From Candidatus Omnitrophota bacterium (GTDB lineage: Bacteria; Omnitrophota; Omnitrophia; Omnitrophales; Aquincolibacteriaceae), in NCBI GenBank assembly GCA_030698625.1, contig JAUYMS010000007.1, positions 1 to 60,165 of the forward strand: DNA of 60,165 nt. Reading direction: 5' to 3'. Position 1 is the stretch's first letter. Each line of letters opens with the position of its first letter. Below are positions 1-60,165 of this stretch, one piece after another. The translations under genes and the position numbers were made by a program. The notes beneath the pieces were generated by a model. The model was not told the origin of the DNA and did no database searches. It saw nothing but the letters and a program-made list of their open reading frames with translations.

Positions 1-3000
1 CCATCCGCTTTTGTTCCCTTTCACTTACCCGATCGAACTTTTCAATTTCCCTGTTCACATAGATATGCCGGCCGTCGGCCAGCCCAGCAAAAATCCCTTT
101 CGAGTCCAACTCAACCATCCACAGCGATTCCAGCCAGGGCACCGCGTACCCTTCATCCCGCGGCAACACGCTTGCCAGATTTGAAATCACATTTATTTGA
201 TCATCTGTGAACGACTTCCCAAACTCGGCAATCAGGATTCTGTTTTTGACAAAGATCGATTTTCGCTCGCCCTGCAGTCCGATGGCGTCGGCAAAACTGC
301 TCAGTGCGGCTTCGTCATTTACCATGGTCAGCAGCGATGTGATTCTGAAGGCATTCACGCTCGGCTGAATCTCTGCCCGCAACTGATCTCGAGAAGCAAA
401 CTCTGCATCTATTTTGTCCCAACCGGCACTCAGGAATCGGGCCGCATAGGCAACAGCCGCCTGTTCAAACCGTGGCTGGATGGCGTGAAAGGCAGCCGCA
501 CCTTCATTGCCTGGAACGTATTTGAAAATGTATTCGATAAACTCACGGTTTTGATCTGCCGCGGACTTATTCGATTGGGCGATGGCCGCTTGAAAATCGG
601 CCAATGAAATTTCGAGCAAAGCCGGCAGCGGAAAATCGCCGCGAACGCCGTCTGCAATCAATCTCCTAACGATACCGAGAGCCTCACCTCTTTCGCCGGC
701 CTTTAATCCCTTAATTGCCTCCACAAAGCTGTCCAAATAGACCTTTTTTTGCTTTTCGTTGATTGCGGGATTACGCAGTAGATCACTGACCAAATTCAAA
801 TTCCTAAAACCCCGCAATTGAAACCTCGCTTTTTGCAGAATTGCCCCAAAGATGTCCGACAACAGCACAGGCAAACCCGCATTACCTTGCCCGGCATCGC
901 TCCTTAGCTCGGAGCGGGCCTTAAGACCTTTGAGAGTTGTGATGGGTCTCACCTGCAAGATATAGATCTCGCCGTCCTTGATGGCGAACTCAATATCGAC
1001 CTCATAACCGAATTCGTCGCGGATGCCTCTGCCAATCTCGCTCAAGCGCTCAGTCTGAGCACGCGTTAAGACCCGTCGACCTCTCAAACTTAACGGCGTG
1101 CTCACCTCCGTTGTGCCGGACCCGCTCGGGTCCCGGACCGTACGGACCCGCTTACGGCCTAACACCTGTTTGCTTCCGTCAACGGGATCAATTTCGTGGC
1201 CAAACTCAGCCGATGTGACGTACTGATCGGCTTCGACCAAGCCGCTGACCAATGCCTCGCCCTGACCATAGGTTGCATTGATGACAAAGCGACTCGTATC
1301 ATTCGTGACCTTGTCCGCCGTAAAGAGGGTTCCCGAAATATCCGAATCAATCATTTCCTGAATCACGACCGCCTGCGGCGCTATGCCTTCCCCCGCGGGC
1401 AGCACGGCCTCGCGATAAACCCTCGCCCGGTTTGTGGCAAATGAAGCGAAGACCTCGGCAACGGCACTCGTCAAGTCTTTGGTAGGCACGAATAATTTCG
1501 TGGCACCGGCACCGGCAAAAGAGGCGGCTTTAGAATCTTCGCTCACATTCGAGGAGCGAACCGCCCACCACGCAACTCTCGGCCGGAAGCCGCGGGCCAA
1601 TGCCGCAATCTTCCGCCCCAACGCGGCTGCCGCGGCCACAGAACCCAAAAAGAGGTCGCGAATCGCGCTTTCGTCTGCCTGTCCAACCAACTCAGAAAGT
1701 TTTTCACGAATTCCGGAATTGCTGACAAATTGTTCGAACCCTGCCGTTGTGACGACAAACCCGCGCGCTACTTTAAAACCCAGTCTCGCGGCTAGAGACT
1801 CTAAAAACCCTAGATTCGCACCTTTCCCGCCCCCCGAGAGCACATCCTGCGCGCCAAGTTCGCCGAGAGGCAGCACCGCCTCGGGCCGAGCCTCGGCAAG
1901 CGAAACCGGTTGAGTGACTTCGGCGGCCGGCAAACTCACAGCGGCAGTTTCTACGCGGGCTGAGGCGCTTCGCGCGAGTGCCCCCGCCTCCGTCTCTACA
2001 CGCACAACACCGTTCGTCCCGTCCACTTCGATCTTTGAGTCGATACGGATATCGGTCTCCCGGCGTGTCAGCGTGCGTGCAACCCAGAAAGCCCCCTCAG
2101 TCTGCCCTTCGCCGGCCTCATAGCTAGTGACGCGCCACACTTTCTCTCCGCCTTCCTCGATCAATTCGGCATTTGGCAACCCCACATAGGGGATCCCAAA
2201 TTCGGAGGCAACAACCGCGGCATGCGCGGTAGAACTTGCACCCGGTGTCACAATCGCCGAGTACGTGATCAAAGCCGGCACATCATCCGGCTGCGTTGAT
2301 TGGGTAAAGAGGATCTGCCCTTCTTGCTCTGCTTCCTTTTTTGCAAACGACAGAGGCCCGCTAACACGTCCCGCTGAAACGGCGACACCCTTGAGGACGA
2401 CTACGCCCGCCTCGACTTCAATTGCGGGTGCGCGAGTCAGCCTGCCGAGACTGCTTTTGACCGTCTCCGCCGTGATGCTATCTTCAAGTTCATTCGGTTG
2501 AAAGCCGCGAGCCTCGGCCTCATTACGAATCTGTTGCGGACTCCAAGCCTGCGAGAACTCTCCTTCCGGGCCGCGTTCGACCACGCGGGCGAACTTTGCG
2601 ACATTGGTGTCAGGATCCCTGAGAACCGTCACTAAAAGCGGTGTCCCTTTTGTGCTTTCCAAGGTTCCGACCTGAACCACTAAATCTCCGATCATGGCCA
2701 CAGCTTCGTACTCGATCAACGGATCAAGCGCAACGACCGTATCCGCGGCAAGCATCACCGACTCACCGTGCCCGGATTCAAAATCACCGAGTATGTCGTC
2801 AATCGGCTGATAATTGGGGTTCACAACCAGGTTTCCCCGGCCATCCCAGATAAGTGATCCGAGCGCCAATCTTCTATCAATGGGTACATTTATGTACCGA
2901 TCTGCATCTCTCTGGGTAAGCTCGACAAACGGCAGGCCTAGGATATTGAGTTGTTCGAGTCCCTCGATCGGTTCAAGTCCGAGAGAGACAAGACGCGCGT

Positions 3001-6000
3001 TAATGCTTGCCAATGCGCCGAGACCCACGACATGTCGGGATCCGAAGCTGCTCGCAGCGTCAAAGACCGACAGCCCCCCCGCCTCAAGATAGACCTGGGC
3101 TGCTTCAATGCCATGCTCCTCATTCTTGACCACAAAGTCATAATCGCTTACGGAGTAAAGTACGCGGATCACTTCCCTCAGCGTCTTCTCGATATCCACA
3201 GCACTCTTCGCATAGTGGTCCTTATCCAACACGACATTCAGAATCCCTGTACCCTCATCGATATGAAGTCCCAGGCTCTGAAACACTGCCGTCAAGAATG
3301 CAATGCGTCCGGGACTTCCCACGACATTCTCCTTGTAACGCACTGAAATGATCCCGCCTTCTTCCGGCGGGGCCAGTTTGGCGTGAATTTCGGCGCGATG
3401 CTCACCGAGTTCCAGGGTGCCGAAAAGGGTATCGTCGCTGACCACAAGATTAGATCGGATATCGTTCTCCTGCTCCTCTTGGATGGCCTCCATAATCAAC
3501 CGTAATAGGGGCGAGTTCACCTTGCCGTTTTGCACAATTGCGGACTGCGATAAGTCCGTGATGTTTAAACTCTTATTGGCAAGAGTCACTTTCAGATTCG
3601 CATTGGCTCTTTCGGCCAAAGAGTAGAACGGGAGGAATCCTTTTTGATGCAGGAAATTGATAAAGCTATGATAAGAGGAAACATTTTCCAATACCCTAGC
3701 CGCCGCACCCAAACCGGTAATCTTGGCTCTTATATCCTGAACGTCACTCCAATCCACGCGTCGCGCCTGCGCCTTAAGCTCAATCCATTTCGCTTGAATC
3801 CGAGCGGCCTCGGACTGCTTCTCACTGAGATTACGGGCAGCCTCTAAGTAGGCGTCCAACATTCTCTGCACTTGAGCGTCAAGGCTTGCCAATCCCGCCT
3901 CATGCAGATTGGGCAGTAATCTCAGAGCGGCAAAATTGGCATCAACAAGCGCCTCGTATAGCTTTAATTCGCCTTTCAATTTTTCTTGCTCACGATTATT
4001 GACCGTACTCGCTTGGGCAGCGAAATAGCGGCGCGCCGATAACCTGCGCACATTCATGCCCGCAGGATTCAACGCTGACACAATCGATCCGTCAGGCACG
4101 AGCCCGAGGGGGATAGTTCCCGACTGCCTGTCAATCTGCACTCGCTCTTGATGTGTCGGGTTAACGACGAAGGACCCCAGAGCCGCCGCTTTAGTAAGCG
4201 ATCCCGCAAAGGCGTCGTATTCCTCATACCCCACGGCGTCACGCAACGTCCTGAGTTCACCGAGAAACTCTTTTGCAGCCCTTCGCGTAACAAACGGGGT
4301 CTCCTGCCAGGAGCCGAATCGCCCGCCCACGGACATATTCTCTAAACGCGGCAACAACTCCCGTGCCTCCGCTGCGAAACGGGCACCGTAGAGCCGTGTC
4401 AAGACATACTCAAGGTTCTGCACCGCCAAACCGGAGAATGAAGTATTCTGCAGCTTGAGATAGGTCGCCATTTGAGAAACCAATGCGTTTCCGCTCCCGG
4501 TTCTCTCGGCATTGCGGATAAAGCTCTGATACAGATGCTTCTCGACATCAATCTTCTGATCATAAAACCCGACGGTCCGCTGCGCGAGCCAATTCCAGCT
4601 TGCTCGTGCCGCCAGGCCATAGACGATTGCTCCTGCCCATCTCAATAATCTCACCGCAAGGCGTGAATCCTCCGCAAGAGTCAACCTCGCATGATTCGTT
4701 GCCTTGGCCTTATTGGAATTCCCTCGAGACTCTGCTAAGTTATAGCCATTCCCCCGGCCCAACCCGCCCCTTCTCAGCTCCGCGGGCATTTGTGCCTCGT
4801 CTGCGAATATCCGGCCCAAGAGCCCCAGGCGGACTTCCCCGGCTTTTCCCGCGCTTATTTTCTGCACCCGTGTGACCTCATTGTCACCATCCAAATAGGC
4901 CTGCAGTGAGGGAACGCCTGATGGCAGATTATTCGGGTTCTCCGCGAAGTAGTTAGTCGCAGCTTCGCGAAACAGCGCCTCAGTGCTTTCTCCTGTCCAT
5001 TGATCCTTCGGAATGAGGATGATCCACCCTGCGATCAAGCGTGCGAGCTCAATATCGGCAAGCGTCAGCTTAAAGGGATCATTTGGGTCTACGCGTCTTC
5101 CCCTTTCGATCTTTCGCAGAAGTGTGCGGTAAACGTCCTTCACAGGGCCATCATCCTGTCTCTGCTCGGCAAGACTTCGCACTTCGTCGACAACAGCGTC
5201 CGGAATCGGCCGCCAATCATCCGCTCGTAATTCGGATCGATCCTTATCCTCCTCGCTGACTTGACTCCGCGCGACCGTTTCGAGACGCGCCAACCTGTCA
5301 CCTAAATCTTCTCGCACCTCCGAATTCGGCTCCTCCGTCTCGGCAAATGCCGGAGGCGTCAGGACCACCGGCCTTCCCACGAGCGCGGCCACCGCCTCGG
5401 CCACCTTATCTGCAGCAGCTCCGTCTGAAGCGATAAAATGCAGCTGCTTCAGGTTATCCCGCTCATCGATTAACTCTGAATACTGCAAGGTGGGGATCAA
5501 GAGCAATACTTCGTTAACTCCAAAAAGCGGCGCAAGATGCGTCGGCCCCGACTGTTCATTCAGAAGGACTCCCCCGGTTTCACTCACGATGCGCAAAAGG
5601 GCAGCAATGCGAAGCACATCATTATGACCGACGGCTTGCACGTCGGCACCGTCTATCGAAGCAATTTCGTCATGGAATTTCGCCAAGACTGCGGAGGCGC
5701 GTTTCTCCTTCCAGCTTTCGGGCCCTTCGTTGAATACGATCTTCACATCGGATTCAGCCGCAATTTTTCTGAGAGCTTCAAGCCACACCCTTTCACGCCA
5801 GGGCTCTACAAATACCCCACCAGTCCCCTTAAGCATATTGACAAACAGCAGTGGTTTGACTTTGCCGTCGGGAAATAGCTCGGCCTTGAGCGAGGCAACG
5901 GACTCGTTCAGGGCGTCGCTGGAGGCCTCAGGCGTAAGATGGATAGGCGTGTTTGGATCAGCAACCGGTTCAAACCCTAAATGCTCAAGAAGGCTAAGCT

Positions 6001-9000
6001 GGCGTTCCCGGATCGTATCCCCGACGGTTTCGACTTTGGCCACGGCTTCGCTGCCCCGGACATAATAATAAACCTCATGGCCTTCGTCTTCGTAGCGTAT
6101 CGCAAAGCTCCCCAAATCAATGGCCAGGTGTGCAGCCTGCGCGATGCTCGCCGCATCAGACTGCAGTAGTTCATTTTGAAATGAAAGAATCAGGGTCTTC
6201 TCATTCTTTTCCTGCAGGATGCCAAAGTCCTGGGCCAGAGCATCGCGGCCCGCAACTACGACATTCTCATTCGCACTCCAGAGAAGCTGCGGAATATTTT
6301 TTCCATAAAACCTCAACTCAGCATTCGGGAAATTCCTCTTCAACACCGGCAGCAGCACATTGCCCATGAGGGCGGGATAACTCAAACCGGCGTCATTCGG
6401 CATAATCACTACCACCCGTTCCACTTGCTCGCGGATCTCACCGCCCAGCACCCCCTTGAGGTTCAGAAGGTCATTACCTTCCGGACGCGCGCCTAGTTCG
6501 GCGGGGTTGCGATTGGCATACGCTTTAATAGCAAGATCGCGGATTTGGCTATCGTGGGCATCACGGATGATTTTTTTGACCTGCTCAAGCGCCAAATTGT
6601 TCTCAAGCGCCACCCAGTAGAGCTCCTTGGATAAAGAGGTGCCGAATAAGGTCAGGTCATCCGTGTTAACGGTCACACGCACGGTTTGACCCCGGCGTTT
6701 TCGGGCTGCTTCGGTAGTTAGATAACGCGGACCAAATTCACCGAGTCGCTCTATGGCCGCGCTCAATGCACCTGCATCCTCACCCTTCGCAAGCGCCTCC
6801 TTACGTGCTTGCTCAATGGCTTCACGAGTCTTATTAAGCCAGTCGCCATAAGCATCCTCTAAATACGTCGTAATGTGATGATCATCATAACCATGCTCAA
6901 ACTCCGAAATCCCGACGTTCGAAGTCGGATTGGTTTCTACCACCACATCATTCTCGATCAATTTATCCCGCACAAATCCGGCCATGGTTGCTAAGTCAAT
7001 GGTGCGCGCCCGGTCATAGGTGTAATGGATATCTTCGCTCCCGTCTCTTCCTTTCAGCTTCTCTAATTCTGATTCGAGTTGCGCACGCGTGACAATCAAA
7101 GGAACGCCCAGTTGAATCAGCTTCAGTTGAAACCGGATAGTTTTAATGCGTTCTGAAATTCTTTCCGTGCGCGTATGCCCGATGAGCTGAGCATAATCTC
7201 TTAATGCAATCGTGATGCCATGACCAATCCGGTTCAAGACCGCCCGGTTCTCCCCGGTTATGTCCGCAAAATACCGCATGTAGAGCGCATCCAAGGCGTA
7301 CCGGATGCTGGACTCGATCGTGACATCGGTGGCACTTTCTGAGAGATGAAAGGTCTTTCCGATCACATACTTGGTTAGACCTCGCCTGACAAGCTCCAGG
7401 TTGTAAGTCTCCAGCCGCTGGAAGGCGTCAAAGAAAAGGTCCGGGGGATTGCCTTCCTCCTGCCCTGCAGCATCAATTCCTACCACAAACTCGAGCATTT
7501 GCTGATTGGTCACAGCCGTGGGTTGACCCTGCTCCGTCTTATAGGCTGCTTCCCCGTTTCCGTTTAGTACTTCGGCCAAGGATCTTTTGTGGATATCCAC
7601 CACAATCCCCACGCTCTCACCGGCAGTTCCCGCTTTACCCGCAGACTTGCTGATCGATAAAACATGGCTGACCTCGACTTCGAAATCATCGTCGGGCTGC
7701 GCATCATGCCATTCATTGACGGCGTTGAGATGCGCGACAATCGCGTTCTCCGTTGTTTCGTAATCCCGTATATTGGAGCGATGCTCTACCTTGCTGACCC
7801 GGTCGGCCTTGTATGAGTCAAGCGAGCTCTTCACAATCCTTTTATGGGTTTCAAGCGGGGCCTCTGTTCTTAGCCCATAAAGCGTTTTCGTCGCTTGATA
7901 ATGGCTCCCGAATTCGGTAAGAGGCCCTTCTTTGAAATTGTAGAGGGCGTAGATGAATATTTTCGAGCGGCCGTAGAGCTCGATAGCCGCCCTGATGATT
8001 TTCTCTTCTTCCCCTGAAAGACTGAGGTCGCTCCGCCTAAGAATTGCTTTAGCATCACGAATCGTCCGGTTTGCTTCACCCGGTCTCTCATAGTCCGGCT
8101 GCTGCGTGCGCACAAAGGCTAATACGGTGTTATAGGCATGATGGACTGCGAAGAAAGCGCCCTTTAAATCAACGTTGGCAGGAAGCCCCTTCTTTTCACG
8201 GACCTCATTCAATTTCGCTTCCGAGCGGGATAAGACGTCGTCGAAATCCGCGGGATCGTTGGGAATAATTCTCTCATTCCAGATGACATCAAAGTCGACC
8301 GAGGCATTGGTATGCGTGTGAATATCCGCTTTGAGTGTTTGCGAAGTTAAGTCATGAAGTTCCTGATCCGCCACCGTGGTGTCTTGCCGAATGCGAAAGT
8401 TGCTATTGCGGGACTGATTGATGCGCGCAAAGAGCCGCGTAAGGCGGTTCGCGTGAAAGTTCCGGACTTCATCCAGATTCGCGACGGCACCCAGAAGAGG
8501 GGAAGGCTCATGCTGCTGGACAACAACAATTTGCCCGGCTTTATCCACGGTGACGCTTTCGATGCCATAGCTTGAGACGTTCCAGATAAAATTACTGCTG
8601 GAAATTCCCTGGATCCCCTGACGAACCGCATCGAGAGCCGATTTTCTTCTAACAAGGTCGTCCTCGGGCACTCCGTTTGCTGTGAGCTCGCGCTCAAGAC
8701 GCTGCCGGAACCCGTCACTCCCAAAGGTGCGGTCCAAAAGAAATCGAAGCGTGGAATCTATACGGCCGTTTATTATTTCAATTGCCCCGTCAATGCCAGA
8801 GGCCTCATCAGAATCTTTCCTTAAAACAGCTTGGCTTCTCTGAATCTCGAGAAGTCTAAGCTGCAGGTTCAGGGCCTGAATCTCCGGGTCCGTGGATAGC
8901 TCAACAAACGTGTTGATCACACTCTTATGCCGCTGCCACCTTTTAAGACGGTCTTTAGACACGTCGATTTCGCCGGCGACGGTCAGGAGCGCGGTCAAGG

Positions 9001-12000
9001 GATTGGCATATTTGTCTGTGTCCGATCCGCCGATATCGATGTCATTCTCCGCGGCAAGAGCCGCGAACTGCGAATCATCGTCTTCGGCTCCGTGCCCGCT
9101 GTCACCTTGTCTGAGGATCGCTTCACGAAAATTGCCGTAGCCTTCGTCATCAAGCCCGAGGTTCTTCTTTAAAACCGCTTTAAATTTCTCATCGAGTATT
9201 CGAACGGCAAAGAAGGCCTGATCCTTGTAGGTGTCACGATCATTGACGTCAAGGTCCTCATGGGCATATCCGATGTTGGAGAACAAGACAGCCGCCGATA
9301 CTATTCTCCGAACCCGCAGAGCGTTTTCGTTCTGGCTTCCCAGCGGTATCTTGAAGAGTTCCAGAATCGCTTTAACTTGTGTCTCGTCCTCGAGTAATCC
9401 ATTCGCATAGGCCGCAACCCTCGCGATATGCTTCAGGTCGGGAGCCAAAAGGGGTATTTTATGCGCGTTCGATTGCTGCTTTTCGAGAAAAGTGCTAAGC
9501 AAAAACTTGGCATCCGCCGAAAAGTTCAGCCCATCCACCAAACTCCTGATTATGGGAATGCTGTCAACAGTCGTCATGCGCAACTCTGAGCGAGACTTTG
9601 CAAAATCAGGGACGGTGCCGAATAGGGATTCCAAGTTTCCAAAAATTTTGCCCTCATCAGGCCCGAGTTCTTCACCCGTTTCGCGAAGCAGGGACTGCCA
9701 AGGAGGCTCAAGACCAAGCTCGACCAGTTTTTCCCATTCGTCCATTTCTTCCAAAAAGAGCTGCAGGTTTTCCTTTCTTACGCGGACGCCGCGAAGAGTC
9801 GGGAAGGTTGTTTTGGGCAAGGTGGCGCGGACATCGGCCTCAGGGTCTTTCTTTTGGTCGCCTTCAAACTTGCTCATCTTAAAAATCTGTTCAAAGCGCT
9901 GGCGCAACCGCGTTTGCTTGAGCCATGCGATCTTTTGATCAGCGCTTTTTGACGCCCAGTCAGCAGGAAATTCTGAAGCATAGTGAATCCCGCCGCCTAC
10001 CGGGATATATCTGGCCTCACCCGTTTCATAAAACTTTTTCGCAGCGAGCGTAAGCAAGACATGCGGCTTGCCGTTAACCTGCACGACATAGCGGCCCAAT
10101 GCCGCTGCAGAGATACGAATATCGGCATCGTCGGCTTCGGCCGCAAGCTTCTCTTTGCCGCGGCTCTCAATCCGGCCCGCCAGGAAGGGAACATTGTCAC
10201 CGCCGACCGGGCCGTTCCACTCAAAGCTTTGATAGTCTTCTCTTTCCAGACGGTCCCCAAATTCAATGACGGAATCATCGTCTGCAGGCACTAGTATGAT
10301 CCGCGGCGGGGCCCGTCCTTGCCTTTCGAAATACCAATCTTTTAGGTCCTTTTGAATCTGACCCAATTCTTCCCGTAGGCGCAGCCTTTCACTTTCCCCG
10401 GCTGTCTTTAAATTCTCTTTGATGGCGGCGATTCTGGAACGCACTTTCCCAAGCTCTGCCCAAGCCTTCTCCGGAGATCCATAGGCGTTGCCGAAGGCGG
10501 ACCATTCAGCCTCGTTTTGCGCAGTGATTCGGGAAGACTGTTCCTCGCCGAATCGCCCTTCGAAGAGGAAAAACAGCTTGGCCGACAGGACATCCCTCGA
10601 ACCTACAGCCGCCGTTTGTGAAACAGCAAAGTAGCGTTTCAATCCGATTTCTTTAAGCGCTACACCTTCCGTATGCCGGACGAATTCTTTACTTGCGGCA
10701 CCGTCCGTCCGCAACTCGGAGCGGGCGGCAAGACGCTCTCGCGGAGTGTTCGCATCAAGGGACGACAGCACGGTTCGTAAAACTGCCGCATAGGCTCTTG
10801 GATTTCTCCGCGCCAGTTCACCTGCTGCCGCAAATGTTTTCTCCTCATCTAGGCCTCGAGTAGTTCCCGGCCTTGCGGTTTCGAGGCCCTTCCGTGTTGC
10901 CGCAATGAGCTCGGATGAAATTGCCCTCACGAGGAAGGGATTTCGCCCGAGTTCCTGTTGCCATTCCGCAAGGCGCGAGTGCTCGGATATACGATTGCGG
11001 TTGGCTTCCTTAAGTTCCGCTTGTAACGCCCGAATCACGCGCTGTTCTGCCATAATTGAGGCCGTCTCTAAGGGCAGTTCCGTTCGGGCTGCATCGATAT
11101 TCTGCACGAGCACTTCGGTTGTTTTGCCATCGCGGTAGAGCTCTGTTGCCAACTCTCGAAAGCCCACGGCTGCGTACTCGCTTACCTCCTTGGCATCGGC
11201 AGCTGCCAGTGCCTCACCCCAAGCCGCAATCGCCGCCCAGCGTGCGCCTTTATCCGGCTTCCATCGCGCAGAGCGCGTATCGATGATTCGGCGCTTCTCC
11301 TGCGGCACAAGTTTAAAATAAATCGCTTCGATAGCCCGGGCATGCCACAGGCCGTATTTGCCGTCAGTCGAATCGTCGACGGGGCTGTCAATAACGGTAT
11401 TGATGTATTCTGCGAGCGAGCCGTGAGGGATCTTACTGGCGGCAATTTCGCCAAGTACCGACAACGCCTCCTCTGCCGGAACCACCTCGCGGTCAAGGGC
11501 CGCCATAAATGCGTGAACCAACTCATTGAGAACCGTTGATTCCTCTATCCCCCGGCCGATAATGTTGCGGTCTACCTTTGGAAACGACTTCTGGAGCAAC
11601 GCAAGCTGGGAACGCCCGATTCTCCCTAACACATCCTTATGGTCCCGCCAGTCCTGATCGGAGAGATCCTCAGTATGAGAAAATTTGTCCTCATCTTTCG
11701 CGTCAAGTGCGTCGTAAATTCGCCCGCCCACAAATTGCGACAGGGACCTATTCACGATACCGATGGGATACTTGCCGGCTTGAAAACCCAAGAAGGCCTT
11801 CAGGCGGACCTTTTCTTTCTTCAGTGCGGCTTGTGGCGCCTCCGCCTCTTTATCCTCAACAATCGGTCCTCGGCCGTCGACACCGATCAAGACCCTCGCC
11901 TTGTGGCCTTCCGCCGTCACGATGCGATAGTCCGATTCCGTCTCTGTGCGGAAGAATATGGGAATCAATTCTGTCTCTTGCTCCTTATTATCCTTAACGC

Positions 12001-15000
12001 GATGTTCGAACCCTATGGCCACTCCTTTGGGCGTAAGAAAAAGAAAATCAATATCGTCTATCGCGGCGTAACGCTGCTGTAAGGTAGTCGCTTTCCGAAA
12101 GGCCTCCACCGCCTGGCGAAGACCCGGACTGATCCAATCGGCAAGTGTCCCGTAAACATCCGCGGTACGGACGTAGTATGTGTTCCCGGCATCATCCTCT
12201 ACTTCCAGTTCTCCGTTGATCTGATTCAGGTCCCGGGCGAACGCTTCGGCAAAGGCCTGGGTCAAAACAAACTCACCGAGCTCCCGGTCCTCGCGAAGCA
12301 GGTCAAACAGGACGGTGGCGTCATCGACATAGTCCAACTCCTCCAAGACACCGCGGATGACACGCTCAATGAACCTAGCGTCCACGACATTGCCGCCCCT
12401 GCTTCTGATAGCGGTCGCCGGAAAACCAAAATAAGAGATGGCGCCGAGAGACACCACTTTGAGGAAATCCCTGCGAGTTAACCGCGAATCATCATCCATC
12501 CGCAACTCAGAACGCACATCCCTCCGCCCCCACGCAGTTAACGGGAGAGTCTCGCCGCGCCGCACATTTACGAGATGTTCTAAAGCGGCTCGTTCCAGAG
12601 ACCCGGCCGCAGCATTCTCCGCCGCGCGAGCAAGCCCTTCCGTGCCGCTGCCGCGCCGGCTGAATTCAACATGGGCGAAATAGTCGTCCCGGTAGAAATC
12701 GGATTGCCGTTCGCCGTACGGTTTTTCGATCGTATCGAGAAGATAAGCCAACTCCGGGTCGAGCGAAGCCATAACGGGCATGCGATGCGCAAATGCGGTG
12801 TAGTAGGTGCTCGACTTTAGGATCCCGGCATTGAGAACATCACGCTCGCTGATATCAGGGTCGGCGTCGTGAAGGCGTGAAAACTTGCGGTGCTCGCTGA
12901 CCAGCGTGACCTTATAATGAGAACGAAAAAGGTCGCGATCCACACCCGATTCATCTGCCGCTTCGTCTAGAACTCGGTCCAGTTTTGTTTCCGCATCTTC
13001 TTCCGTATCTGTCGCCGTCGAAACAAACGGCACAGCGACGATAATCTCGGCGTCCTTACCCAACCGCGCATATCCCCTGAGCACGTCCCTGACCTGATCG
13101 ACGACCTGTAACCCGCTGTACATGGCATCATCGAATATGACCAGTTTCTGCACCCCGAATCTCTGATAAGCATCCTGGACATAGTTGGTCCCCAAACCCT
13201 CCTCATTATAGATATCAACCGCAGGCTGCCGCGCCAGAAACGGACGCGCTAACTCGCGAACCCAGCGCTTGGATTTACCTGCCTCATAGTCGTAAAGCAC
13301 TCCGTAGGATTCGTCACCTAGGTGCTCGTTAAGAGCCCGCACGGTTTCCTGAAGCTGCGCAAGAAATTCCGCATGAGTCTCAACGCTCTCCGCCTTTAAG
13401 TGGTCTACGATCTTCCCTCTCACCTCCTTTCCTCTTGCATCAAAGGCATCATTCGCGCGAAACTCGTTCACTCGATCAGCATGATAAGTAAGTGGTTTTG
13501 CCGGAACCGGAGCAGTAGAAAATGACGCAACGGCCACAGAGGATTCGGCACGAGGGATGGGAGGATTCAACCGAACCTCGAAGCTATTGGGCTGAGTTTC
13601 GCGGTAGCTTTCGATAATGCCGCGCTTCTCTTGAGCCTTGCGAAAATAACCTGTGCTTCGCATGCTCCCATTGAACCATTCACGCGAAGCATCCGTCCGC
13701 GCACCAATATGTACGTTCAGCGTACCCTGTTCCCGCAGCGAATTGAGGTAGAAGTCGACCAAATAAGTTCCCCGCCCGCTAACCCCGTCGCTAGCGTCTG
13801 TGGCCACCAACTCCAGGTAAGACTCATTGCCGGTGTCAGTAAGGACCTGAATGAAGCCGGTCACGCGGTTGCCGTCGACAAGTGCGTAAATGGTACGTTC
13901 CAGACCCAAGGGATCCTTTGTTTCGTTCAAAAACCATTTCCAGGTATCGACATACTGACCGCCGTCAAAGGCCTCCGCGTCAATCGCGGAAATCTGCCGT
14001 GCAAATTCATCCTTCACCTCCGCTGATAGATCGGGATGATTCGCGATAACAATGCTACCAAAAATGATATTTTCATCCGCAACCGCCGACTCTGTTGCCG
14101 TCAATGAGCCGTCCCGCAGCTCGGAGCGGCTGCTTGCGGCCAAGCCAGGATTCCTTTCGTTGGTCAGAGAACCCTTTGCGCTTTGGTCCGTTCGTCGGAG
14201 CTCGACAGGCTTGGCGCCTATTTCCAAATCATCAAATGGGGCATATCGCAGTCTGACGATTGTTGACTTCACGGAGGTGTCGCCGCGCAAGCGGGCGGCT
14301 TCCCATGTCTCGTCGAAAAGTTTCCAACTGAATTCGCCAAGAGATGTGTCTTGGCGCCCGCTTTCCCACCGCGAAATAACACGCTCGAATTCGTCAGTCT
14401 TTTCCGCAGGTACGACATCTACAAATTCAAAGCCTAAGCGCTCATACAATTTCAAAATCGGGAAGGCGTTCGGAAGCGCGACTCTGCCCACCACATTGTC
14501 ATACCCGAGCCGCTTGGCCTCTTCAGCAATAACCTTGATCCCGTCCCTTATCAGCTTGAGTGAGTTGAGTTGGGGAATATTTCCGCTATAACGCTGAGAG
14601 GGGAACAGTGTGCGCTCTGGTTTGAGTGCGTCAATCGCCTGCTGCAAATCACTCGCAGTGACTTTTGAGGAACCGCGCCTTCTCGCATGATCTTCCGCAA
14701 GAGCCGGAATCCGGTCCACCATTTCCTGCGTAAACCCGGCCAGGAACTGCAGACGGCCGTCGATATCGGCATCCTCCAAGCTCAATCTTTCTTTGAGGAA
14801 AGCTTTCACCCTACCGGATTCCGTTAGAAATTCCGTCTTCTCCCTAAACGCATCAACACCTGAGAAGAGGACAACCTGGCCCGCACGGTTCCAAATTCGG
14901 AATTGTCCTAAATACAGAGAGTTTTCACCGATCGAACGTCCGTCAAACAGGGCAATCTTCGCCAGCGTTTCCCCATTGTCGCTTACCACGCTAACAACCC

Positions 15001-18000
15001 GTCCTCTTACCTCGTCACCGGCTTTGCCGTTTAAATCCAGAAGAGCTAATTCATCACTCGGAGCCTCCTCGATGGTGACCTTAACTCCTCCAACTTTGCT
15101 AAATGCACTTTCTACATGCCGTATGAATCCGCTCAATGCTTCATCGGTCAGGATGCTGCCTTGATCGCGACTTTCGTCCACTCGCCCGCTTAAGTCTGCG
15201 CTTTCCGGTAGATTGCGCAGTTCGGAGCGGCTAAGGCTGGCGCGAACTATTCTTGCCAGCGCCATAACGGGCCGAGCTTGGTCCTGCACTTGAGTCTGAT
15301 CTCTGGCGACAGCCTCGCGATGAATTCCCAACAGTTCGGCGAGGTAGCCGTCCTCCCCCTCGATCCGTTCGAGAACAATATCACGCTCGTTTTGGTGCAT
15401 TCTCTTACTGAGCAAACTGCGCTGGCTATTGAGATATTTGCGGATCTGCTTGAGCCGATTTTCAGCTTGCGCTGCCCACGCTTTATTCGTCCTGCTCCTC
15501 TCCTCTTCCTGCGCTGATCTTTCTGCTGCGATTTGGCGCTCACGTTGTGCGTTTTGCTCCGCAAGCTCCTCTTTAGTCGGCCTCAATTTTGCCTGGCCCG
15601 CCCGCTTTAGAAGTTCCTCTTTAACACCTTCCCAATCCTCCCGCGAAATGCGAACTGCCAGCTCAACGGTCCCCAGACCTGTTTCCAACCCTTCAACAAT
15701 GATCCTTCCGTTAGGATAAAGGATCTCCTCCATACGCTTCTTGACCGGATCAGCGATATCCTCAGCATTTACGAGGGTCAGCTTGATCTCACCGGCCTTT
15801 TTTGGACCAACCCAACGCTGGGCATCCAGGACCTGTTTGGCCAGGACCTCAAATTCCTCATCCGTAAGACGGAGCTCCGAGCGGACAACCGCCTCTGCGT
15901 CCGCCGTCACCGCAGCGGGTGCCGGCGCACCAAGTTTTGCGAGTGCGACTTGGATCTCTGCCAATTGCTCATTCACTCCCCGCAGGCCTGCTAACTCCTC
16001 TTGCATCTCGTCCACCTGAACTCGCAACTCACTTGCGTCTGCAACTTCCGCTGCATCTGCGAGCTTAGCCGTTTCCTGCTCACCTCGCAGTTCTTCAGCC
16101 ACCATGGCCGCAATGATCTGCTCCGTGAGTTTCCTCTGTTCTGCTAAGGGCAACTCGGATCGAAGTGTCGTTACTGTCTGCGCAACCCCCAGCAATGCCT
16201 CGGTCGCCGAAGCCGGCTGCACATCTTGAACCACGGCCTGCGCGGTTCCTTTGATTTGCTGCACCACACCGGCGACTCTACCAGCCAGCGCTTGGTTAGC
16301 CCGCATCGCGGGAGTCACAGCAACATCGCCGGCAAACGCACTGTAGGCGTCAGCCATGGTATCGAGAGTCGCGTAAATATTGGGTGAGATAGCCGGGGCG
16401 CCCGGCGTAGGCACATATTCCGGGGCCGATTCGGCAATGATTTTAGACAAGCTGTCGGCCTCACCAGCGTAGCGCACCCCATTGAGAACCGCTGAACCTG
16501 AAGGAAAGTTCTTATCAATTGTGCCGTGAAGGGATATGCCGAGCGTCGTGGGTGCGCTCTGGCCCGCACGGTCCCAGACCGTGGATATCTTCTCAAGGTT
16601 TAAGTTCCCGCCCTTGGCGAGGTCAAAGAAATCACGGCTGAAGACCCCGACTTGATGTTGAAAGGTTTCCCAGACATCCTGAAAGGTGTCCTCCCGGAAA
16701 GAGCCGAGTTCCGCGCGAAGGACTTTTAAAAGTTCCTCACGTGCAGGGCCGATTGTGCCCGCCGTGAGCTTGTCTCGGTAGGCATTGATAACAAGGTCGA
16801 GGTACTTCGTATAGTTGGACGCCTCATCGAGTCTGCCTTCCCGTGCCAGCCGCCGGATGACTTCATCACGCCAGAGCTTCAGGGTCCGAGCCAAATCGGG
16901 CGGCTTCACCTCGGCTACGAGTTGAGCCGTACTGTGCTTGGTAAATGCCTCGTAGAAATTATTCTTGAGGTACTTTCCGTAAGAGAGTTTTCCCTGCATG
17001 ACCGGGCGGTAAGTCTCTATGCCGTAGAGGGAATTCATGGCCGGAGTCATAACAGCATAAGAGAATCCGCGGTCCTTAAGGGCCCGTTCGAATCCCTTGG
17101 CGTGAAAACCGCCCATGAGCACAACAGCGGTTCGCTTGCCCTCACGGCGCATCAGTTTTTCGAGATTCTCGTGAAAGGCGCGGTCACGATCCAGAGCCGC
17201 CTGGTAAAAGTCGAGCGCGGGACGAAACGAAACACGGTCGCGAGCCGCACCGAGTAACTGCAAGTGGGCCTCCGGGTTTCTTTGGTATTCGATCATCTTG
17301 TTGCGTGTAATCTCGAGAGCGGCCATGTCTTCGAGAATGCGGAGCCTCTTGTATTCTTCAACCAGTGTGCGCTGATCCGCCCCGGTAATAAGTTCCTCTT
17401 CCAGATCGAGCAAATAGCCTTCAAGCTCGTCAAAGAGCCGCGTCCCTTTGATCTTGGAAAGTTTTTCTTCGCGGCCCAGCAATAACTTCATCTTCGGCGA
17501 CAGACGCGGATTCAAACCGAGCGTTTCGCCCGTTTCCACCAGATATTTCAAGAACGCGCCGGAGTCGAGGCTATTTGCGCGGAAGGCCTGGGCATTGCCA
17601 TTAAAGGTCATTTGATCCTCGCGTGACAACCGTGCGACATACTTCTCTTGGAACGACATCGCCATGCGACGCAGGCCCGCATCCAGGCTCTCTTCCTGAG
17701 CGGCGTCATCCTGCTTTGCTGACTCCATCATCTTGCCCAGCTCGGGATAGCGACTCAGGAACTTTTGAGCCGCGGCCTTATCGGGAAACGGACGGAGTTC
17801 TCGCAAGTAACTGAGCAGGTCCAGCAAATGGGTGCTCTCACGATAAAAGGCGTCTGTTTGTTCGTGGAACCGGTTGAGCGCCTCGGAGTATGTTTCCTTT
17901 CTGCGTGAATCAAGACCGTCACGAATTACGCGCAAGCGCGCTTTTATTTTCTCCTCGGAATGAACCGCGCGCAGATAGGCCAGATAATTCCTCTCATAGA

Positions 18001-18502
18001 GCTGCCAGTCCTCGATACCGTAATACAGGGTGTCCGCCTGATCATTTATGGATGCCACTTGAGCGCCGGTGATTTCACCACGGTCTTGGTAGCGCCCCAT
18101 GACGCGCTGCTTAATAAATTCATCCGGAAAAGTCTTGAGCAAAGTGGTATCGAGGGGGCCTTCTCCACCTTCCAATGCGACTAGGTCGACACCGTATTTC
18201 GCCTTGAGATAATCAATAAGGCGGCGGATATTCTGCTGGGCGTCGCGAACACCGTGCGCATCTTGAATGAATAAAACAGTCGGCGCATTCTGCGGGCCTT
18301 CGTGACGGTATTCAATGTTCGCTATGTTTTTAGGAATCTCGAGATTGCTAACCGTTAAAGGGAGAGGCGTCGGTGCCGGAACTACCGGAGAAGCTTGCGC
18401 GGAATCTATCCAGATAACACTTGTTAAAGAGAAGAGGAAAGTGGTTAGAATCGCCACCGCTTTGCGGCTACGATGAAAGAATTTACCCCATTGCCAGCGC
18501 AT
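1..18502 (-). CDS. Giant secreted multidomain (RSELR-linked) protein 1, C-terminus beyond window
   Basis: The minus frame starting at the ATG at 18502 reads open at every place translated down to position 1, giving more than 6,160 codons with no stop reached. The protein opens with a basic n-region and hydrophobic segment (signal peptide ending near SAQA, residue 37). A ChaN/TraB/Tiki-like domain follows (QDAH near residue 80, GGFH near 459). After that come modules separated by RSELR at residues 874, 1092, 1459, 1997, 2594, 2971, 4422 and 5863, plus RSELP at 781. Recognisable modules are a coiled coil (about 830-865), GNAT-like regions, a PRTase-like motif, an internal Tat-like motif (2009-2015), an HD-like domain, an adenosine deaminase-like domain (3390-3990), a GT9-like domain (4015-4390) and a phosphohistidine/ATP-grasp pair (5375-5860). 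An upstream in-frame TTG at 18547 has a better ribosome site (AAAGGAG, 4 nt away), so the start is uncertain. The function of the whole protein is unknown; a secreted polyprotein is an inference. Confidence 0.85.
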   Translation of the reverse strand, partial: MRWQWGKFFHRSRKAVAILTTFLFSLTSVIWIDSAQASPVVPAPTPLPLTVSNLEIPKNIANIEYRHEGPQNAPTVLFIQDAHGVRDAQQNIRRLIDYLKAKYGVDLVALEGGEGPLDTTLLKTFPDEFIKQRVMGRYQDRGEITGAQVASINDQADTLYYGIEDWQLYERNYLAYLRAVHSEEKIKARLRVIRDGLDSRRKETYSEALNRFHEQTDAFYRESTHLLDLLSYLRELRPFPDKAAAQKFLSRYPELGKMMESAKQDDAAQEESLDAGLRRMAMSFQEKYVARLSREDQMTFNGNAQAFRANSLDSGAFLKYLVETGETLGLNPRLSPKMKLLLGREEKLSKIKGTRLFDELEGYLLDLEEELITGADQRTLVEEYKRLRILEDMAALEITRNKMIEYQRNPEAHLQLLGAARDRVSFRPALDFYQAALDRDRAFHENLEKLMRREGKRTAVVLMGGFHAKGFERALKDRGFSYAVMTPAMNSLYGIETYRPVMQGKLSYGKYLKNNFYEAFTKHSTAQLVAEVKPPDLARTLKLWRDEVIRRLAREGRLDEASNYTKYLDLVINAYRDKLTAGTIGPAREELLKVLRAELGSFREDTFQDVWETFQHQVGVFSRDFFDLAKGGNLNLEKISTVWDRAGQSAPTTLGISLHGTIDKNFPSGSAVLNGVRYAGEADSLSKIIAESAPEYVPTPGAPAISPNIYATLDTMADAYSAFAGDVAVTPAMRANQALAGRVAGVVQQIKGTAQAVVQDVQPASATEALLGVAQTVTTLRSELPLAEQRKLTEQIIAAMVAEELRGEQETAKLADAAEVADASELRVQVDEMQEELAGLRGVNEQLAEIQVALAKLGAPAPAAVTADAEAVVRSELRLTDEEFEVLAKQVLDAQRWVGPKKAGEIKLTLVNAEDIADPVKKRMEEILYPNGRIIVEGLETGLGTVELAVRISREDWEGVKEELLKRAGQAKLRPTKEELAEQNAQRERQIAAERSAQEEERSRTNKAWAAQAENRLKQIRKYLNSQRSLLSKRMHQNERDIVLERIEGEDGYLAELLGIHREAVARDQTQVQDQARPVMALARIVRASLSRSELRNLPESADLSGRVDESRDQGSILTDEALSGFIRHVESAFSKVGGVKVTIEEAPSDELALLDLNGKAGDEVRGRVVSVVSDNGETLAKIALFDGRSIGENSLYLGQFRIWNRAGQVVLFSGVDAFREKTEFLTESGRVKAFLKERLSLEDADIDGRLQFLAGFTQEMVDRIPALAEDHARRRGSSKVTASDLQQAIDALKPERTLFPSQRYSGNIPQLNSLKLIRDGIKVIAEEAKRLGYDNVVGRVALPNAFPILKLYERLGFEFVDVVPAEKTDEFERVISRWESGRQDTSLGEFSWKLFDETWEAARLRGDTSVKSTIVRLRYAPFDDLEIGAKPVELRRTDQSAKGSLTNERNPGLAASSRSELRDGSLTATESAVADENIIFGSIVIANHPDLSAEVKDEFARQISAIDAEAFDGGQYVDTWKWFLNETKDPLGLERTIYALVDGNRVTGFIQVLTDTGNESYLELVATDASDGVSGRGTYLVDFYLNSLREQGTLNVHIGARTDASREWFNGSMRSTGYFRKAQEKRGIIESYRETQPNSFEVRLNPPIPRAESSVAVASFSTAPVPAKPLTYHADRVNEFRANDAFDARGKEVRGKIVDHLKAESVETHAEFLAQLQETVRALNEHLGDESYGVLYDYEAGKSKRWVRELARPFLARQPAVDIYNEEGLGTNYVQDAYQRFGVQKLVIFDDAMYSGLQVVDQVRDVLRGYARLGKDAEIIVAVPFVSTATDTEEDAETKLDRVLDEAADESGVDRDLFRSHYKVTLVSEHRKFSRLHDADPDISERDVLNAGILKSSTYYTAFAHRMPVMASLDPELAYLLDTIEKPYGERQSDFYRDDYFAHVEFSRRGSGTEGLARAAENAAAGSLERAALEHLVNVRRGETLPLTAWGRRDVRSELRMDDDSRLTRRDFLKVVSLGAISYFGFPATAIRSRGGNVVDARFIERVIRGVLEELDYVDDATVLFDLLREDRELGEFVLTQAFAEAFARDLNQINGELEVEDDAGNTYYVRTADVYGTLADWISPGLRQAVEAFRKATTLQQRYAAIDDIDFLFLTPKGVAIGFEHRVKDNKEQETELIPIFFRTETESDYRIVTAEGHKARVLIGVDGRGPIVEDKEAEAPQAALKKEKVRLKAFLGFQAGKYPIGIVNRSLSQFVGGRIYDALDAKDEDKFSHTEDLSDQDWRDHKDVLGRIGRSQLALLQKSFPKVDRNIIGRGIEESTVLNELVHAFMAALDREVVPAEEALSVLGEIAASKIPHGSLAEYINTVIDSPVDDSTDGKYGLWHARAIEAIYFKLVPQEKRRIIDTRSARWKPDKGARWAAIAAWGEALAAADAKEVSEYAAVGFRELATELYRDGKTTEVLVQNIDAARTELPLETASIMAEQRVIRALQAELKEANRNRISEHSRLAEWQQELGRNPFLVRAISSELIAATRKGLETARPGTTRGLDEEKTFAAAGELARRNPRAYAAVLRTVLSSLDANTPRERLAARSELRTDGAASKEFVRHTEGVALKEIGLKRYFAVSQTAAVGSRDVLSAKLFFLFEGRFGEEQSSRITAQNEAEWSAFGNAYGSPEKAWAELGKVRSRIAAIKENLKTAGESERLRLREELGQIQKDLKDWYFERQGRAPPRIILVPADDDSVIEFGDRLEREDYQSFEWNGPVGGDNVPFLAGRIESRGKEKLAAEADDADIRISAAALGRYVVQVNGKPHVLLTLAAKKFYETGEARYIPVGGGIHYASEFPADWASKSADQKIAWLKQTRLRQRFEQIFKMSKFEGDQKKDPEADVRATLPKTTFPTLRGVRVRKENLQLFLEEMDEWEKLVELGLEPPWQSLLRETGEELGPDEGKIFGNLESLFGTVPDFAKSRSELRMTTVDSIPIIRSLVDGLNFSADAKFLLSTFLEKQQSNAHKIPLLAPDLKHIARVAAYANGLLEDETQVKAILELFKIPLGSQNENALRVRRIVSAAVLFSNIGYAHEDLDVNDRDTYKDQAFFAVRILDEKFKAVLKKNLGLDDEGYGNFREAILRQGDSGHGAEDDDSQFAALAAENDIDIGGSDTDKYANPLTALLTVAGEIDVSKDRLKRWQRHKSVINTFVELSTDPEIQALNLQLRLLEIQRSQAVLRKDSDEASGIDGAIEIINGRIDSTLRFLLDRTFGSDGFRQRLERELTANGVPEDDLVRRKSALDAVRQGIQGISSSNFIWNVSSYGIESVTVDKAGQIVVVQQHEPSPLLGAVANLDEVRNFHANRLTRLFARINQSRNSNFRIRQDTTVADQELHDLTSQTLKADIHTHTNASVDFDVIWNERIIPNDPADFDDVLSRSEAKLNEVREKKGLPANVDLKGAFFAVHHAYNTVLAFVRTQQPDYERPGEANRTIRDAKAILRRSDLSLSGEEEKIIRAAIELYGRSKIFIYALYNFKEGPLTEFGSHYQATKTLYGLRTEAPLETHKRIVKSSLDSYKADRVSKVEHRSNIRDYETTENAIVAHLNAVNEWHDAQPDDDFEVEVSHVLSISKSAGKAGTAGESVGIVVDIHKRSLAEVLNGNGEAAYKTEQGQPTAVTNQQMLEFVVGIDAAGQEEGNPPDLFFDAFQRLETYNLELVRRGLTKYVIGKTFHLSESATDVTIESSIRYALDALYMRYFADITGENRAVLNRIGHGITIALRDYAQLIGHTRTERISERIKTIRFQLKLIQLGVPLIVTRAQLESELEKLKGRDGSEDIHYTYDRARTIDLATMAGFVRDKLIENDVVVETNPTSNVGISEFEHGYDDHHITTYLEDAYGDWLNKTREAIEQARKEALAKGEDAGALSAAIERLGEFGPRYLTTEAARKRRGQTVRVTVNTDDLTLFGTSLSKELYWVALENNLALEQVKKIIRDAHDSQIRDLAIKAYANRNPAELGARPEGNDLLNLKGVLGGEIREQVERVVVIMPNDAGLSYPALMGNVLLPVLKRNFPNAELRFYGKNIPQLLWSANENVVVAGRDALAQDFGILQEKNEKTLILSFQNELLQSDAASIAQAAHLAIDLGSFAIRYEDEGHEVYYYVRGSEAVAKVETVGDTIRERQLSLLEHLGFEPVADPNTPIHLTPEASSDALNESVASLKAELFPDGKVKPLLFVNMLKGTGGVFVEPWRERVWLEALRKIAAESDVKIVFNEGPESWKEKRASAVLAKFHDEIASIDGADVQAVGHNDVLRIAALLRIVSETGGVLLNEQSGPTHLAPLFGVNEVLLLIPTLQYSELIDERDNLKQLHFIASDGAAADKVAEAVAALVGRPVVLTPPAFAETEEPNSEVREDLGDRLARLETVARSQVSEEDKDRSELRADDWRPIPDAVVDEVRSLAEQRQDDGPVKDVYRTLLRKIERGRRVDPNDPFKLTLADIELARLIAGWIILIPKDQWTGESTEALFREAATNYFAENPNNLPSGVPSLQAYLDGDNEVTRVQKISAGKAGEVRLGLLGRIFADEAQMPAELRRGGLGRGNGYNLAESRGNSNKAKATNHARLTLAEDSRLAVRLLRWAGAIVYGLAARASWNWLAQRTVGFYDQKIDVEKHLYQSFIRNAERTGSGNALVSQMATYLKLQNTSFSGLAVQNLEYVLTRLYGARFAAEARELLPRLENMSVGGRFGSWQETPFVTRRAAKEFLGELRTLRDAVGYEEYDAFAGSLTKAAALGSFVVNPTHQERVQIDRQSGTIPLGLVPDGSIVSALNPAGMNVRRLSARRYFAAQASTVNNREQEKLKGELKLYEALVDANFAALRLLPNLHEAGLASLDAQVQRMLDAYLEAARNLSEKQSEAARIQAKWIELKAQARRVDWSDVQDIRAKITGLGAAARVLENVSSYHSFINFLHQKGFLPFYSLAERANANLKVTLANKSLNITDLSQSAIVQNGKVNSPLLRLIMEAIQEEQENDIRSNLVVSDDTLFGTLELGEHRAEIHAKLAPPEEGGIISVRYKENVVGSPGRIAFLTAVFQSLGLHIDEGTGILNVVLDKDHYAKSAVDIEKTLREVIRVLYSVSDYDFVVKNEEHGIEAAQVYLEAGGLSVFDAASSFGSRHVVGLGALASINARLVSLGLEPIEGLEQLNILGLPFVELTQRDADRYINVPIDRRLALGSLIWDGRGNLVVNPNYQPIDDILGDFESGHGESVMLAADTVVALDPLIEYEAVAMIGDLVVQVGTLESTKGTPLLVTVLRDPDTNVAKFARVVERGPEGEFSQAWSPQQIRNEAEARGFQPNELEDSITAETVKSSLGRLTRAPAIEVEAGVVVLKGVAVSAGRVSGPLSFAKKEAEQEGQILFTQSTQPDDVPALITYSAIVTPGASSTAHAAVVASEFGIPYVGLPNAELIEEGGEKVWRVTSYEAGEGQTEGAFWVARTLTRRETDIRIDSKIEVDGTNGVVRVETEAGALARSASARVETAAVSLPAAEVTQPVSLAEARPEAVLPLGELGAQDVLSGGGKGANLGFLESLAARLGFKVARGFVVTTAGFEQFVSNSGIREKLSELVGQADESAIRDLFLGSVAAAAALGRKIAALARGFRPRVAWWAVRSSNVSEDSKAASFAGAGATKLFVPTKDLTSAVAEVFASFATNRARVYREAVLPAGEGIAPQAVVIQEMIDSDISGTLFTADKVTNDTSRFVINATYGQGEALVSGLVEADQYVTSAEFGHEIDPVDGSKQVLGRKRVRTVRDPSGSGTTEVSTPLSLRGRRVLTRAQTERLSEIGRGIRDEFGYEVDIEFAIKDGEIYILQVRPITTLKGLKARSELRSDAGQGNAGLPVLLSDIFGAILQKARFQLRGFRNLNLVSDLLRNPAINEKQKKVYLDSFVEAIKGLKAGERGEALGIVRRLIADGVRGDFPLPALLEISLADFQAAIAQSNKSAADQNREFIEYIFKYVPGNEGAAAFHAIQPRFEQAAVAYAARFLSAGWDKIDAEFASRDQLRAEIQPSVNAFRITSLLTMVNDEAALSSFADAIGLQGERKSIFVKNRILIAEFGKSFTDDQINVISNLASVLPRDEGYAVPWLESLWMVELDSKGIFAGLADGRHIYVNREIEKFDRVSEREQKRM
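902..916 (-). repeat. RSELR linker motif (giant 1, residue 5863)
   Basis: Encodes RSELR (codons CGC TCC GAG CTA AGG). It lies immediately after the ATP-grasp domain and before a helical region of unknown function that runs to the window edge. Confidence 0.85.
925..2400 (-). other. Phosphohistidine plus PPDK_N-type ATP-grasp module (glucan water dikinase order)
   Basis: Reading leftward, the segment begins with LKGVAVSAGRVSGPLSF and then TPGASSTAHAAVVASEFGIP. This is the swivelling phosphohistidine domain of PEP-utilising enzymes, with the predicted phosphorylated His at codon 2224-2222 (residue 5427). About 130 residues on comes GGGKGANLGFLESL, then RSSNVSEDS, IQEMIDSDISGTLFTAD, ATYGQGEALVSG and LQVRPIT, the hallmarks of the pyruvate-phosphate dikinase N-terminal ATP-grasp domain. 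PpsA and PPDK place the ATP-grasp first. The His-then-ATP-grasp order here is that of glucan/phosphoglucan water dikinases. No PEP/pyruvate-binding barrel is seen. The substrate is unknown. Confidence 0.8.
5225..5239 (-). repeat. RSELR linker motif (giant 1, residue 4422)
   Basis: Encodes RSELR (CGA TCC GAA TTA CGA), following the GT9-like domain. A weaker echo, PAELRR, occurs near position 4772. Confidence 0.85.
5340..6470 (-). other. GT9 (heptosyltransferase-like) domain in giant 1
   Basis: The module starts with a Rossmann-like strand and VVVIMPNDAGLSYPAL, followed by LKRNFPNAELRFYGKN. It ends with the segment NEQSGPTHLAPLFGV, which resembles the donor-site motif (D/T-SGxxHLAAAFG) of family 9 glycosyltransferases such as ADP-heptose:LPS heptosyltransferases. 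Length of about 370 residues fits that family. Activity is not certain because the usual acidic residue before SG is Gln here. Confidence 0.6.
6480..8340 (-). other. Adenosine deaminase-like domain in giant 1
   Basis: The module contains the landmarks of the adenosine/AMP deaminase family in order: metal-binding ADIHTHTNAS (Asp codon at 8326, residue 3393), RIGHGITIAL near 7235, ETNPTSNVGISEF near 6930 and VTVNTDDLTLFGTSLSKE near 6655. The last of these carries the double Asp of the active site. It is followed by the usual C-terminal helices. The span of about 600 residues is longer than a bacterial Add (about 340), with extra sequence between the first and second motifs. Metal ligands look intact, so it may be an active deaminase, but the substrate cannot be read from the sequence. 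Confidence 0.75.
9180..9460 (-). other. HD-like domain, catalytic pair replaced
   Basis: The pattern HIARVAAYANGL, then VSAAVLFSNIGYAHED, then AFFAVRILDEKF follows the layout of HD phosphohydrolases (H, HD, helical bundle). The HD pair that is usually in a LLHDIG context reads SN in LFSNIG, so the domain is probably catalytically dead if the assignment is right. Confidence 0.4.
9578..9592 (-). repeat. RSELR linker motif (giant 1, residue 2971)
   Basis: Encodes RSELR (CGC TCA GAG TTG CGC), preceding the HD-like domain. Confidence 0.85.
10709..10723 (-). repeat. RSELR linker motif (giant 1, residue 2594)
   Basis: Encodes RSELR (CGC TCC GAG TTG CGG) between two modules that I do not recognise. 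Confidence 0.85.
12400..12499 (-). other. Internal twin-arginine (Tat)-like signal in giant 1
   Basis: Directly after RSELR the reading frame gives MDDDSRLTRRDFLK followed by VVSLGAISYFGFPATA (residues 2002-2031). TRRDFLK matches the Tat consensus S/T-R-R-x-F-L-K exactly, and a moderately hydrophobic stretch ending in an A-x-A site follows, as in a real Tat signal peptide. I checked this stretch codon by codon. A signal peptide about 2,000 residues into a protein is very unusual. Confidence 0.75.
12500..12514 (-). repeat. RSELR linker motif (giant 1, residue 1997)
   Basis: Encodes RSELR (CGT TCT GAG TTG CGG). The next residue is Met, followed by an acidic stretch and then a twin-arginine motif. 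Confidence 0.85.
12990..13260 (-). other. PRTase-like motif region in giant 1
   Basis: The segment VQKLVIFDDAMYSGLQVVDQ near 13130 resembles the PRPP loop of type I phosphoribosyltransferases (four hydrophobic residues, DD, three small/variable residues, TG). It is flanked by a strand ending in VAVPFVST. The fold assignment is by motif only. Confidence 0.4.
13640..14070 (-). other. GNAT acetyltransferase-like domain in giant 1
   Basis: After the RSELR at 14128 comes IIFGSIVIA, then GFIQVLTDTGNESYLELVA and GVSGRGTYLVDFYL. This fits beta strand 4 and the acetyl-CoA pyrophosphate loop (R/Q-x-x-G-x-G/A) of GNAT enzymes, and TGYFRKA resembles the C-terminal strand. The preceding module has a second GNAT-like tail (near 14420-14500: ILKLYERLGFEFV). 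Confidence 0.5.
14114..14128 (-). repeat. RSELR linker motif (giant 1, residue 1459)
   Basis: Encodes RSELR (CGC TCC GAG CTG CGG), separating the two GNAT-like regions. Confidence 0.85.
15215..15229 (-). repeat. RSELR linker motif (giant 1, residue 1092)
   Basis: Encodes RSELR (CGC TCC GAA CTG CGC), after a charged coiled-coil-like module. Confidence 0.85.
15869..15883 (-). repeat. RSELR linker motif (giant 1, residue 874)
   Basis: Encodes RSELR (CGC TCG GAG CTC CGT). It ends an Ala-rich coiled-coil module, within which ASELR also occurs near 16035. Confidence 0.85.
16148..16162 (-). repeat. Variant RSELP motif (giant 1, residue 781)
   Basis: Encodes RSELP (CGA TCC GAG TTG CCC), a one-residue variant at the boundary between the N-terminal region and the coiled-coil module. 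Confidence 0.6.
16800..18270 (-). other. ChaN/TraB/Tiki-like N-terminal domain of giant 1
   Basis: The segment starts with a beta strand leading into FIQDAHGVRDAQQNI, then KYGVDLVALEGGEGPLD. About 380 residues later comes VVLMGGFHAKGF, followed by the segment TLKLWRDEVIRRL. The same landmarks occur in the same order and spacing in giant 2 (IQDAHANYEAQ, GVRLAGLEGSSGRLD, LLAGGFHTERM, TLKLWRDHIIKSL). The pattern of an early acidic/His motif, an invariant EG and a late GxH resembles the ChaN/TraB/EreA/Tiki superfamily, whose members include metal-dependent hydrolases and haem-binding proteins. The assignment to that superfamily is by motif only; the homology between the two giants is clear. Confidence 0.6.
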
Positions 18503-18551
18503 GATACTTTCGCGGTAAGACAATCGATGCAAAGTCTTACCCCACAACGTA

Positions 18552-18571
18552 CTCCTTTCACTTCGGAAGTG
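18552..18571 (-). promoter_or_regulatory. Shine-Dalgarno with adjoining inverted repeat, giant 1 leader
   Basis: AAAGGAG (18558-18552) lies 4 nt before an in-frame TTG (18547) and directly abuts the inverted repeat CACTTCCGAAGTG (18571-18559). The ATG at 18502 has no comparable site. The hairpin could mask or expose the ribosome site. Confidence 0.4.
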
Positions 18572-18637
18572 CCGCTACGCTACGCTCGCATAGTTAATAC
18601 TTTTTATAGATCTTTTGCTTCTACTAGATTATCGCAT

Positions 18638-18686
18638 CTATTGAGTGTTATTATAAGATACAGAGATACTATTGATAGCTATTGAT
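18638..18686 (-). repeat. Three helically phased TCAATAG repeats around the giant 1 -10
   Basis: Copies of (A/C)TCAATAG lie at 18686-18679, 18676-18669 and 18645-18638, spaced 10 and 31 bp apart on the same strand, flanking the TATAAT. The roughly integral helical spacing suggests a regulator-binding array. The stretch is AT-rich, so chance occurrence is possible. Confidence 0.35.
18650..18655 (-). promoter_or_regulatory. Putative -10 (TATAAT) for giant 1
   Basis: A perfect TATAAT lies in an AT-rich intergenic stretch (18503-18757) about 100 nt before the start of giant 1. There is no good -35 at 17 nt (CTATCA). The same 255-bp gap otherwise holds only the TCAATAG repeats and the leader hairpin. 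Confidence 0.4.
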
Positions 18687-18757
18687 TGTTAATTAGTAAG
18701 GATGTTGCACTGGAATTAATGGTTTTTTGGTATTTTGCAGGTAAATCAGGAGATCTT

Positions 18758-19423
18758 TTAACGAATGTCGGGGTACAGCTTTTCCTTGGCCGGAAGCACA
18801 TCAAAACCGGAGAAATACAGGGCCACCAAGAAGAGGTTGATCCATTTCTGCCGGAGGTTCCCTGTCTGAATAAAGCGGCGGGCACTGGTTATTACGGGGT
18901 CCTTAATGATCACGGGATTCGTCACCGACCTCAGCCTCTTGTAGAAGTCGATGTCCTCGAACGGCGCATCCTCACGAAAGCCCGACATAGAATCAAACAA
19001 GCCACGAGTAAGAAAGAAGGCCTGGTCTCCATAGGAGAAGAAGTGAAACCGGGTGTAGGATGCATAAAAGCGAAGCCAGAAGCCTGGACTATCGAAGCTC
19101 AAACGAAACCGACCCGCCTTTCTTCCGCCGGCAATCTCGGCCTTTGCAAGCTCGAGACCCCGCGCCGGCAGCAGAGTATCGGCATGCAAGAAAAGCAGGA
19201 TATCCCCCGTCGCTCGCTCGGCACCTTCGTTCATCTGCCGCGCTCGCCCCTTGCCCGTGCTTATCACCGAAGCCCAGCGGCCCGCTATGTCCAGCGTTCC
19301 GTCAGTACTGCCCCCATCGGCCACAATGACCTCATCCGGATGGTGGTTCTCCACCAGGGTGCGGAGTGTCTGATCTAAAGTCTTTTCTTCATTCCAGGTA
19401 GGGACAATAACGGAAATCTTCAA
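18758..19423 (-). CDS. Family 2 glycosyltransferase (TIGR04283-like)
   Basis: A 221-aa GT-A glycosyltransferase. It starts KISVIVPTWNEEKTLDQTL, has DEVIVADGGSTDGT (nucleotide-binding Asp) and FLHADTLLP (the HAD variant of the DxD motif, typical of the TIGR04283 arsenosugar-type subgroup), and ends with a hydrophobic C-terminal segment (KWINLFLVALYFSGF). Length fits that subgroup. Translation starts at a TTG (19423) whose bases overlap the TGA stop of the preceding small gene (TTGA), so it is probably translationally coupled to it. The arsenosugar role belongs to characterised relatives in arsenic gene clusters. No arsenic genes lie here, so the sugar acceptor is unknown. Confidence 0.85.
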   Translation of the reverse strand: MKISVIVPTWNEEKTLDQTLRTLVENHHPDEVIVADGGSTDGTLDIAGRWASVISTGKGRARQMNEGAERATGDILLFLHADTLLPARGLELAKAEIAGGRKAGRFRLSFDSPGFWLRFYASYTRFHFFSYGDQAFFLTRGLFDSMSGFREDAPFEDIDFYKRLRSVTNPVIIKDPVITSARRFIQTGNLRQKWINLFLVALYFSGFDVLPAKEKLYPDIR

Positions 19424-19524
19424 CGCTTACTGGATTTCCCGAGGATCTTTGCATACGAGTAAACCATGAGGACGATAATTGAAACCCAACTAACGATCAT
19501 AAATACCCAACCGGCCGATGTCAT
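19420..19524 (-). CDS. MetS-like NSS transporter small subunit (34 aa)
   Basis: A 34-residue single-span membrane peptide beginning MTSAGWVFMIVSWVSIIVLM and ending in a basic tail KILGKSSKR. It begins at the ATG at 19524, which overlaps the stop codon of the transporter gene (TGATG), with GAGGG eight nucleotides upstream. Tiny one-helix subunits encoded directly after NSS transporters are known from the methionine/alanine importer MetPS of Corynebacterium, where the small subunit is needed for transport. Placement, size and topology all fit, so this is the likely partner of the preceding transporter. Sequence identity to known MetS cannot be judged here. Confidence 0.7.
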   Translation of the reverse strand: MTSAGWVFMIVSWVSIIVLMVYSYAKILGKSSKR

Positions 19525-21095
19525 CAGGGCACCCTCTTTCGGATTACATGCTTTCGCTGCCAGGCAATTCGCACGGAAATTAACATGACGACTAAAATAA
19601 GGCCCAAAAGAAACCGCGCGAACCAAATGTAAGCATAATTTTCTGCCGGTACACCCTTCATCAAAAGGACATCGATACCGTCTTGGAAAAACCAAAATCC
19701 CAGTAGGATGATCAGATAGATGGGCGTCACGTACTTCATAATGTAATAAAAAACCCTGGGCAGTTTGATATCTGCGCCTGCCATGATTTCTTTGAACGCA
19801 TTATCCGCTCCGAACACCCAGAAAAAAAGCACCACTTCGATAATCGCAAAAACGACCAGTCCTAAAGTCCCGATCCAAAAATCCATTTCATTAAGAAATC
19901 CGTACTTCAGGAAGAAAATCACGGGCTGTGTCAGGATCAAAATGACCACGCCGATTATCAGCGCAGCGGTTTTTCGTTTCAACTTAAACTCCTCCTGCAA
20001 AAAGGCCATAAGAGGCTGGGCCATCGCCACCGAAGAGGTAATTCCCGCTAGAAACAACAGGAAGAACCACAGTGTTCCAAACAGCTGCCCGAGCGGCAGT
20101 TGCTGCATGATAATCGGCATGGCGAAAAAACCGAGGTCAAATGCGCCGCTTGCGGCAATCTCCTGTGTCTGAGCCAAACCGAAAAAAGCCACCGTAACCG
20201 GAATGGCAATCGCGCCGCCGAGACACACTTCTGCGAAGCCGTTCGTGCTGCTAGTCGCCAAACCGGACAATACCACATCATCCTTTTCCGACAGATAACT
20301 CGCATACGTTTGAATCGCACCAAAGCCCACACTCAAGGTGAAGAAGATCTGGCCGGTCGCCGCCAACCACACCTTACTCTGGGATAAGATAGACAAGTCC
20401 GGATTCCATATGAAGCCGAAACCATTCAGGACATTCCGTTCAGGATAAGCGGGGTCCGGCGTACCGAGCGTGCACACGCGTATGACCAACACGACACCGA
20501 AAAGGATGATGAGAGGAATCGCAATCTTCGCGAGCATCTCAATCCCCTTACTGATGCCGCGGGACAGAATCCAAATGACCAACCCGAGAGTAATAAGGTA
20601 GAAGAGGTAGGCGGAACCGATTCCTGAGAAATACTGGTTGGAAACCTTCCCCTGATACGCTGAAAGAAAATCAACCATCCCCTGATAATTTTCGATGCCC
20701 AGATAAGCGCCGGTGAATGAAAACACGCTATAGGCCAATGTCCAGGATACGATATAGGTGTAGTAGAGAACCAACGCGAAGGGAATAACAATACCAATGG
20801 CGCCCAGATACTTAGCGAGCGGATGCTTCCAAAGATAATGAAACATGCCCGGCGTCGTACCATGCCCATATCGCCCGCCGAACCGCCCTATGCCCCACTC
20901 CGTCCACATGAGGGGAATTCCCAAGAGGACGAACGCCACAAAATAAGGGATCATGAACGCACCTCCGCCGTTGTCGGCGACCTGCACGGGAAAACGCAGA
21001 AAGTTTCCCAACCCGACTGCGTTCGCCGACATAGCGAGGACAATACCGAGCTGCGTCCCCCACCTTTCTCTGCCCTTAGTGCGTCCCTTCTTCAC
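19524..21095 (-). CDS. Sodium-dependent neurotransmitter:symporter (NSS/SNF) family transporter
   Basis: About 523 aa from a GTG at 21095, placed 7 nt after the stop of the upstream gene. The first helix carries the NSS signature WGTQLGIVLAMSANAVGLGNFLRFP, shown here only by its parts SANAVGLGN and LRFP, with the unwound GLGN substrate/Na+ site as in LeuT. GGGAFMIPY follows in helix 2. About 11-12 transmembrane segments are visible, with conserved FFTLSVGFG in helix 6 and the SxxxG region in helix 8. Members import amino acids or related compounds with Na+. The downstream MetS-like subunit suggests a methionine/alanine-type substrate, which is an inference. The 33 extra N-terminal residues of the longest reading overlap the previous gene, are Arg-rich and are unlikely to be translated. 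Confidence 0.9.
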   Translation of the reverse strand: MKKGRTKGRERWGTQLGIVLAMSANAVGLGNFLRFPVQVADNGGGAFMIPYFVAFVLLGIPLMWTEWGIGRFGGRYGHGTTPGMFHYLWKHPLAKYLGAIGIVIPFALVLYYTYIVSWTLAYSVFSFTGAYLGIENYQGMVDFLSAYQGKVSNQYFSGIGSAYLFYLITLGLVIWILSRGISKGIEMLAKIAIPLIILFGVVLVIRVCTLGTPDPAYPERNVLNGFGFIWNPDLSILSQSKVWLAATGQIFFTLSVGFGAIQTYASYLSEKDDVVLSGLATSSTNGFAEVCLGGAIAIPVTVAFFGLAQTQEIAASGAFDLGFFAMPIIMQQLPLGQLFGTLWFFLLFLAGITSSVAMAQPLMAFLQEEFKLKRKTAALIIGVVILILTQPVIFFLKYGFLNEMDFWIGTLGLVVFAIIEVVLFFWVFGADNAFKEIMAGADIKLPRVFYYIMKYVTPIYLIILLGFWFFQDGIDVLLMKGVPAENYAYIWFARFLLGLILVVMLISVRIAWQRKHVIRKRVP

Positions 21096-21102
21096 CCTGA
21101 AG

Positions 21103-21657
21103 CTAACCTTCCTTCCACTTAATGGAGCAGCCCATCGACGGCGTCTGCTCCGCGCCCGGCGCGCGGCCCGCCAAGAGCGCATCAAGAGCTTCACGCAAGT
21201 CCCGCTTTTTTACACTGCCGGGGTCCTTCCAGTTATCATCCAGCCGACCGTGATAAGCCAGCTTCCGATTCGCATCATAAACAAACAGATCAGGAGTGCA
21301 AACCGCACCATAAGCACGCGCCACATCCTGCACTTCATCCACAAGATAAGGAAATCCGTAAGACTTCTCTACCCACCGCTTTCGCAGGTTGTCAGGAGAA
21401 TCGTCCGGATAGTCAGTTGGGTCATTGGCGCATATCCCGACCAATTGCACGCCCTTACCGCTGTAGTCTCGCTGGAGTTCAATAAGTCTGTCCTCAATGG
21501 CCACCACATACGGGCAATGATTACAGATAAACATCACGACGAGCACTCGGCTGTCGCTGAATGAGGAAAGCGAATAATCGTTCCCGTCGACACCCCTCAA
21601 TTGAAAATCAGGAGCCGGCTGGCCCAGGGACCTCTTGTCGGAATGCAGTAGAACCAA
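21103..21657 (-). CDS. Thioredoxin-like (AhpC/TSA-Redoxin) family protein
   Basis: A 184-aa redoxin. LGQPAPDFQLRGVDG is the usual N-terminal strand, VVMFICNHCPYV holds the CxxC redox site (CNHC) at the start of the first helix, and YGAVCTPDLFVYD contains the cis-proline TP. These mark the cytoplasmic thioredoxin-fold family commonly annotated as thioredoxin family protein/alkyl hydroperoxide reductase. No signal peptide is present. It starts at a TTG at 21657 with AGGAG five nucleotides upstream, and that ribosome site overlaps the stop region of the response regulator gene, so the two are probably coupled. The physiological partner is unknown. Confidence 0.85.
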   Translation of the reverse strand: MVLLHSDKRSLGQPAPDFQLRGVDGNDYSLSSFSDSRVLVVMFICNHCPYVVAIEDRLIELQRDYSGKGVQLVGICANDPTDYPDDSPDNLRKRWVEKSYGFPYLVDEVQDVARAYGAVCTPDLFVYDANRKLAYHGRLDDNWKDPGSVKKRDLREALDALLAGRAPGAEQTPSMGCSIKWKEG

Positions 21658-21666
21658 AAGGACTCC

Positions 21667-22035
21667 TTAGGAATCGCTAAAAATGCGGTCTAAAAAATCG
21701 CGCTCGAAAGCGGCGAGAAATATGGGCTTAGTCACGTAATCATAAGCCCCGGCGAGTATGGCTTCTTTGGCAAGTTTTTCGTCATCAATACCGGTAGTCA
21801 GGATGACTATCGTCTCGGGGACCGCTGCTTTAATCGCCTTCAGCACATCCAAGCCGTCCATATCGGGAAGTCTGACATCAAGGAGCACAAGATTCGGCTT
21901 GTTGTCTTTGACCACCTTGAGACCTTCAGCGCCGGTGGCGGCTGGAATCATCTTAAAACCAATGCTCCCTAGATAATCACCCATGACCTCTAAAAGGTCC
22001 GGCTCATCATCAACGACAACTATCGTACCACGCAT
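21667..22035 (-). CDS. Stand-alone response regulator receiver (CheY-like)
   Basis: A 122-aa protein consisting of a single receiver domain. The acidic pair is in VVVDDEPD, the phospho-acceptor Asp in LLDVRLPDMDG, the conserved Thr in ILTTG and the Lys in VTKP, so all catalytic residues are present. There is no output domain. AGGAGG lies 4 nt before the ATG. Such orphan receivers act through protein partners. The only ATPase-like sensor modules in this window are inside giant 2, but a link to them is speculation. A 14-bp tandem duplication lies in its leader. Confidence 0.92.
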   Translation of the reverse strand: MRGTIVVVDDEPDLLEVMGDYLGSIGFKMIPAATGAEGLKVVKDNKPNLVLLDVRLPDMDGLDVLKAIKAAVPETIVILTTGIDDEKLAKEAILAGAYDYVTKPIFLAAFERDFLDRIFSDS

Positions 22036-22056
22036 GATTCCTCCTGGGTGACTTCA

Positions 22057-22084
22057 CCGATTTTACGTTGCCGATTTTACGTTG
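22057..22084 (-). repeat. 14-bp perfect tandem duplication in the receiver gene leader
   Basis: CAACGTAAAATCGG (minus strand) occurs twice in direct tandem, between the KTSC stop codon and the ribosome site of the receiver gene. It may be a simple slippage duplication or a paired binding site. Confidence 0.8.
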
Positions 22085-22108
22085 ATTTGAGATACCGTGC
22101 AAGAAGGA

Positions 22109-22321
22109 TTAGCGAACCTTGCGGTAGGAGTAACTGCCTTTGATACGACTCTCAAAAAACCTGCCGTGGGAGGGGGCACTAAGGAAGTTATTGTAAACAT
22201 GCTCGGGGACATGATCATAGTGGTAAACGCTCCCGGCGATAAACTCGACTCGCAGCATATTGTCTTTATGCTCATAGCCGATCCATTCAATCTCCGAAGA
22301 AATTACCATCTGATTGATCAC
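22109..22321 (-). CDS. KTSC domain protein
   Basis: A 70-aa protein. SEIEWIGYEHKDNMLRVEF, GSVYHYDHVPEHVYNNFL, SAPSHGRFFESRIKGSYSYRKV match the small KTSC family (conserved K/T-S-C related pattern, G-x-x-Y-x-Y-x-x-V-P, SxGxxFxxxIKxxY). The GTG at 22321 is preferred because GGAGGT lies 5 nt upstream; a longer TTG reading would start inside that site. KTSC proteins are stand-alone or fused to nucleic-acid-related domains, and their function is poorly known. Confidence 0.85.
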   Translation of the reverse strand: MINQMVISSEIEWIGYEHKDNMLRVEFIAGSVYHYDHVPEHVYNNFLSAPSHGRFFESRIKGSYSYRKVR

Positions 22322-22379
22322 GCTTGACCTCCGATTCAATAATTATCGGTCAGCCACAGGCAAAACTTGAACCATCGCC

Positions 22380-23120
22380 CTATAAGCGGACCAGCCAGCA
22401 AAGCAGGCCGGAGACGAGCCGGGCATATCCTTTACCCACTTCAATGGCGACACTCTTTGAGACTTTATAGACCCGGCTCTCGCCGCCCCAATCAACCAGT
22501 CCGCCGCACCAATGAGGGGCAAAATCAGTCGTGAAAGCCGCGATTCTCTTGGCAGGTGCGCCGTCGACAACAAGCAGCGGACATTCCACAGGGTCCAGCG
22601 TGAGGCGACTGCCAACACTCACAATCTCTCGGGCGGTAAGCAAAATTCGTCCGCTTTTTTTGACAGAGACATCATTCAGTCCGCAAATCGCCGGAGGGTT
22701 TTTAAACGACAATTCGCGCAAGCACGGGTGCTTATCTTTGGCCATAATATGAGCGCCGCCGGGAAAGTTAACTCGATCATCGCCGGTTCTGCAGCGCACG
22801 GGTAGAAGTTTCTCAATACCCGAATCCCGCCAACCTCCGAAAGGCCCCGAAAAGGATCCCCACCCGCCGACCATCATAAAGCCGGTGCCGGCGCGTACCT
22901 GTTCAATGATTGCTTTCTCGGAAGCTGCGGGCAATTGTGTCTTGGAATAGTCGCTCAGTATTATGGCATCGAACTTGCGCTTCAACATTCGGGGGGGGAT
23001 TTTTTTTGCGGGCGGTACGTGAACACACTCCACCGGCAATGATTTTATGATTCCCAGGAGATAGCGTGCGGGCCCATCGACGGTGCTGTCCCCTGCATAT
23101 AAGATACGTCTCTTCGGCAT
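22380..23120 (-). CDS. GATase1-like (PF07090-type) protein
   Basis: A 246-aa cytoplasmic protein of the class I glutamine amidotransferase fold. KRRILYAGDST starts the fold, FDAIILSDYSK is the second strand, and GFMMVGGWGSFSGPFGGWRDSGIEKLLPV is the family hallmark, cited here by its core GGWGSFSG. Near the C-terminus, VDGAPAKRIAAFTTDFAPHW carries the conserved His. A nucleophilic Cys in the usual elbow is not evident (MVGGWGS), so classical glutaminase activity is unlikely. It follows giant 2 by 27 nt, but an extended -10 ends 9 nt before its ATG and no ribosome site is seen, suggesting its own leaderless message. Confidence 0.8.
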   Translation of the reverse strand: MPKRRILYAGDSTVDGPARYLLGIIKSLPVECVHVPPAKKIPPRMLKRKFDAIILSDYSKTQLPAASEKAIIEQVRAGTGFMMVGGWGSFSGPFGGWRDSGIEKLLPVRCRTGDDRVNFPGGAHIMAKDKHPCLRELSFKNPPAICGLNDVSVKKSGRILLTAREIVSVGSRLTLDPVECPLLVVDGAPAKRIAAFTTDFAPHWCGGLVDWGGESRVYKVSKSVAIEVGKGYARLVSGLLCWLVRL

Positions 23121-23129
23121 AGGAGCGGC

Positions 23130-23138
23130 ATTATACCA
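23130..23138 (-). promoter_or_regulatory. Extended -10 promoter, probably leaderless
   Basis: TGGTATAAT (minus strand) is a perfect extended -10 element. Only GCCGCTCCT separates it from the ATG at 23120, so transcription would start at or next to the start codon. No Shine-Dalgarno sequence is present, consistent with a leaderless mRNA. Confidence 0.55.
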
Positions 23139-23147
23139 TGCGATGAA

Positions 23148-26100
23148 TTATGCGGCTGCTGAGAAAGCCTCTCTGGCGGCTTCGGCGATTTCGATGATGC
23201 GGCTGATAGATTCCGCCGTGACTTGATAGATGCCCGATTCGTTCTCGTTAACGGCCAATTCCCGGAGATAATCAATGCGTTTCTCCGGAGCCACTGAGGC
23301 AATGGCCCGAAAAACAGCCGACACCTGCCTGTAGTTCTTGATGAGCTCTGCGCGGATCTCCGCAGGAAGAATCCCCGGCCGAGCTTCCCGAACAAGGGTC
23401 TTGCCTTGAATCAACAATGTAAAAAAGAGATCGGGATTCCCGCCGCGTGAAACGAGTGCCGCTTCCAGGTCGTCGTAGTACACTGGCCGCTCGACATCCG
23501 CAGAATTGTAGGTTGTCCCCGTAAAGATAAGGTCGTTGACGAAGCGTACCGGCACGAGCCGCTGCAAACGGCTCTTCCGCAGACCTATGTCAGCATCATT
23601 TGCATCATAAGCCCCCACGACAGCATTATCTCCCGTAAACAGAAAATCGATGAGCGCTTCGGCATCTGAAGTTGCGTCTGGGAGATCCGCGAGATGGAGG
23701 CCCTGAGAGACTCCTCCCTCCAGCCGTCTGGTTTTCTGAGTCTTGCGGCGCTTCTCAATTTCAGCCAGAAAGGCTTCGGGGTGCCGGATAATAAACTGCG
23801 CCAATTCTGGGGAAATAACCGAAACGTCCGAAGCAAAGGCGGGCGTACTCAATAGCACGTCCGGTTGCTGGATCAGTTCTTCGGTCAACCGCGCCGCAAC
23901 GGCGCGAATCACGGTTATGAGCTCCGCACGGTCCGGCGCAGAACTGAGGAGATTCTTCAGCGCAGACAATCCCGTACCGGGCAAAGCTTCACCGCGTAAA
24001 ACCCCCGGCAGCAACAGCCTCAGAATCCCCTCGACAGTCCCCTCGATGACAACGCCTTCGACAGATCGGAGCTCCGAGCGCTCTATTTCAGGCTCGTTAA
24101 GTCCGTCAAAGAAATTCTCAAATGTCCCGACAGCCGATTGCAATAGCGGCGTCCGCTCCGACGGCTCAAGGCTATCAAACCAACGGCGTAATGCCAGCAT
24201 GACCCGGAACAAGGGGATCTCGTATTCCGTTCCGAGATCCGCATCCTCAAGGATAAAACTTGTAGTCGGCTCCACGCTTCTCGATTGTGCGATAGGACGA
24301 TTTTCTGCGTAGATGTCCGCGGTAATTTCTTCTGAGGCACCGGGTTCCACGATAATAGCGTAGCGGACATCTTCGGCTTCATCCGGATCCTCGTGGTGAG
24401 GAAAGATAATGTGAAGTCGATTGACTGCATCAGACACCTCAAAACGAAGGGTCACTTCACGCCCTTCCTTCGTACCGAGGGTAATCGTATCAGTCCCGGG
24501 CTCGCGGATTTGATGCGCTTCACGAAGGATGTCTTGAACGGCCGGGAGGCGCCAATCTTTATCGTGCTCGCCGGTGAGCTTATCAACGGCCTGAATCACA
24601 CTCTCGATCTGCTGCAGGCCCTCCGCCTCCAGATTCTGCAGTGAGGTTCTTTCGACGTCAATGATACTCAGCGGGCCCCCGCCAACCGGCCGAATTCCAG
24701 TCATATCATAGACCGTCGTTTCGCCGCTATCCAAGTTCATGGCGATCTGTCGCATGAGCACGCCGTCGATTTCCCCTTTACTGGAAATGGACTTTTCAGG
24801 AAAAACAATTCTCGCGAAATCACTTCCGGAATCTGGATCCCGCTCCAAGACCAGTTGAACCTGAGTGACAGGACTCAACAGATAAGTCACATCCCGCAAC
24901 TTCTCCTCGACGATCTTCAGCGGAACTTCAAGGACAGCGATCTTCCCCACTTGCCGTCCACTATCATCGAGCACACTTTCGAGTACGGGGCGGCTTCCGA
25001 TGCTGCTGTTTTCGATGAGCTCGAAACCCCTTCCATTCAGTCCTAACAGCGCCGCGCGGATCGCATCGGTCCATTCCGCCGGAATCGCTTCATCGGACGC
25101 TGTGTCTGCTACAGTAAGTCGAATTATCCTCTGCTCAAGATCGACACTCCAAGCCACATGAACGGGCTGCGTGAGGTCCATGCGATTGCCGTGCACGACG
25201 GCGTTCTTGACCAGTTCAACAACCGCCAAATGAAAATCACTTTCTCTCAATGAATTTTCCGGCACAAAAGCCCGAATGCGCGTTGCGAGAAAGAGGCCAA
25301 AAGTGCTGATAGCCCGCACCAGTTCTTCCAGGGAATCCTGATTCACGCCCTCGCGCACATGCGAGTCTAAACCCCGCAACGTCACCATGCCGGATACCGT
25401 ATTGTTCCAACCATAGTCAATCTGCGGCCGCGTCGCCTCTGATAAGTCGGCCGCGGCCGTCTCCCCGACTCCGACATCTTCCATGACAAGAGCCATAAGT
25501 GCCGTTTCGCGCGTCAGCACGGGAAAGAGCGCCCTGAATTCTTCGACACCGGTCGCGAGCCCCTTCTGAATCACCTGCTCACGCGCCTTAAAGTTCCGCC
25601 CCAATTCCAGATAACGGTGGTAAATGAGTAATTCGCCGTTGACCGGATCGGCCGTTGCCCTTTCATAAAATTCAGGGTCATGCTTCTTGAAGAATTGATA
25701 GATCAACGGTCGTGACACCCCTGCATGGGCCCCTCGCAATTGCCGCTGGAGATCACCTAACTTCCGGCTGATCGTCTGCCAGCGCGCCTCGTCGCGAATG
25801 GCATAGGGATTCTCCGTCTGGGGTCGATCGGCAATCAACTCAGGCTGTTCAAAGAATCCGATCAAGAGCTCGGGACGTGTTGTGTCTTCGGTAAAAGCGG
25901 GAACAAGCTCTATTCCCTCCGCCCGTAGATTGGATCGCTCCTCATTAACGAGACCGACGAACCAACTGTCAATTTTCTTCCGTACTTGCTTAACCCGGTC
26001 GCCGTCAATCTTACCGTCCTTTAAAACCGGTTTGTTTCCGAGCCCCAGCAATACCCCGTCGGGCGGGGTTGAAAAAACATAGGGCGGATAAAGGTCTGCC

Positions 26101-29100
26101 GTCCTTGCTGTGAGCACCGCTCGCACATACTTACGCATCTGCTCTTCCCAGGACTTGACCAACGGGCCGATGCCGCGGTTTCCGGTTATGCTCTTAAACT
26201 CCGCGAGTAACGTTTTGTCCGTAAAAAGGTCGCGGATGAGTGCGTCCGGGACACTGCCGGAAACCTCTTCGGAGCGGGTTTTAATCGAAAGAGTCTCAAC
26301 ATCAAAGCGTTTATCCCCGTCTTGCCGTTGGCGATCAAGAACAGACGCAAAGTACAAGCCCCACAAAAGACCTTTGTCTTTTTTGATATTAGAAGCGCTC
26401 AGCGTATCGTCAAGGCCGATTGTCGCCTTAAACTCTTCTATACTCGCGATCAACCTGCCGTCGCTATTCGGTGAGAAATAGAGTTCGATCAAGTTCAGAA
26501 GCAGCCGCGGCGAGCGGAACGAAAAGGCGAACGGCGACTTTTCGAATTGGTTCAGCAGAAAGTCTTGAATGAGCGAGCTCTCACTTTCAGTCAGCCCGAG
26601 CTCCTTGACGATGCGCTCAAACCAAGGATAGATGTCATGCCGCTCAAAGCTGGCCGAGCGTAATTCGGAGCGATTGCCGATACCGAGTAGGTCTTTTGCC
26701 CCGACGCGGAACTCCCAGATCCCGCCCTGGGGCGACTCCGGCTCATAGGTACTTCGTTCCAAGACACCCGTATGAATCTTGCCTGAAAAATGGCTAAGGC
26801 CTCTAAGCTGACGTCTAAACAGCTCCTCTAGGTCTAAACCGCGACCCGCGCCGCCGATCCGGAATATGCCTTGAACGCGTTTCTCACGTTTTTGCTCGCT
26901 TGATTCCGCGATTGTCGGACCGATTCCGTTGTCAACAACATGAATCACCACATCCGCTTCACCATCGGGAGGCTGTTCGGTAAATACGTGAACGTCCACC
27001 ACCAAATTCTCAGCGAAGACGGCATGTGCGCTATCGCCGAAGTCTTCACGCGTGCGCACGTCATAAAGTTGCAAATAAGAATCAATCGCATTCTCAAGAA
27101 TCTCGGGCAGCAGCAGCTTGAACAGTTTCTTGAGATTGATTTCATCTAGACGCGTGTCCTTTTCCGTGCCGGTAGCCCCCACAGCGGCAGTCAATAGCCC
27201 TCGCGCGACACTTTCGACATGACGTGCCATATCATAATCTTGCGCCAGACGCTCCTCGATTTCCTGGCGTAAGGCTTTGTTGCGAATACCTGGTTCCTTA
27301 AGAAGGGCTCTCAACTGCTCCGCTGAGAATACCAGATGAACAACCTTATCTTCGTCGGAGTGATGACTTTTGGATCGGAGCTCCGAGCGGTCGGCGGCCA
27401 CGTTTACCACTAACGCCTCGGGGACATCCCCGGGATAATCGGTCTCATAAATCATACCGCCCGAAGGCGGGTATTCCACCGGCCGGTAGCCCAGGAATAA
27501 AACAGAGTGCTCATTATCACGGGGCTTACGCACCTCGAGCATATCGGGCAGGGTCGTCACACCGCTATAGTCGTCAAAATCGCTATCACTCGTCGACAAA
27601 ATCTTGTAGCGGGCGCCGGATTCTACAAGCGCTATCGGGTATCCCTGTCCTTCCGCCGTGTTGATGAGGTCTGAGAGTTGCATGGATTCGGGTGCCTGCC
27701 CTTGAACACGACGGACAGGATAGGAGGCATCGCCAAAATTGACTCGAGTCGTACCTCCCGGTGCCGCAACCCGGTATATTTCCTCAATCCCTCGTAGCGG
27801 ATCACCGACATAACGCATCGATTCTACCGACATGATATAGTGGAAGCGGTTAGTCCAAGCCTCGGGCAGATCCTCGACCGACACCGGTTCCTTACGAATG
27901 ACTCCGGCCTGCACAAGCTCGTCGTTTATCAGGCTCCCCAACAAAACACCGTCACCCGATCTTTTATCCGTGTAGAACGGACGGTCCACGATGTCCACAT
28001 TGGCAAAGGAATATCGCCCCTTAAGGTGTTCCGCTAATTGCCGTGCCAGGTTCTGCTCTTCGGCATGATCACCGTCCGCACGGTAAGCCCACGACGCGCC
28101 GATGAGCGGCTTCGTCACATCGGGGATTTCAGCCAAGCCGATCGTCAGCGCAAGGCCGAAGAGGCCATAGCCGCGTCCTCCGCCGATGTCCAATACCTCG
28201 TAGGGTTCGCCCTCCGCCAGGGCGCCGCTGTCAATCAGGCGCGTACGCGCTGCCATAACTTGCTCATAAAGACTCCGGCCTATGCTCAATTCCCCTTCAT
28301 AGGTCTGATCCGCATGATCCTCAAACAGCGCGTGAAAGTTGAAGGGCAACAGCCCCGTTTTCTCCAATAGCTCCCGCGGGGGTCTCACCGTACGGTAAGT
28401 AATATTGCTCTGAGCCCAACCGCTTGTGGAATAGCTCTCCTGCCGCGCCTTTTGTAATGCGCTCCTCGCGGCATCCTCTTTTCTTTTCGCGTAAATGTCC
28501 TGTAAACGACGGTCTTCCTCCGGCGATGTCCGCAATTCGGATCGTTTAGGCACCCTTATCTCAAGTACCAAACCACGACCGACTCCCTCTTCACGCACGG
28601 CATGAGCGACTTCTTCGGACCCCACCACGATGCGCGTGTGCCCGTCCCGGACCGCAAGGTCTATAATCTCAGAAGCAGGCAGTTCGTCACCTTCGCTCAC
28701 ATCCAGTTCAGAACCCAGCGCCACGAACATCTGCCGCACTTTTTCGACTAAATTCATATTCCATTCACCGATCCCCTCCGGGTTCGCAAGGGTGTCAGCA
28801 ATCGCCGTTTCCTCAGCTCGAAAGAATTCGTGAACATTTGCACTTTCCGGCAATTTGCTATGCTGTAAGATGAAATTGGCTCGATCTACTTTGCGATAAT
28901 TTAGCGACGGGCGGAATGACTTGTCTCCATCTTCCCAAGCTTCAGCCGGAACCTCGACAAAAACCTGGTCAGCCCAGGGTGGCCGTTCATCGGCAGGCAA
29001 ATCCTGCAATCCAAAACCATGCTGCCGGACGAATCCGCGGTAAGGGAAGATGAGCGGCAATTCTCCGGCATGCTTGCGCATCCGCAACTGGTCCGGCATC

Positions 29101-32100
29101 CTTCCGTAAGTGCCGTCATCATCTTCGGAAAATGAATACCCGTTGGCCCCTGTCGCCCACGGCCTTCGCCCAACACCGCTGTAAACGCTGCCCCCGGACT
29201 TCATATTGAGATCATGACCCCGCGCAATAAGCGCTTCTCGGAGGTGCACATCAACGGCGAACGTCCGTCCATCCGCTTCGCGGTCAAGACTAAATTCAAA
29301 ACCGGGCCCAAAATCGACTTCGGTCTCACCTCCGACAGCCAAGACGCGATGCATTTCCTCGATCACCCTAAGATTATCCCCCGCATATCGCAGGGCTTGC
29401 GCCGACGTCACATAGTGCATGGTATTCGACCAGGCGTTAGGCAGGTTCTGCGCCGGCGCCACTTGAATATCGATAACTTTTTCGTTTCGGAAAGCTTGAT
29501 TTAGGACTTGGCTCAAACGATCTGCCGAACTGCCCCCATACCGGCTCGCCTGATCAAAATCACGTATTTCCAGATCGGCCCCATAGAACCTGTACCTCTC
29601 GCCGAGCGTTCGGGCCAGGAGAATAAGGTCTTGGTCATCGGATTGCAGTTCATCACCTTTGCCCACAACCTTTGCCACAAGATCCGGAAACTCCTCCCTC
29701 GCAATCACAAACGCAAGAAGAAACAACGCGTAACCTCCACCCGAGCCAATGTCGAGTACGCCGAAAGGTTTATCCTGATCGAGCAGCTTCTGCGCCACAA
29801 GCTCCGTTCTTTTTCCCTGAATAATTTCGTATAAGGGCCGGTTGAGATGGATTTCATGCTCGTAGGTACCGTCCGTGCGCAAATCGAATGGAAGCCGCTT
29901 GTCCTCCGGAAGCCTGATGCCGCGCCTGTCACGGCGTGAATAACTCTCTCCTTCTCTGCGATCAATGTGGCTGCCTGTGCTTACCTCATGGTAGAGCCTT
30001 CGATCCGCATCCCGCTCTTTCTCAGCCAGATACCACTCTGAAGCAAGTGCCGCAAGCTCTTCCGTACGAAGCTCAGAACGGACAATGTCTTTGCCTTTGT
30101 CAGGTAAAAGATGCCGAATCGTGTTTATGCCTTCGTCGGGACGCTGTTCACGAAGAGGCAGGAATCTGAGTGTGCGCAAATTCACGTCCGCTATCTCTAC
30201 ACGCAGACCCCGGTCACGCAAAAAGCTGGCCATCGAAGCCAAAACTTCAGCATCAACTTGTCTCTCCAGAAAGGCCGCGGGGAATTCTATACCCCGCAGA
30301 TAGCTCAACATCTGCCACAACTCGACATGCCCCGCCATAACCGGTATGTCTGCAATGTCATTATCCGACACCCCGACATTCAGTTCTTCGAGACGGAGCC
30401 GTCCCGCGCGCTTTCTGAAGACAGCGAAGGACGTTGATTCTCCCCCGATCAGCCCGGAGCTTGCGACGAGCAGAATTTGTCCGTCACTCATACGGCGAGA
30501 AAAATTTTCCAAAACAGCTTCCTGGGAACCCTCGTAATAGATCAACACATTGCTGAGAATCGAAATGTCGGGAAATGACGGCAACCCGGCCGAATCGTCG
30601 AGACTGTCAAGCTCGAGGATACTCCCTTCCAAGAACGCAATCTTAGGCCGTGACTCCTGCTCATAGGGCGCGTAGGGCCGTGTATCCGCCCTGAGCGAGG
30701 TCCCGCGCGAGCGTGCGCGCGGGTCCCTGTAAATCTGCTCGCTGCCCCCTTCTTGCGCCGAAACAATCAGTCCGTCGCGCATCAACAATGTCGGGCCAAA
30801 GGGGTCACGCGCCACGGCATCAACGAGGTAAGGCTCTATTCCATACGCCACCGTCTCAACCCCGTAGCGCTCACTCCAGGCATCCTGCAACTCTAACGCC
30901 AGCCTGTGAAATGCATCCGGCGGATACCCGGGGCCAAAATCGCCGACAAGCAGCGAGGACCGCTCCGGTGAAGCTTCAGCCAGCCCCAGAAGGTCATCGC
31001 CATAGCGCCGCAGCCATTCTATGAGAAGTTCGTATCGATCGGGCTGCGTCATATATGCCGTCAACTGTCGTTCTTTCCACGCACTAAACTTATAGTAGCC
31101 GGATGCCCGCTCCAGAAAAACCAGTGCCAGCCTATCGAGCACAGCACCGTCCGTTTGTGGCGGGAAAGAATCAAAAAATCTAAGGAGCGTATCCACAATA
31201 TCGTTACCCGGAGTTTTGGACTTTAACTGACCTAGAACTTCATGCACCGACGAACCCGGTTCCTGCGGCACAGCCCGGCGGATTTCTTCAAGATCACGTT
31301 CCCTCTCTTCCAGAAGCCGCTTGATCTCTACGGCATTTCGCGTGACTTGGCTAAAGTCGGTAAGGCCTATCGAGCCTTCCGCGACACCAATAGTTTTCGG
31401 ACCCCTTACTATATATCGGGTAAAGATATCAATACCGCGATCTGCATCAAAAATACCGTCGAGTTTGCTCCAAAGAGCCGTTTGGTACTGCAGGGTCCTC
31501 AAAATTAAATCTTGCGCCACATGCTCTTCTCCGCGGTCAACGGCGAGTCGAATTCGTTCGAGTAGACTTTGCCCTTCAGGAATCAACTCCTGCGCAACCC
31601 AAACGGGCTGCTCGGCCGCAGTGAATTCCTCTTCGGCTGAAATCACAAGGGCCTGCGGATCCCGTTTACCGAGAATGCGCAGACGAAACGGCAGCAAATG
31701 GTTATTGCGCCTATAAAATCTTTCCGCTGCCAGATAACTCACAGCTAAGGCATCATCTTTAAGCAAGTGAAGAACCGTGCCATTGTTACGGCTTACCAAA
31801 ACTAGCTCCGCGTCGGAAGCTGACAACATCTCATAAGGCAGCGATTCAGCTATACGGACTGCCTCGGTAAGCGGAAGCTCCGGGTCAAACACCGAGCGCA
31901 ACTCCGAGCGCGCATATTCGTCCGCGGGGAAGTACCAGTTCGCGACCCCTCTGAGCTTTCCGGCGGCAATTTCGTAATCAATAAGGACCGTTTCAAACTC
32001 CCGGGCCAGCGCTTCGCGCCCGAACTCAAGGTTTTGTTCGGATGCCTCCTCAGCCTCTTCGGCAATGGCTGCGGAGCGCTCCTCAACAAAGGCCAGACTC

Positions 32101-34748
32101 GCCCGGATTTCCCGCAGCACCGTTACCACATGCCTGAGGTCCTCGATTTCCAACTCGTCGACATACTCCCACTCTTGAACAATGACTTCCGTCCAGCGAA
32201 GGAGCTCACGGAATTCTGCATCCGTCCGGCGGCGCGTCTGGCGACGCACCTCTTCATCAATAACTCCCTTATCATAGAGGCGCCTTCCGGCTCGTTCGAG
32301 ACGGTCGCGAATACCATACAGGCTAAACGGAGCAAAAGCGTTATCGATGGCACTCTCCCGCTCGAGCCGAATGGACATCATCCATTTCTGCCGTTCATTC
32401 TCACGCTCTCCAACGACGTCCCGTCCGCCTTCGACACCCGGCAGTAAGCGGCGACCTAAATCACGCAACTTTCGCCTAAAAGGTATCGGCCCCGGCTCTA
32501 TGGCCAACACCTGCTCAGTTTTTACGCCTTCCTCTGTAACAACCTCTTCTTCGGTGATTCGAATCACGAATTCTTCCGACTCGAGATCCGTCATCAGAAT
32601 ACGAAACGAGAGCTCGCCGGCACGTTCCGCCGTCGAAAACTCATTACCGTAAAGCCGCTCGAAGTAGCGGTCCGGGAGCCGGCCTCGCGTATCCAGCGCA
32701 TTAAACCGGGGGTGGAGCTCAACACGTTCGATTGTCTCCGCACGCTCAACCGCATCAAGAATGCTCTTTGCCAGTTCATTGCGCTTAACAATCCAGCGGC
32801 GCTCCTCCGATCCCCCGTCGGATTCCTCGCGCAATTCAGACCGCAGAATGACGATGTCCGCGGAAACGGGCTCTCCGGGAGTTAGGGGCTTAACGCTATA
32901 GAGCGTCGCCGACGTGGGACTCTGCGCGAGCGGCGGAACAAGTACGCCTTCAAGCCCGTTTAAAAATTGCTCCAGACGCGAGCGCCAGTTTGATTCGAGT
33001 GCGGTTTGCTCTTCAAGGCTCAGTTTTCCCCACGAATATTGGTCGAGATATCGAAGATAAAAACCCGCCTTTGCTAACGATCCGCTCGAGGCCAGAGACT
33101 TTATAATGTGATCACGCCACAGTTTTAGCGTCCAACCCCGCTGTTCTCCGCGCGAGCCGTCCAAAAGCTGCTTAGCGGTATTCCGGGCAAACGCATCAAA
33201 AAGATCGACTTTCCCGTCCTTAGCCACAAGATCTTCCTTCCAGGAGATATCGCCCAACATCACGCCTTCGTATAAACCCACATCCGGCAATTCCTGAATC
33301 ATCGGGGCGACAACCACATAGGAAATGCCATTGGCCTCGAAAAGGTCTCGCATCCGCTCGGTATGAAAACCTCCGGCAAGTAACATCGCTGACTCTTCAT
33401 CTTCTGAGATCATGAGATTACGAAGCTTTTGAAAGAAAGAAGCCTCGCGACGCACCGCCACATCATAAAAACGCAATGCGGCCGTAAAAGCAAATTGATC
33501 CGGACTGGCCTCTCCGCGATTTAGAAGAGCGTCAAAGCTCGCCGGAGCAAATTCCTCCGGCGCTTGCGTGAACTGTGCCCAATCGTCCGGAGTCCACTCG
33601 AGCCTCCTAAGACGCCCTAAAACCGCAAGCTTCCCGTCAAGCTCATCGACTTGAGCTGCTTCGCGATTCGGAATCAGACCGGCCTTAACTTCTTTTACGT
33701 ATTCATTAAATTCCCGGAAGAAATCTGCTCCCTGCATCTCGGCAAGCACGGGATGATTCTCCACAAGGGGCGTCAGCGCTTCGTAGGGGGCCATATTCAC
33801 TGCATGCTTCTTCGCGACATCCGATACGAAATGGGCATAGCCTCTCAGAGAAATTACGCCCGTTTTAAATGCCTGGTGCTGCTCATTCAGAACCATTTGC
33901 TCCGACCGGTCGGTGACCAGCAACCGCAGGGCGTGGTGGAGTCTCTGTACCAACTGTTCCGCCTGAACTGCGTCGGTAGCCGGAACGATTTCTGATTCAG
34001 AAAGCACCGCCGCAACTAGCGGGTAAGTCAACGGGCGCTTAATCCGAGCGAGTAACTGCAGGATCTCATCAAGCCGAATATCCTGCTGCCAAAAGCTGTT
34101 TAGATTTCGATCCAACTCGAGCAACGGCTCCGGGTAAATTCGCTCCTTGGCAGCTTTCAGTCGGTCTGCGAACAAGGCAAGTTCCGAAGTGAAAGCATCG
34201 GACTCTGTTTTTGCCCGGATATAAGCCCGAATGCCGTCTTCATACAAATCCTGTTTGTCGATGCCTTCGAAAACCATACTTTCCGAAGCCGTCACAGAAG
34301 CCGTCGCCGCCCCCGAGAGTTCCCCGCGCCGGAGGTGTTCGTCGAGGATGTTTCGCAGGCGGTCTTGCTCCGGAAAAGTGCGGTAGAGCAACGCGTCGAG
34401 TCTCCCGCTGCTTCCCTCCAGCCCGGCAAGCCTTACTCCGTACTCTCGGTTGAAGTAATGGATAATGTCTTCAATTGATTTTTGGGCCTCATAATTCGCA
34501 TGGGCGTCCTGAATCATGATCACGGTTTTGCCCGAATTCCCAAGGTAGGACGCCTGAATCGATCCAAGTTCAGCGGGCAGACGGATCGACTCCACCTCAA
34601 CCGAGGCAGCCGCCGATTCAGCTCCATAAGCCATCGGCACAAACCCCGCCGTAACACTGGAAAGAGTAAATAAAGCACTAAACAAAAAAGTAAATGCTCT
34701 TCCCGTGACGGAGGAATACCAATTTTTGGCATTCTTTCGCTTTAGCAT
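23148..34748 (-). CDS. Giant secreted multidomain (RSELR-linked) protein 2
   Basis: A complete 3,866-aa protein from the ATG at 34748 (GAGGTG six nucleotides upstream); an in-frame TTG at 34778 is possible but has poor spacing. Residues 1-43 form a signal peptide (basic n-region, FTFLFSALFTLSSVTAG, then AYGA). Residues 75-560 are the ChaN/TraB/Tiki-like domain shared with giant 1. RSELR occurs at residues 636, 947, 1557, 2069, 2454, 2693 and 3557. Between them lie a charged helical module, a kinase-like then CheR-like methyltransferase module (about 1000-1480), two paralogous class I methyltransferases (about 1600-1790, 2130-2330), a GHKL ATPase (about 2460-2690), an RsbW-like ATPase (about 3120-3270) and an unrecognised C-terminal module. 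Domains that use cofactors found only in the cytoplasm sit behind a signal peptide, which is odd. Possible readings are a degenerate scaffold, a processed polyprotein, or retention in a cytoplasmic or outer-vesicle compartment. Confidence 0.92.
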   Translation of the reverse strand: MLKRKNAKNWYSSVTGRAFTFLFSALFTLSSVTAGFVPMAYGAESAAASVEVESIRLPAELGSIQASYLGNSGKTVIMIQDAHANYEAQKSIEDIIHYFNREYGVRLAGLEGSSGRLDALLYRTFPEQDRLRNILDEHLRRGELSGAATASVTASESMVFEGIDKQDLYEDGIRAYIRAKTESDAFTSELALFADRLKAAKERIYPEPLLELDRNLNSFWQQDIRLDEILQLLARIKRPLTYPLVAAVLSESEIVPATDAVQAEQLVQRLHHALRLLVTDRSEQMVLNEQHQAFKTGVISLRGYAHFVSDVAKKHAVNMAPYEALTPLVENHPVLAEMQGADFFREFNEYVKEVKAGLIPNREAAQVDELDGKLAVLGRLRRLEWTPDDWAQFTQAPEEFAPASFDALLNRGEASPDQFAFTAALRFYDVAVRREASFFQKLRNLMISEDEESAMLLAGGFHTERMRDLFEANGISYVVVAPMIQELPDVGLYEGVMLGDISWKEDLVAKDGKVDLFDAFARNTAKQLLDGSRGEQRGWTLKLWRDHIIKSLASSGSLAKAGFYLRYLDQYSWGKLSLEEQTALESNWRSRLEQFLNGLEGVLVPPLAQSPTSATLYSVKPLTPGEPVSADIVILRSELREESDGGSEERRWIVKRNELAKSILDAVERAETIERVELHPRFNALDTRGRLPDRYFERLYGNEFSTAERAGELSFRILMTDLESEEFVIRITEEEVVTEEGVKTEQVLAIEPGPIPFRRKLRDLGRRLLPGVEGGRDVVGERENERQKWMMSIRLERESAIDNAFAPFSLYGIRDRLERAGRRLYDKGVIDEEVRRQTRRRTDAEFRELLRWTEVIVQEWEYVDELEIEDLRHVVTVLREIRASLAFVEERSAAIAEEAEEASEQNLEFGREALAREFETVLIDYEIAAGKLRGVANWYFPADEYARSELRSVFDPELPLTEAVRIAESLPYEMLSASDAELVLVSRNNGTVLHLLKDDALAVSYLAAERFYRRNNHLLPFRLRILGKRDPQALVISAEEEFTAAEQPVWVAQELIPEGQSLLERIRLAVDRGEEHVAQDLILRTLQYQTALWSKLDGIFDADRGIDIFTRYIVRGPKTIGVAEGSIGLTDFSQVTRNAVEIKRLLEERERDLEEIRRAVPQEPGSSVHEVLGQLKSKTPGNDIVDTLLRFFDSFPPQTDGAVLDRLALVFLERASGYYKFSAWKERQLTAYMTQPDRYELLIEWLRRYGDDLLGLAEASPERSSLLVGDFGPGYPPDAFHRLALELQDAWSERYGVETVAYGIEPYLVDAVARDPFGPTLLMRDGLIVSAQEGGSEQIYRDPRARSRGTSLRADTRPYAPYEQESRPKIAFLEGSILELDSLDDSAGLPSFPDISILSNVLIYYEGSQEAVLENFSRRMSDGQILLVASSGLIGGESTSFAVFRKRAGRLRLEELNVGVSDNDIADIPVMAGHVELWQMLSYLRGIEFPAAFLERQVDAEVLASMASFLRDRGLRVEIADVNLRTLRFLPLREQRPDEGINTIRHLLPDKGKDIVRSELRTEELAALASEWYLAEKERDADRRLYHEVSTGSHIDRREGESYSRRDRRGIRLPEDKRLPFDLRTDGTYEHEIHLNRPLYEIIQGKRTELVAQKLLDQDKPFGVLDIGSGGGYALFLLAFVIAREEFPDLVAKVVGKGDELQSDDQDLILLARTLGERYRFYGADLEIRDFDQASRYGGSSADRLSQVLNQAFRNEKVIDIQVAPAQNLPNAWSNTMHYVTSAQALRYAGDNLRVIEEMHRVLAVGGETEVDFGPGFEFSLDREADGRTFAVDVHLREALIARGHDLNMKSGGSVYSGVGRRPWATGANGYSFSEDDDGTYGRMPDQLRMRKHAGELPLIFPYRGFVRQHGFGLQDLPADERPPWADQVFVEVPAEAWEDGDKSFRPSLNYRKVDRANFILQHSKLPESANVHEFFRAEETAIADTLANPEGIGEWNMNLVEKVRQMFVALGSELDVSEGDELPASEIIDLAVRDGHTRIVVGSEEVAHAVREEGVGRGLVLEIRVPKRSELRTSPEEDRRLQDIYAKRKEDAARSALQKARQESYSTSGWAQSNITYRTVRPPRELLEKTGLLPFNFHALFEDHADQTYEGELSIGRSLYEQVMAARTRLIDSGALAEGEPYEVLDIGGGRGYGLFGLALTIGLAEIPDVTKPLIGASWAYRADGDHAEEQNLARQLAEHLKGRYSFANVDIVDRPFYTDKRSGDGVLLGSLINDELVQAGVIRKEPVSVEDLPEAWTNRFHYIMSVESMRYVGDPLRGIEEIYRVAAPGGTTRVNFGDASYPVRRVQGQAPESMQLSDLINTAEGQGYPIALVESGARYKILSTSDSDFDDYSGVTTLPDMLEVRKPRDNEHSVLFLGYRPVEYPPSGGMIYETDYPGDVPEALVVNVAADRSELRSKSHHSDEDKVVHLVFSAEQLRALLKEPGIRNKALRQEIEERLAQDYDMARHVESVARGLLTAAVGATGTEKDTRLDEINLKKLFKLLLPEILENAIDSYLQLYDVRTREDFGDSAHAVFAENLVVDVHVFTEQPPDGEADVVIHVVDNGIGPTIAESSEQKREKRVQGIFRIGGAGRGLDLEELFRRQLRGLSHFSGKIHTGVLERSTYEPESPQGGIWEFRVGAKDLLGIGNRSELRSASFERHDIYPWFERIVKELGLTESESSLIQDFLLNQFEKSPFAFSFRSPRLLLNLIELYFSPNSDGRLIASIEEFKATIGLDDTLSASNIKKDKGLLWGLYFASVLDRQRQDGDKRFDVETLSIKTRSEEVSGSVPDALIRDLFTDKTLLAEFKSITGNRGIGPLVKSWEEQMRKYVRAVLTARTADLYPPYVFSTPPDGVLLGLGNKPVLKDGKIDGDRVKQVRKKIDSWFVGLVNEERSNLRAEGIELVPAFTEDTTRPELLIGFFEQPELIADRPQTENPYAIRDEARWQTISRKLGDLQRQLRGAHAGVSRPLIYQFFKKHDPEFYERATADPVNGELLIYHRYLELGRNFKAREQVIQKGLATGVEEFRALFPVLTRETALMALVMEDVGVGETAAADLSEATRPQIDYGWNNTVSGMVTLRGLDSHVREGVNQDSLEELVRAISTFGLFLATRIRAFVPENSLRESDFHLAVVELVKNAVVHGNRMDLTQPVHVAWSVDLEQRIIRLTVADTASDEAIPAEWTDAIRAALLGLNGRGFELIENSSIGSRPVLESVLDDSGRQVGKIAVLEVPLKIVEEKLRDVTYLLSPVTQVQLVLERDPDSGSDFARIVFPEKSISSKGEIDGVLMRQIAMNLDSGETTVYDMTGIRPVGGGPLSIIDVERTSLQNLEAEGLQQIESVIQAVDKLTGEHDKDWRLPAVQDILREAHQIREPGTDTITLGTKEGREVTLRFEVSDAVNRLHIIFPHHEDPDEAEDVRYAIIVEPGASEEITADIYAENRPIAQSRSVEPTTSFILEDADLGTEYEIPLFRVMLALRRWFDSLEPSERTPLLQSAVGTFENFFDGLNEPEIERSELRSVEGVVIEGTVEGILRLLLPGVLRGEALPGTGLSALKNLLSSAPDRAELITVIRAVAARLTEELIQQPDVLLSTPAFASDVSVISPELAQFIIRHPEAFLAEIEKRRKTQKTRRLEGGVSQGLHLADLPDATSDAEALIDFLFTGDNAVVGAYDANDADIGLRKSRLQRLVPVRFVNDLIFTGTTYNSADVERPVYYDDLEAALVSRGGNPDLFFTLLIQGKTLVREARPGILPAEIRAELIKNYRQVSAVFRAIASVAPEKRIDYLRELAVNENESGIYQVTAESISRIIEIAEAAREAFSAAA
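24066..24080 (-). repeat. RSELR linker motif (giant 2, residue 3557)
   Basis: Encodes RSELR (CGC TCG GAG CTC CGA), preceding the C-terminal module of about 300 residues. Confidence 0.85.
24950..25420 (-). other. RsbW-like ATPase module in giant 2
   Basis: FHLAVVELVKNAVVHGNRMD is the N box of anti-sigma-factor kinases, LTVADTASDEAIP the G1 equivalent and NGRGFELIENS the G2 equivalent. The G1 glycine is replaced (DTASD), so ATP binding may be altered. Confidence 0.6.
26658..26672 (-). repeat. RSELR linker motif (giant 2, residue 2693)
   Basis: Encodes RSELR (CGC TCC GAA TTA CGC), right after the GHKL ATPase module. Confidence 0.85.
26700..27350 (-). other. GHKL ATPase-like module in giant 2
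   Basis: The N box is LLPEILENAIDSY, the G1 box VVIHVVDNGIGP and the G2-like segment GGAGRGLDLEELF, in the right order for the histidine-kinase/Hsp90/MutL ATPase fold. No dimerisation or phospho-acceptor His domain is seen. Confidence 0.65.
27375..27389 (-). repeat. RSELR linker motif (giant 2, residue 2454)
   Basis: Encodes RSELR (CGC TCG GAG CTC CGA), preceding the GHKL ATPase module. The DNA here is part of the palindrome CGCTCGGAGCTCCGA. Confidence 0.85.
27690..28330 (-). other. Class I SAM methyltransferase-like module B in giant 2
   Basis: Motif I is EVLDIGGGRGYGLFGLAL near 28190, followed by FHYIMSVESMRYVGDPLRGIEE and APGGTTRVNFGD. This module and module A are an internal duplication separated by an RSELR. 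Confidence 0.65.
28530..28544 (-). repeat. RSELR linker motif (giant 2, residue 2069)
   Basis: Encodes RSELR (CGA TCC GAA TTG CGG), between the two duplicated methyltransferase modules. Confidence 0.85.
29290..29840 (-). other. Class I SAM methyltransferase-like module A in giant 2
   Basis: Motif I is FGVLDIGSGGGYALF near 29755, and the later segment HYVTSAQALRYAGDNLRVIEEMHRVL with GGETEVDFG is the usual post-motif region. It is a close paralogue of the next module, sharing the YxxSxxxxRYxGDxLRxIEE pattern. Confidence 0.65.
30066..30080 (-). repeat. RSELR linker motif (giant 2, residue 1557)
   Basis: Encodes RSELR (CGT TCT GAG CTT CGT), between the CheR-like and first class I methyltransferase modules. 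Confidence 0.85.
30330..30960 (-). other. CheR-like methyltransferase module in giant 2
   Basis: LLVGDFGPGYPPDAF occupies the motif I position. FLEGSILELDSL and ISILSNVLIYYEGSQEAVL resemble the CheR pattern (xCRNVLIYF followed by an amphipathic helix), and DGQILLVASSG matches the strand after it. The SAM-binding glycine loop is weaker than in real CheR, so activity is doubtful. Confidence 0.45.
31896..31910 (-). repeat. RSELR linker motif (giant 2, residue 947)
   Basis: Encodes RSELR (CGC TCG GAG TTG CGC), between a charged helical module and a kinase-like segment. Confidence 0.85.
32829..32843 (-). repeat. RSELR linker motif (giant 2, residue 636)
   Basis: Encodes RSELR (CGG TCT GAA TTG CGC) at the end of the N-terminal module. 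Confidence 0.85.
33070..34520 (-). other. ChaN/TraB/Tiki-like N-terminal domain of giant 2
   Basis: Landmarks are VIMIQDAHANYEAQKSI, GVRLAGLEGSSGRLD, RRGELSGA, MLLAGGFHTERM and GWTLKLWRDHII, in the same order and spacing as in giant 1. Homology between the two is clear by eye; the superfamily name is tentative. Confidence 0.6.
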
Positions 34749-34757
34749 GACACACCT

Positions 34758-34779
34758 CTTGCGTGCTTTTCGACGCAAG
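34758..34779 (-). promoter_or_regulatory. Inverted repeat abutting the giant 2 ribosome site
   Basis: CTTGCGT and ACGCAAG form a perfect 7-bp stem with an 8-nt loop, and the last base of the 3' arm is shared with the Shine-Dalgarno GAGGTG. A second hairpin (TCCTTTT, 5-nt loop, AAAAGGA) lies just upstream at 34780-34798. Confidence 0.4.
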
Positions 34780-34794
34780 TCCTTTTCTGATAAA

Positions 34795-34823
34795 AGGATA
34801 CAGGCTTAAGTGAGGACCTTCAA
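34795..34823 (-). promoter_or_regulatory. Putative promoter of giant 2
   Basis: TTGAAG (34823-34818), a 17-nt spacer and TATCCT (34800-34795) match sigma-70-type boxes at four of six positions each, about 50 nt before the ATG. The rest of the gap 34749-34927 is AT-rich, with no other clear signal. Confidence 0.3.
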
Positions 34824-34927
34824 GAGAGGAGGGACGAATTCTCGAATCCCATTTTAGGAGTTATAAATTCGAAGTAAATTATTAGAATTGCTATAACCGG
34901 GAAGGCGATTCTGGATAGCTATGTGCG

Positions 34928-35248
34928 TTATGATGCGGGCCCTTTTGCCGCACATTCTTTGCACGGACAGATTCCGCGTAATAACTCGTAGGAATAAATT
35001 CCTGTCGAGTGACCGTCACTCCACTGAAATTTAACCGCATAGTTCCCCACGGGAGATATGTTCAGAGCATGAACGTCGCTGTCAACCTGATCCAAGGAAA
35101 TCAGTTGACGCCCTGTCCATTCCTCGATGCACTGGGCACAGTGACACTGAAATCGTAGATAGCGTTGTGCATAAAGGCTCCGGTGGCCGTCTGGCCAAAG
35201 GATAAGCATCTCCGTTTCCCCTACGGGTCGAACATCAACTGGTTGCAA
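34928..35248 (-). CDS. DUF971 (GBBH-like N-terminal) family protein
   Basis: A 106-aa protein. EMLILWPDGHRSLYAQRYLRF, CHCAQC, VGNYAVKFQWSDGHSTGIYSYELLR and CPCKEC match the DUF971 family, in which WxDGH and SDGHxxGIYxWxxLR are conserved. The two cysteine clusters could bind metal. In other organisms the domain is found alone, in Fe-S related P-loop proteins and at the N-terminus of gamma-butyrobetaine hydroxylase; its role is unknown. The TTG at 35248 is chosen because a perfect AGGAGG lies 6 nt upstream, inside the end of the previous gene. The start overlaps that gene by 14 bp, so translation is likely coupled. Confidence 0.85.
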   Translation of the reverse strand: MQPVDVRPVGETEMLILWPDGHRSLYAQRYLRFQCHCAQCIEEWTGRQLISLDQVDSDVHALNISPVGNYAVKFQWSDGHSTGIYSYELLRGICPCKECAAKGPAS

Positions 35249-37871
35249 TGGTTTCCTCCTCGGCCCGACGTGTCGCAAACGTACCACTGAGATCGCGGAT
35301 GCGCTGCGCCAGCTTCGGCTGATTGAGACGGTCCAGGTGCCCTGCCTGCTCGGCAGCAAGGTCCAGCTTCGCCTGCTGCACATAGATAATGGCGAGATTA
35401 TACCGGGGAATGACCTCATTAGGCAATCGATCGACGGCAATCTCCATGTGGTGCGCCGCTTCGTCTAGACGGCCGTTCTCCAAATAGGCCTGGCCCGTGA
35501 GGCTGTGAAACAGCGGGTGTCGAGGCTCAGGCTCCTTTTCCAATGCCAGCTCATAATATTTTAATGCCTTCACCCAATCGCCCAGCTGCGTATAGGCAAA
35601 ACCCGTCTTGAAATACGGGTTCCCGAAGACCGAGGCTAACTCTATGACCTTTGCATAGGCCCGAATTGCCTCTTCGTACTTCTCCGCATCAAAGAGACTG
35701 TCGCCCAGCGAACCATGAGCCTTGTCATAATTGGGATAGATTTCCAGAGCTCGTTGATAGGCTTCAAACTCGCCGTTCAAATCGCCGGTTTGATGTCTAA
35801 CCTGCCCCAAATTATAAAGAGTAAAGGCCAATTCGCGTGAAACATCCCCGCGCTCATTCCTAAGATCAATCGCCCTGCCAAATTCTACCGCGGACTCGTC
35901 AAACCTTTTCTGCTGCGCAAGGACCCGTCCCAGCGACTCATACGAAACCGGATCATCCGGCTTCTTTTCCGCAACCGCTTGATACAAATCGATTTCTTTA
36001 TCACCCTGCCCGAGCTCGCGATAAATTCGCCCCAAGTCTCTGAAATACTCGGCTGCATCACCCGTGGCTTCAACAATAAGGTTAAATTGCTCGAGAGCTT
36101 CCTCGTAGCGACCGTCTTTGGCGAGCGCCCGCGCAAAAAAGACCCGTACGGAGGTATCCCCTCCGCCGGAGCTCAGAGATTCACGGTAGGCCTCCATCTC
36201 CCCATCGTGATCTCCGGCCGCATGTCGGGCCTGGGCCAAATGAAAACGAGCCAGCGAAAGGTCCGGAACAGCTCGGTCATAAGGACGAGTCCTGTCTGGA
36301 TTCAACGCCAGGGCACGCTCGATGCACTCTACCGACTTATCGTATTCCTCCGCCAGATAGTAAGACTGACCGAGATGGAAATGCGCCACCGCAAAATCGG
36401 GATCCAGCTCGACAGCATTGGCAAAAGCCCTGACGGCAGCCTCGATCCCGCCCAATTTACGGTTCGCCCGACCCAGCTGAAAATAGATCGGCGCGTTATA
36501 CCACACCTCGGGCATCCCTTTCGCTTCATGTATCTTGATCGCACGCTCAAAGTGCTGTTTGGCAAGGTCTACCTTGTTCACATCCAGCAGCGAAAGTCCT
36601 AAGTTGTAATGTCCGCGAGGGGTGTTCGGTGATTTCCGCACCACATCTGTCCACAGGCGCACAGGATGTGACCACACAAAATTTCTCGTGAATGTCACCA
36701 TAGACAGTAACACCAAAAGCACAATACCCGCCGTTCTCAGGCGGGCGCGATTCTTGATCATCTGCGCCCCGTACGCAGAGACTGCTACCGCAAATCCAAA
36801 CATCGGAAGATAAACGCGATGCTCAAAGATCACATCGTTAATCGGGATGAAACTCGACTCCACGCTCAAAGTCACAAAGAACCAGAAGATGCCGAAGGAC
36901 ACAAGCAAGTGCTTCTTAAAAATCTTAACGGCGAGATAGATCCAGCCGGCAAGAAACGCCATGGAAAGGAGCGTCACTGGATCTGCAAGGGTCGTCGTTA
37001 TGGGGTAATCATGGTCAAGAGTCTGCCCCACGGGAAAGAAAAGCAGCCGGATATAGGTGCGGACGACGTTAAGTTCCGTAAAGAAATAATGAGACCGGGA
37101 AATCGGCGTTAACATACGCATTGTTGATGCAACATCACTGCCCCTAACAAGAAAACTGGCAAAAGCAACAGCGGGCGGCAAGAAAAAAGGCCAAACCCTT
37201 GTCGCCGCACCGGCAATGCCCCCGGAGTTTCGGAAGAAACAAATCTCATAAAGAATCAGTGCGCCCGGCAGGGTGAAAGCATTCTGTTTGCTAAAAACCG
37301 CGCAGAACGTGAAGACGACAGCTATGACATAATAACCCCATCTTCCGCTGAGCCGTGCCTTTGCATAGAAATAGACCGTCGCGAGATAAAATAAGCAAAC
37401 CATCGAAGCCATCCTCTGCGTGATATACGCGACTGCCTGCGTTTGAAGCGGATGGCACAGGAATATAAACCCCGCAAAAGCAGCGATGACGGCACCTCTT
37501 GTTTGTAACGGATGGCCGCGCATCGCCGGTGTTTGGAATGTTATCAACACAAGGAAGAACCCGACAACACTGGCGAGGATGTGAATGACAATATTTGTGA
37601 GGTGATAAGGCCAAACTGAAGTCTTAGCGAAATGAAAATTAACCGCAAAGCTGAGCATCGGAAGGAACCGGCTTCGATCCTCCCAGATGGCGCTAACGTT
37701 ACTCAAATCCTGAATCCTGCTATTGTGGGTAATAAAGGTGTTGTCATCGAACACAAACGGGGAGCGCAGCGTATTGGAGTAGATCAACAGGCCGACTAGG
37801 GCCAGGGCCGCAATGATCCAGACTTGCGCCTTGTCCGGCTTTGTCACTTTGCTAGATTCACCCACAAGCAA
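35235..37871 (-). CDS. GT-C membrane glycosyltransferase with C-terminal TPR repeats (TMTC/PMT-like) 1
   Basis: An 878-aa protein. About the first 400 residues hold 10 or so transmembrane helices. Just after the first is PFVFDDNTFITHN, the acidic DD motif of GT-C glycosyltransferases of the PMT/TMTC type, followed by WPYHLTNIVIHILAS and later FIPINDVIFEHRVYLPMFG, conserved in its paralogues. The rest is about 11 TPR repeats (for example PRGHYNLGLSLLDVNKVDLA, VAHFHLGQSYYLAEEYDKS). GT-C enzymes use polyprenyl-phosphate sugars at the outer face of the membrane, and TPRs probably hold the acceptor protein. It starts at TTG 37871 or GTG 37865 after GGGAG. It is the last of four related genes here. 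Confidence 0.85.
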   Translation of the reverse strand: MLVGESSKVTKPDKAQVWIIAALALVGLLIYSNTLRSPFVFDDNTFITHNSRIQDLSNVSAIWEDRSRFLPMLSFAVNFHFAKTSVWPYHLTNIVIHILASVVGFFLVLITFQTPAMRGHPLQTRGAVIAAFAGFIFLCHPLQTQAVAYITQRMASMVCLFYLATVYFYAKARLSGRWGYYVIAVVFTFCAVFSKQNAFTLPGALILYEICFFRNSGGIAGAATRVWPFFLPPAVAFASFLVRGSDVASTMRMLTPISRSHYFFTELNVVRTYIRLLFFPVGQTLDHDYPITTTLADPVTLLSMAFLAGWIYLAVKIFKKHLLVSFGIFWFFVTLSVESSFIPINDVIFEHRVYLPMFGFAVAVSAYGAQMIKNRARLRTAGIVLLVLLSMVTFTRNFVWSHPVRLWTDVVRKSPNTPRGHYNLGLSLLDVNKVDLAKQHFERAIKIHEAKGMPEVWYNAPIYFQLGRANRKLGGIEAAVRAFANAVELDPDFAVAHFHLGQSYYLAEEYDKSVECIERALALNPDRTRPYDRAVPDLSLARFHLAQARHAAGDHDGEMEAYRESLSSGGGDTSVRVFFARALAKDGRYEEALEQFNLIVEATGDAAEYFRDLGRIYRELGQGDKEIDLYQAVAEKKPDDPVSYESLGRVLAQQKRFDESAVEFGRAIDLRNERGDVSRELAFTLYNLGQVRHQTGDLNGEFEAYQRALEIYPNYDKAHGSLGDSLFDAEKYEEAIRAYAKVIELASVFGNPYFKTGFAYTQLGDWVKALKYYELALEKEPEPRHPLFHSLTGQAYLENGRLDEAAHHMEIAVDRLPNEVIPRYNLAIIYVQQAKLDLAAEQAGHLDRLNQPKLAQRIRDLSGTFATRRAEEETIATS

Positions 37872-37939
37872 ACTCCCGCACTTCGGACATCATCCAGCGG
37901 AGAGTGATTATTGAGATTGGTAGAAAGGTCGTCGGTATG

Positions 37940-38296
37940 TTAACGCTGGATGTCCGCAAAAACACATTCTTTAACGGCAATCTTCTTGCCGCCTTCACCG
38001 GGGAACCAGAAAGTCGCCACATCCCAGGTGCCCACAAGCGCAAAAAAGACCGTCTTAGCAATGCCGTCAACAACACCGTTGGCAATGTTTTGCTCATCAT
38101 GTTTTAGCGAGTTGATTGGTTCAGCGATCAACTCGATCCACGAGAAGCCGGCATTCATAATGCCGCCGAGCAGCCGAGAGGTAGCGCGCTCAACATAATT
38201 ATCACTCGTTACCTTTTCGCGTCCGCCTCCCGCGAAAGCGGTGCCGGAAGAAAGCGCGACTAACATGATCATTAGAAATATTAAAAACCTTTTCAT
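37940..38296 (-). CDS. TIGR04073-like secreted protein 1
   Basis: A 118-aa protein with a signal peptide (KRFLIFLMIMLVALSSGTAFA). The mature part has YVERATSRLLGGIMNAGFSWIEL and WDVATFWFPG. This resembles the exosortase-associated TIGR04073 pattern, in which an amphipathic (K/R)LxRGxxNxxxGxxE region is followed by a GxxxxxTFxxP segment. The ATG at 38296 is preferred over a longer reading because GGAGGGGG lies upstream. It forms a tandem pair with the next gene, 32 nt away. The function is unknown; no exosortase is in the window. Confidence 0.65.
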   Translation of the reverse strand: MKRFLIFLMIMLVALSSGTAFAGGGREKVTSDNYVERATSRLLGGIMNAGFSWIELIAEPINSLKHDEQNIANGVVDGIAKTVFFALVGTWDVATFWFPGEGGKKIAVKECVFADIQR

Positions 38297-38328
38297 CGGT
38301 GCCCCCTCCCTTTGCGATAACTCACAGA

Positions 38329-38718
38329 TTACCATTCGAGACCGCTGCGGCCCAGGCGGTCTTTTCCCTGCTTGTAATTTTCATCAGCCGCCATCTTTTT
38401 GCCGATCGATCCGGGCACCCAGAATGTTGCCAGGTCCCACACGCCAATGGCCGCATAACGATTCGCAACGGCAAAGCGCTCAAAAAAACGGTCCAATTGG
38501 GTCTGACTGCTCGCGGGAAGATTGTTGGCATTTTTATCGAACAGGACGGTCCAGTTTAGCGTGAGGTTCGAAACACCGTTAACGAAGCGTGCCGTAGCCC
38601 GTTCGAAATAATTGTCACTCATGACCTTGCTTAGAGGATAATCCGCATACGTCACGTGCGGGCCGCCGGTTACAGCCGCAAAAAAGATTATCCATGCCAT
38701 CCATTTTCGTCTCCTCAT
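38329..38718 (-). CDS. TIGR04073-like secreted protein 2
   Basis: A 129-aa paralogue of the downstream gene, with a basic start, a hydrophobic core (MAWIIFFAAVTGG) and a likely cleavage at TYA. It shares NYFERATARFVNGVSNLTLNW and GVWDLATFWVPGSIGKKMA with its neighbour. GGAGG lies 5 nt before the ATG. The two are probably co-transcribed from the divergent region to the right. Confidence 0.65.
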   Translation of the reverse strand: MRRRKWMAWIIFFAAVTGGPHVTYADYPLSKVMSDNYFERATARFVNGVSNLTLNWTVLFDKNANNLPASSQTQLDRFFERFAVANRYAAIGVWDLATFWVPGSIGKKMAADENYKQGKDRLGRSGLEW

Positions 38719-38770
38719 GACAACCTCCGTATCAGCGGTTCAAACTCTGTCACTTTAACGTAAGGAAGTA

Positions 38771-38785
38771 GCCTCAACTTGAGGC
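38771..38785. promoter_or_regulatory. Palindrome in the divergent intergenic region
   Basis: GCCTCAACTTGAGGC is a perfect inverted repeat (7-bp arms around one base). It lies between the leftward TIGR04073-like pair and the rightward TPR gene, in a 195-bp gap (38719-38913). It could be an operator serving both directions. A TTGACC at 38821 is a possible -35 for the rightward gene, without a well-spaced -10. Confidence 0.35.
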
Positions 38786-38913
38786 TTAAGTTTCCGCCTC
38801 ACTCTCTGTCAAAAAATGCCTTGACCAACAGCGTGAATTATGCGGATATAGCGCGGCAAATACAAGCATATTTCGCACAGACTTTCCGGCACTCAGAGGG
38901 AGGGATTCAACCC

Positions 38914-39615
38914 GTGACAAATCGTTTCCGTGTAATACCCATCGCCATTCTGTTCATTGCGCTTCCCCTCTCCTTTGGATATTTCAGAAACGACGCCTTG
39001 GCCGCAGAGGAGTCTTCGGCTTCTTGGGACGCCCTCATGCAAGAGGTCGGCGTACTTTACCGCGAAGGGAATTACGAGCTGGCCTTTGAGCGCGCCAAAC
39101 AAGCGCTCGACCTTGCCCGGGAACTGTACGGTGAAGAGCATGAGAACGTGGCAACCTCACTTCATAACCTAGCCGAAATTTATCGCATTCGCGAGGAGAT
39201 GGATGATGCCAAGGATCTATACCGCCGAGCCATCGCACTCTATGAAAAAATCTTCGGAGTCAACAGCGCTCGTCTGACTGCTCCGCTGAACAATTTGGCC
39301 TACATCCACGTGATGCTCGGCGAAAACGAAGAAGCCGAGGCCATGCTAGACCGAGTGCTCGAAATAGGATTTCGCACATTGGGCTGGACGCATCCCCGCA
39401 TGTTAACTTACGCGCAAAATGCCGCATCATACTTCGCTTCTCAAGGAAACCATGCGAAAGCGATTGCCCTCTATGAAAAGATACTATTGATGAAAGAAAG
39501 CCAGCCGGATGCAGACGAAGCGGAACTCAGGGGGCTGCGCACCGCAATTGAACAGCTCAAAGAGGCTCAGCTTGCCTCTCCGGCGGAAGAGGCGGCGCCG
39601 GATACAGCGATCTAA
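38914..39615 (+). CDS. Secreted TPR protein
   Basis: A 233-aa protein and the only clear rightward gene. It starts at a GTG with a strong GAGGGAGGG site upstream, and a hydrophobic signal segment (VIPIAILFIALPLSFGYF) follows. Four to five TPRs of the 42-residue kinesin-light-chain spacing come next (EHENVATSLHNLAEIYRIRE, ARLTAPLNNLAYIHVMLGEN, HPRMLTYAQNAASYFASQGN). An acidic, Ala/Glu-rich tail ends the protein. A longer in-frame reading from 38779 lacks a ribosome site. Its last 59 bp overlap convergently with the end of the next gene on the other strand. It probably acts as a periplasmic or surface scaffold. Confidence 0.8.
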   Translation: MTNRFRVIPIAILFIALPLSFGYFRNDALAAEESSASWDALMQEVGVLYREGNYELAFERAKQALDLARELYGEEHENVATSLHNLAEIYRIREEMDDAKDLYRRAIALYEKIFGVNSARLTAPLNNLAYIHVMLGENEEAEAMLDRVLEIGFRTLGWTHPRMLTYAQNAASYFASQGNHAKAIALYEKILLMKESQPDADEAELRGLRTAIEQLKEAQLASPAEEAAPDTAI

Positions 39616-41911
39616 GGCGGTCGGCATAGGGTGACTGTTTGAGTCTTCGCAAAATCTGAATAGATCGTTCCAGACCGGCCCTATCCCCCGTTTCAGCGCA
39701 GGCCACTCCCAGTTGATATTGTGCACGGTAGTTGTCCGGCTCAGTCTTGACCGCATTTTCTAACTGTTCTTTGGCTTCGGAATACTGCTTCATGTTGTTG
39801 AGAATATGTCCCATGGAGCTGTAAAGCTTTGCCGGCGTGTAGCCGGTTTGCTCGGCTTGCCGGTACGCAGCCAACGCTTCCGCGTCCACACCGAGTTTGC
39901 TATGAGCCAACCCCAGATTGTAGTAAGCCACGCCCATATCAGACCGTATTTGCGTTGCCTTCTTGTACAATTCAACCGCTCGCTCATAGTCTCCGTCCTC
40001 GTAGGCAAGGACCCCCAGCCCCGTGAGCGCCTCGACATGCGCGTTGTCCAGCGAAACCGCTCTCGCGAAGGATCCCCGGGCCAGCTCGCGCCTCCCCATA
40101 TGGGCATACGTCACACCCAGATTGAAGCGCAGATCGGCGTTGAACGGCCTCTTCTCGACGCCTCTCTCAAAAAGATCAACGGCCTTGTCGTAATCGCCAT
40201 TTTCGGTATATGCCATCGCAACCTCATTAAAGATTGCCGGATTTTTGGGATCCAGACGGCGGACGATGTCGTATATCTCAGCGGCTTTTTCATCCTCTCC
40301 CCTATCGCCGTAGATCTCCGCGATCTGAATCAGAGCGTCGGCATCTTTTGGATCCTGTTCGATCGCCTTTTCGAAGTGTCCCATCGCCAAATCGAACTTA
40401 CCCATTTTCTTGAGCACATGACCGAGCTGGTATTCCAGTTTCGGGTGGTCGGCCTTCTTGGTCTTCAGATCCTGAAACACAGCGAGCGCCTGAGACAGAT
40501 CACCGTTGCGGGAGTAACTCACGCCGAGCGCTTCATAGGCTGCGAGATATCGCGGGTCAATCCGTACCGCGTCTTTTAAATGCTCGATTGCCTCGGGATA
40601 TTTCCCCACCGTCACAAGGGCATGACCCATGTTGTAATGCACGACCGGGTTGTTGTCGGTAACTTCGAGCGTGTGCGCCAGAAGTTTCTCGCTGTTCTGC
40701 CAGTAGCCCGCCTGTCGAAACGTGAGGACTGCCAATACGGCCAGAACAGCAACCACGGCAGGACGAATAACCTTTTGAGCGCCGGGTACTCTCGCGAGAA
40801 GATCAGGAACCGCCCATGCTCCGAGAACCGCAAGCCCGATAATCGGCAGATACATGTACCGGTCTGCCATCGCCTGTTCCCCGACTTGTACGAGGCCGAT
40901 GACAGGTACAAGCGTCCCCAAAAAATAAAACCACCCCACGGCCGCGTAGGGTCTCGCTTTTAAGTTGATTAGCACCAGGAAAGTTACCGCAGCAAGGACA
41001 GTTGCGGACAGAAGAACTTTCAATACCTGAATTTCGGGCGGGAGCGGATACAGGATACCAAGTTTTAGAGGCCACAGGGTCTTGCCCAAGTAGGATGCGT
41101 ACGCAACAACCGAGTTGGCGGTACGCTCGGCCAGGCCATGGACAGCAACGGGAATCATAGCGCCGCCGGTATGCTGCGCCTCATAGGTTATTACGCACGA
41201 TACGGCAGTGAGAATAAATAAAGGGATTTTTTCCACAAAGCATCCGGCTGCCTGCGAAGCCAGCTCTCTTCCCGCACAAATACGCCTGAGTGGCCAAATA
41301 TCGAAGAGCACAAACACAAAAGGGAGAGTCACGAGCATAGGTTTCGCCGTGAGCCCCAGAGCAAACCACAGCATCGTCCAGCCATAGTCTCGCTTGGCCC
41401 CCGGTGAAGCCGCATATTTCACGTAAGCATGGCAGGCAAGCAGACCTAGAAACGCACTCAGCACGTCCTTGCGTTCGGCCACCCACGCCACGGATTCCAC
41501 ATGCAGGGGATGCCAGCCCATCATCGCCGCGACAAAAAAACTTTTCCCCGCATCCCCGGTCATCCGCAAAAAAAGCAGAAAGACAAGAAGCACATTAGCC
41601 AGATGCAGCAAAAGACTCGAGAAATGATGTCCTCCCGCATTCAAGCCGAAAAGGTTGCAGTCGAGCATATGTGAAAGCCAGGTCAGAGGATGCCAATTAC
41701 TGATGCTCTTGGTCGTGAAGGCCCACTCTATATTCTTAAGGGTGAGGCCTTCTTGTACTCTCTCGTTCCCCGTGACGTAGGCGATATCATCGTAGTTAAT
41801 GAAATCGTGAGTCAGGGTGCGGCCAAAAACGACGGCAGTCACGACAAGCAAGAGGCCCAGCAGGACGCCCGTTTTCGTATCTCTAATTGAATTACGCAAA
41901 GAAAAATCCAC
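39557..41911 (-). CDS. GT-C membrane glycosyltransferase with TPR repeats 2
   Basis: A 784-aa protein with the same architecture: a first helix, then DFINYDDIAYVTGNERV (the GT-C DD motif), WHPLTWLSHMLDCNLFGL, about 10-11 helices and MADRYMYLPIIGLAVLGAW. About ten TPRs fill residues 410-770. The WHPLTWLSHMLD and ADRYxYxPxxG motifs place it in the larger TMTC-like bacterial subgroup, slightly apart from its three neighbours, which have FEHRVYLP instead. It starts at GTG 41911, 4 nt after the previous stop, and the ribosome site GGAG overlaps that stop, so coupling is likely. Confidence 0.87.
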   Translation of the reverse strand: MDFSLRNSIRDTKTGVLLGLLLVVTAVVFGRTLTHDFINYDDIAYVTGNERVQEGLTLKNIEWAFTTKSISNWHPLTWLSHMLDCNLFGLNAGGHHFSSLLLHLANVLLVFLLFLRMTGDAGKSFFVAAMMGWHPLHVESVAWVAERKDVLSAFLGLLACHAYVKYAASPGAKRDYGWTMLWFALGLTAKPMLVTLPFVFVLFDIWPLRRICAGRELASQAAGCFVEKIPLFILTAVSCVITYEAQHTGGAMIPVAVHGLAERTANSVVAYASYLGKTLWPLKLGILYPLPPEIQVLKVLLSATVLAAVTFLVLINLKARPYAAVGWFYFLGTLVPVIGLVQVGEQAMADRYMYLPIIGLAVLGAWAVPDLLARVPGAQKVIRPAVVAVLAVLAVLTFRQAGYWQNSEKLLAHTLEVTDNNPVVHYNMGHALVTVGKYPEAIEHLKDAVRIDPRYLAAYEALGVSYSRNGDLSQALAVFQDLKTKKADHPKLEYQLGHVLKKMGKFDLAMGHFEKAIEQDPKDADALIQIAEIYGDRGEDEKAAEIYDIVRRLDPKNPAIFNEVAMAYTENGDYDKAVDLFERGVEKRPFNADLRFNLGVTYAHMGRRELARGSFARAVSLDNAHVEALTGLGVLAYEDGDYERAVELYKKATQIRSDMGVAYYNLGLAHSKLGVDAEALAAYRQAEQTGYTPAKLYSSMGHILNNMKQYSEAKEQLENAVKTEPDNYRAQYQLGVACAETGDRAGLERSIQILRRLKQSPYADRLRSLYPAPPLPPERQAEPL

Positions 41912-41915
41912 GGAT

Positions 41916-43907
41916 CTACTCCGGATGATAACGCGTTTTTAAATCGGCCGCGTAAGCGTCGTGCCCGAGTGACTCAAGGGCGGAGACAACGCGCGCCAGT
42001 TCACCGATATTTCTCTTCTCACCATAAACGACACCCAGATTATAAAGCGCCAGAGGCGATGACGGATCGGCTTCGAGGGCCTTATTCAACCATGGGACGG
42101 CCCGATCCAACTGGCCGGACTTCCGATACGCGATCCCGAGCGAGCTGTAAAGGCGCGCTCCTTCGTGTCCGAACCGGACCGCACGCTCATAGCTGCGGAT
42201 GGCTTCTTCATGATCGCCTAATCTTGCCTGTGCAAGCCCCAGATTATAATGGGTCACAGCAAATTCCGGGACGACGACGAGGGCCTTCCGGTAGAGTTCA
42301 ACGGCCTTTTTCAAATCGCCCTGAAGATAGTATATGAGCCCGAGCCCCGTGAGCGCCTGCACATGGTCCGGTGCTTCCGCAAGTGCCTTTTCGAATAGAG
42401 TCTGGGCCCTGCTATTGTCTCCCATCTCACCGTAGGTCGAGCCTAGATTATAGAGAAAATCCGGGTCTGTCGGATCTATGGCTACCGCCTTCTCCAGGTA
42501 ACGCAGTCCCAGAGCCCGGTCCCCGCCCTCTGCGTAGATGCCGCCCAGCAAGTTATAAGCTTTCGGGTGATCGGGATTCAGCCGCACCGCCTCCAATAAC
42601 TGGGTCTTTGCCTCCTCGAAACGCCCCTCATCCAACAGTTCTTTGCCGAGGTTCGTCCGCGCACGAGAACTGCCCGGAGCCTTGTCGACCGCGTCCTGCC
42701 ACAGGGATACCCCGCTCCGCCACACCCGGTTGCGCGCATATGTTGTTCCCGCCAACGAAAAAATCAACACGGCCGCGGCCGCGTAGAGGAATTCACGGCG
42801 TTTGATTCCCCTGATCAGCAGGTCCGGAATAAGGAAACAAATTCCGGCCATGGGCAGGTACACGCGATGTTCGAACATGAAGTCATTAATCGGGATGATA
42901 CTTGACTCAATGCTCAGAGCCAGGAAGAACCAAAGAATCCCGAAGGAAATCATGGGGCGTCGCCGCCATAGCCAGAGGGCGAGACAAAACAGTGCGGCCA
43001 GAAAAAACAAGGACATTGCCGTGCGCGTTTCAAACAAACGAGTCGACACCTCAAAGTCGTGATCGATACTCAGCCCCAAAGGAAGAAACACGAGTCTAAT
43101 GTATTCACGCACGACGCTGAACTCGGTAAGCAAATAATGCATGCGCGGAATCTCCGTGAGCATGCGCGTCACCGTTGCCACGCTTTTTTGCGCATACAAG
43201 ACGACATAGACAGGCGCCAACAATCCGCCAAAAACAATCAGGGGTACCCGGGCACGCCAGCTTCCCACAGCTTGTGTCCTCTCCCGGAAAAAACACATGT
43301 CATAAAGCAGCAGCGCCATGGGCAGTGTGTAGGTATTTTGCTTCGTGAAAAACGCGACCGTGCAGGACACTGCTGCCAGCACGTAGAAGATACCGCCACG
43401 ACTGAGGCGCCCCTGAATATAGAGATACAACGCACCCAGGTAAAAGAGACAGGCGAGCGACGTCATCCGCTGGCTTATATAGACGACAGCCTGAGTTTGT
43501 AACGGATGGCAGAGAAAGACAAACGCACCGAACATCGAAAAGAAAACGGGTCGTGACGCTGAAGCGTAATCCCGCATAAGGGGTGTCTTAAATGTCGATC
43601 CCAGAATCAAAAATATGAGGAGCGAATTGAAAACATGAATAACAATATTGACGATACGGAAGGCTGTCGGACTCAAACCAAAAAATCGGAAATTCAGGGC
43701 AAAACTCAAAAATGAAAAGAAACGCGTTTGTGCCGTATTCCACAATTGAACAATGTTGAGGGCCTGTATACTGCGGTTCGTCTCAATGAACATTTCATCG
43801 TCGAAGACAAAGGGAATCGCGATTGAGTTTGAGTAAACGGCAAAACCGGCGGCAGCAAGCAGGAGGAGTACCGACCAGACCGAGATACCCCGGCCCTTCG
43901 TAATCAT
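41916..43907 (-). CDS. GT-C membrane glycosyltransferase with TPR repeats 3
   Basis: A 663-aa protein, the shortest of the set. IPFVFDDEMFIETNRSIQAL carries the DD motif, FRIVNIVIHVFNSLLIF is the next helix, FLCHPLQTQAVVYISQRMTSL and FIPINDFMFEHRVYLPMAG are shared with genes 1 and 4 (the Ile-Pro-Ile/Asn-Asp segment reads IIPIND here). About seven TPRs follow. The ATG overlaps the TGA of the upstream gene (ATGA). With its neighbours it forms a translationally coupled block of glycosyltransferases directly downstream of giant 3. Confidence 0.87.
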   Translation of the reverse strand: MITKGRGISVWSVLLLLAAAGFAVYSNSIAIPFVFDDEMFIETNRSIQALNIVQLWNTAQTRFFSFLSFALNFRFFGLSPTAFRIVNIVIHVFNSLLIFLILGSTFKTPLMRDYASASRPVFFSMFGAFVFLCHPLQTQAVVYISQRMTSLACLFYLGALYLYIQGRLSRGGIFYVLAAVSCTVAFFTKQNTYTLPMALLLYDMCFFRERTQAVGSWRARVPLIVFGGLLAPVYVVLYAQKSVATVTRMLTEIPRMHYLLTEFSVVREYIRLVFLPLGLSIDHDFEVSTRLFETRTAMSLFFLAALFCLALWLWRRRPMISFGILWFFLALSIESSIIPINDFMFEHRVYLPMAGICFLIPDLLIRGIKRREFLYAAAAVLIFSLAGTTYARNRVWRSGVSLWQDAVDKAPGSSRARTNLGKELLDEGRFEEAKTQLLEAVRLNPDHPKAYNLLGGIYAEGGDRALGLRYLEKAVAIDPTDPDFLYNLGSTYGEMGDNSRAQTLFEKALAEAPDHVQALTGLGLIYYLQGDLKKAVELYRKALVVVPEFAVTHYNLGLAQARLGDHEEAIRSYERAVRFGHEGARLYSSLGIAYRKSGQLDRAVPWLNKALEADPSSPLALYNLGVVYGEKRNIGELARVVSALESLGHDAYAADLKTRYHPE

Positions 43908-46450
43908 GAGCCCTTGCCGCCGAACTGCGCGTTGTAGTTCCGCAGCCGCTCAGCCAGATCGGCCTGCCCTTTCTCTTCAAGCACGGATACCTTATCGTGC
44001 ACCTTCGTCTCTTCCCCGCTCTGGGCATAAGCAAGGCCGAGATAGTAATGCGTGGCGACGTGCTCCGGGTCAAGACTGAGCGATTCCATAAGCGCCGCCT
44101 GCGCCTCCTCGGTACGATGCAAATTCAAATACGACTGGGCAAGCACATCATAGATGCCCGCGGCGTTCTCTCCTTTATCGATTGCGTCACGAAAGGCAGT
44201 AACTGCCTTTTCATAAAGGCCTTCTTTGGCATACACCAGCCCGAGATTGTAGTAGGTCTGACCGACAGCAGGATGAGCCGCTATCGCTCGCTTGTACCAC
44301 TCCTCCGCCTCGCCGAATCGGCGGTCCTTGTACGCCGACAACCCCATACCGACCAGCGATTGATAGTGCTCTGGATTCGCTTCCAGCGCACGGGTAAATG
44401 ACGCTGCTGCTTCATCAAATTTCAGAAGACGGCCGTAAACCGCGCCAAGGTTATAATGATAATCCGCAACATTTGTGTCGAGCTCTATAGCCTTTTGAAT
44501 ATAGGTAACGGCTTTCCCCATATCGCCCTGCTGGGTCATGGCAATCCCAAGATCATTGAAATCCCGGGCCGTCGTGGGCTGCCATCCCGGTGCCGGGGCT
44601 GTCCCGCTCGCAGTGGATCCGGTTGCTGCTGCCGGCTCCGACGTCCCGCTTCCCTTGACCCGCAGCCATCCCTTAAGGGCCTCTTCGTTGCGCGGATCGG
44701 CCTCATGCGCCTTCTTGTACTCCCGGTTGGCATCGTCCAACCGCCCCACCTTTTCATAAGCGGCACCAAGCCGGTAGTGAATACCCCCGAATCGCGGGTT
44801 CAGCGCCAAGACCTTCTCGAGATCGCGCACCGAACGCTCATGATCTCCTACGTCACGGTAAATCACCGCAGAGTTGACATAGAAGCGATAATTATCGGGA
44901 TTGATTTTAATCGCTCCTTCGATGGATGCCATCGCCTTGTCATACTCCTTCCGGCTGTAATGCACCATGGCAATATTCATATCCGGGATACCGGTGTCCC
45001 TGTCTACGGCACGTGCGCCTTGATAGACGGCCAGGGCCTCATCCAGCCTCCCCATCATTTCATAGGCCATGCCGTGATTAATGCGGGCGTAAATATCATC
45101 GGGATCGAGTTCGACGGCCCTTGCGGTAACAGGAATCGCTTTATCGAACATCTTCCTTTGCATGTATGCGTTTCCTAAATTCATGAAAGCGCGCGCATTC
45201 CCGGGAGACTTCTGAGTCGTATCTTTCCAGAGACTGATTTCGTCCTTCCACACCCGGTTTCGTGCAAACGTCAGAAGCGCAAGCAATGCCACAATGATCG
45301 AAAGCAAGACCACCAGGTCTTGGCGTCGCTTGAGGATCAGTCCGGCCCCATACGGAATGGCGAGCGCAAAACCAAACAACGGCAGGTAAAGACGGTGTTC
45401 AAAGATAATATCCTCAATTGGGATCACACTGGATTCCACACTCAGGGCCAGAAAGAACCACGCGATACCGAAACTCAAAATACGATGCTTACGGTAGACA
45501 ATAACGGCGGCAGCCGCCCACCCCAACAGGAAGGCAAGTGAGAAAAGAGTAGGGACATTCGCAAGCGATGTTGTGGACGGGTAATCATAGTCAACGCTTT
45601 GTCCCAAAGGAACAAACAAGAGTCGGATATAGGTTCGCAGTACGTTTATCTGTGTCAGAAGATATTGCCCGCGCGGGAGAGCCTCCCCTAAGCTCGTGGC
45701 CGCCGCAATGCCTCCCGATGCAAAGCGATCATGAAATGCAGCAAAGTAGACGACGATCACGGGGATAAAAAGGAGCGCTGCCAGGGCCGTCCTTTTCGAA
45801 TAAGAACCTCCCTTAAAGAAAAAGACCTCGCAGAGAATAATCGCAAACGGCAGCGTATAGGTGCTCTCCTTAGAGAAGACCGCAAGAATACCTGCGGCTA
45901 GAGCGACGGCAAAATTCCACCACTCCCCTGTCAAACGCCCGCGTAAGTAAAAGAGAACAACGATGAGATAACAGAGTCCGGAAAGCGAAGCCAAGCGTTG
46001 GATCACATAGGTTACCGCCTGCGTCTGAAGAGGATGGCATAGAAAGATGAGTGCGGAAAAAAGGGCAAGGAGCTTCCCCTCATCCTCCGAAAATCTCTCC
46101 TTCATAGCCGGAGTTCGGTAAAGCAGGCAAACCAGAAAAAAAACGGCAAGCGCCGCGGCGATATGAATACCCGTATTCGCCAGGTGATACCCCAATACGT
46201 CGTCGCCGTGAAAATGATGGTTCAGAGCAAATGTCCAGTAGGTGAAAAAGCGTTGTTTGTGAGCCTCCCAGATAGCGGAGGAATCTGAGAAATCGTGAAC
46301 GGCGGTATTGCGCGTGATGCGGCGGAAGTCGTCGAGATGAAACGACGACTGAAACGTGTTCGCGTAAATTATGACGCCCAGGCAGACGATGCCCGCACAG
46401 ATCAAAAGAACGCTTTTGCGATTAGCGAAAACGGCATCCTGAGTAGACAT
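43904..46450 (-). CDS. GT-C membrane glycosyltransferase with TPR repeats 4
   Basis: An 848-aa protein. SSFHLDDFRRITRNTAVHDF holds the DD motif after the first helix. FLCHPLQTQAVTYVIQRLASL, QSVDYDYPSTTSLA and IIFEHRLYLPLFGF are paralogue-wide motifs. About 12 TPRs follow, interrupted near residue 610 by a low-complexity Ala/Thr/Ser/Pro linker (SGTSEPAAATGSTASG), which may itself be an O-glycosylation target or a hinge. The ATG lies 70 nt after the stop of giant 3 and has only a weak ribosome site. No terminator is evident in the gap 46451-46519, so read-through from giant 3 is possible. Confidence 0.87.
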   Translation of the reverse strand: MSTQDAVFANRKSVLLICAGIVCLGVIIYANTFQSSFHLDDFRRITRNTAVHDFSDSSAIWEAHKQRFFTYWTFALNHHFHGDDVLGYHLANTGIHIAAALAVFFLVCLLYRTPAMKERFSEDEGKLLALFSALIFLCHPLQTQAVTYVIQRLASLSGLCYLIVVLFYLRGRLTGEWWNFAVALAAGILAVFSKESTYTLPFAIILCEVFFFKGGSYSKRTALAALLFIPVIVVYFAAFHDRFASGGIAAATSLGEALPRGQYLLTQINVLRTYIRLLFVPLGQSVDYDYPSTTSLANVPTLFSLAFLLGWAAAAVIVYRKHRILSFGIAWFFLALSVESSVIPIEDIIFEHRLYLPLFGFALAIPYGAGLILKRRQDLVVLLSIIVALLALLTFARNRVWKDEISLWKDTTQKSPGNARAFMNLGNAYMQRKMFDKAIPVTARAVELDPDDIYARINHGMAYEMMGRLDEALAVYQGARAVDRDTGIPDMNIAMVHYSRKEYDKAMASIEGAIKINPDNYRFYVNSAVIYRDVGDHERSVRDLEKVLALNPRFGGIHYRLGAAYEKVGRLDDANREYKKAHEADPRNEEALKGWLRVKGSGTSEPAAATGSTASGTAPAPGWQPTTARDFNDLGIAMTQQGDMGKAVTYIQKAIELDTNVADYHYNLGAVYGRLLKFDEAAASFTRALEANPEHYQSLVGMGLSAYKDRRFGEAEEWYKRAIAAHPAVGQTYYNLGLVYAKEGLYEKAVTAFRDAIDKGENAAGIYDVLAQSYLNLHRTEEAQAALMESLSLDPEHVATHYYLGLAYAQSGEETKVHDKVSVLEEKGQADLAERLRNYNAQFGGKGS

Positions 46451-46519
46451 AACCCATTATAGTTATCGGCGTTATGGGAATACGGCTTGATGTGTCGTGC
46501 ACTGGCGCGGCGGAGAGGT

Positions 46520-49500
46520 TTACGGCTTCGGGATTTGGAACGCAGTTGCATCCCAAGCGAGGTTGGCCTCACAAGTACCGGCTGTAATCACGCCCGTATT
46601 GACCGCTTCGGTGTAAACATCGCCATTACAGTCAACCACAGGCGCCGGGCTCGTGAGGTTATTCGGTGTCGTCAACGACACGGTATCCTGGGCCGCACCG
46701 TTAGCCGCATCATTGGTGCCTTCAAAGATGTACCCGCCGAGGATCTGAGGCCCGGCAAGCGGTCCGGACGGAATATCGACGATGGTCAGTATCATTGTGA
46801 TCGGCGGTTCGGTCCTGTAGCTCTTGAATACGCGCAGCGAATCACTGAAGAAGATGTTGGTGTTATCAAGGTCTTTGCCGACGGTTAGTTTCGGAGTTGT
46901 CGCCGCCACGATACTGGTCAGCGGATCGGGCCTGCCCCCGCCGTCGATGTTATTCAGGGCAGCTTCTAACGCCGCAACGGTGACATAGACACCGTCATAG
47001 GTATTCTGCGGCTGTTGGACATTCCCCGCAGAGTCGTAGTTAATGCGCATCGTCTTGCCGCCTGCCACATCAACCACAAGGTCAACCCTGTTGCCTGTCA
47101 TATCGATATGGGTCTCTTGGAGAAGAGTCTTGCTGCCGCTGCCGTCGAGCGAGGCGCGCGTCACGTGCACTTCGTTCCAGATCTGCATATGGCTGCCGCC
47201 GACGAGTATGATATTACCGCCGGCGTTATACTCCGTGCGCATGGTCGTGTTCGCGATCTTGTCGATCACCAGACGTACCGTATTACCGCCATTCGGCTCT
47301 TCATACACGTCACGAATATAGAGGGACGCGTCTCCGCCCACGGCTGCCGCAATCGCAGCACTCGTCTTGTACTCCCCTTTATAGACTTGATGCGGGAACT
47401 GTTCCACGCCGCCTGAGAATGTCACCTTCCGCGTCTCTTCGTGATCACGGTCAATAATCAGGCGGGTTTCGTTGGCGCCCGGATTCTCCACCCATACATC
47501 ACGAATACGGCGCGTCTGCTTCGGTGAAGCATTGAGCGCTGCCTGAAGTGCCGCGAGCGTTGTATATTGACCGGCATAGACCTTGTGCGGGAAGACAATG
47601 TTGGTACCCGCCGAGTCGTCATAGTCCACGCGCAGGGTCGTGTTGTTGACAGCATCTCTATAGATTTCGATCTTGTGATTGTCGATCAGGTCATTCTGCG
47701 TATCATCAGCGCCGCCGCTGAAGGTGAAAAGATCGAGATCGTCGCGCAGGCTGTTATCGACTGTACCCAGATATGTGTGCTGCAACGTATAGGTCGTCAA
47801 CGGCGGGAAGCGGACGATCGTTGTAACGTCGTCGTTCGGGTCGTCTTCATCAAGGCCGAGGTCCTGAATGATCTGTTCCTGGTCAGTGATGAAGTGGACG
47901 ATGCGCGACAAACGCCGGCCGGTCACGTCGTCTGTAAGATTGATACCCACATACACTTCCTGGTTCACGAGGTTGCCGTTAAGATCAAAGTTGACCATCG
48001 TTGTCTCGTTCGTCTGGAAGTCCTGGATCAGCTGGCTAATCGGGCTAAAGACATGCGTGTGTCTGAGACGCACGCAACCGCCGCAGTCAGGCAGAGGCTG
48101 CACTTGATGACCGAAATAGAGGTCCTCGTCAGTCAAGAGGCCCGTTGTTGCGCTAAAGATAAGATGACGCGTTTCATTGCGCACCAGGAAACTGCCCGGG
48201 TTGTCAGTATCCGGAATCGCATGGATCTGGACCAACTGTTCGGTGTCATTCAGAATGTAGGTCTGGCGCAGCACAATTGGCTCAGCACCAAAGTCAATGA
48301 ATGTCTTCAGCTTGCCGGGCTTAACGACCTGCGGATCGACAATCTGGTTGAAGGCATCGAACTCGATCAGCGTGGTTTCATCATTCTCTTCATCCACCAC
48401 GAGCTGATACTCGGTGCCGGAGTCCGTGATGACGAAGATTTCGCGCAGGAGCGGAGCCGTAACCGCTACGATCGCTTCCTGTAATTCAGCCGGTGTTTTG
48501 TAAATACCGCCATACACCCGTTGCGGGTTAACCCGTTCGCCGTTCTCATCGATATCGAGACGCGAGGTCTCAAAAGCCGGTGTACCGCTCAGGTTCCGGG
48601 TGTAGTCGTTGATAAGCTGGATCTGTGCCGGCGGATTCTCAGGATCGGGCATCTTCTCTACGATGTGAATCTTCCAACCGACGTTATTGCCGCCGGTGCT
48701 CTGATAATAGACCGTTGTACCGATTCTGCCGGCGGCAGGCGTAAACGTAATGTCTCCGCTTGCAGTCGGAGCGCCTGTCACTTCGCCACCACCGATAGCT
48801 GCGCTGCAATCCGCCGCGTTGGTCGAAATACACATCGGGTGTCCCGGTGTATCCACATGGAAGGTATAGGTCCTGCCGGCCACCCAGTACAGTTCGGGCG
48901 ACTCTACACCGTCGAGCAGGAAGCCCTGCGCATCGCCAGTTCCGCCCTCCGGGTGATCTTTCTTCGCCCCGACGGTCACATCATATTCCTTCTCAATATA
49001 GTATGTGCGAATCTCACGATTGGTGGGCGCGGTCAAGAAGCCCGGCATGGTGGTATATTTGCCCTCACGCACCCGCTGTAACTGCACCTCGCGCGTATCA
49101 ATGCCGCCGAGCGGGTTCAGCGAGAAGTGCGTCGTCTCGTCATTGATATGATCGACGATGAGCTGCGCCTTGAGACCCTGGTCCGCTACTGCGATGCGGT
49201 TCACACGCAGGGAGCCGGTCTGATTGGGCAAAGCCACCTGAAAGTTAATATAGCTGATCTTACTCATATCCGCCGGTCCGGCCGCAGCGAGAGTGGCTGC
49301 GTCGATGGCAAACACCTGTTCCTTATAGGACAGGATACTGTCGAGCGTCATCACAGACTTCGCGCCTAAATTATCTTCAAACTCGACGTTGATCGTAGAA
49401 ACATCACCGCTGATTCCGAATACAATCTGTTTGTTGGCCGTCAGGTCTTGGAATTCTTTAGGCGCGCCGTCCTGCAAGTCGTAGCGGAACTGACCGATGC

Positions 49501-52500
49501 TGCCAAAACCAGCCGGTCCGGTCGAATAATCCATTTGGAAGCCGCGCGCAGTTGTCCCCATCGCCACAGTCGAACCGTTACCGCCATCGGAGAAGCTTGA
49601 GAGGTTGATGGGTCCTCCCGGCAGCGCAGTAATATCGGATGTCGAGAGAATGTCGGTGGGCCCAAGGATCACGCCCGACGGTTTGTCGTAGATTTCGAAT
49701 ACTCCCGCCTGACCGAACCCTTCTTGGACAAAGAAGATGTTCTTAATCTGGGTCACGTCGAGGCCTAGAGCGGTCATCGCGGCCGTCGTCACTGCGTAGA
49801 CCCGTTCAATGCCGTTGATGCCTGTGAGTTCGAACGACGCCTGATTACCCAAGTCGTCCTCAATGCGCAGCTCAACCGTATTCACCGAACCGCTTGCCCT
49901 CCGCACGCCGAAGCTCAGCTGAGCATAACCCGTAAGATCAGCCGGAACGCCGGCACCAAAGTTATCGAGGCTGAAACCGGCAGCCGCGGCTTCAACCTGC
50001 GGGCCGGCGCCGGTATTAAACGTCCACTGAATGCCCCGCCGCGTTCCGCAGGACCCCGGACTGGGATGACATGCAACAGCATTCGACGCACCCGCCGTAT
50101 CAAACTGGGCAATATTGAGCGTGGCCGAGCCGTTCTCGAGATTTACGATATCATCCGGATTGAGCATACTGGACGCGCTCAGCGTCGTTTGGACATCGTT
50201 GACCAAATGAATCTCGCGAAGGAGATCTGTGAGCGGCGCCCCTGAAACCTCGACGTCCGTCGAGAGCGCATTACGGTACACAAATTGCGGGTAATCGGCC
50301 CGCTCGTTGTCGTCAAATTCGATATAGGTCGACTCCACCGGGCTCGCCGTGTAATCCACGACAATCTGGTAATCCAGTTTATTATCGCCATCGGTATCGG
50401 CGGCATAAATGATGCGGATGACATTGGTTGTGACGGCCGGATTGAAGACAGCATCGTTTGTAAAGAGCGCCGGCTTCACGTATTGCGGGAAGGTCGAGCG
50501 CTCAAACCCATCAAGTTCAATGTAAGTAGATTCGGGCGGCGTCTGCGTAAGGTCCACAACGATCTGGAAGTCCAGCGAGCCGTCGGAGTCGGTATCCGCA
50601 GCATAGATCGCACGGATCGCATCCGTCGTAACTGACGGGTTAAAGGCCACGTCGTTGGTAAGCTCCTGAGTCTTCACGTACTGCGGGAAAGTCGCCGACT
50701 CGAAGTCATTAAGTTCGATATACGTCGACTCCTCCGGATTCTGCGTATGATCGACAACGATCTGATAGTCGAGCGAGCCGTCCGAATCCGTGTCCTCGGC
50801 ATAAATAGTGCGCAAGATATCAGAATCCGGCACAAGATTAAAGATTGCGTCATCCACAATGGCGTTACGTTTGACAACCTGAGGGAAGGTCGCATTCTCG
50901 AAGTTGTCGAGTTCAATATAAGTCGATTCGGGCGGATCCTGTGAGTAGTCGATCACGATCTGGAAGTCGAGCGAGCCGTCGGAGTCGGTGTCCTCAGCAT
51001 AGATCGCACGGATCACGTCGGTCGTCACGGACGGGTTGAATGACGTATCCGTCGTGTGCACAGCCGCCTTCACATATTGCGGGAAGGTCGCGCTTTCAAA
51101 ATCATTAAGTTCAATATAGGTCGTCTCCGGCGGTTGCTGGCCGTAATCGATGACAAGCTGATAATCCAGCGTACCGTCAGAATCTGTGTCCGCGGCGTAG
51201 ATCACGCGGATCACGTCGGTAGTCACGGACGGGTTGAATGACGTATCCGTCGTGTGTACCGCCGCTTTTACATACTGCGGGAAGGTCGCACTTTCAAAGT
51301 CATTAAGTTTGATATAAGTGGATTCCGGCGGGCTCTGGCTATAATCCACTACGATCTGATAGTCGAGCGAACCGTCCGAGTCGGTATCGGCGGCATAGAT
51401 CACGCGAATCACATCACTCGTCACAGTCGGGCTGAACGACGTATCCGTCGTGTGCACCGCCGCTTTCACATACTGAGGGAAGGTCGCGCTTTCAAAATCA
51501 TTAAGTTCAATATAGGTGGATTCCGGCGGGGTCTGGCCGTAGTCGATCACGATCTGATAGTCGAGCGAACCATCGGAGTCCGTGTCAGCGGCGTAGATCA
51601 CGCGGATGACATCCGTTGTGACGCCCGGGTTAAAGGCCGTGTCCGTCGTATACACGGCGGCCTTCACATATTGCGGGAAGGTCGCACTTTCAAAGTCATT
51701 GAGTTCGATATAGGTGGATTCCGGCGGGCTCTGGCTGTAATCCACCACGATCTGATAGTCGAGCGAACCGTCCGAGTCGGTGTCGGCGGCGTAGATCACG
51801 CGGATGACATCCGTTGTGACGCCCGGGTTAAAGGCCACGTCCGTCGTGTACGCGGCAGCCTTCACATACTGCGGGAAGGTCGCGCTTTCACTGTCGTTCA
51901 GCGCAATGTACGTCGTTTCCGGCGGGGCCTGGCTGTAATCCACGACCAACTGATAGTCAAGATCGCCGTCGGAATCGGTGTCCTCAGCATAGATCACCCG
52001 GATCACATCGCTCGTAACGCCTGGGTTGAAAGCCAGGTCGTTCGTATACACCGCAGGCTTCACATACTGCGGGAAGGTGGCACTCTCAAAGTCGTTGAGT
52101 TCGATATAGGTCGACTCATTCGGTTGCTGGCTATAGTCGACCACAATCTGATAGTCGAGCGAGCCGTCCGAATCCGTGTCCTCGGCATAGATCACGCGGA
52201 TCACGTCGCTCGTGACGCCCGGGTTAAAGGCTATGTCCGTCGTGTATGCAGCCGGCTTCACAAACTGCGGGAAGGTCGCGCTCTCGAAATCGTTAAGTTC
52301 AATATACGTCGATTCCGGCGGCTGCTGGCCGTAATCGATCACGATTTGATAGTCGAGTGAGCCGTCCGAATCCGTGTCCTCGGCATAAATCACCCGGATC
52401 ACATCGCTCGTGACTGTCGGGTTGAAGGCGAGGTCGGTCGTATACACCGCAGGCTTCACGTACTGCGGGAAGGTCGCGCTCTCGAAATCGTTAAGTTCAA

Positions 52501-55500
52501 TATAGGTCGATTCGGCAGGCTGCTGGCTGTAGTCAATCACAATCTGATAATCAAGTGCGCCGTCGGAGTCGGTGTCTGCGGCATAGATGACGCGTACGAC
52601 ATCGGTAGTCACTCCCGGGTTGAAGGACAGGTCAGTCGTGTGCGCGGCGGCTTTCACGTACTGCGGGAAGGTCGCGCTCTCAAAGCCGTCTAGTTCGATA
52701 TAAGTCGATTCGGGTGGCTGCTGGCTGTAGTCAATCACGATCTGATAATCCAGCTGCCCGTCGGAGTCCGTATCGGCCGCATAAATCACACGGATCACAT
52801 CCGTCGTTACCGCCGGATTGAAGGTGGTGTCATTGGTATAGATCGCCGGTTTTACATACTGCGGGAATGTGGCACTCTCAAAGTCGTCCAGTTCGATATA
52901 GGTTGATTCTGCCGGACTTTGGCTGAGGTCCACGACAATCTGATAGTCGAGCGAGCCGTCCGAATCCGTATCCTCGGCATAGATCACGCGAATCGCATCT
53001 GAGGTCACCGAGGGGTTGAACGCGAGGTCATTGGTATATTCCGCCGGCTTCACATACTGCGGGAACGTCGCGCTTTCGAAACTATCCAATGCAATATAGG
53101 TTGATTCGGGCGGCAGTTGGCTGTAATCAATCACAATCTGATAATCAAGTGCGCCGTCGGAGTCGGTGTCTGCGGCGTAGATCACGCGAATCACGTCGCT
53201 CGTCACGGCTGGGTTAAACGCGACATCGTTCGTGAGAACGGACGGTTTTACGTATTGCGGGAACGTCGCGCTCTCAAAGTCGTTCAGTGCGATGAACGTG
53301 GATTCCGCCGGGCTCTGGCTGAAGTCCACGACAATTTGATAATCGAGATTGCCGTCAGAGTCCGTATCCTCGGCATAGATCACGCGGATCGCGTCTGAGG
53401 TGACAGTCGGGTTGAATGCGCCCTCAGTCGTATACTCAGCCGGTTTTACGTACTGCGGGAAGGTCGCGCTCTCGAACGGGTCCAGTTCAATAAAGGTCGA
53501 CTCAGGCGGTTGCTGGCTGTAGTCAATGACGATCTGGTAATCCAGCACGTTATCGGAGTCGGTATCCGCGGCATAGATCACGCGGATCACATCTGTGGTG
53601 ACCGCCGGGTTGAACGCACTTTCGGTCGTGTAAATGGCCGGCTTTACATATTGCGGGAACGTCGCACTTTCGAAATCATTGAGTTCGATATACGTGGATT
53701 CCGCAGGGCTCTGGCTGAAGTCCACGACAATTTGATAATCAAGCGAACCGTCCGAGTCCGTATCTTGGGCATAGATCACACGGATCACATCCGTCGTTAC
53801 CGCCGGGTTAAAAGCCGCCGCATTCGTGTACTCGGCCGGTTTCACATACTGCGGGAAGGTTGCGCTCTCCAGGTTATTGAGTTCGATATAAGTGGATTCA
53901 GGCGGCTGCTGGCTGTAGTCGATGACGATCTGGTAATCAAGCAAGCCGTCCGAGTCGGTGTCCTCCGCATAGATCACGCGAATCACGTCCGACGTCACGG
54001 CAGGATTGAAGGCGATGTCGCTCGTATACATCGCAGGTTTAACATACTGCGGGAAAGTGGCGTTCTCAACATTATCGAGTGCAATATACGTGGATTCGGT
54101 CGGGCTTTGACTGAAGTCCACGACGATCTGGTAGTCGAGCTTGCCGTCGGAGTCGGTGTCCTCGGCATAGATGGCGCGGACAATATCGGTCGTAACTCCA
54201 GGGTTAAAAGTCGCCTCGTTAGTATAGACCGCAGGCTTCACAAACTGCGGGAACGTAGCACTTTCGAAGTTGTCGAGAGCAATAAAGGTCGATTCGGGCG
54301 GCTGCTGGCTGTAATCCACAACGATCTGGTAGTCCAAGTTGCCGTCACTATCGGTATCCTCGGCATAGATCACACGGATTACATCTGTTGTGACCGCCGG
54401 GTTAAAACCAGTATCCGTCGAGTACACGGCCGGCTTGACGTACTGCGGGAACGTGGCGCTTTCAAAACCGTCCAGCTTAATAAATGTAGACTCCGGCGGG
54501 CTCTGGCCGTAATCCACCACAATCTGATAATCCAGCGTACCGTCGGAGTCCGTATCAGCCGCATAGATCACGCGGATCACGTCTGTCGTGACCGCGGGAT
54601 TGAACGCAACGTCGTTAGTGTAAACAGACGGTTTCACATATTGCGGGAAGGTCGTGCGCTCAAAATCGTCCAGGCCGATATAAGTCGATTCCGGCGGGCT
54701 CTGGCTGTAATCAACCACGATCTGATAGTCCAGTTTCTGGTCACTGTCGGTATCATCGGCATAAATCACACGAATCACATCGGTCGTCACCGACGGGTTA
54801 AAGGCCAGATCCGTCGTGTGCACATCCGGTTTCACATATTGCGGGAAGGTCGCCCGCTCAAAGTCATCAAGTGCGATATAGGTTGACTCGGGCGGCAACT
54901 GGCTGAAATCAATAACGATCTGATAATCCAGTTTTCCGTCACTGTCGGTGTCGGCAGCGTAGATGACGCGGATGGCATCGGTCGTCACCGAGGGGTTGAA
55001 TGCGAGGTCGTTCGTATACACAGCCGGCTTCACGTACTGCGGGAACGTAGCATTCTCAAAGTCATTGAGTGCAATGTATGTCGATTCCGCCGGGCTCTGG
55101 CCGAAGTCTACGACGAGCTGATAATCGAGCGATCCGTCAGAGTCGGTGTCCTCTGCGTAGATCACACGTACGGCGTCGGTGGTCACGGCCGGATTGAACG
55201 ACAAGGCCGTTGTATGCACCGAGGGCTTCACGTATTGAGGGAATGTCGCACCTTCGAAATCATCGAGTTCAATATAGGTCGATTCCGGCGGACTCTGGCC
55301 GTAGTCCACCACAATCTGATAGTCGAGCGAGGCGTCCGAATCCGTATCCTCAGCATAGATCACGCGGATCACGTCCGTCGTTACCGTCGGGTTGAAAGCA
55401 GTATCCGTCGAGTACACGACCGGCTTCACATATTGCGGGAAAGTCGCCTGTTCAAAGTCGTCGAGTTCGATGTACGTGGATTCCGGCGGACTCTGGCCGT

Positions 55501-58500
55501 AGTCCACCACAATCTGATAGTCGAGACTCCCGTCCGAGTCGGTATCTTCAGCATAGATCACGCGGATCGCGTCCGTCGTCACTGACGGGTTGAACGCGGC
55601 GTCGGTCGTGTAAACAGCCGCCTTCACATACTGCGGGAATGTAGCGCTCTCAATGTCGTTCAGCTCGATATAAGTCGATTCCGGCGGCAGCTGGCTGTAA
55701 TCCACCACAATCTGATAGTCAAGGGTGTTATCCGAGTCGGTATCCTCCGCATAGATAATACGAATCACGTCGCTCGTTACCGATGGGTTGAAAGACGTAT
55801 CCGTCGAGTACACCGACGGCTTCACATACTGCGGGAACGTCGCACTCTCAAAGTTATTGAGCTCAATATAAGTTGATTCCGCCGGGCTCTGGCCGTAGTC
55901 AACCACGATCTGGTAATCCAGCGAGCCATCGGAATCTGTGTCCGCTGCATAAATCACGCGGATAATATCGCTCGTAACGGCGGGGTTGAAGGACGTATCC
56001 GTCGTATACACTGATGGTTTCACATACTGCGGGAAGGTCGCACTCTCGAAATTGTCCAGGGCGATATAGGTTGACTCAGGCGGCTGCTGGCTGTAATCGA
56101 TGACAATCTGATAATCCAGGTTCCCGTCCGAGTCCGTATCTTCCGCATAGATCACTCGTATAACATCCGCGGTTACCGCCGGGCTGAAGGCCGCGTCATT
56201 CGTATAAACCGCCGGCTTCACATACTGCGGGAACGTGGCACGCTCAAGGTTATCCAGCTTGATATAGGTCGACTCAGGCGGGCTCTGTGTGTAGTCCACC
56301 ACGATCTGGTAGTCGAGTGAGCCGTCCGAATCCGTGTCCTCGGCATAAATCACGCGCGTGACATCCGTAGTCACGGCTGGATTGAATGCCACGTCATTTG
56401 TATACACGGCCGGCTTCACGTATTGCGGGAACGTCGCGCTTTCGAAATCATTCAACCCGATATAGGTTGATTCCGGCGGGCTTTGGCTGTAATCGATCAC
56501 AATCTGATAGTCTAGATTGCCGTCGGAGTCGGTGTCTTCGGCATAAATAGCTCGAACAACATCCGTGGTCACAGCCGGACTAAAGGAAGCGTCACTGGTG
56601 TGCACTGCTGCCTTCACATACTGCGGGAAGGTTGCGCTTTCGAAATTATTAAGTTCGATATAGGTTGATTCCGGCGGCTGCTGGCTGTAGTCGACCACAA
56701 TCTGGTAATCCAGGCTGCCGTCACTGTCAGTATCCGCAGCATAAATCACACGGACCACATCGGTCGTAACCGCCGGGCTGAACGCAGTGTCGCTGGTGTA
56801 AATAGCCGGCTTCACATACTGCGGGAACGTTGCGCTCTCAAAGTCGTTAAGTTCGATGTAAGTCGATTCCGCCGGACTTTGGCTTAAATCCACAACGATC
56901 TGGTAGTCAAGCGAGCCGTCGGAATCCGTATCGGCAGCATAAATCACGCGAATGGCATCGGTTGTCACCGCAGGATTAAAGGATGTGTCCGTCGTATGCA
57001 CTGCCGGCTTCACATACTGCGGGAAGGTCGCGCTTTCAAAGTCATTGAGTTCAATATAAGTAGACTCGGGCGGTTGCTGACTATAATCGATGACGATCTG
57101 ATAGTCGAGCGAGCCGTCGGAGTCCGTATCGGCAGCATAAATCACGCGAATGGCATCGGTCGTCACCGCAGGATTGAAAGACGTGTCCGTCGTATACACC
57201 GCCGGTTTCACATACTGTGGAAAGGTTGCCCTCTCAAAGTTATCCAGCGCGATATAAGTCGACTCCGCCGGGCTCTGACTGTAGTCCACGACGATCTGGT
57301 AATCGAGCGTGCCGTCCGAATCCGTATCCGCCGCATAGATCACTCGAATCACATCCGTCGTCACTGCCGGGTTAAACGCCACATCATTCGTGTGCTCCGC
57401 AGGCTTCACATACTGCGGGAAGGTCGCCCGTTCAAAACCATCGAGCGCGATATAGGTTGATTCGGGGGGACTTTGACTGTAATCGATCACAATCTGATAG
57501 TCGAGCTTGTTGTCCGAGTCGGTGTCAGCGGCGTAGATGACCCGAATAGCGTCCGTTGTGACCGCCGGATTGAACGACGTATCCGTCGTATGCACTGCCG
57601 GTTTCACGTATTGCGGGAACGTCGCACTCTCGAAGTTATTGAGTTCAATATAGGTTGATTCCGCCGGGCTCTGGCTGTAGTCCACCACGATCTGGTAGTC
57701 AAGCGAGCCGTCGGAATCCGTATCGGCAGCATAAATCACGCGAATGGCATCGGTTGTCACCGCAGGATTGAAAGACGTGTCCGTCGTATGGACCGCCGGC
57801 TTCACGTACTGCGGGAAGGTCGCGCTTTCAAAGTCATTGAGCGCAATATAAGTAGACTCGGGCGGTTGCTGACTATAATCGATGACGATCTGATAGTCCA
57901 GATTACCATCGGAGTCGGTATCTTTCGCATAGATAACACGGACAACATCAGTTGTGACAGCCGGATTGAATGACGTATCCGTCGTATGCACTGCTGCCTT
58001 CACATACTGCGGGAAGGTCGCGCTCTCAAAATTATTAAGTTCAATATATGTGGACTCCGGCGGGCTCTGGCTGTAGTCAACAACGATTTGGTAGTCAAGC
58101 GAGCCGTCGGAGTCGGTATCGGCAGCATAAATCACGCGGATCGCATCCGACGTTACAGTCGGGTTAAAGGCCAGATCGTTCGTATACACCGCCGGTTTCA
58201 CATATTGCGGGAACGTCGCGCTCTCAAAATCATTGAGTTCGATATAGGTTGATTCGGGCGGATTTTGGCTGTAGTCAATCACAATCTGATAATCCAAGCT
58301 TCCGTCTGAATCGGTGTCTTCGGCATAAATAACACGGATCGCATCCGTAGTCACAGCCGGGTTGAAGGATGTATCCGTTGTGTGCACCGCTGCCTTCACA
58401 TACTGCGGGAAGGTCGCACTCTCAAAATCATTCAATTCAATATACGTTGATTCCGGCGGGCTCTGGCTATAATCGATCACGATCTGATAGTCGAGAGAAC

Positions 58501-60165
58501 CGTCCGAGTCGGTATCTTCGGCATAAATAACACGGATCGCATCTGTGGTCACTGCGGGATTAAACGACGTGTCTGTTGTATGCACCGCAGACTTTACGTA
58601 TTGCGGGAAGGTCGCGCTCTCAAAATCATTCAATTCAATATACGTTGATTCCGCCGGGCTTTGGCTGTAGTCCACTACGATCTGGTAGTCGAGGCTGCCA
58701 TCTGAATCCGTGTCTTCGGCATAGATCACCCGAATAGCGTCTGATGTCACCGCTGGGTTGAAGGATGTGTCTGTTGTGTGCACGCCCGGCTTCACATATT
58801 GCGGGAAGGTCGCACTCTCAAAATCGTTAAGTGCAATATACGTAGACTCCGGCGGGCTCTGGCCGTAATCCACCACGATCTGGTAGTCGAGGCTGCCGTC
58901 TGAATCCGTATCTTCGGCATAAATCACGCGAATCGCATCTGAGGTCACCGACGGATTGAAGGCGACATCGTTCGTATACACTGCCGGCTTCACATACTGC
59001 GGGAAGGTCGTACGCTCAAAGCTGTCCAGCGCGATAAAAGTTGACTCCGGCGGCTGCTGACTGTAGTCGACCACAATCTGGTAGTCAAGTTTGTTGTCGG
59101 AATCTGTATCCGCAGCGTAGATCACACGAATTGCATCCGACGTGACCGCCGGGTTAAACGATGTGTCTGTTGTGTGCACGGCCGGTTTCACGTATTGCGG
59201 GAAGGTCGCCCGCTCAAAATTATCCAACGCAATATAAGTCGATTCGGGCGGCTGCTGGCCGTAGTCCACCACGATCTGGTAATCTAATCTGTTATCAGAG
59301 TCCGTGTCCTCCGCATAGATCACGCGAATCGCATCTGAGGTCACCGACGGATTGAAGGCGACATCGTTCGTATAAACTGCCGGTTTCACATACTGCGGAA
59401 AGGTCGCCCGCTCAAAATTATCCAGCGCAATATAGGTCGACTCGGCCGGCTGCTGGCCGTAATCCACCACGATCTGGTAATCCAGGCTGCCGTCTGAATC
59501 CGTGTCTTCGGCATAAATCACGCGAATCGCGGTGCTCGTCACTGCCGGGTTAAACGCCGCATCATTCGTGAGCGCGCCCGGCTTTACGTACTGCGGGAAG
59601 ACGGCACTCTCAAAATCATTCAATTCGATATACGTTGATTCAGGCGGGCTCTGGCCATAATCCACCACGATCTGGTAATCCAGGCTGCCATCGCTGTCGG
59701 TATCCTCCGCATAGATCACGCGAATCGCATCTGAGGTCACCGCCGGGTTGAACGCCACATCATTCGTAAGTGCACCCGGCTTCACGTACTGCGGGAACAC
59801 CGCACTTTCAAAATCATTCAATTCAATATACGTTGATTCCGGCGGGCTCTGACCGTAATCCACCACGATCTGGTAATCCAGGCTGCCATCGCTGTCGGTA
59901 TCCTCCGCATAAATTACGCGGATTGCGGTGCTCGTCACCGCCGGGTTAAACGCCACATCATTCGTAAGCGCGCCCGGCTTCACGTACTGCGGGAACACCG
60001 CACTTTCAAAATCATTCAATTCAATATACGTTGATTCCGGCGGGCTCTGGCCGTAATCCACCACGATCTGGTAATCCAGGCTGCCATCGCTGTCGGTATC
60101 CTCCGCATAGATCACGCGAATCGCATCTGAGGTCACCGCCGGGTTGAACGCCACATCATTCGTAA
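46520..60165 (-). CDS. Giant tandem-repeat surface protein 3 (N-terminus beyond window)
   Basis: Open from the right edge to the stop at 46520, more than 4,500 codons. From 60165 to about 50266 it consists of 50 tandem 66-residue units of the form FNPxVTxDxIRVIYAxDTDS, DGxLDYQIVxDxxQxPxEST and YIxLxxFExATFPQYVKPxxxT. The DTDSDGxLD core resembles a calcium-binding DxDxDG loop as in EF-hand, dockerin and thrombospondin type 3 repeats. It continues with two beta-sandwich-like regions (49190-50130), a cupredoxin-like region (48650-49020) and a run of degenerate units (46880-48560), and ends in IPKP without a recognisable sorting signal. Likely an extracellular, calcium-stiffened adhesin or cell-surface fibre. 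The start and any signal peptide lie outside the window. Confidence 0.9.
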   Translation of the reverse strand, partial: TNDVAFNPAVTSDAIRVIYAEDTDSDGSLDYQIVVDYGQSPPESTYIELNDFESAVFPQYVKPGALTNDVAFNPAVTSTAIRVIYAEDTDSDGSLDYQIVVDYGQSPPESTYIELNDFESAVFPQYVKPGALTNDVAFNPAVTSDAIRVIYAEDTDSDGSLDYQIVVDYGQSPPESTYIELNDFESAVFPQYVKPGALTNDAAFNPAVTSTAIRVIYAEDTDSDGSLDYQIVVDYGQQPAESTYIALDNFERATFPQYVKPAVYTNDVAFNPSVTSDAIRVIYAEDTDSDNRLDYQIVVDYGQQPPESTYIALDNFERATFPQYVKPAVHTTDTSFNPAVTSDAIRVIYAADTDSDNKLDYQIVVDYSQQPPESTFIALDSFERTTFPQYVKPAVYTNDVAFNPSVTSDAIRVIYAEDTDSDGSLDYQIVVDYGQSPPESTYIALNDFESATFPQYVKPGVHTTDTSFNPAVTSDAIRVIYAEDTDSDGSLDYQIVVDYSQSPAESTYIELNDFESATFPQYVKSAVHTTDTSFNPAVTTDAIRVIYAEDTDSDGSLDYQIVIDYSQSPPESTYIELNDFESATFPQYVKAAVHTTDTSFNPAVTTDAIRVIYAEDTDSDGSLDYQIVIDYSQNPPESTYIELNDFESATFPQYVKPAVYTNDLAFNPTVTSDAIRVIYAADTDSDGSLDYQIVVDYSQSPPESTYIELNNFESATFPQYVKAAVHTTDTSFNPAVTTDVVRVIYAKDTDSDGNLDYQIVIDYSQQPPESTYIALNDFESATFPQYVKPAVHTTDTSFNPAVTTDAIRVIYAADTDSDGSLDYQIVVDYSQSPAESTYIELNNFESATFPQYVKPAVHTTDTSFNPAVTTDAIRVIYAADTDSDNKLDYQIVIDYSQSPPESTYIALDGFERATFPQYVKPAEHTNDVAFNPAVTTDVIRVIYAADTDSDGTLDYQIVVDYSQSPAESTYIALDNFERATFPQYVKPAVYTTDTSFNPAVTTDAIRVIYAADTDSDGSLDYQIVIDYSQQPPESTYIELNDFESATFPQYVKPAVHTTDTSFNPAVTTDAIRVIYAADTDSDGSLDYQIVVDLSQSPAESTYIELNDFESATFPQYVKPAIYTSDTAFSPAVTTDVVRVIYAADTDSDGSLDYQIVVDYSQQPPESTYIELNNFESATFPQYVKAAVHTSDASFSPAVTTDVVRAIYAEDTDSDGNLDYQIVIDYSQSPPESTYIGLNDFESATFPQYVKPAVYTNDVAFNPAVTTDVTRVIYAEDTDSDGSLDYQIVVDYTQSPPESTYIKLDNLERATFPQYVKPAVYTNDAAFSPAVTADVIRVIYAEDTDSDGNLDYQIVIDYSQQPPESTYIALDNFESATFPQYVKPSVYTTDTSFNPAVTSDIIRVIYAADTDSDGSLDYQIVVDYGQSPAESTYIELNNFESATFPQYVKPSVYSTDTSFNPSVTSDVIRIIYAEDTDSDNTLDYQIVVDYSQLPPESTYIELNDIESATFPQYVKAAVYTTDAAFNPSVTTDAIRVIYAEDTDSDGSLDYQIVVDYGQSPPESTYIELDDFEQATFPQYVKPVVYSTDTAFNPTVTTDVIRVIYAEDTDSDASLDYQIVVDYGQSPPESTYIELDDFEGATFPQYVKPSVHTTALSFNPAVTTDAVRVIYAEDTDSDGSLDYQLVVDFGQSPAESTYIALNDFENATFPQYVKPAVYTNDLAFNPSVTTDAIRVIYAADTDSDGKLDYQIVIDFSQLPPESTYIALDDFERATFPQYVKPDVHTTDLAFNPSVTTDVIRVIYADDTDSDQKLDYQIVVDYSQSPPESTYIGLDDFERTTFPQYVKPSVYTNDVAFNPAVTTDVIRVIYAADTDSDGTLDYQIVVDYGQSPPESTFIKLDGFESATFPQYVKPAVYSTDTGFNPAVTTDVIRVIYAEDTDSDGNLDYQIVVDYSQQPPESTFIALDNFESATFPQFVKPAVYTNEATFNPGVTTDIVRAIYAEDTDSDGKLDYQIVVDFSQSPTESTYIALDNVENATFPQYVKPAMYTSDIAFNPAVTSDVIRVIYAEDTDSDGLLDYQIVIDYSQQPPESTYIELNNLESATFPQYVKPAEYTNAAAFNPAVTTDVIRVIYAQDTDSDGSLDYQIVVDFSQSPAESTYIELNDFESATFPQYVKPAIYTTESAFNPAVTTDVIRVIYAADTDSDNVLDYQIVIDYSQQPPESTFIELDPFESATFPQYVKPAEYTTEGAFNPTVTSDAIRVIYAEDTDSDGNLDYQIVVDFSQSPAESTFIALNDFESATFPQYVKPSVLTNDVAFNPAVTSDVIRVIYAADTDSDGALDYQIVIDYSQLPPESTYIALDSFESATFPQYVKPAEYTNDLAFNPSVTSDAIRVIYAEDTDSDGSLDYQIVVDLSQSPAESTYIELDDFESATFPQYVKPAIYTNDTTFNPAVTTDVIRVIYAADTDSDGQLDYQIVIDYSQQPPESTYIELDGFESATFPQYVKAAAHTTDLSFNPGVTTDVVRVIYAADTDSDGALDYQIVIDYSQQPAESTYIELNDFESATFPQYVKPAVYTTDLAFNPTVTSDVIRVIYAEDTDSDGSLDYQIVIDYGQQPPESTYIELNDFESATFPQFVKPAAYTTDIAFNPGVTSDVIRVIYAEDTDSDGSLDYQIVVDYSQQPNESTYIELNDFESATFPQYVKPAVYTNDLAFNPGVTSDVIRVIYAEDTDSDGDLDYQLVVDYSQAPPETTYIALNDSESATFPQYVKAAAYTTDVAFNPGVTTDVIRVIYAADTDSDGSLDYQIVVDYSQSPPESTYIELNDFESATFPQYVKAAVYTTDTAFNPGVTTDVIRVIYAADTDSDGSLDYQIVIDYGQTPPESTYIELNDFESATFPQYVKAAVHTTDTSFSPTVTSDVIRVIYAADTDSDGSLDYQIVVDYSQSPPESTYIKLNDFESATFPQYVKAAVHTTDTSFNPSVTTDVIRVIYAADTDSDGTLDYQLVIDYGQQPPETTYIELNDFESATFPQYVKAAVHTTDTSFNPSVTTDVIRAIYAEDTDSDGSLDFQIVIDYSQDPPESTYIELDNFENATFPQVVKRNAIVDDAIFNLVPDSDILRTIYAEDTDSDGSLDYQIVVDHTQNPEESTYIELNDFESATFPQYVKTQELTNDVAFNPSVTTDAIRAIYAADTDSDGSLDFQIVVDLTQTPPESTYIELDGFERSTFPQYVKPALFTNDAVFNPAVTTNVIRIIYAADTDGDNKLDYQIVVDYTASPVESTYIEFDDNERADYPQFVYRNALSTDVEVSGAPLTDLLREIHLVNDVQTTLSASSMLNPDDIVNLENGSATLNIAQFDTAGASNAVACHPSPGSCGTRRGIQWTFNTGAGPQVEAAAAGFSLDNFGAGVPADLTGYAQLSFGVRRASGSVNTVELRIEDDLGNQASFELTGINGIERVYAVTTAAMTALGLDVTQIKNIFFVQEGFGQAGVFEIYDKPSGVILGPTDILSTSDITALPGGPINLSSFSDGGNGSTVAMGTTARGFQMDYSTGPAGFGSIGQFRYDLQDGAPKEFQDLTANKQIVFGISGDVSTINVEFEDNLGAKSVMTLDSILSYKEQVFAIDAATLAAAGPADMSKISYINFQVALPNQTGSLRVNRIAVADQGLKAQLIVDHINDETTHFSLNPLGGIDTREVQLQRVREGKYTTMPGFLTAPTNREIRTYYIEKEYDVTVGAKKDHPEGGTGDAQGFLLDGVESPELYWVAGRTYTFHVDTPGHPMCISTNAADCSAAIGGGEVTGAPTASGDITFTPAAGRIGTTVYYQSTGGNNVGWKIHIVEKMPDPENPPAQIQLINDYTRNLSGTPAFETSRLDIDENGERVNPQRVYGGIYKTPAELQEAIVAVTAPLLREIFVITDSGTEYQLVVDEENDETTLIEFDAFNQIVDPQVVKPGKLKTFIDFGAEPIVLRQTYILNDTEQLVQIHAIPDTDNPGSFLVRNETRHLIFSATTGLLTDEDLYFGHQVQPLPDCGGCVRLRHTHVFSPISQLIQDFQTNETTMVNFDLNGNLVNQEVYVGINLTDDVTGRRLSRIVHFITDQEQIIQDLGLDEDDPNDDVTTIVRFPPLTTYTLQHTYLGTVDNSLRDDLDLFTFSGGADDTQNDLIDNHKIEIYRDAVNNTTLRVDYDDSAGTNIVFPHKVYAGQYTTLAALQAALNASPKQTRRIRDVWVENPGANETRLIIDRDHEETRKVTFSGGVEQFPHQVYKGEYKTSAAIAAAVGGDASLYIRDVYEEPNGGNTVRLVIDKIANTTMRTEYNAGGNIILVGGSHMQIWNEVHVTRASLDGSGSKTLLQETHIDMTGNRVDLVVDVAGGKTMRINYDSAGNVQQPQNTYDGVYVTVAALEAALNNIDGGGRPDPLTSIVAATTPKLTVGKDLDNTNIFFSDSLRVFKSYRTEPPITMILTIVDIPSGPLAGPQILGGYIFEGTNDAANGAAQDTVSLTTPNNLTSPAPVVDCNGDVYTEAVNTGVITAGTCEANLAWDATAFQIPKP
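46880..48560 (-). repeat. Degenerate repeat units at the C-terminal end of giant 3
   Basis: Segments such as RDVWVENPGANETRLIIDRD, HEETRKVTFSGGVEQFPHQV and YKGEYKTSAAIAAAVGG follow the same order as the regular unit (IR.IY, long insert, L/QIVVD, E.T.I, FPQ.V), but vary in length and lack the calcium loop. About eight can be counted. They look like the ancestral or capping form of the array. Confidence 0.6.
48650..49020 (-). other. Cupredoxin-like region in giant 3
   Basis: LDGVESPELYWVAGRTYTFHV, TPGHPMCIST, GDITFTPAAG and TVYYQSTGGNNVGWKIHIVE follow the plan of small cupredoxin-like beta barrels found in environmental secreted proteins (RGxTYxFxV, HPFxIS, LYYxCxxHxxMGG). The His/Cys ligands of a real copper site are only partly present (GHP, and YYQS in place of YYxC), so it is probably structural. 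Confidence 0.45.
49190..50130 (-). other. Two beta-sandwich-like regions in giant 3
   Basis: Two successive segments of about 155 residues share the layout [GS]xxxLxxF, RGIQWTF or RGFQMDY, SFGVRRASGSVNTVELRIED or VFGISGDVSTINVEFED, DLGNQASFEL or NLGAKSVMTL, and end in IKNIFFV or ISYINFQ. This resembles carbohydrate-binding or CIA30-type jelly-roll domains found in secreted bacterial proteins. The family name is tentative; the internal duplication is clear. Confidence 0.5.
50266..60165 (-). repeat. Fifty 198-bp (66-aa) tandem repeats
   Basis: The marker CGGTATC in the Asp-rich loop stands at 50392 in the last unit and at 60094 in the first. The difference, 9,702 bp, is exactly 49 x 198. So 50 units lie in perfect phase, with no net insertion or deletion, although they differ considerably in codons and at many residues. 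Units at the right edge are nearly identical in DNA; those at the left are more diverged. Confidence 0.95.
59374..60165 (-). repeat. 396-bp higher-order repeat (two-unit block)
   Basis: The four right-most units alternate VTSDAIR, VTSTAIR, VTSDAIR, VTSTAIR. A 40-base stretch starting CGAATCGCATCTGAGG on the plus strand recurs at 59721 and 60117, 396 bp apart, but differs in the unit between. This indicates recent duplication of a two-unit block that probably continues past the edge. Confidence 0.8.

Follow-up and report, generated by a model that had tools for sequence, protein, structure and literature searches.

RSELR between the enzymes of giant Omnitrophota proteins: a candidate cleavage site

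Why would a single pentapeptide recur between unrelated enzymes of one protein? Bacteria normally keep enzymes apart by encoding them in separate genes. The window considered here is a stretch of 60,165 nucleotides, the entire contig C2 of a Candidatus Omnitrophota genome (3.52 Mb, 50 contigs). It holds two giant proteins in which RSELR stands repeatedly between modules. The original prediction offered three readings of this peptide: a processing site of a polyprotein, a docking peptide for a shared partner, or a relic of repeated gene fusion. We weigh these readings, and two others, against the sequence of the whole genome and its relatives.

The motif in the window and in the genome

A recount in frame gives 15 copies, eight in giant 1 and seven in giant 2, as originally predicted. 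All are on the minus strand. Giant 1 (2-18502) starts at the ATG at 18502 with a signal peptide and a leader, continues as RSELR-delimited cargo and is truncated by the contig end. It has no cysteine at all. The core of its leader (17102-18268) runs from IQDAH (18268-18254) to GGFH (17113-17102). Its RSELR copies follow at 15869-15883, 15215-15229, 14114-14128, 12500-12514, 10709-10723, 9578-9592, 5225-5239 and 902-916, the higher number being the first base of each. The fourth is immediately followed by MDDDSRLTRRDFLKVVSLGA, a Tat-type signal, and the residue after the sixth is Met. A cargo module with PEP-utilisers and PPDK_N domains (917-5239) fills the space before the eighth copy, and its PPDK_N domain ends 4 residues ahead of it. 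Giant 2 (23148-34748) is complete, from the ATG at 34748 through a signal peptide and a leader (core 33363-34514, again IQDAH to GGFH) to a tail that ends in AAA. Its copies are at 32829-32843, 31896-31910, 30066-30080, 28530-28544, 27375-27389, 26658-26672 and 24066-24080. A methyltransferase module begins at the third and another at the fourth, homologous to the preceding one from residue 1. A HATPase_c_2 module begins at the sixth, and the C-terminal tail, with 305 residues after the motif, at the seventh. The spacing was predicted to be irregular (roughly 220 to 1,450 residues) and is 218-1451 aa. Just two further RSELR occur elsewhere in the window in any frame, both on the plus strand.

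The giants have long neighbours. TPR-repeat proteins of 878, 784, 663 and 848 aa adjoin them at 35235-46450 on the minus strand, and a 278-aa TPR-repeat protein lies in the same cluster on the plus strand (38779-39615). A third long ORF (46520-60163, minus, at least 4,547 aa) runs off the contig. It is built from dozens of near-identical copies of a unit of about 66 aa (..AIRVIYAEDTDSDGSLDYQIVVDYGQSPPESTYIELNDFESATFPQYVKPA..), has no RSELR and 8 cysteines, and its C-terminus is PKP, not Ala.

The RSELR system is far larger than these two proteins, as the genome encodes 38 giants. Their coding length of about 758 kb is, by simple arithmetic, roughly a fifth of the genome. The set comprises RSELR-carrying ORFs of at least 1,500 aa, drawn from stretches around motif clusters together with leader-headed ORFs, and it was found mostly by leaders. 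It contains 316 copies of RSELR in 252,587 aa where 0.71 would be expected, and a single chain has up to 18. The original prediction had proposed such a count against chance, and chance is excluded. For the first 12 giants the count is 99 observed versus 0.19 expected. The same five residues permuted otherwise average 0.36 copies in these giants and one-substitution variants are at chance level, so all five residues of RSELR are fixed. At the DNA level the pattern R-S(TCN)-E-L-R has 334 matches genome-wide and the reversed pattern 26; about a dozen of the matches fall outside the stretches searched for giants. Elsewhere in the genome, the region C7:1-5800 is open in each of the six frames for about 1,700 aa over its first 5 kb and is probably masked sequence.

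The motif was said to lie always between modules. In 38 alignments of paralogous cargo an RSELR falls within a homologous block only where the partner has a site too, and to this extent the claim stands. However, some junctions carry no motif: an epimerase, a ROK kinase and a DHQ synthase are joined within one segment. An SDR module of 294 aa illustrates how closely the sites fit. It starts one residue past RSELR and ends about 10 ahead of the next, and its homologues across the phylum are stand-alone ORFs of about 300 aa. Its AF2 model places the first RSELR in a lower-confidence helix ahead of the fold and the second in a segment with pLDDT below 50. Across the giants the 12-residue flanks of RSELR are disorder-prone (z = 11.4), with a preference for G/S and A/P before the motif and for A/S/T and then D/E after it. 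Twelve of the spacings in the 38 giants are short, at 11-54 aa.

Conservation at the level of protein and not DNA had also been claimed, and it holds, since the sites draw on every one of the six Leu codons and on all four TCN Ser codons. Paralogues within this genome served to measure selection. Alignments cover 79 sites, with flank identity of about 24%, and the partner has an exact RSELR at 50 of them. These 50 pairs differ at a mean of 5.0 of 15 nucleotides, necessarily all synonymous. Such synonymous-only differences, together with near-miss peptides at chance, argue for strong purifying selection on the peptide. Many of the 29 partners that lack an exact RSELR are alignment ends and several have RAELR. 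One can imagine a scenario where RSELR is a mere mark of flexible linkers that provide solubility or spacing and have no specific partner. The charged, disorder-prone surroundings would suit it. Such linkers vary, however, and here five residues are fixed while their single-substitution neighbours stay at chance; we consider this scenario very improbable.

Leader, cargo and C-termini

Of the 38 giants, 36 have an intact 5' end, and each of these is headed by a homologous leader of about 420-550 aa; contig ends truncate the remaining two. The leader opens with a hydrophobic N-terminal segment that has a signal-peptidase-like end. Across 31 leaders the invariants are AH (mostly QDAH), EG, Y, R and GGFH. 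The Tiki/TraB/ChaN superfamily is defined by a pair of GX2H motifs with a conserved Glu and Arg. The leader resembles this superfamily, which also includes the erythromycin esterases, in its two spaced xDAH/GGFH motifs and its invariant Glu and Arg. It differs in that its first motif is mostly QDAH, not GX2H, and in its large helical middle. Pfam matches are weak (PF04187 at a best E of 0.0017, DUF5694 at 0.007) and the best E is reached in 4 of 31 members. The AF2 model is confident (pLDDT 88), and neither Foldseek with this model (E <= 0.001) nor a profile search found a match in the PDB. The leader's sequence signature is Tiki/ChaN-like, and it may be a member of this superfamily.

The cargo reads as a set of complete enzymes. 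Those recognized by eye are kinase-like proteins, methyltransferases, HAD hydrolases, GNAT, alpha/beta hydrolases and SDR; others are transaldolase, epimerase, ROK kinase, DHQ synthase, glycosyltransferase, acyltransferase and PPDK_N modules. The catalytic motifs of the SDR, HAD, hydrolase, ROK and DHQ-synthase modules are apparently intact, again by eye, and Pfam gives few significant matches per giant. The giants are polyproteins in the sense that one ORF encodes several complete proteins. Seven modules open with a Tat-like signal directly past RSELR, and some have a start Met there.

Cysteine is almost absent from the cargo, with 31 residues in 226,967 aa (0.014%) as against 1.1% in the remaining ORFs from these stretches. 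Motif-free giants elsewhere in the order are likewise very poor in cysteine, so its loss is a trait of the giants and not of RSELR. Together with the signal peptide this loss points to export of the whole chain.

The C-termini are just as peculiar. Complete giants end in Ala in 33 of 35 cases and in Ala-Ala in 23 of 35, compared with 15 and 2 of 162 other ORFs. Both exceptions stop no more than about 130 bases away from a contig end. Most ends are Ala-Ala or Ser-Ala, and the same is seen in the giants of named relatives. An Ala C-terminus resembles C-terminal degron or tail-protease signals, and the system may have in it a second conserved signal. The tails do not form one common family but split into several small ones. 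The shared leader, the purge of cysteine, the Ala C-terminus and the genome-specific variants of the motif described below are additions to what had been read from the window.

Origin and function of the motif

The Ser codons of RSELR suggest how the sites arose. There are 306 TCN and 10 AGY codons, where codon use predicts 126 AGY. No single synonymous step links TCN and AGY codons, so most sites were probably copied from a common ancestral TCN site; the bias could alternatively reflect selection on the DNA in favour of TCN. The bias is repeated in leader-selected loci of named relatives (280 TCN, 20 AGY). It must be noted that most stretches from the relatives G050 and G034 were chosen with a TCN-only pattern and their TCN excess is biased by this choice, while the leader-selected loci are free of it. 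The Tat signals right past RSELR also look as if whole genes had been joined there.

It could be argued that this history is all there is, and that RSELR is a relic of a single linker DNA, copied by recombination or cargo insertion as the giants grew and without present function. The codon bias of common descent fits this, in this genome and in its relatives, and so does an almost complete turnover of cargo between genera (cargo is nearly unshared with G050 or G034, with 6 cargo matches). A relic would decay, however. Partners without the motif do exist among the 79 sites, but alignment ends and RAELR account for many of them as noted above. Exact paralogous sites differ only synonymously while their flanks have diverged, which contradicts a relic as the sole account, and near-miss peptides remain at chance. 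We regard a functionless RSELR as quite improbable. The fusion reading survives as an account of origin, in line with the stand-alone enzymes, the Tat signals or Met past RSELR and the Ser-codon bias.

The strict invariance of RSELR, its position at boundaries and its tuning in each lineage require a specific factor that recognizes it. We argue, with confidence only a little beyond an even call, that RSELR serves as a recognition site, most probably for proteolytic cleavage, at which very large exported polyproteins are split into individual enzymes. The giant would be made as a single chain with a Sec-type signal, the leader, a series of complete cytosol-type enzymes and an Ala-Ala or Ser-Ala tail. 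The chain would be exported, and this would account for its lack of cysteine. Acting at RSELR, a dedicated factor would release the cargo. We infer export of the whole chain, its cleavage and a workplace for the cargo in the periplasm, at the cell surface or in a prey cell.

Cleavage accounts for the coincidence of the motif with enzyme ends, for the small residue after it and for Tat signals at what would be new N-termini. Tat signals work only at a free N-terminus, and the seven right past RSELR count in favour of cleavage for this reason, although they could be inherited relics. The genome-specific fourth and second residues count in its favour too, as they are expected if the motif follows the factor that recognizes it. 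Against cleavage are the enzyme junctions without a motif, the relative of the SDR module in G082, which is part of a long ORF and has no motif where it begins, and the leader-headed giants of several families in the order, which have no motif. Cytosol-type enzymes also need cofactors that are normally absent outside the cytoplasm, which counts against exported cargo.

RSELR could instead be a docking peptide. A shared partner, whether a secretion chaperone, a scaffold or a cell-surface receptor, would bind many copies along an uncut giant, much as cohesins bind dockerins and adaptors bind short linear motifs. This explains the strict invariance and the motif-free junctions as well as cleavage does. 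It also agrees with exposure in disorder-prone flanks, many copies per chain at irregular spacing, closely spaced double sites and genome-specific tuning. What docking alone leaves unexplained is the close match between the motif and the ends of enzymes, and internal Tat signals at new N-termini are better suited to release. We place it below processing and think it unlikely, but a serious contender.

The modules could in principle be separated without any protease, if RSELR were a co-translational signal for 2A-like skipping or stalling by which one ORF yields separate chains. The internal start Met and Tat signals past some sites would fit. The consensus of 2A-like peptides is DxExNPGP, and RSELR does not resemble it; the flanks are G/S, A/P and A/S/T, D/E. 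Cargo made after a skip would also remain in the cytoplasm and have no need to lose cysteine. We give this idea hardly any credence.

If RSELR is cleaved there should be a protease that tracks it. A processing site fits best of the three readings offered originally, but none of the four families C11, C14, S1 and S8 follows the motif. C11 (PF03415) is absent from every genome examined. C14 (PF00656) is represented by two lipoprotein-like metacaspases in this genome only, with none in the 15 relatives tested. Trypsin-type S1 (PF00089) has a mixed occurrence that does not match the presence of the motif. S8 (PF00082) occurs in 4 of the 8 motif-rich genomes and in 1 of the 8 motif-poor ones, which is inconsistent with the motif. 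The lack of a tracking family among these four counts against cleavage. The two C14 proteins (L253, C41:6058-6735, and L254, C34:18075-18752) have lipobox-like signal peptides and intact His/Cys motifs, and could be candidates for an exported protease of the Arg-specific type. The leader cannot be called the RSELR protease because its matches to known families are weak, with no significant PDB or Foldseek match, and because leaders also head giants without the motif.

Relatives and known systems

The leader is an Omnitrophota domain as far as named loci with a short leader (subfamily A2) are concerned, since 69 of 69 belong to Candidatus Omnitrophota. It is present in 104 of 193 genomes of the phylum sample and heads ORFs of up to 35,113 aa. 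That longest frame (G048:C37:183570-185141) includes long runs of X, so its length may include masked sequence. Another leader (G028:C88:88691-90277) heads an open frame of 23,964 aa.

RSELR itself is more restricted. A count in related genomes had been proposed as well, and it finds RSELR enriched mainly in this genome's order; some relatives have no motif. Within the order the form in relatives is R-[SA]-E-x-R, where the fourth residue can be V, M, L, A, T or I in a mixture specific to each genome. G012 has RAEVR and RSEAR, G062 has RSEAR, G034 has RSELR with RAELR, and G050 has RSELR with RSEQR and RAELR. The leader-headed giants of G042, G097, G088 and more distant families have none. With several families lacking it, the motif either joined an older giant-protein architecture at a later stage or has been lost repeatedly. 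The G082 locus (L245, C13) mentioned above has SDR and kinase-like modules that are neighbours in this genome's giant and apparently neighbours there too, in reverse order. It is a long ORF with no motif at the SDR start, and it reads as module shuffling.

Dozens of chains of up to 14,000 residues, with unrelated complete enzymes, one shared delimiter and cysteine almost absent in 227,000 residues, call for an explanation. If RSELR is a cleavage site they imply a cellular polyprotein economy with a very specific and evolvable protease. More tentatively, and with odds below even, we suggest a bacterial polyprotein system in which exported, cysteine-purged chains are cut at an invariant pentapeptide by a lineage-tuned protease, with cytosol-type enzymes active outside the cell, possibly in prey or a host. 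At the very least, an in silico cut at each R-[SA]-E-x-R turns the giants into proteins of ordinary size. Annotation, folding and testing become feasible, which gives a handle on the unexplained giants of the Omnitrophota.

We know of no description of an RSELR-type delimiter in giant multi-enzyme bacterial proteins. A literature search for RSELR, with most subscription journals outside its scope, returned only papers on alginate lyase. Giant Omnitrophota ORFs are already known (Seymour et al. 2023, PMC10066038), and PMC12419801 makes note of gigantic multi-enzyme proteins in the phylum. The proteins described here, up to 14,273 aa, belong with them by the criterion of an ORF above 20 kb in an Omnitrophota genome. 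The likeness lies in the phylum, in ORFs of tens of kb and in many enzyme domains per chain. By contrast, the searched text of the two papers mentions neither polyprotein processing nor a peptide that delimits modules, and neither a leader common to the giants nor a loss of cysteine; the accessible text of PMC10066038 has no match for polyprotein or RSEL and that of PMC12419801 none for polyprotein.

Other systems offer parallels for the peptide. Dockerin, LPXTG and PEP-CTERM are, like RSELR, short conserved peptides read by a factor acting in trans. The sortase signal LPXTG and PEP-CTERM are single C-terminal signals followed by a transmembrane segment and a basic tail. RSELR is not an anchor of this kind, since it has up to 18 internal copies per chain and the C-terminus of the chain is Ala in place of a basic tail. 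Viral and other polyproteins differ from the present case, which is bacterial, has dozens of paralogues per genome and several motif-free junctions, and is known from sequence alone. What they share with it is a single ORF, complete proteins in series and a short conserved motif at the junction with a small residue after it.
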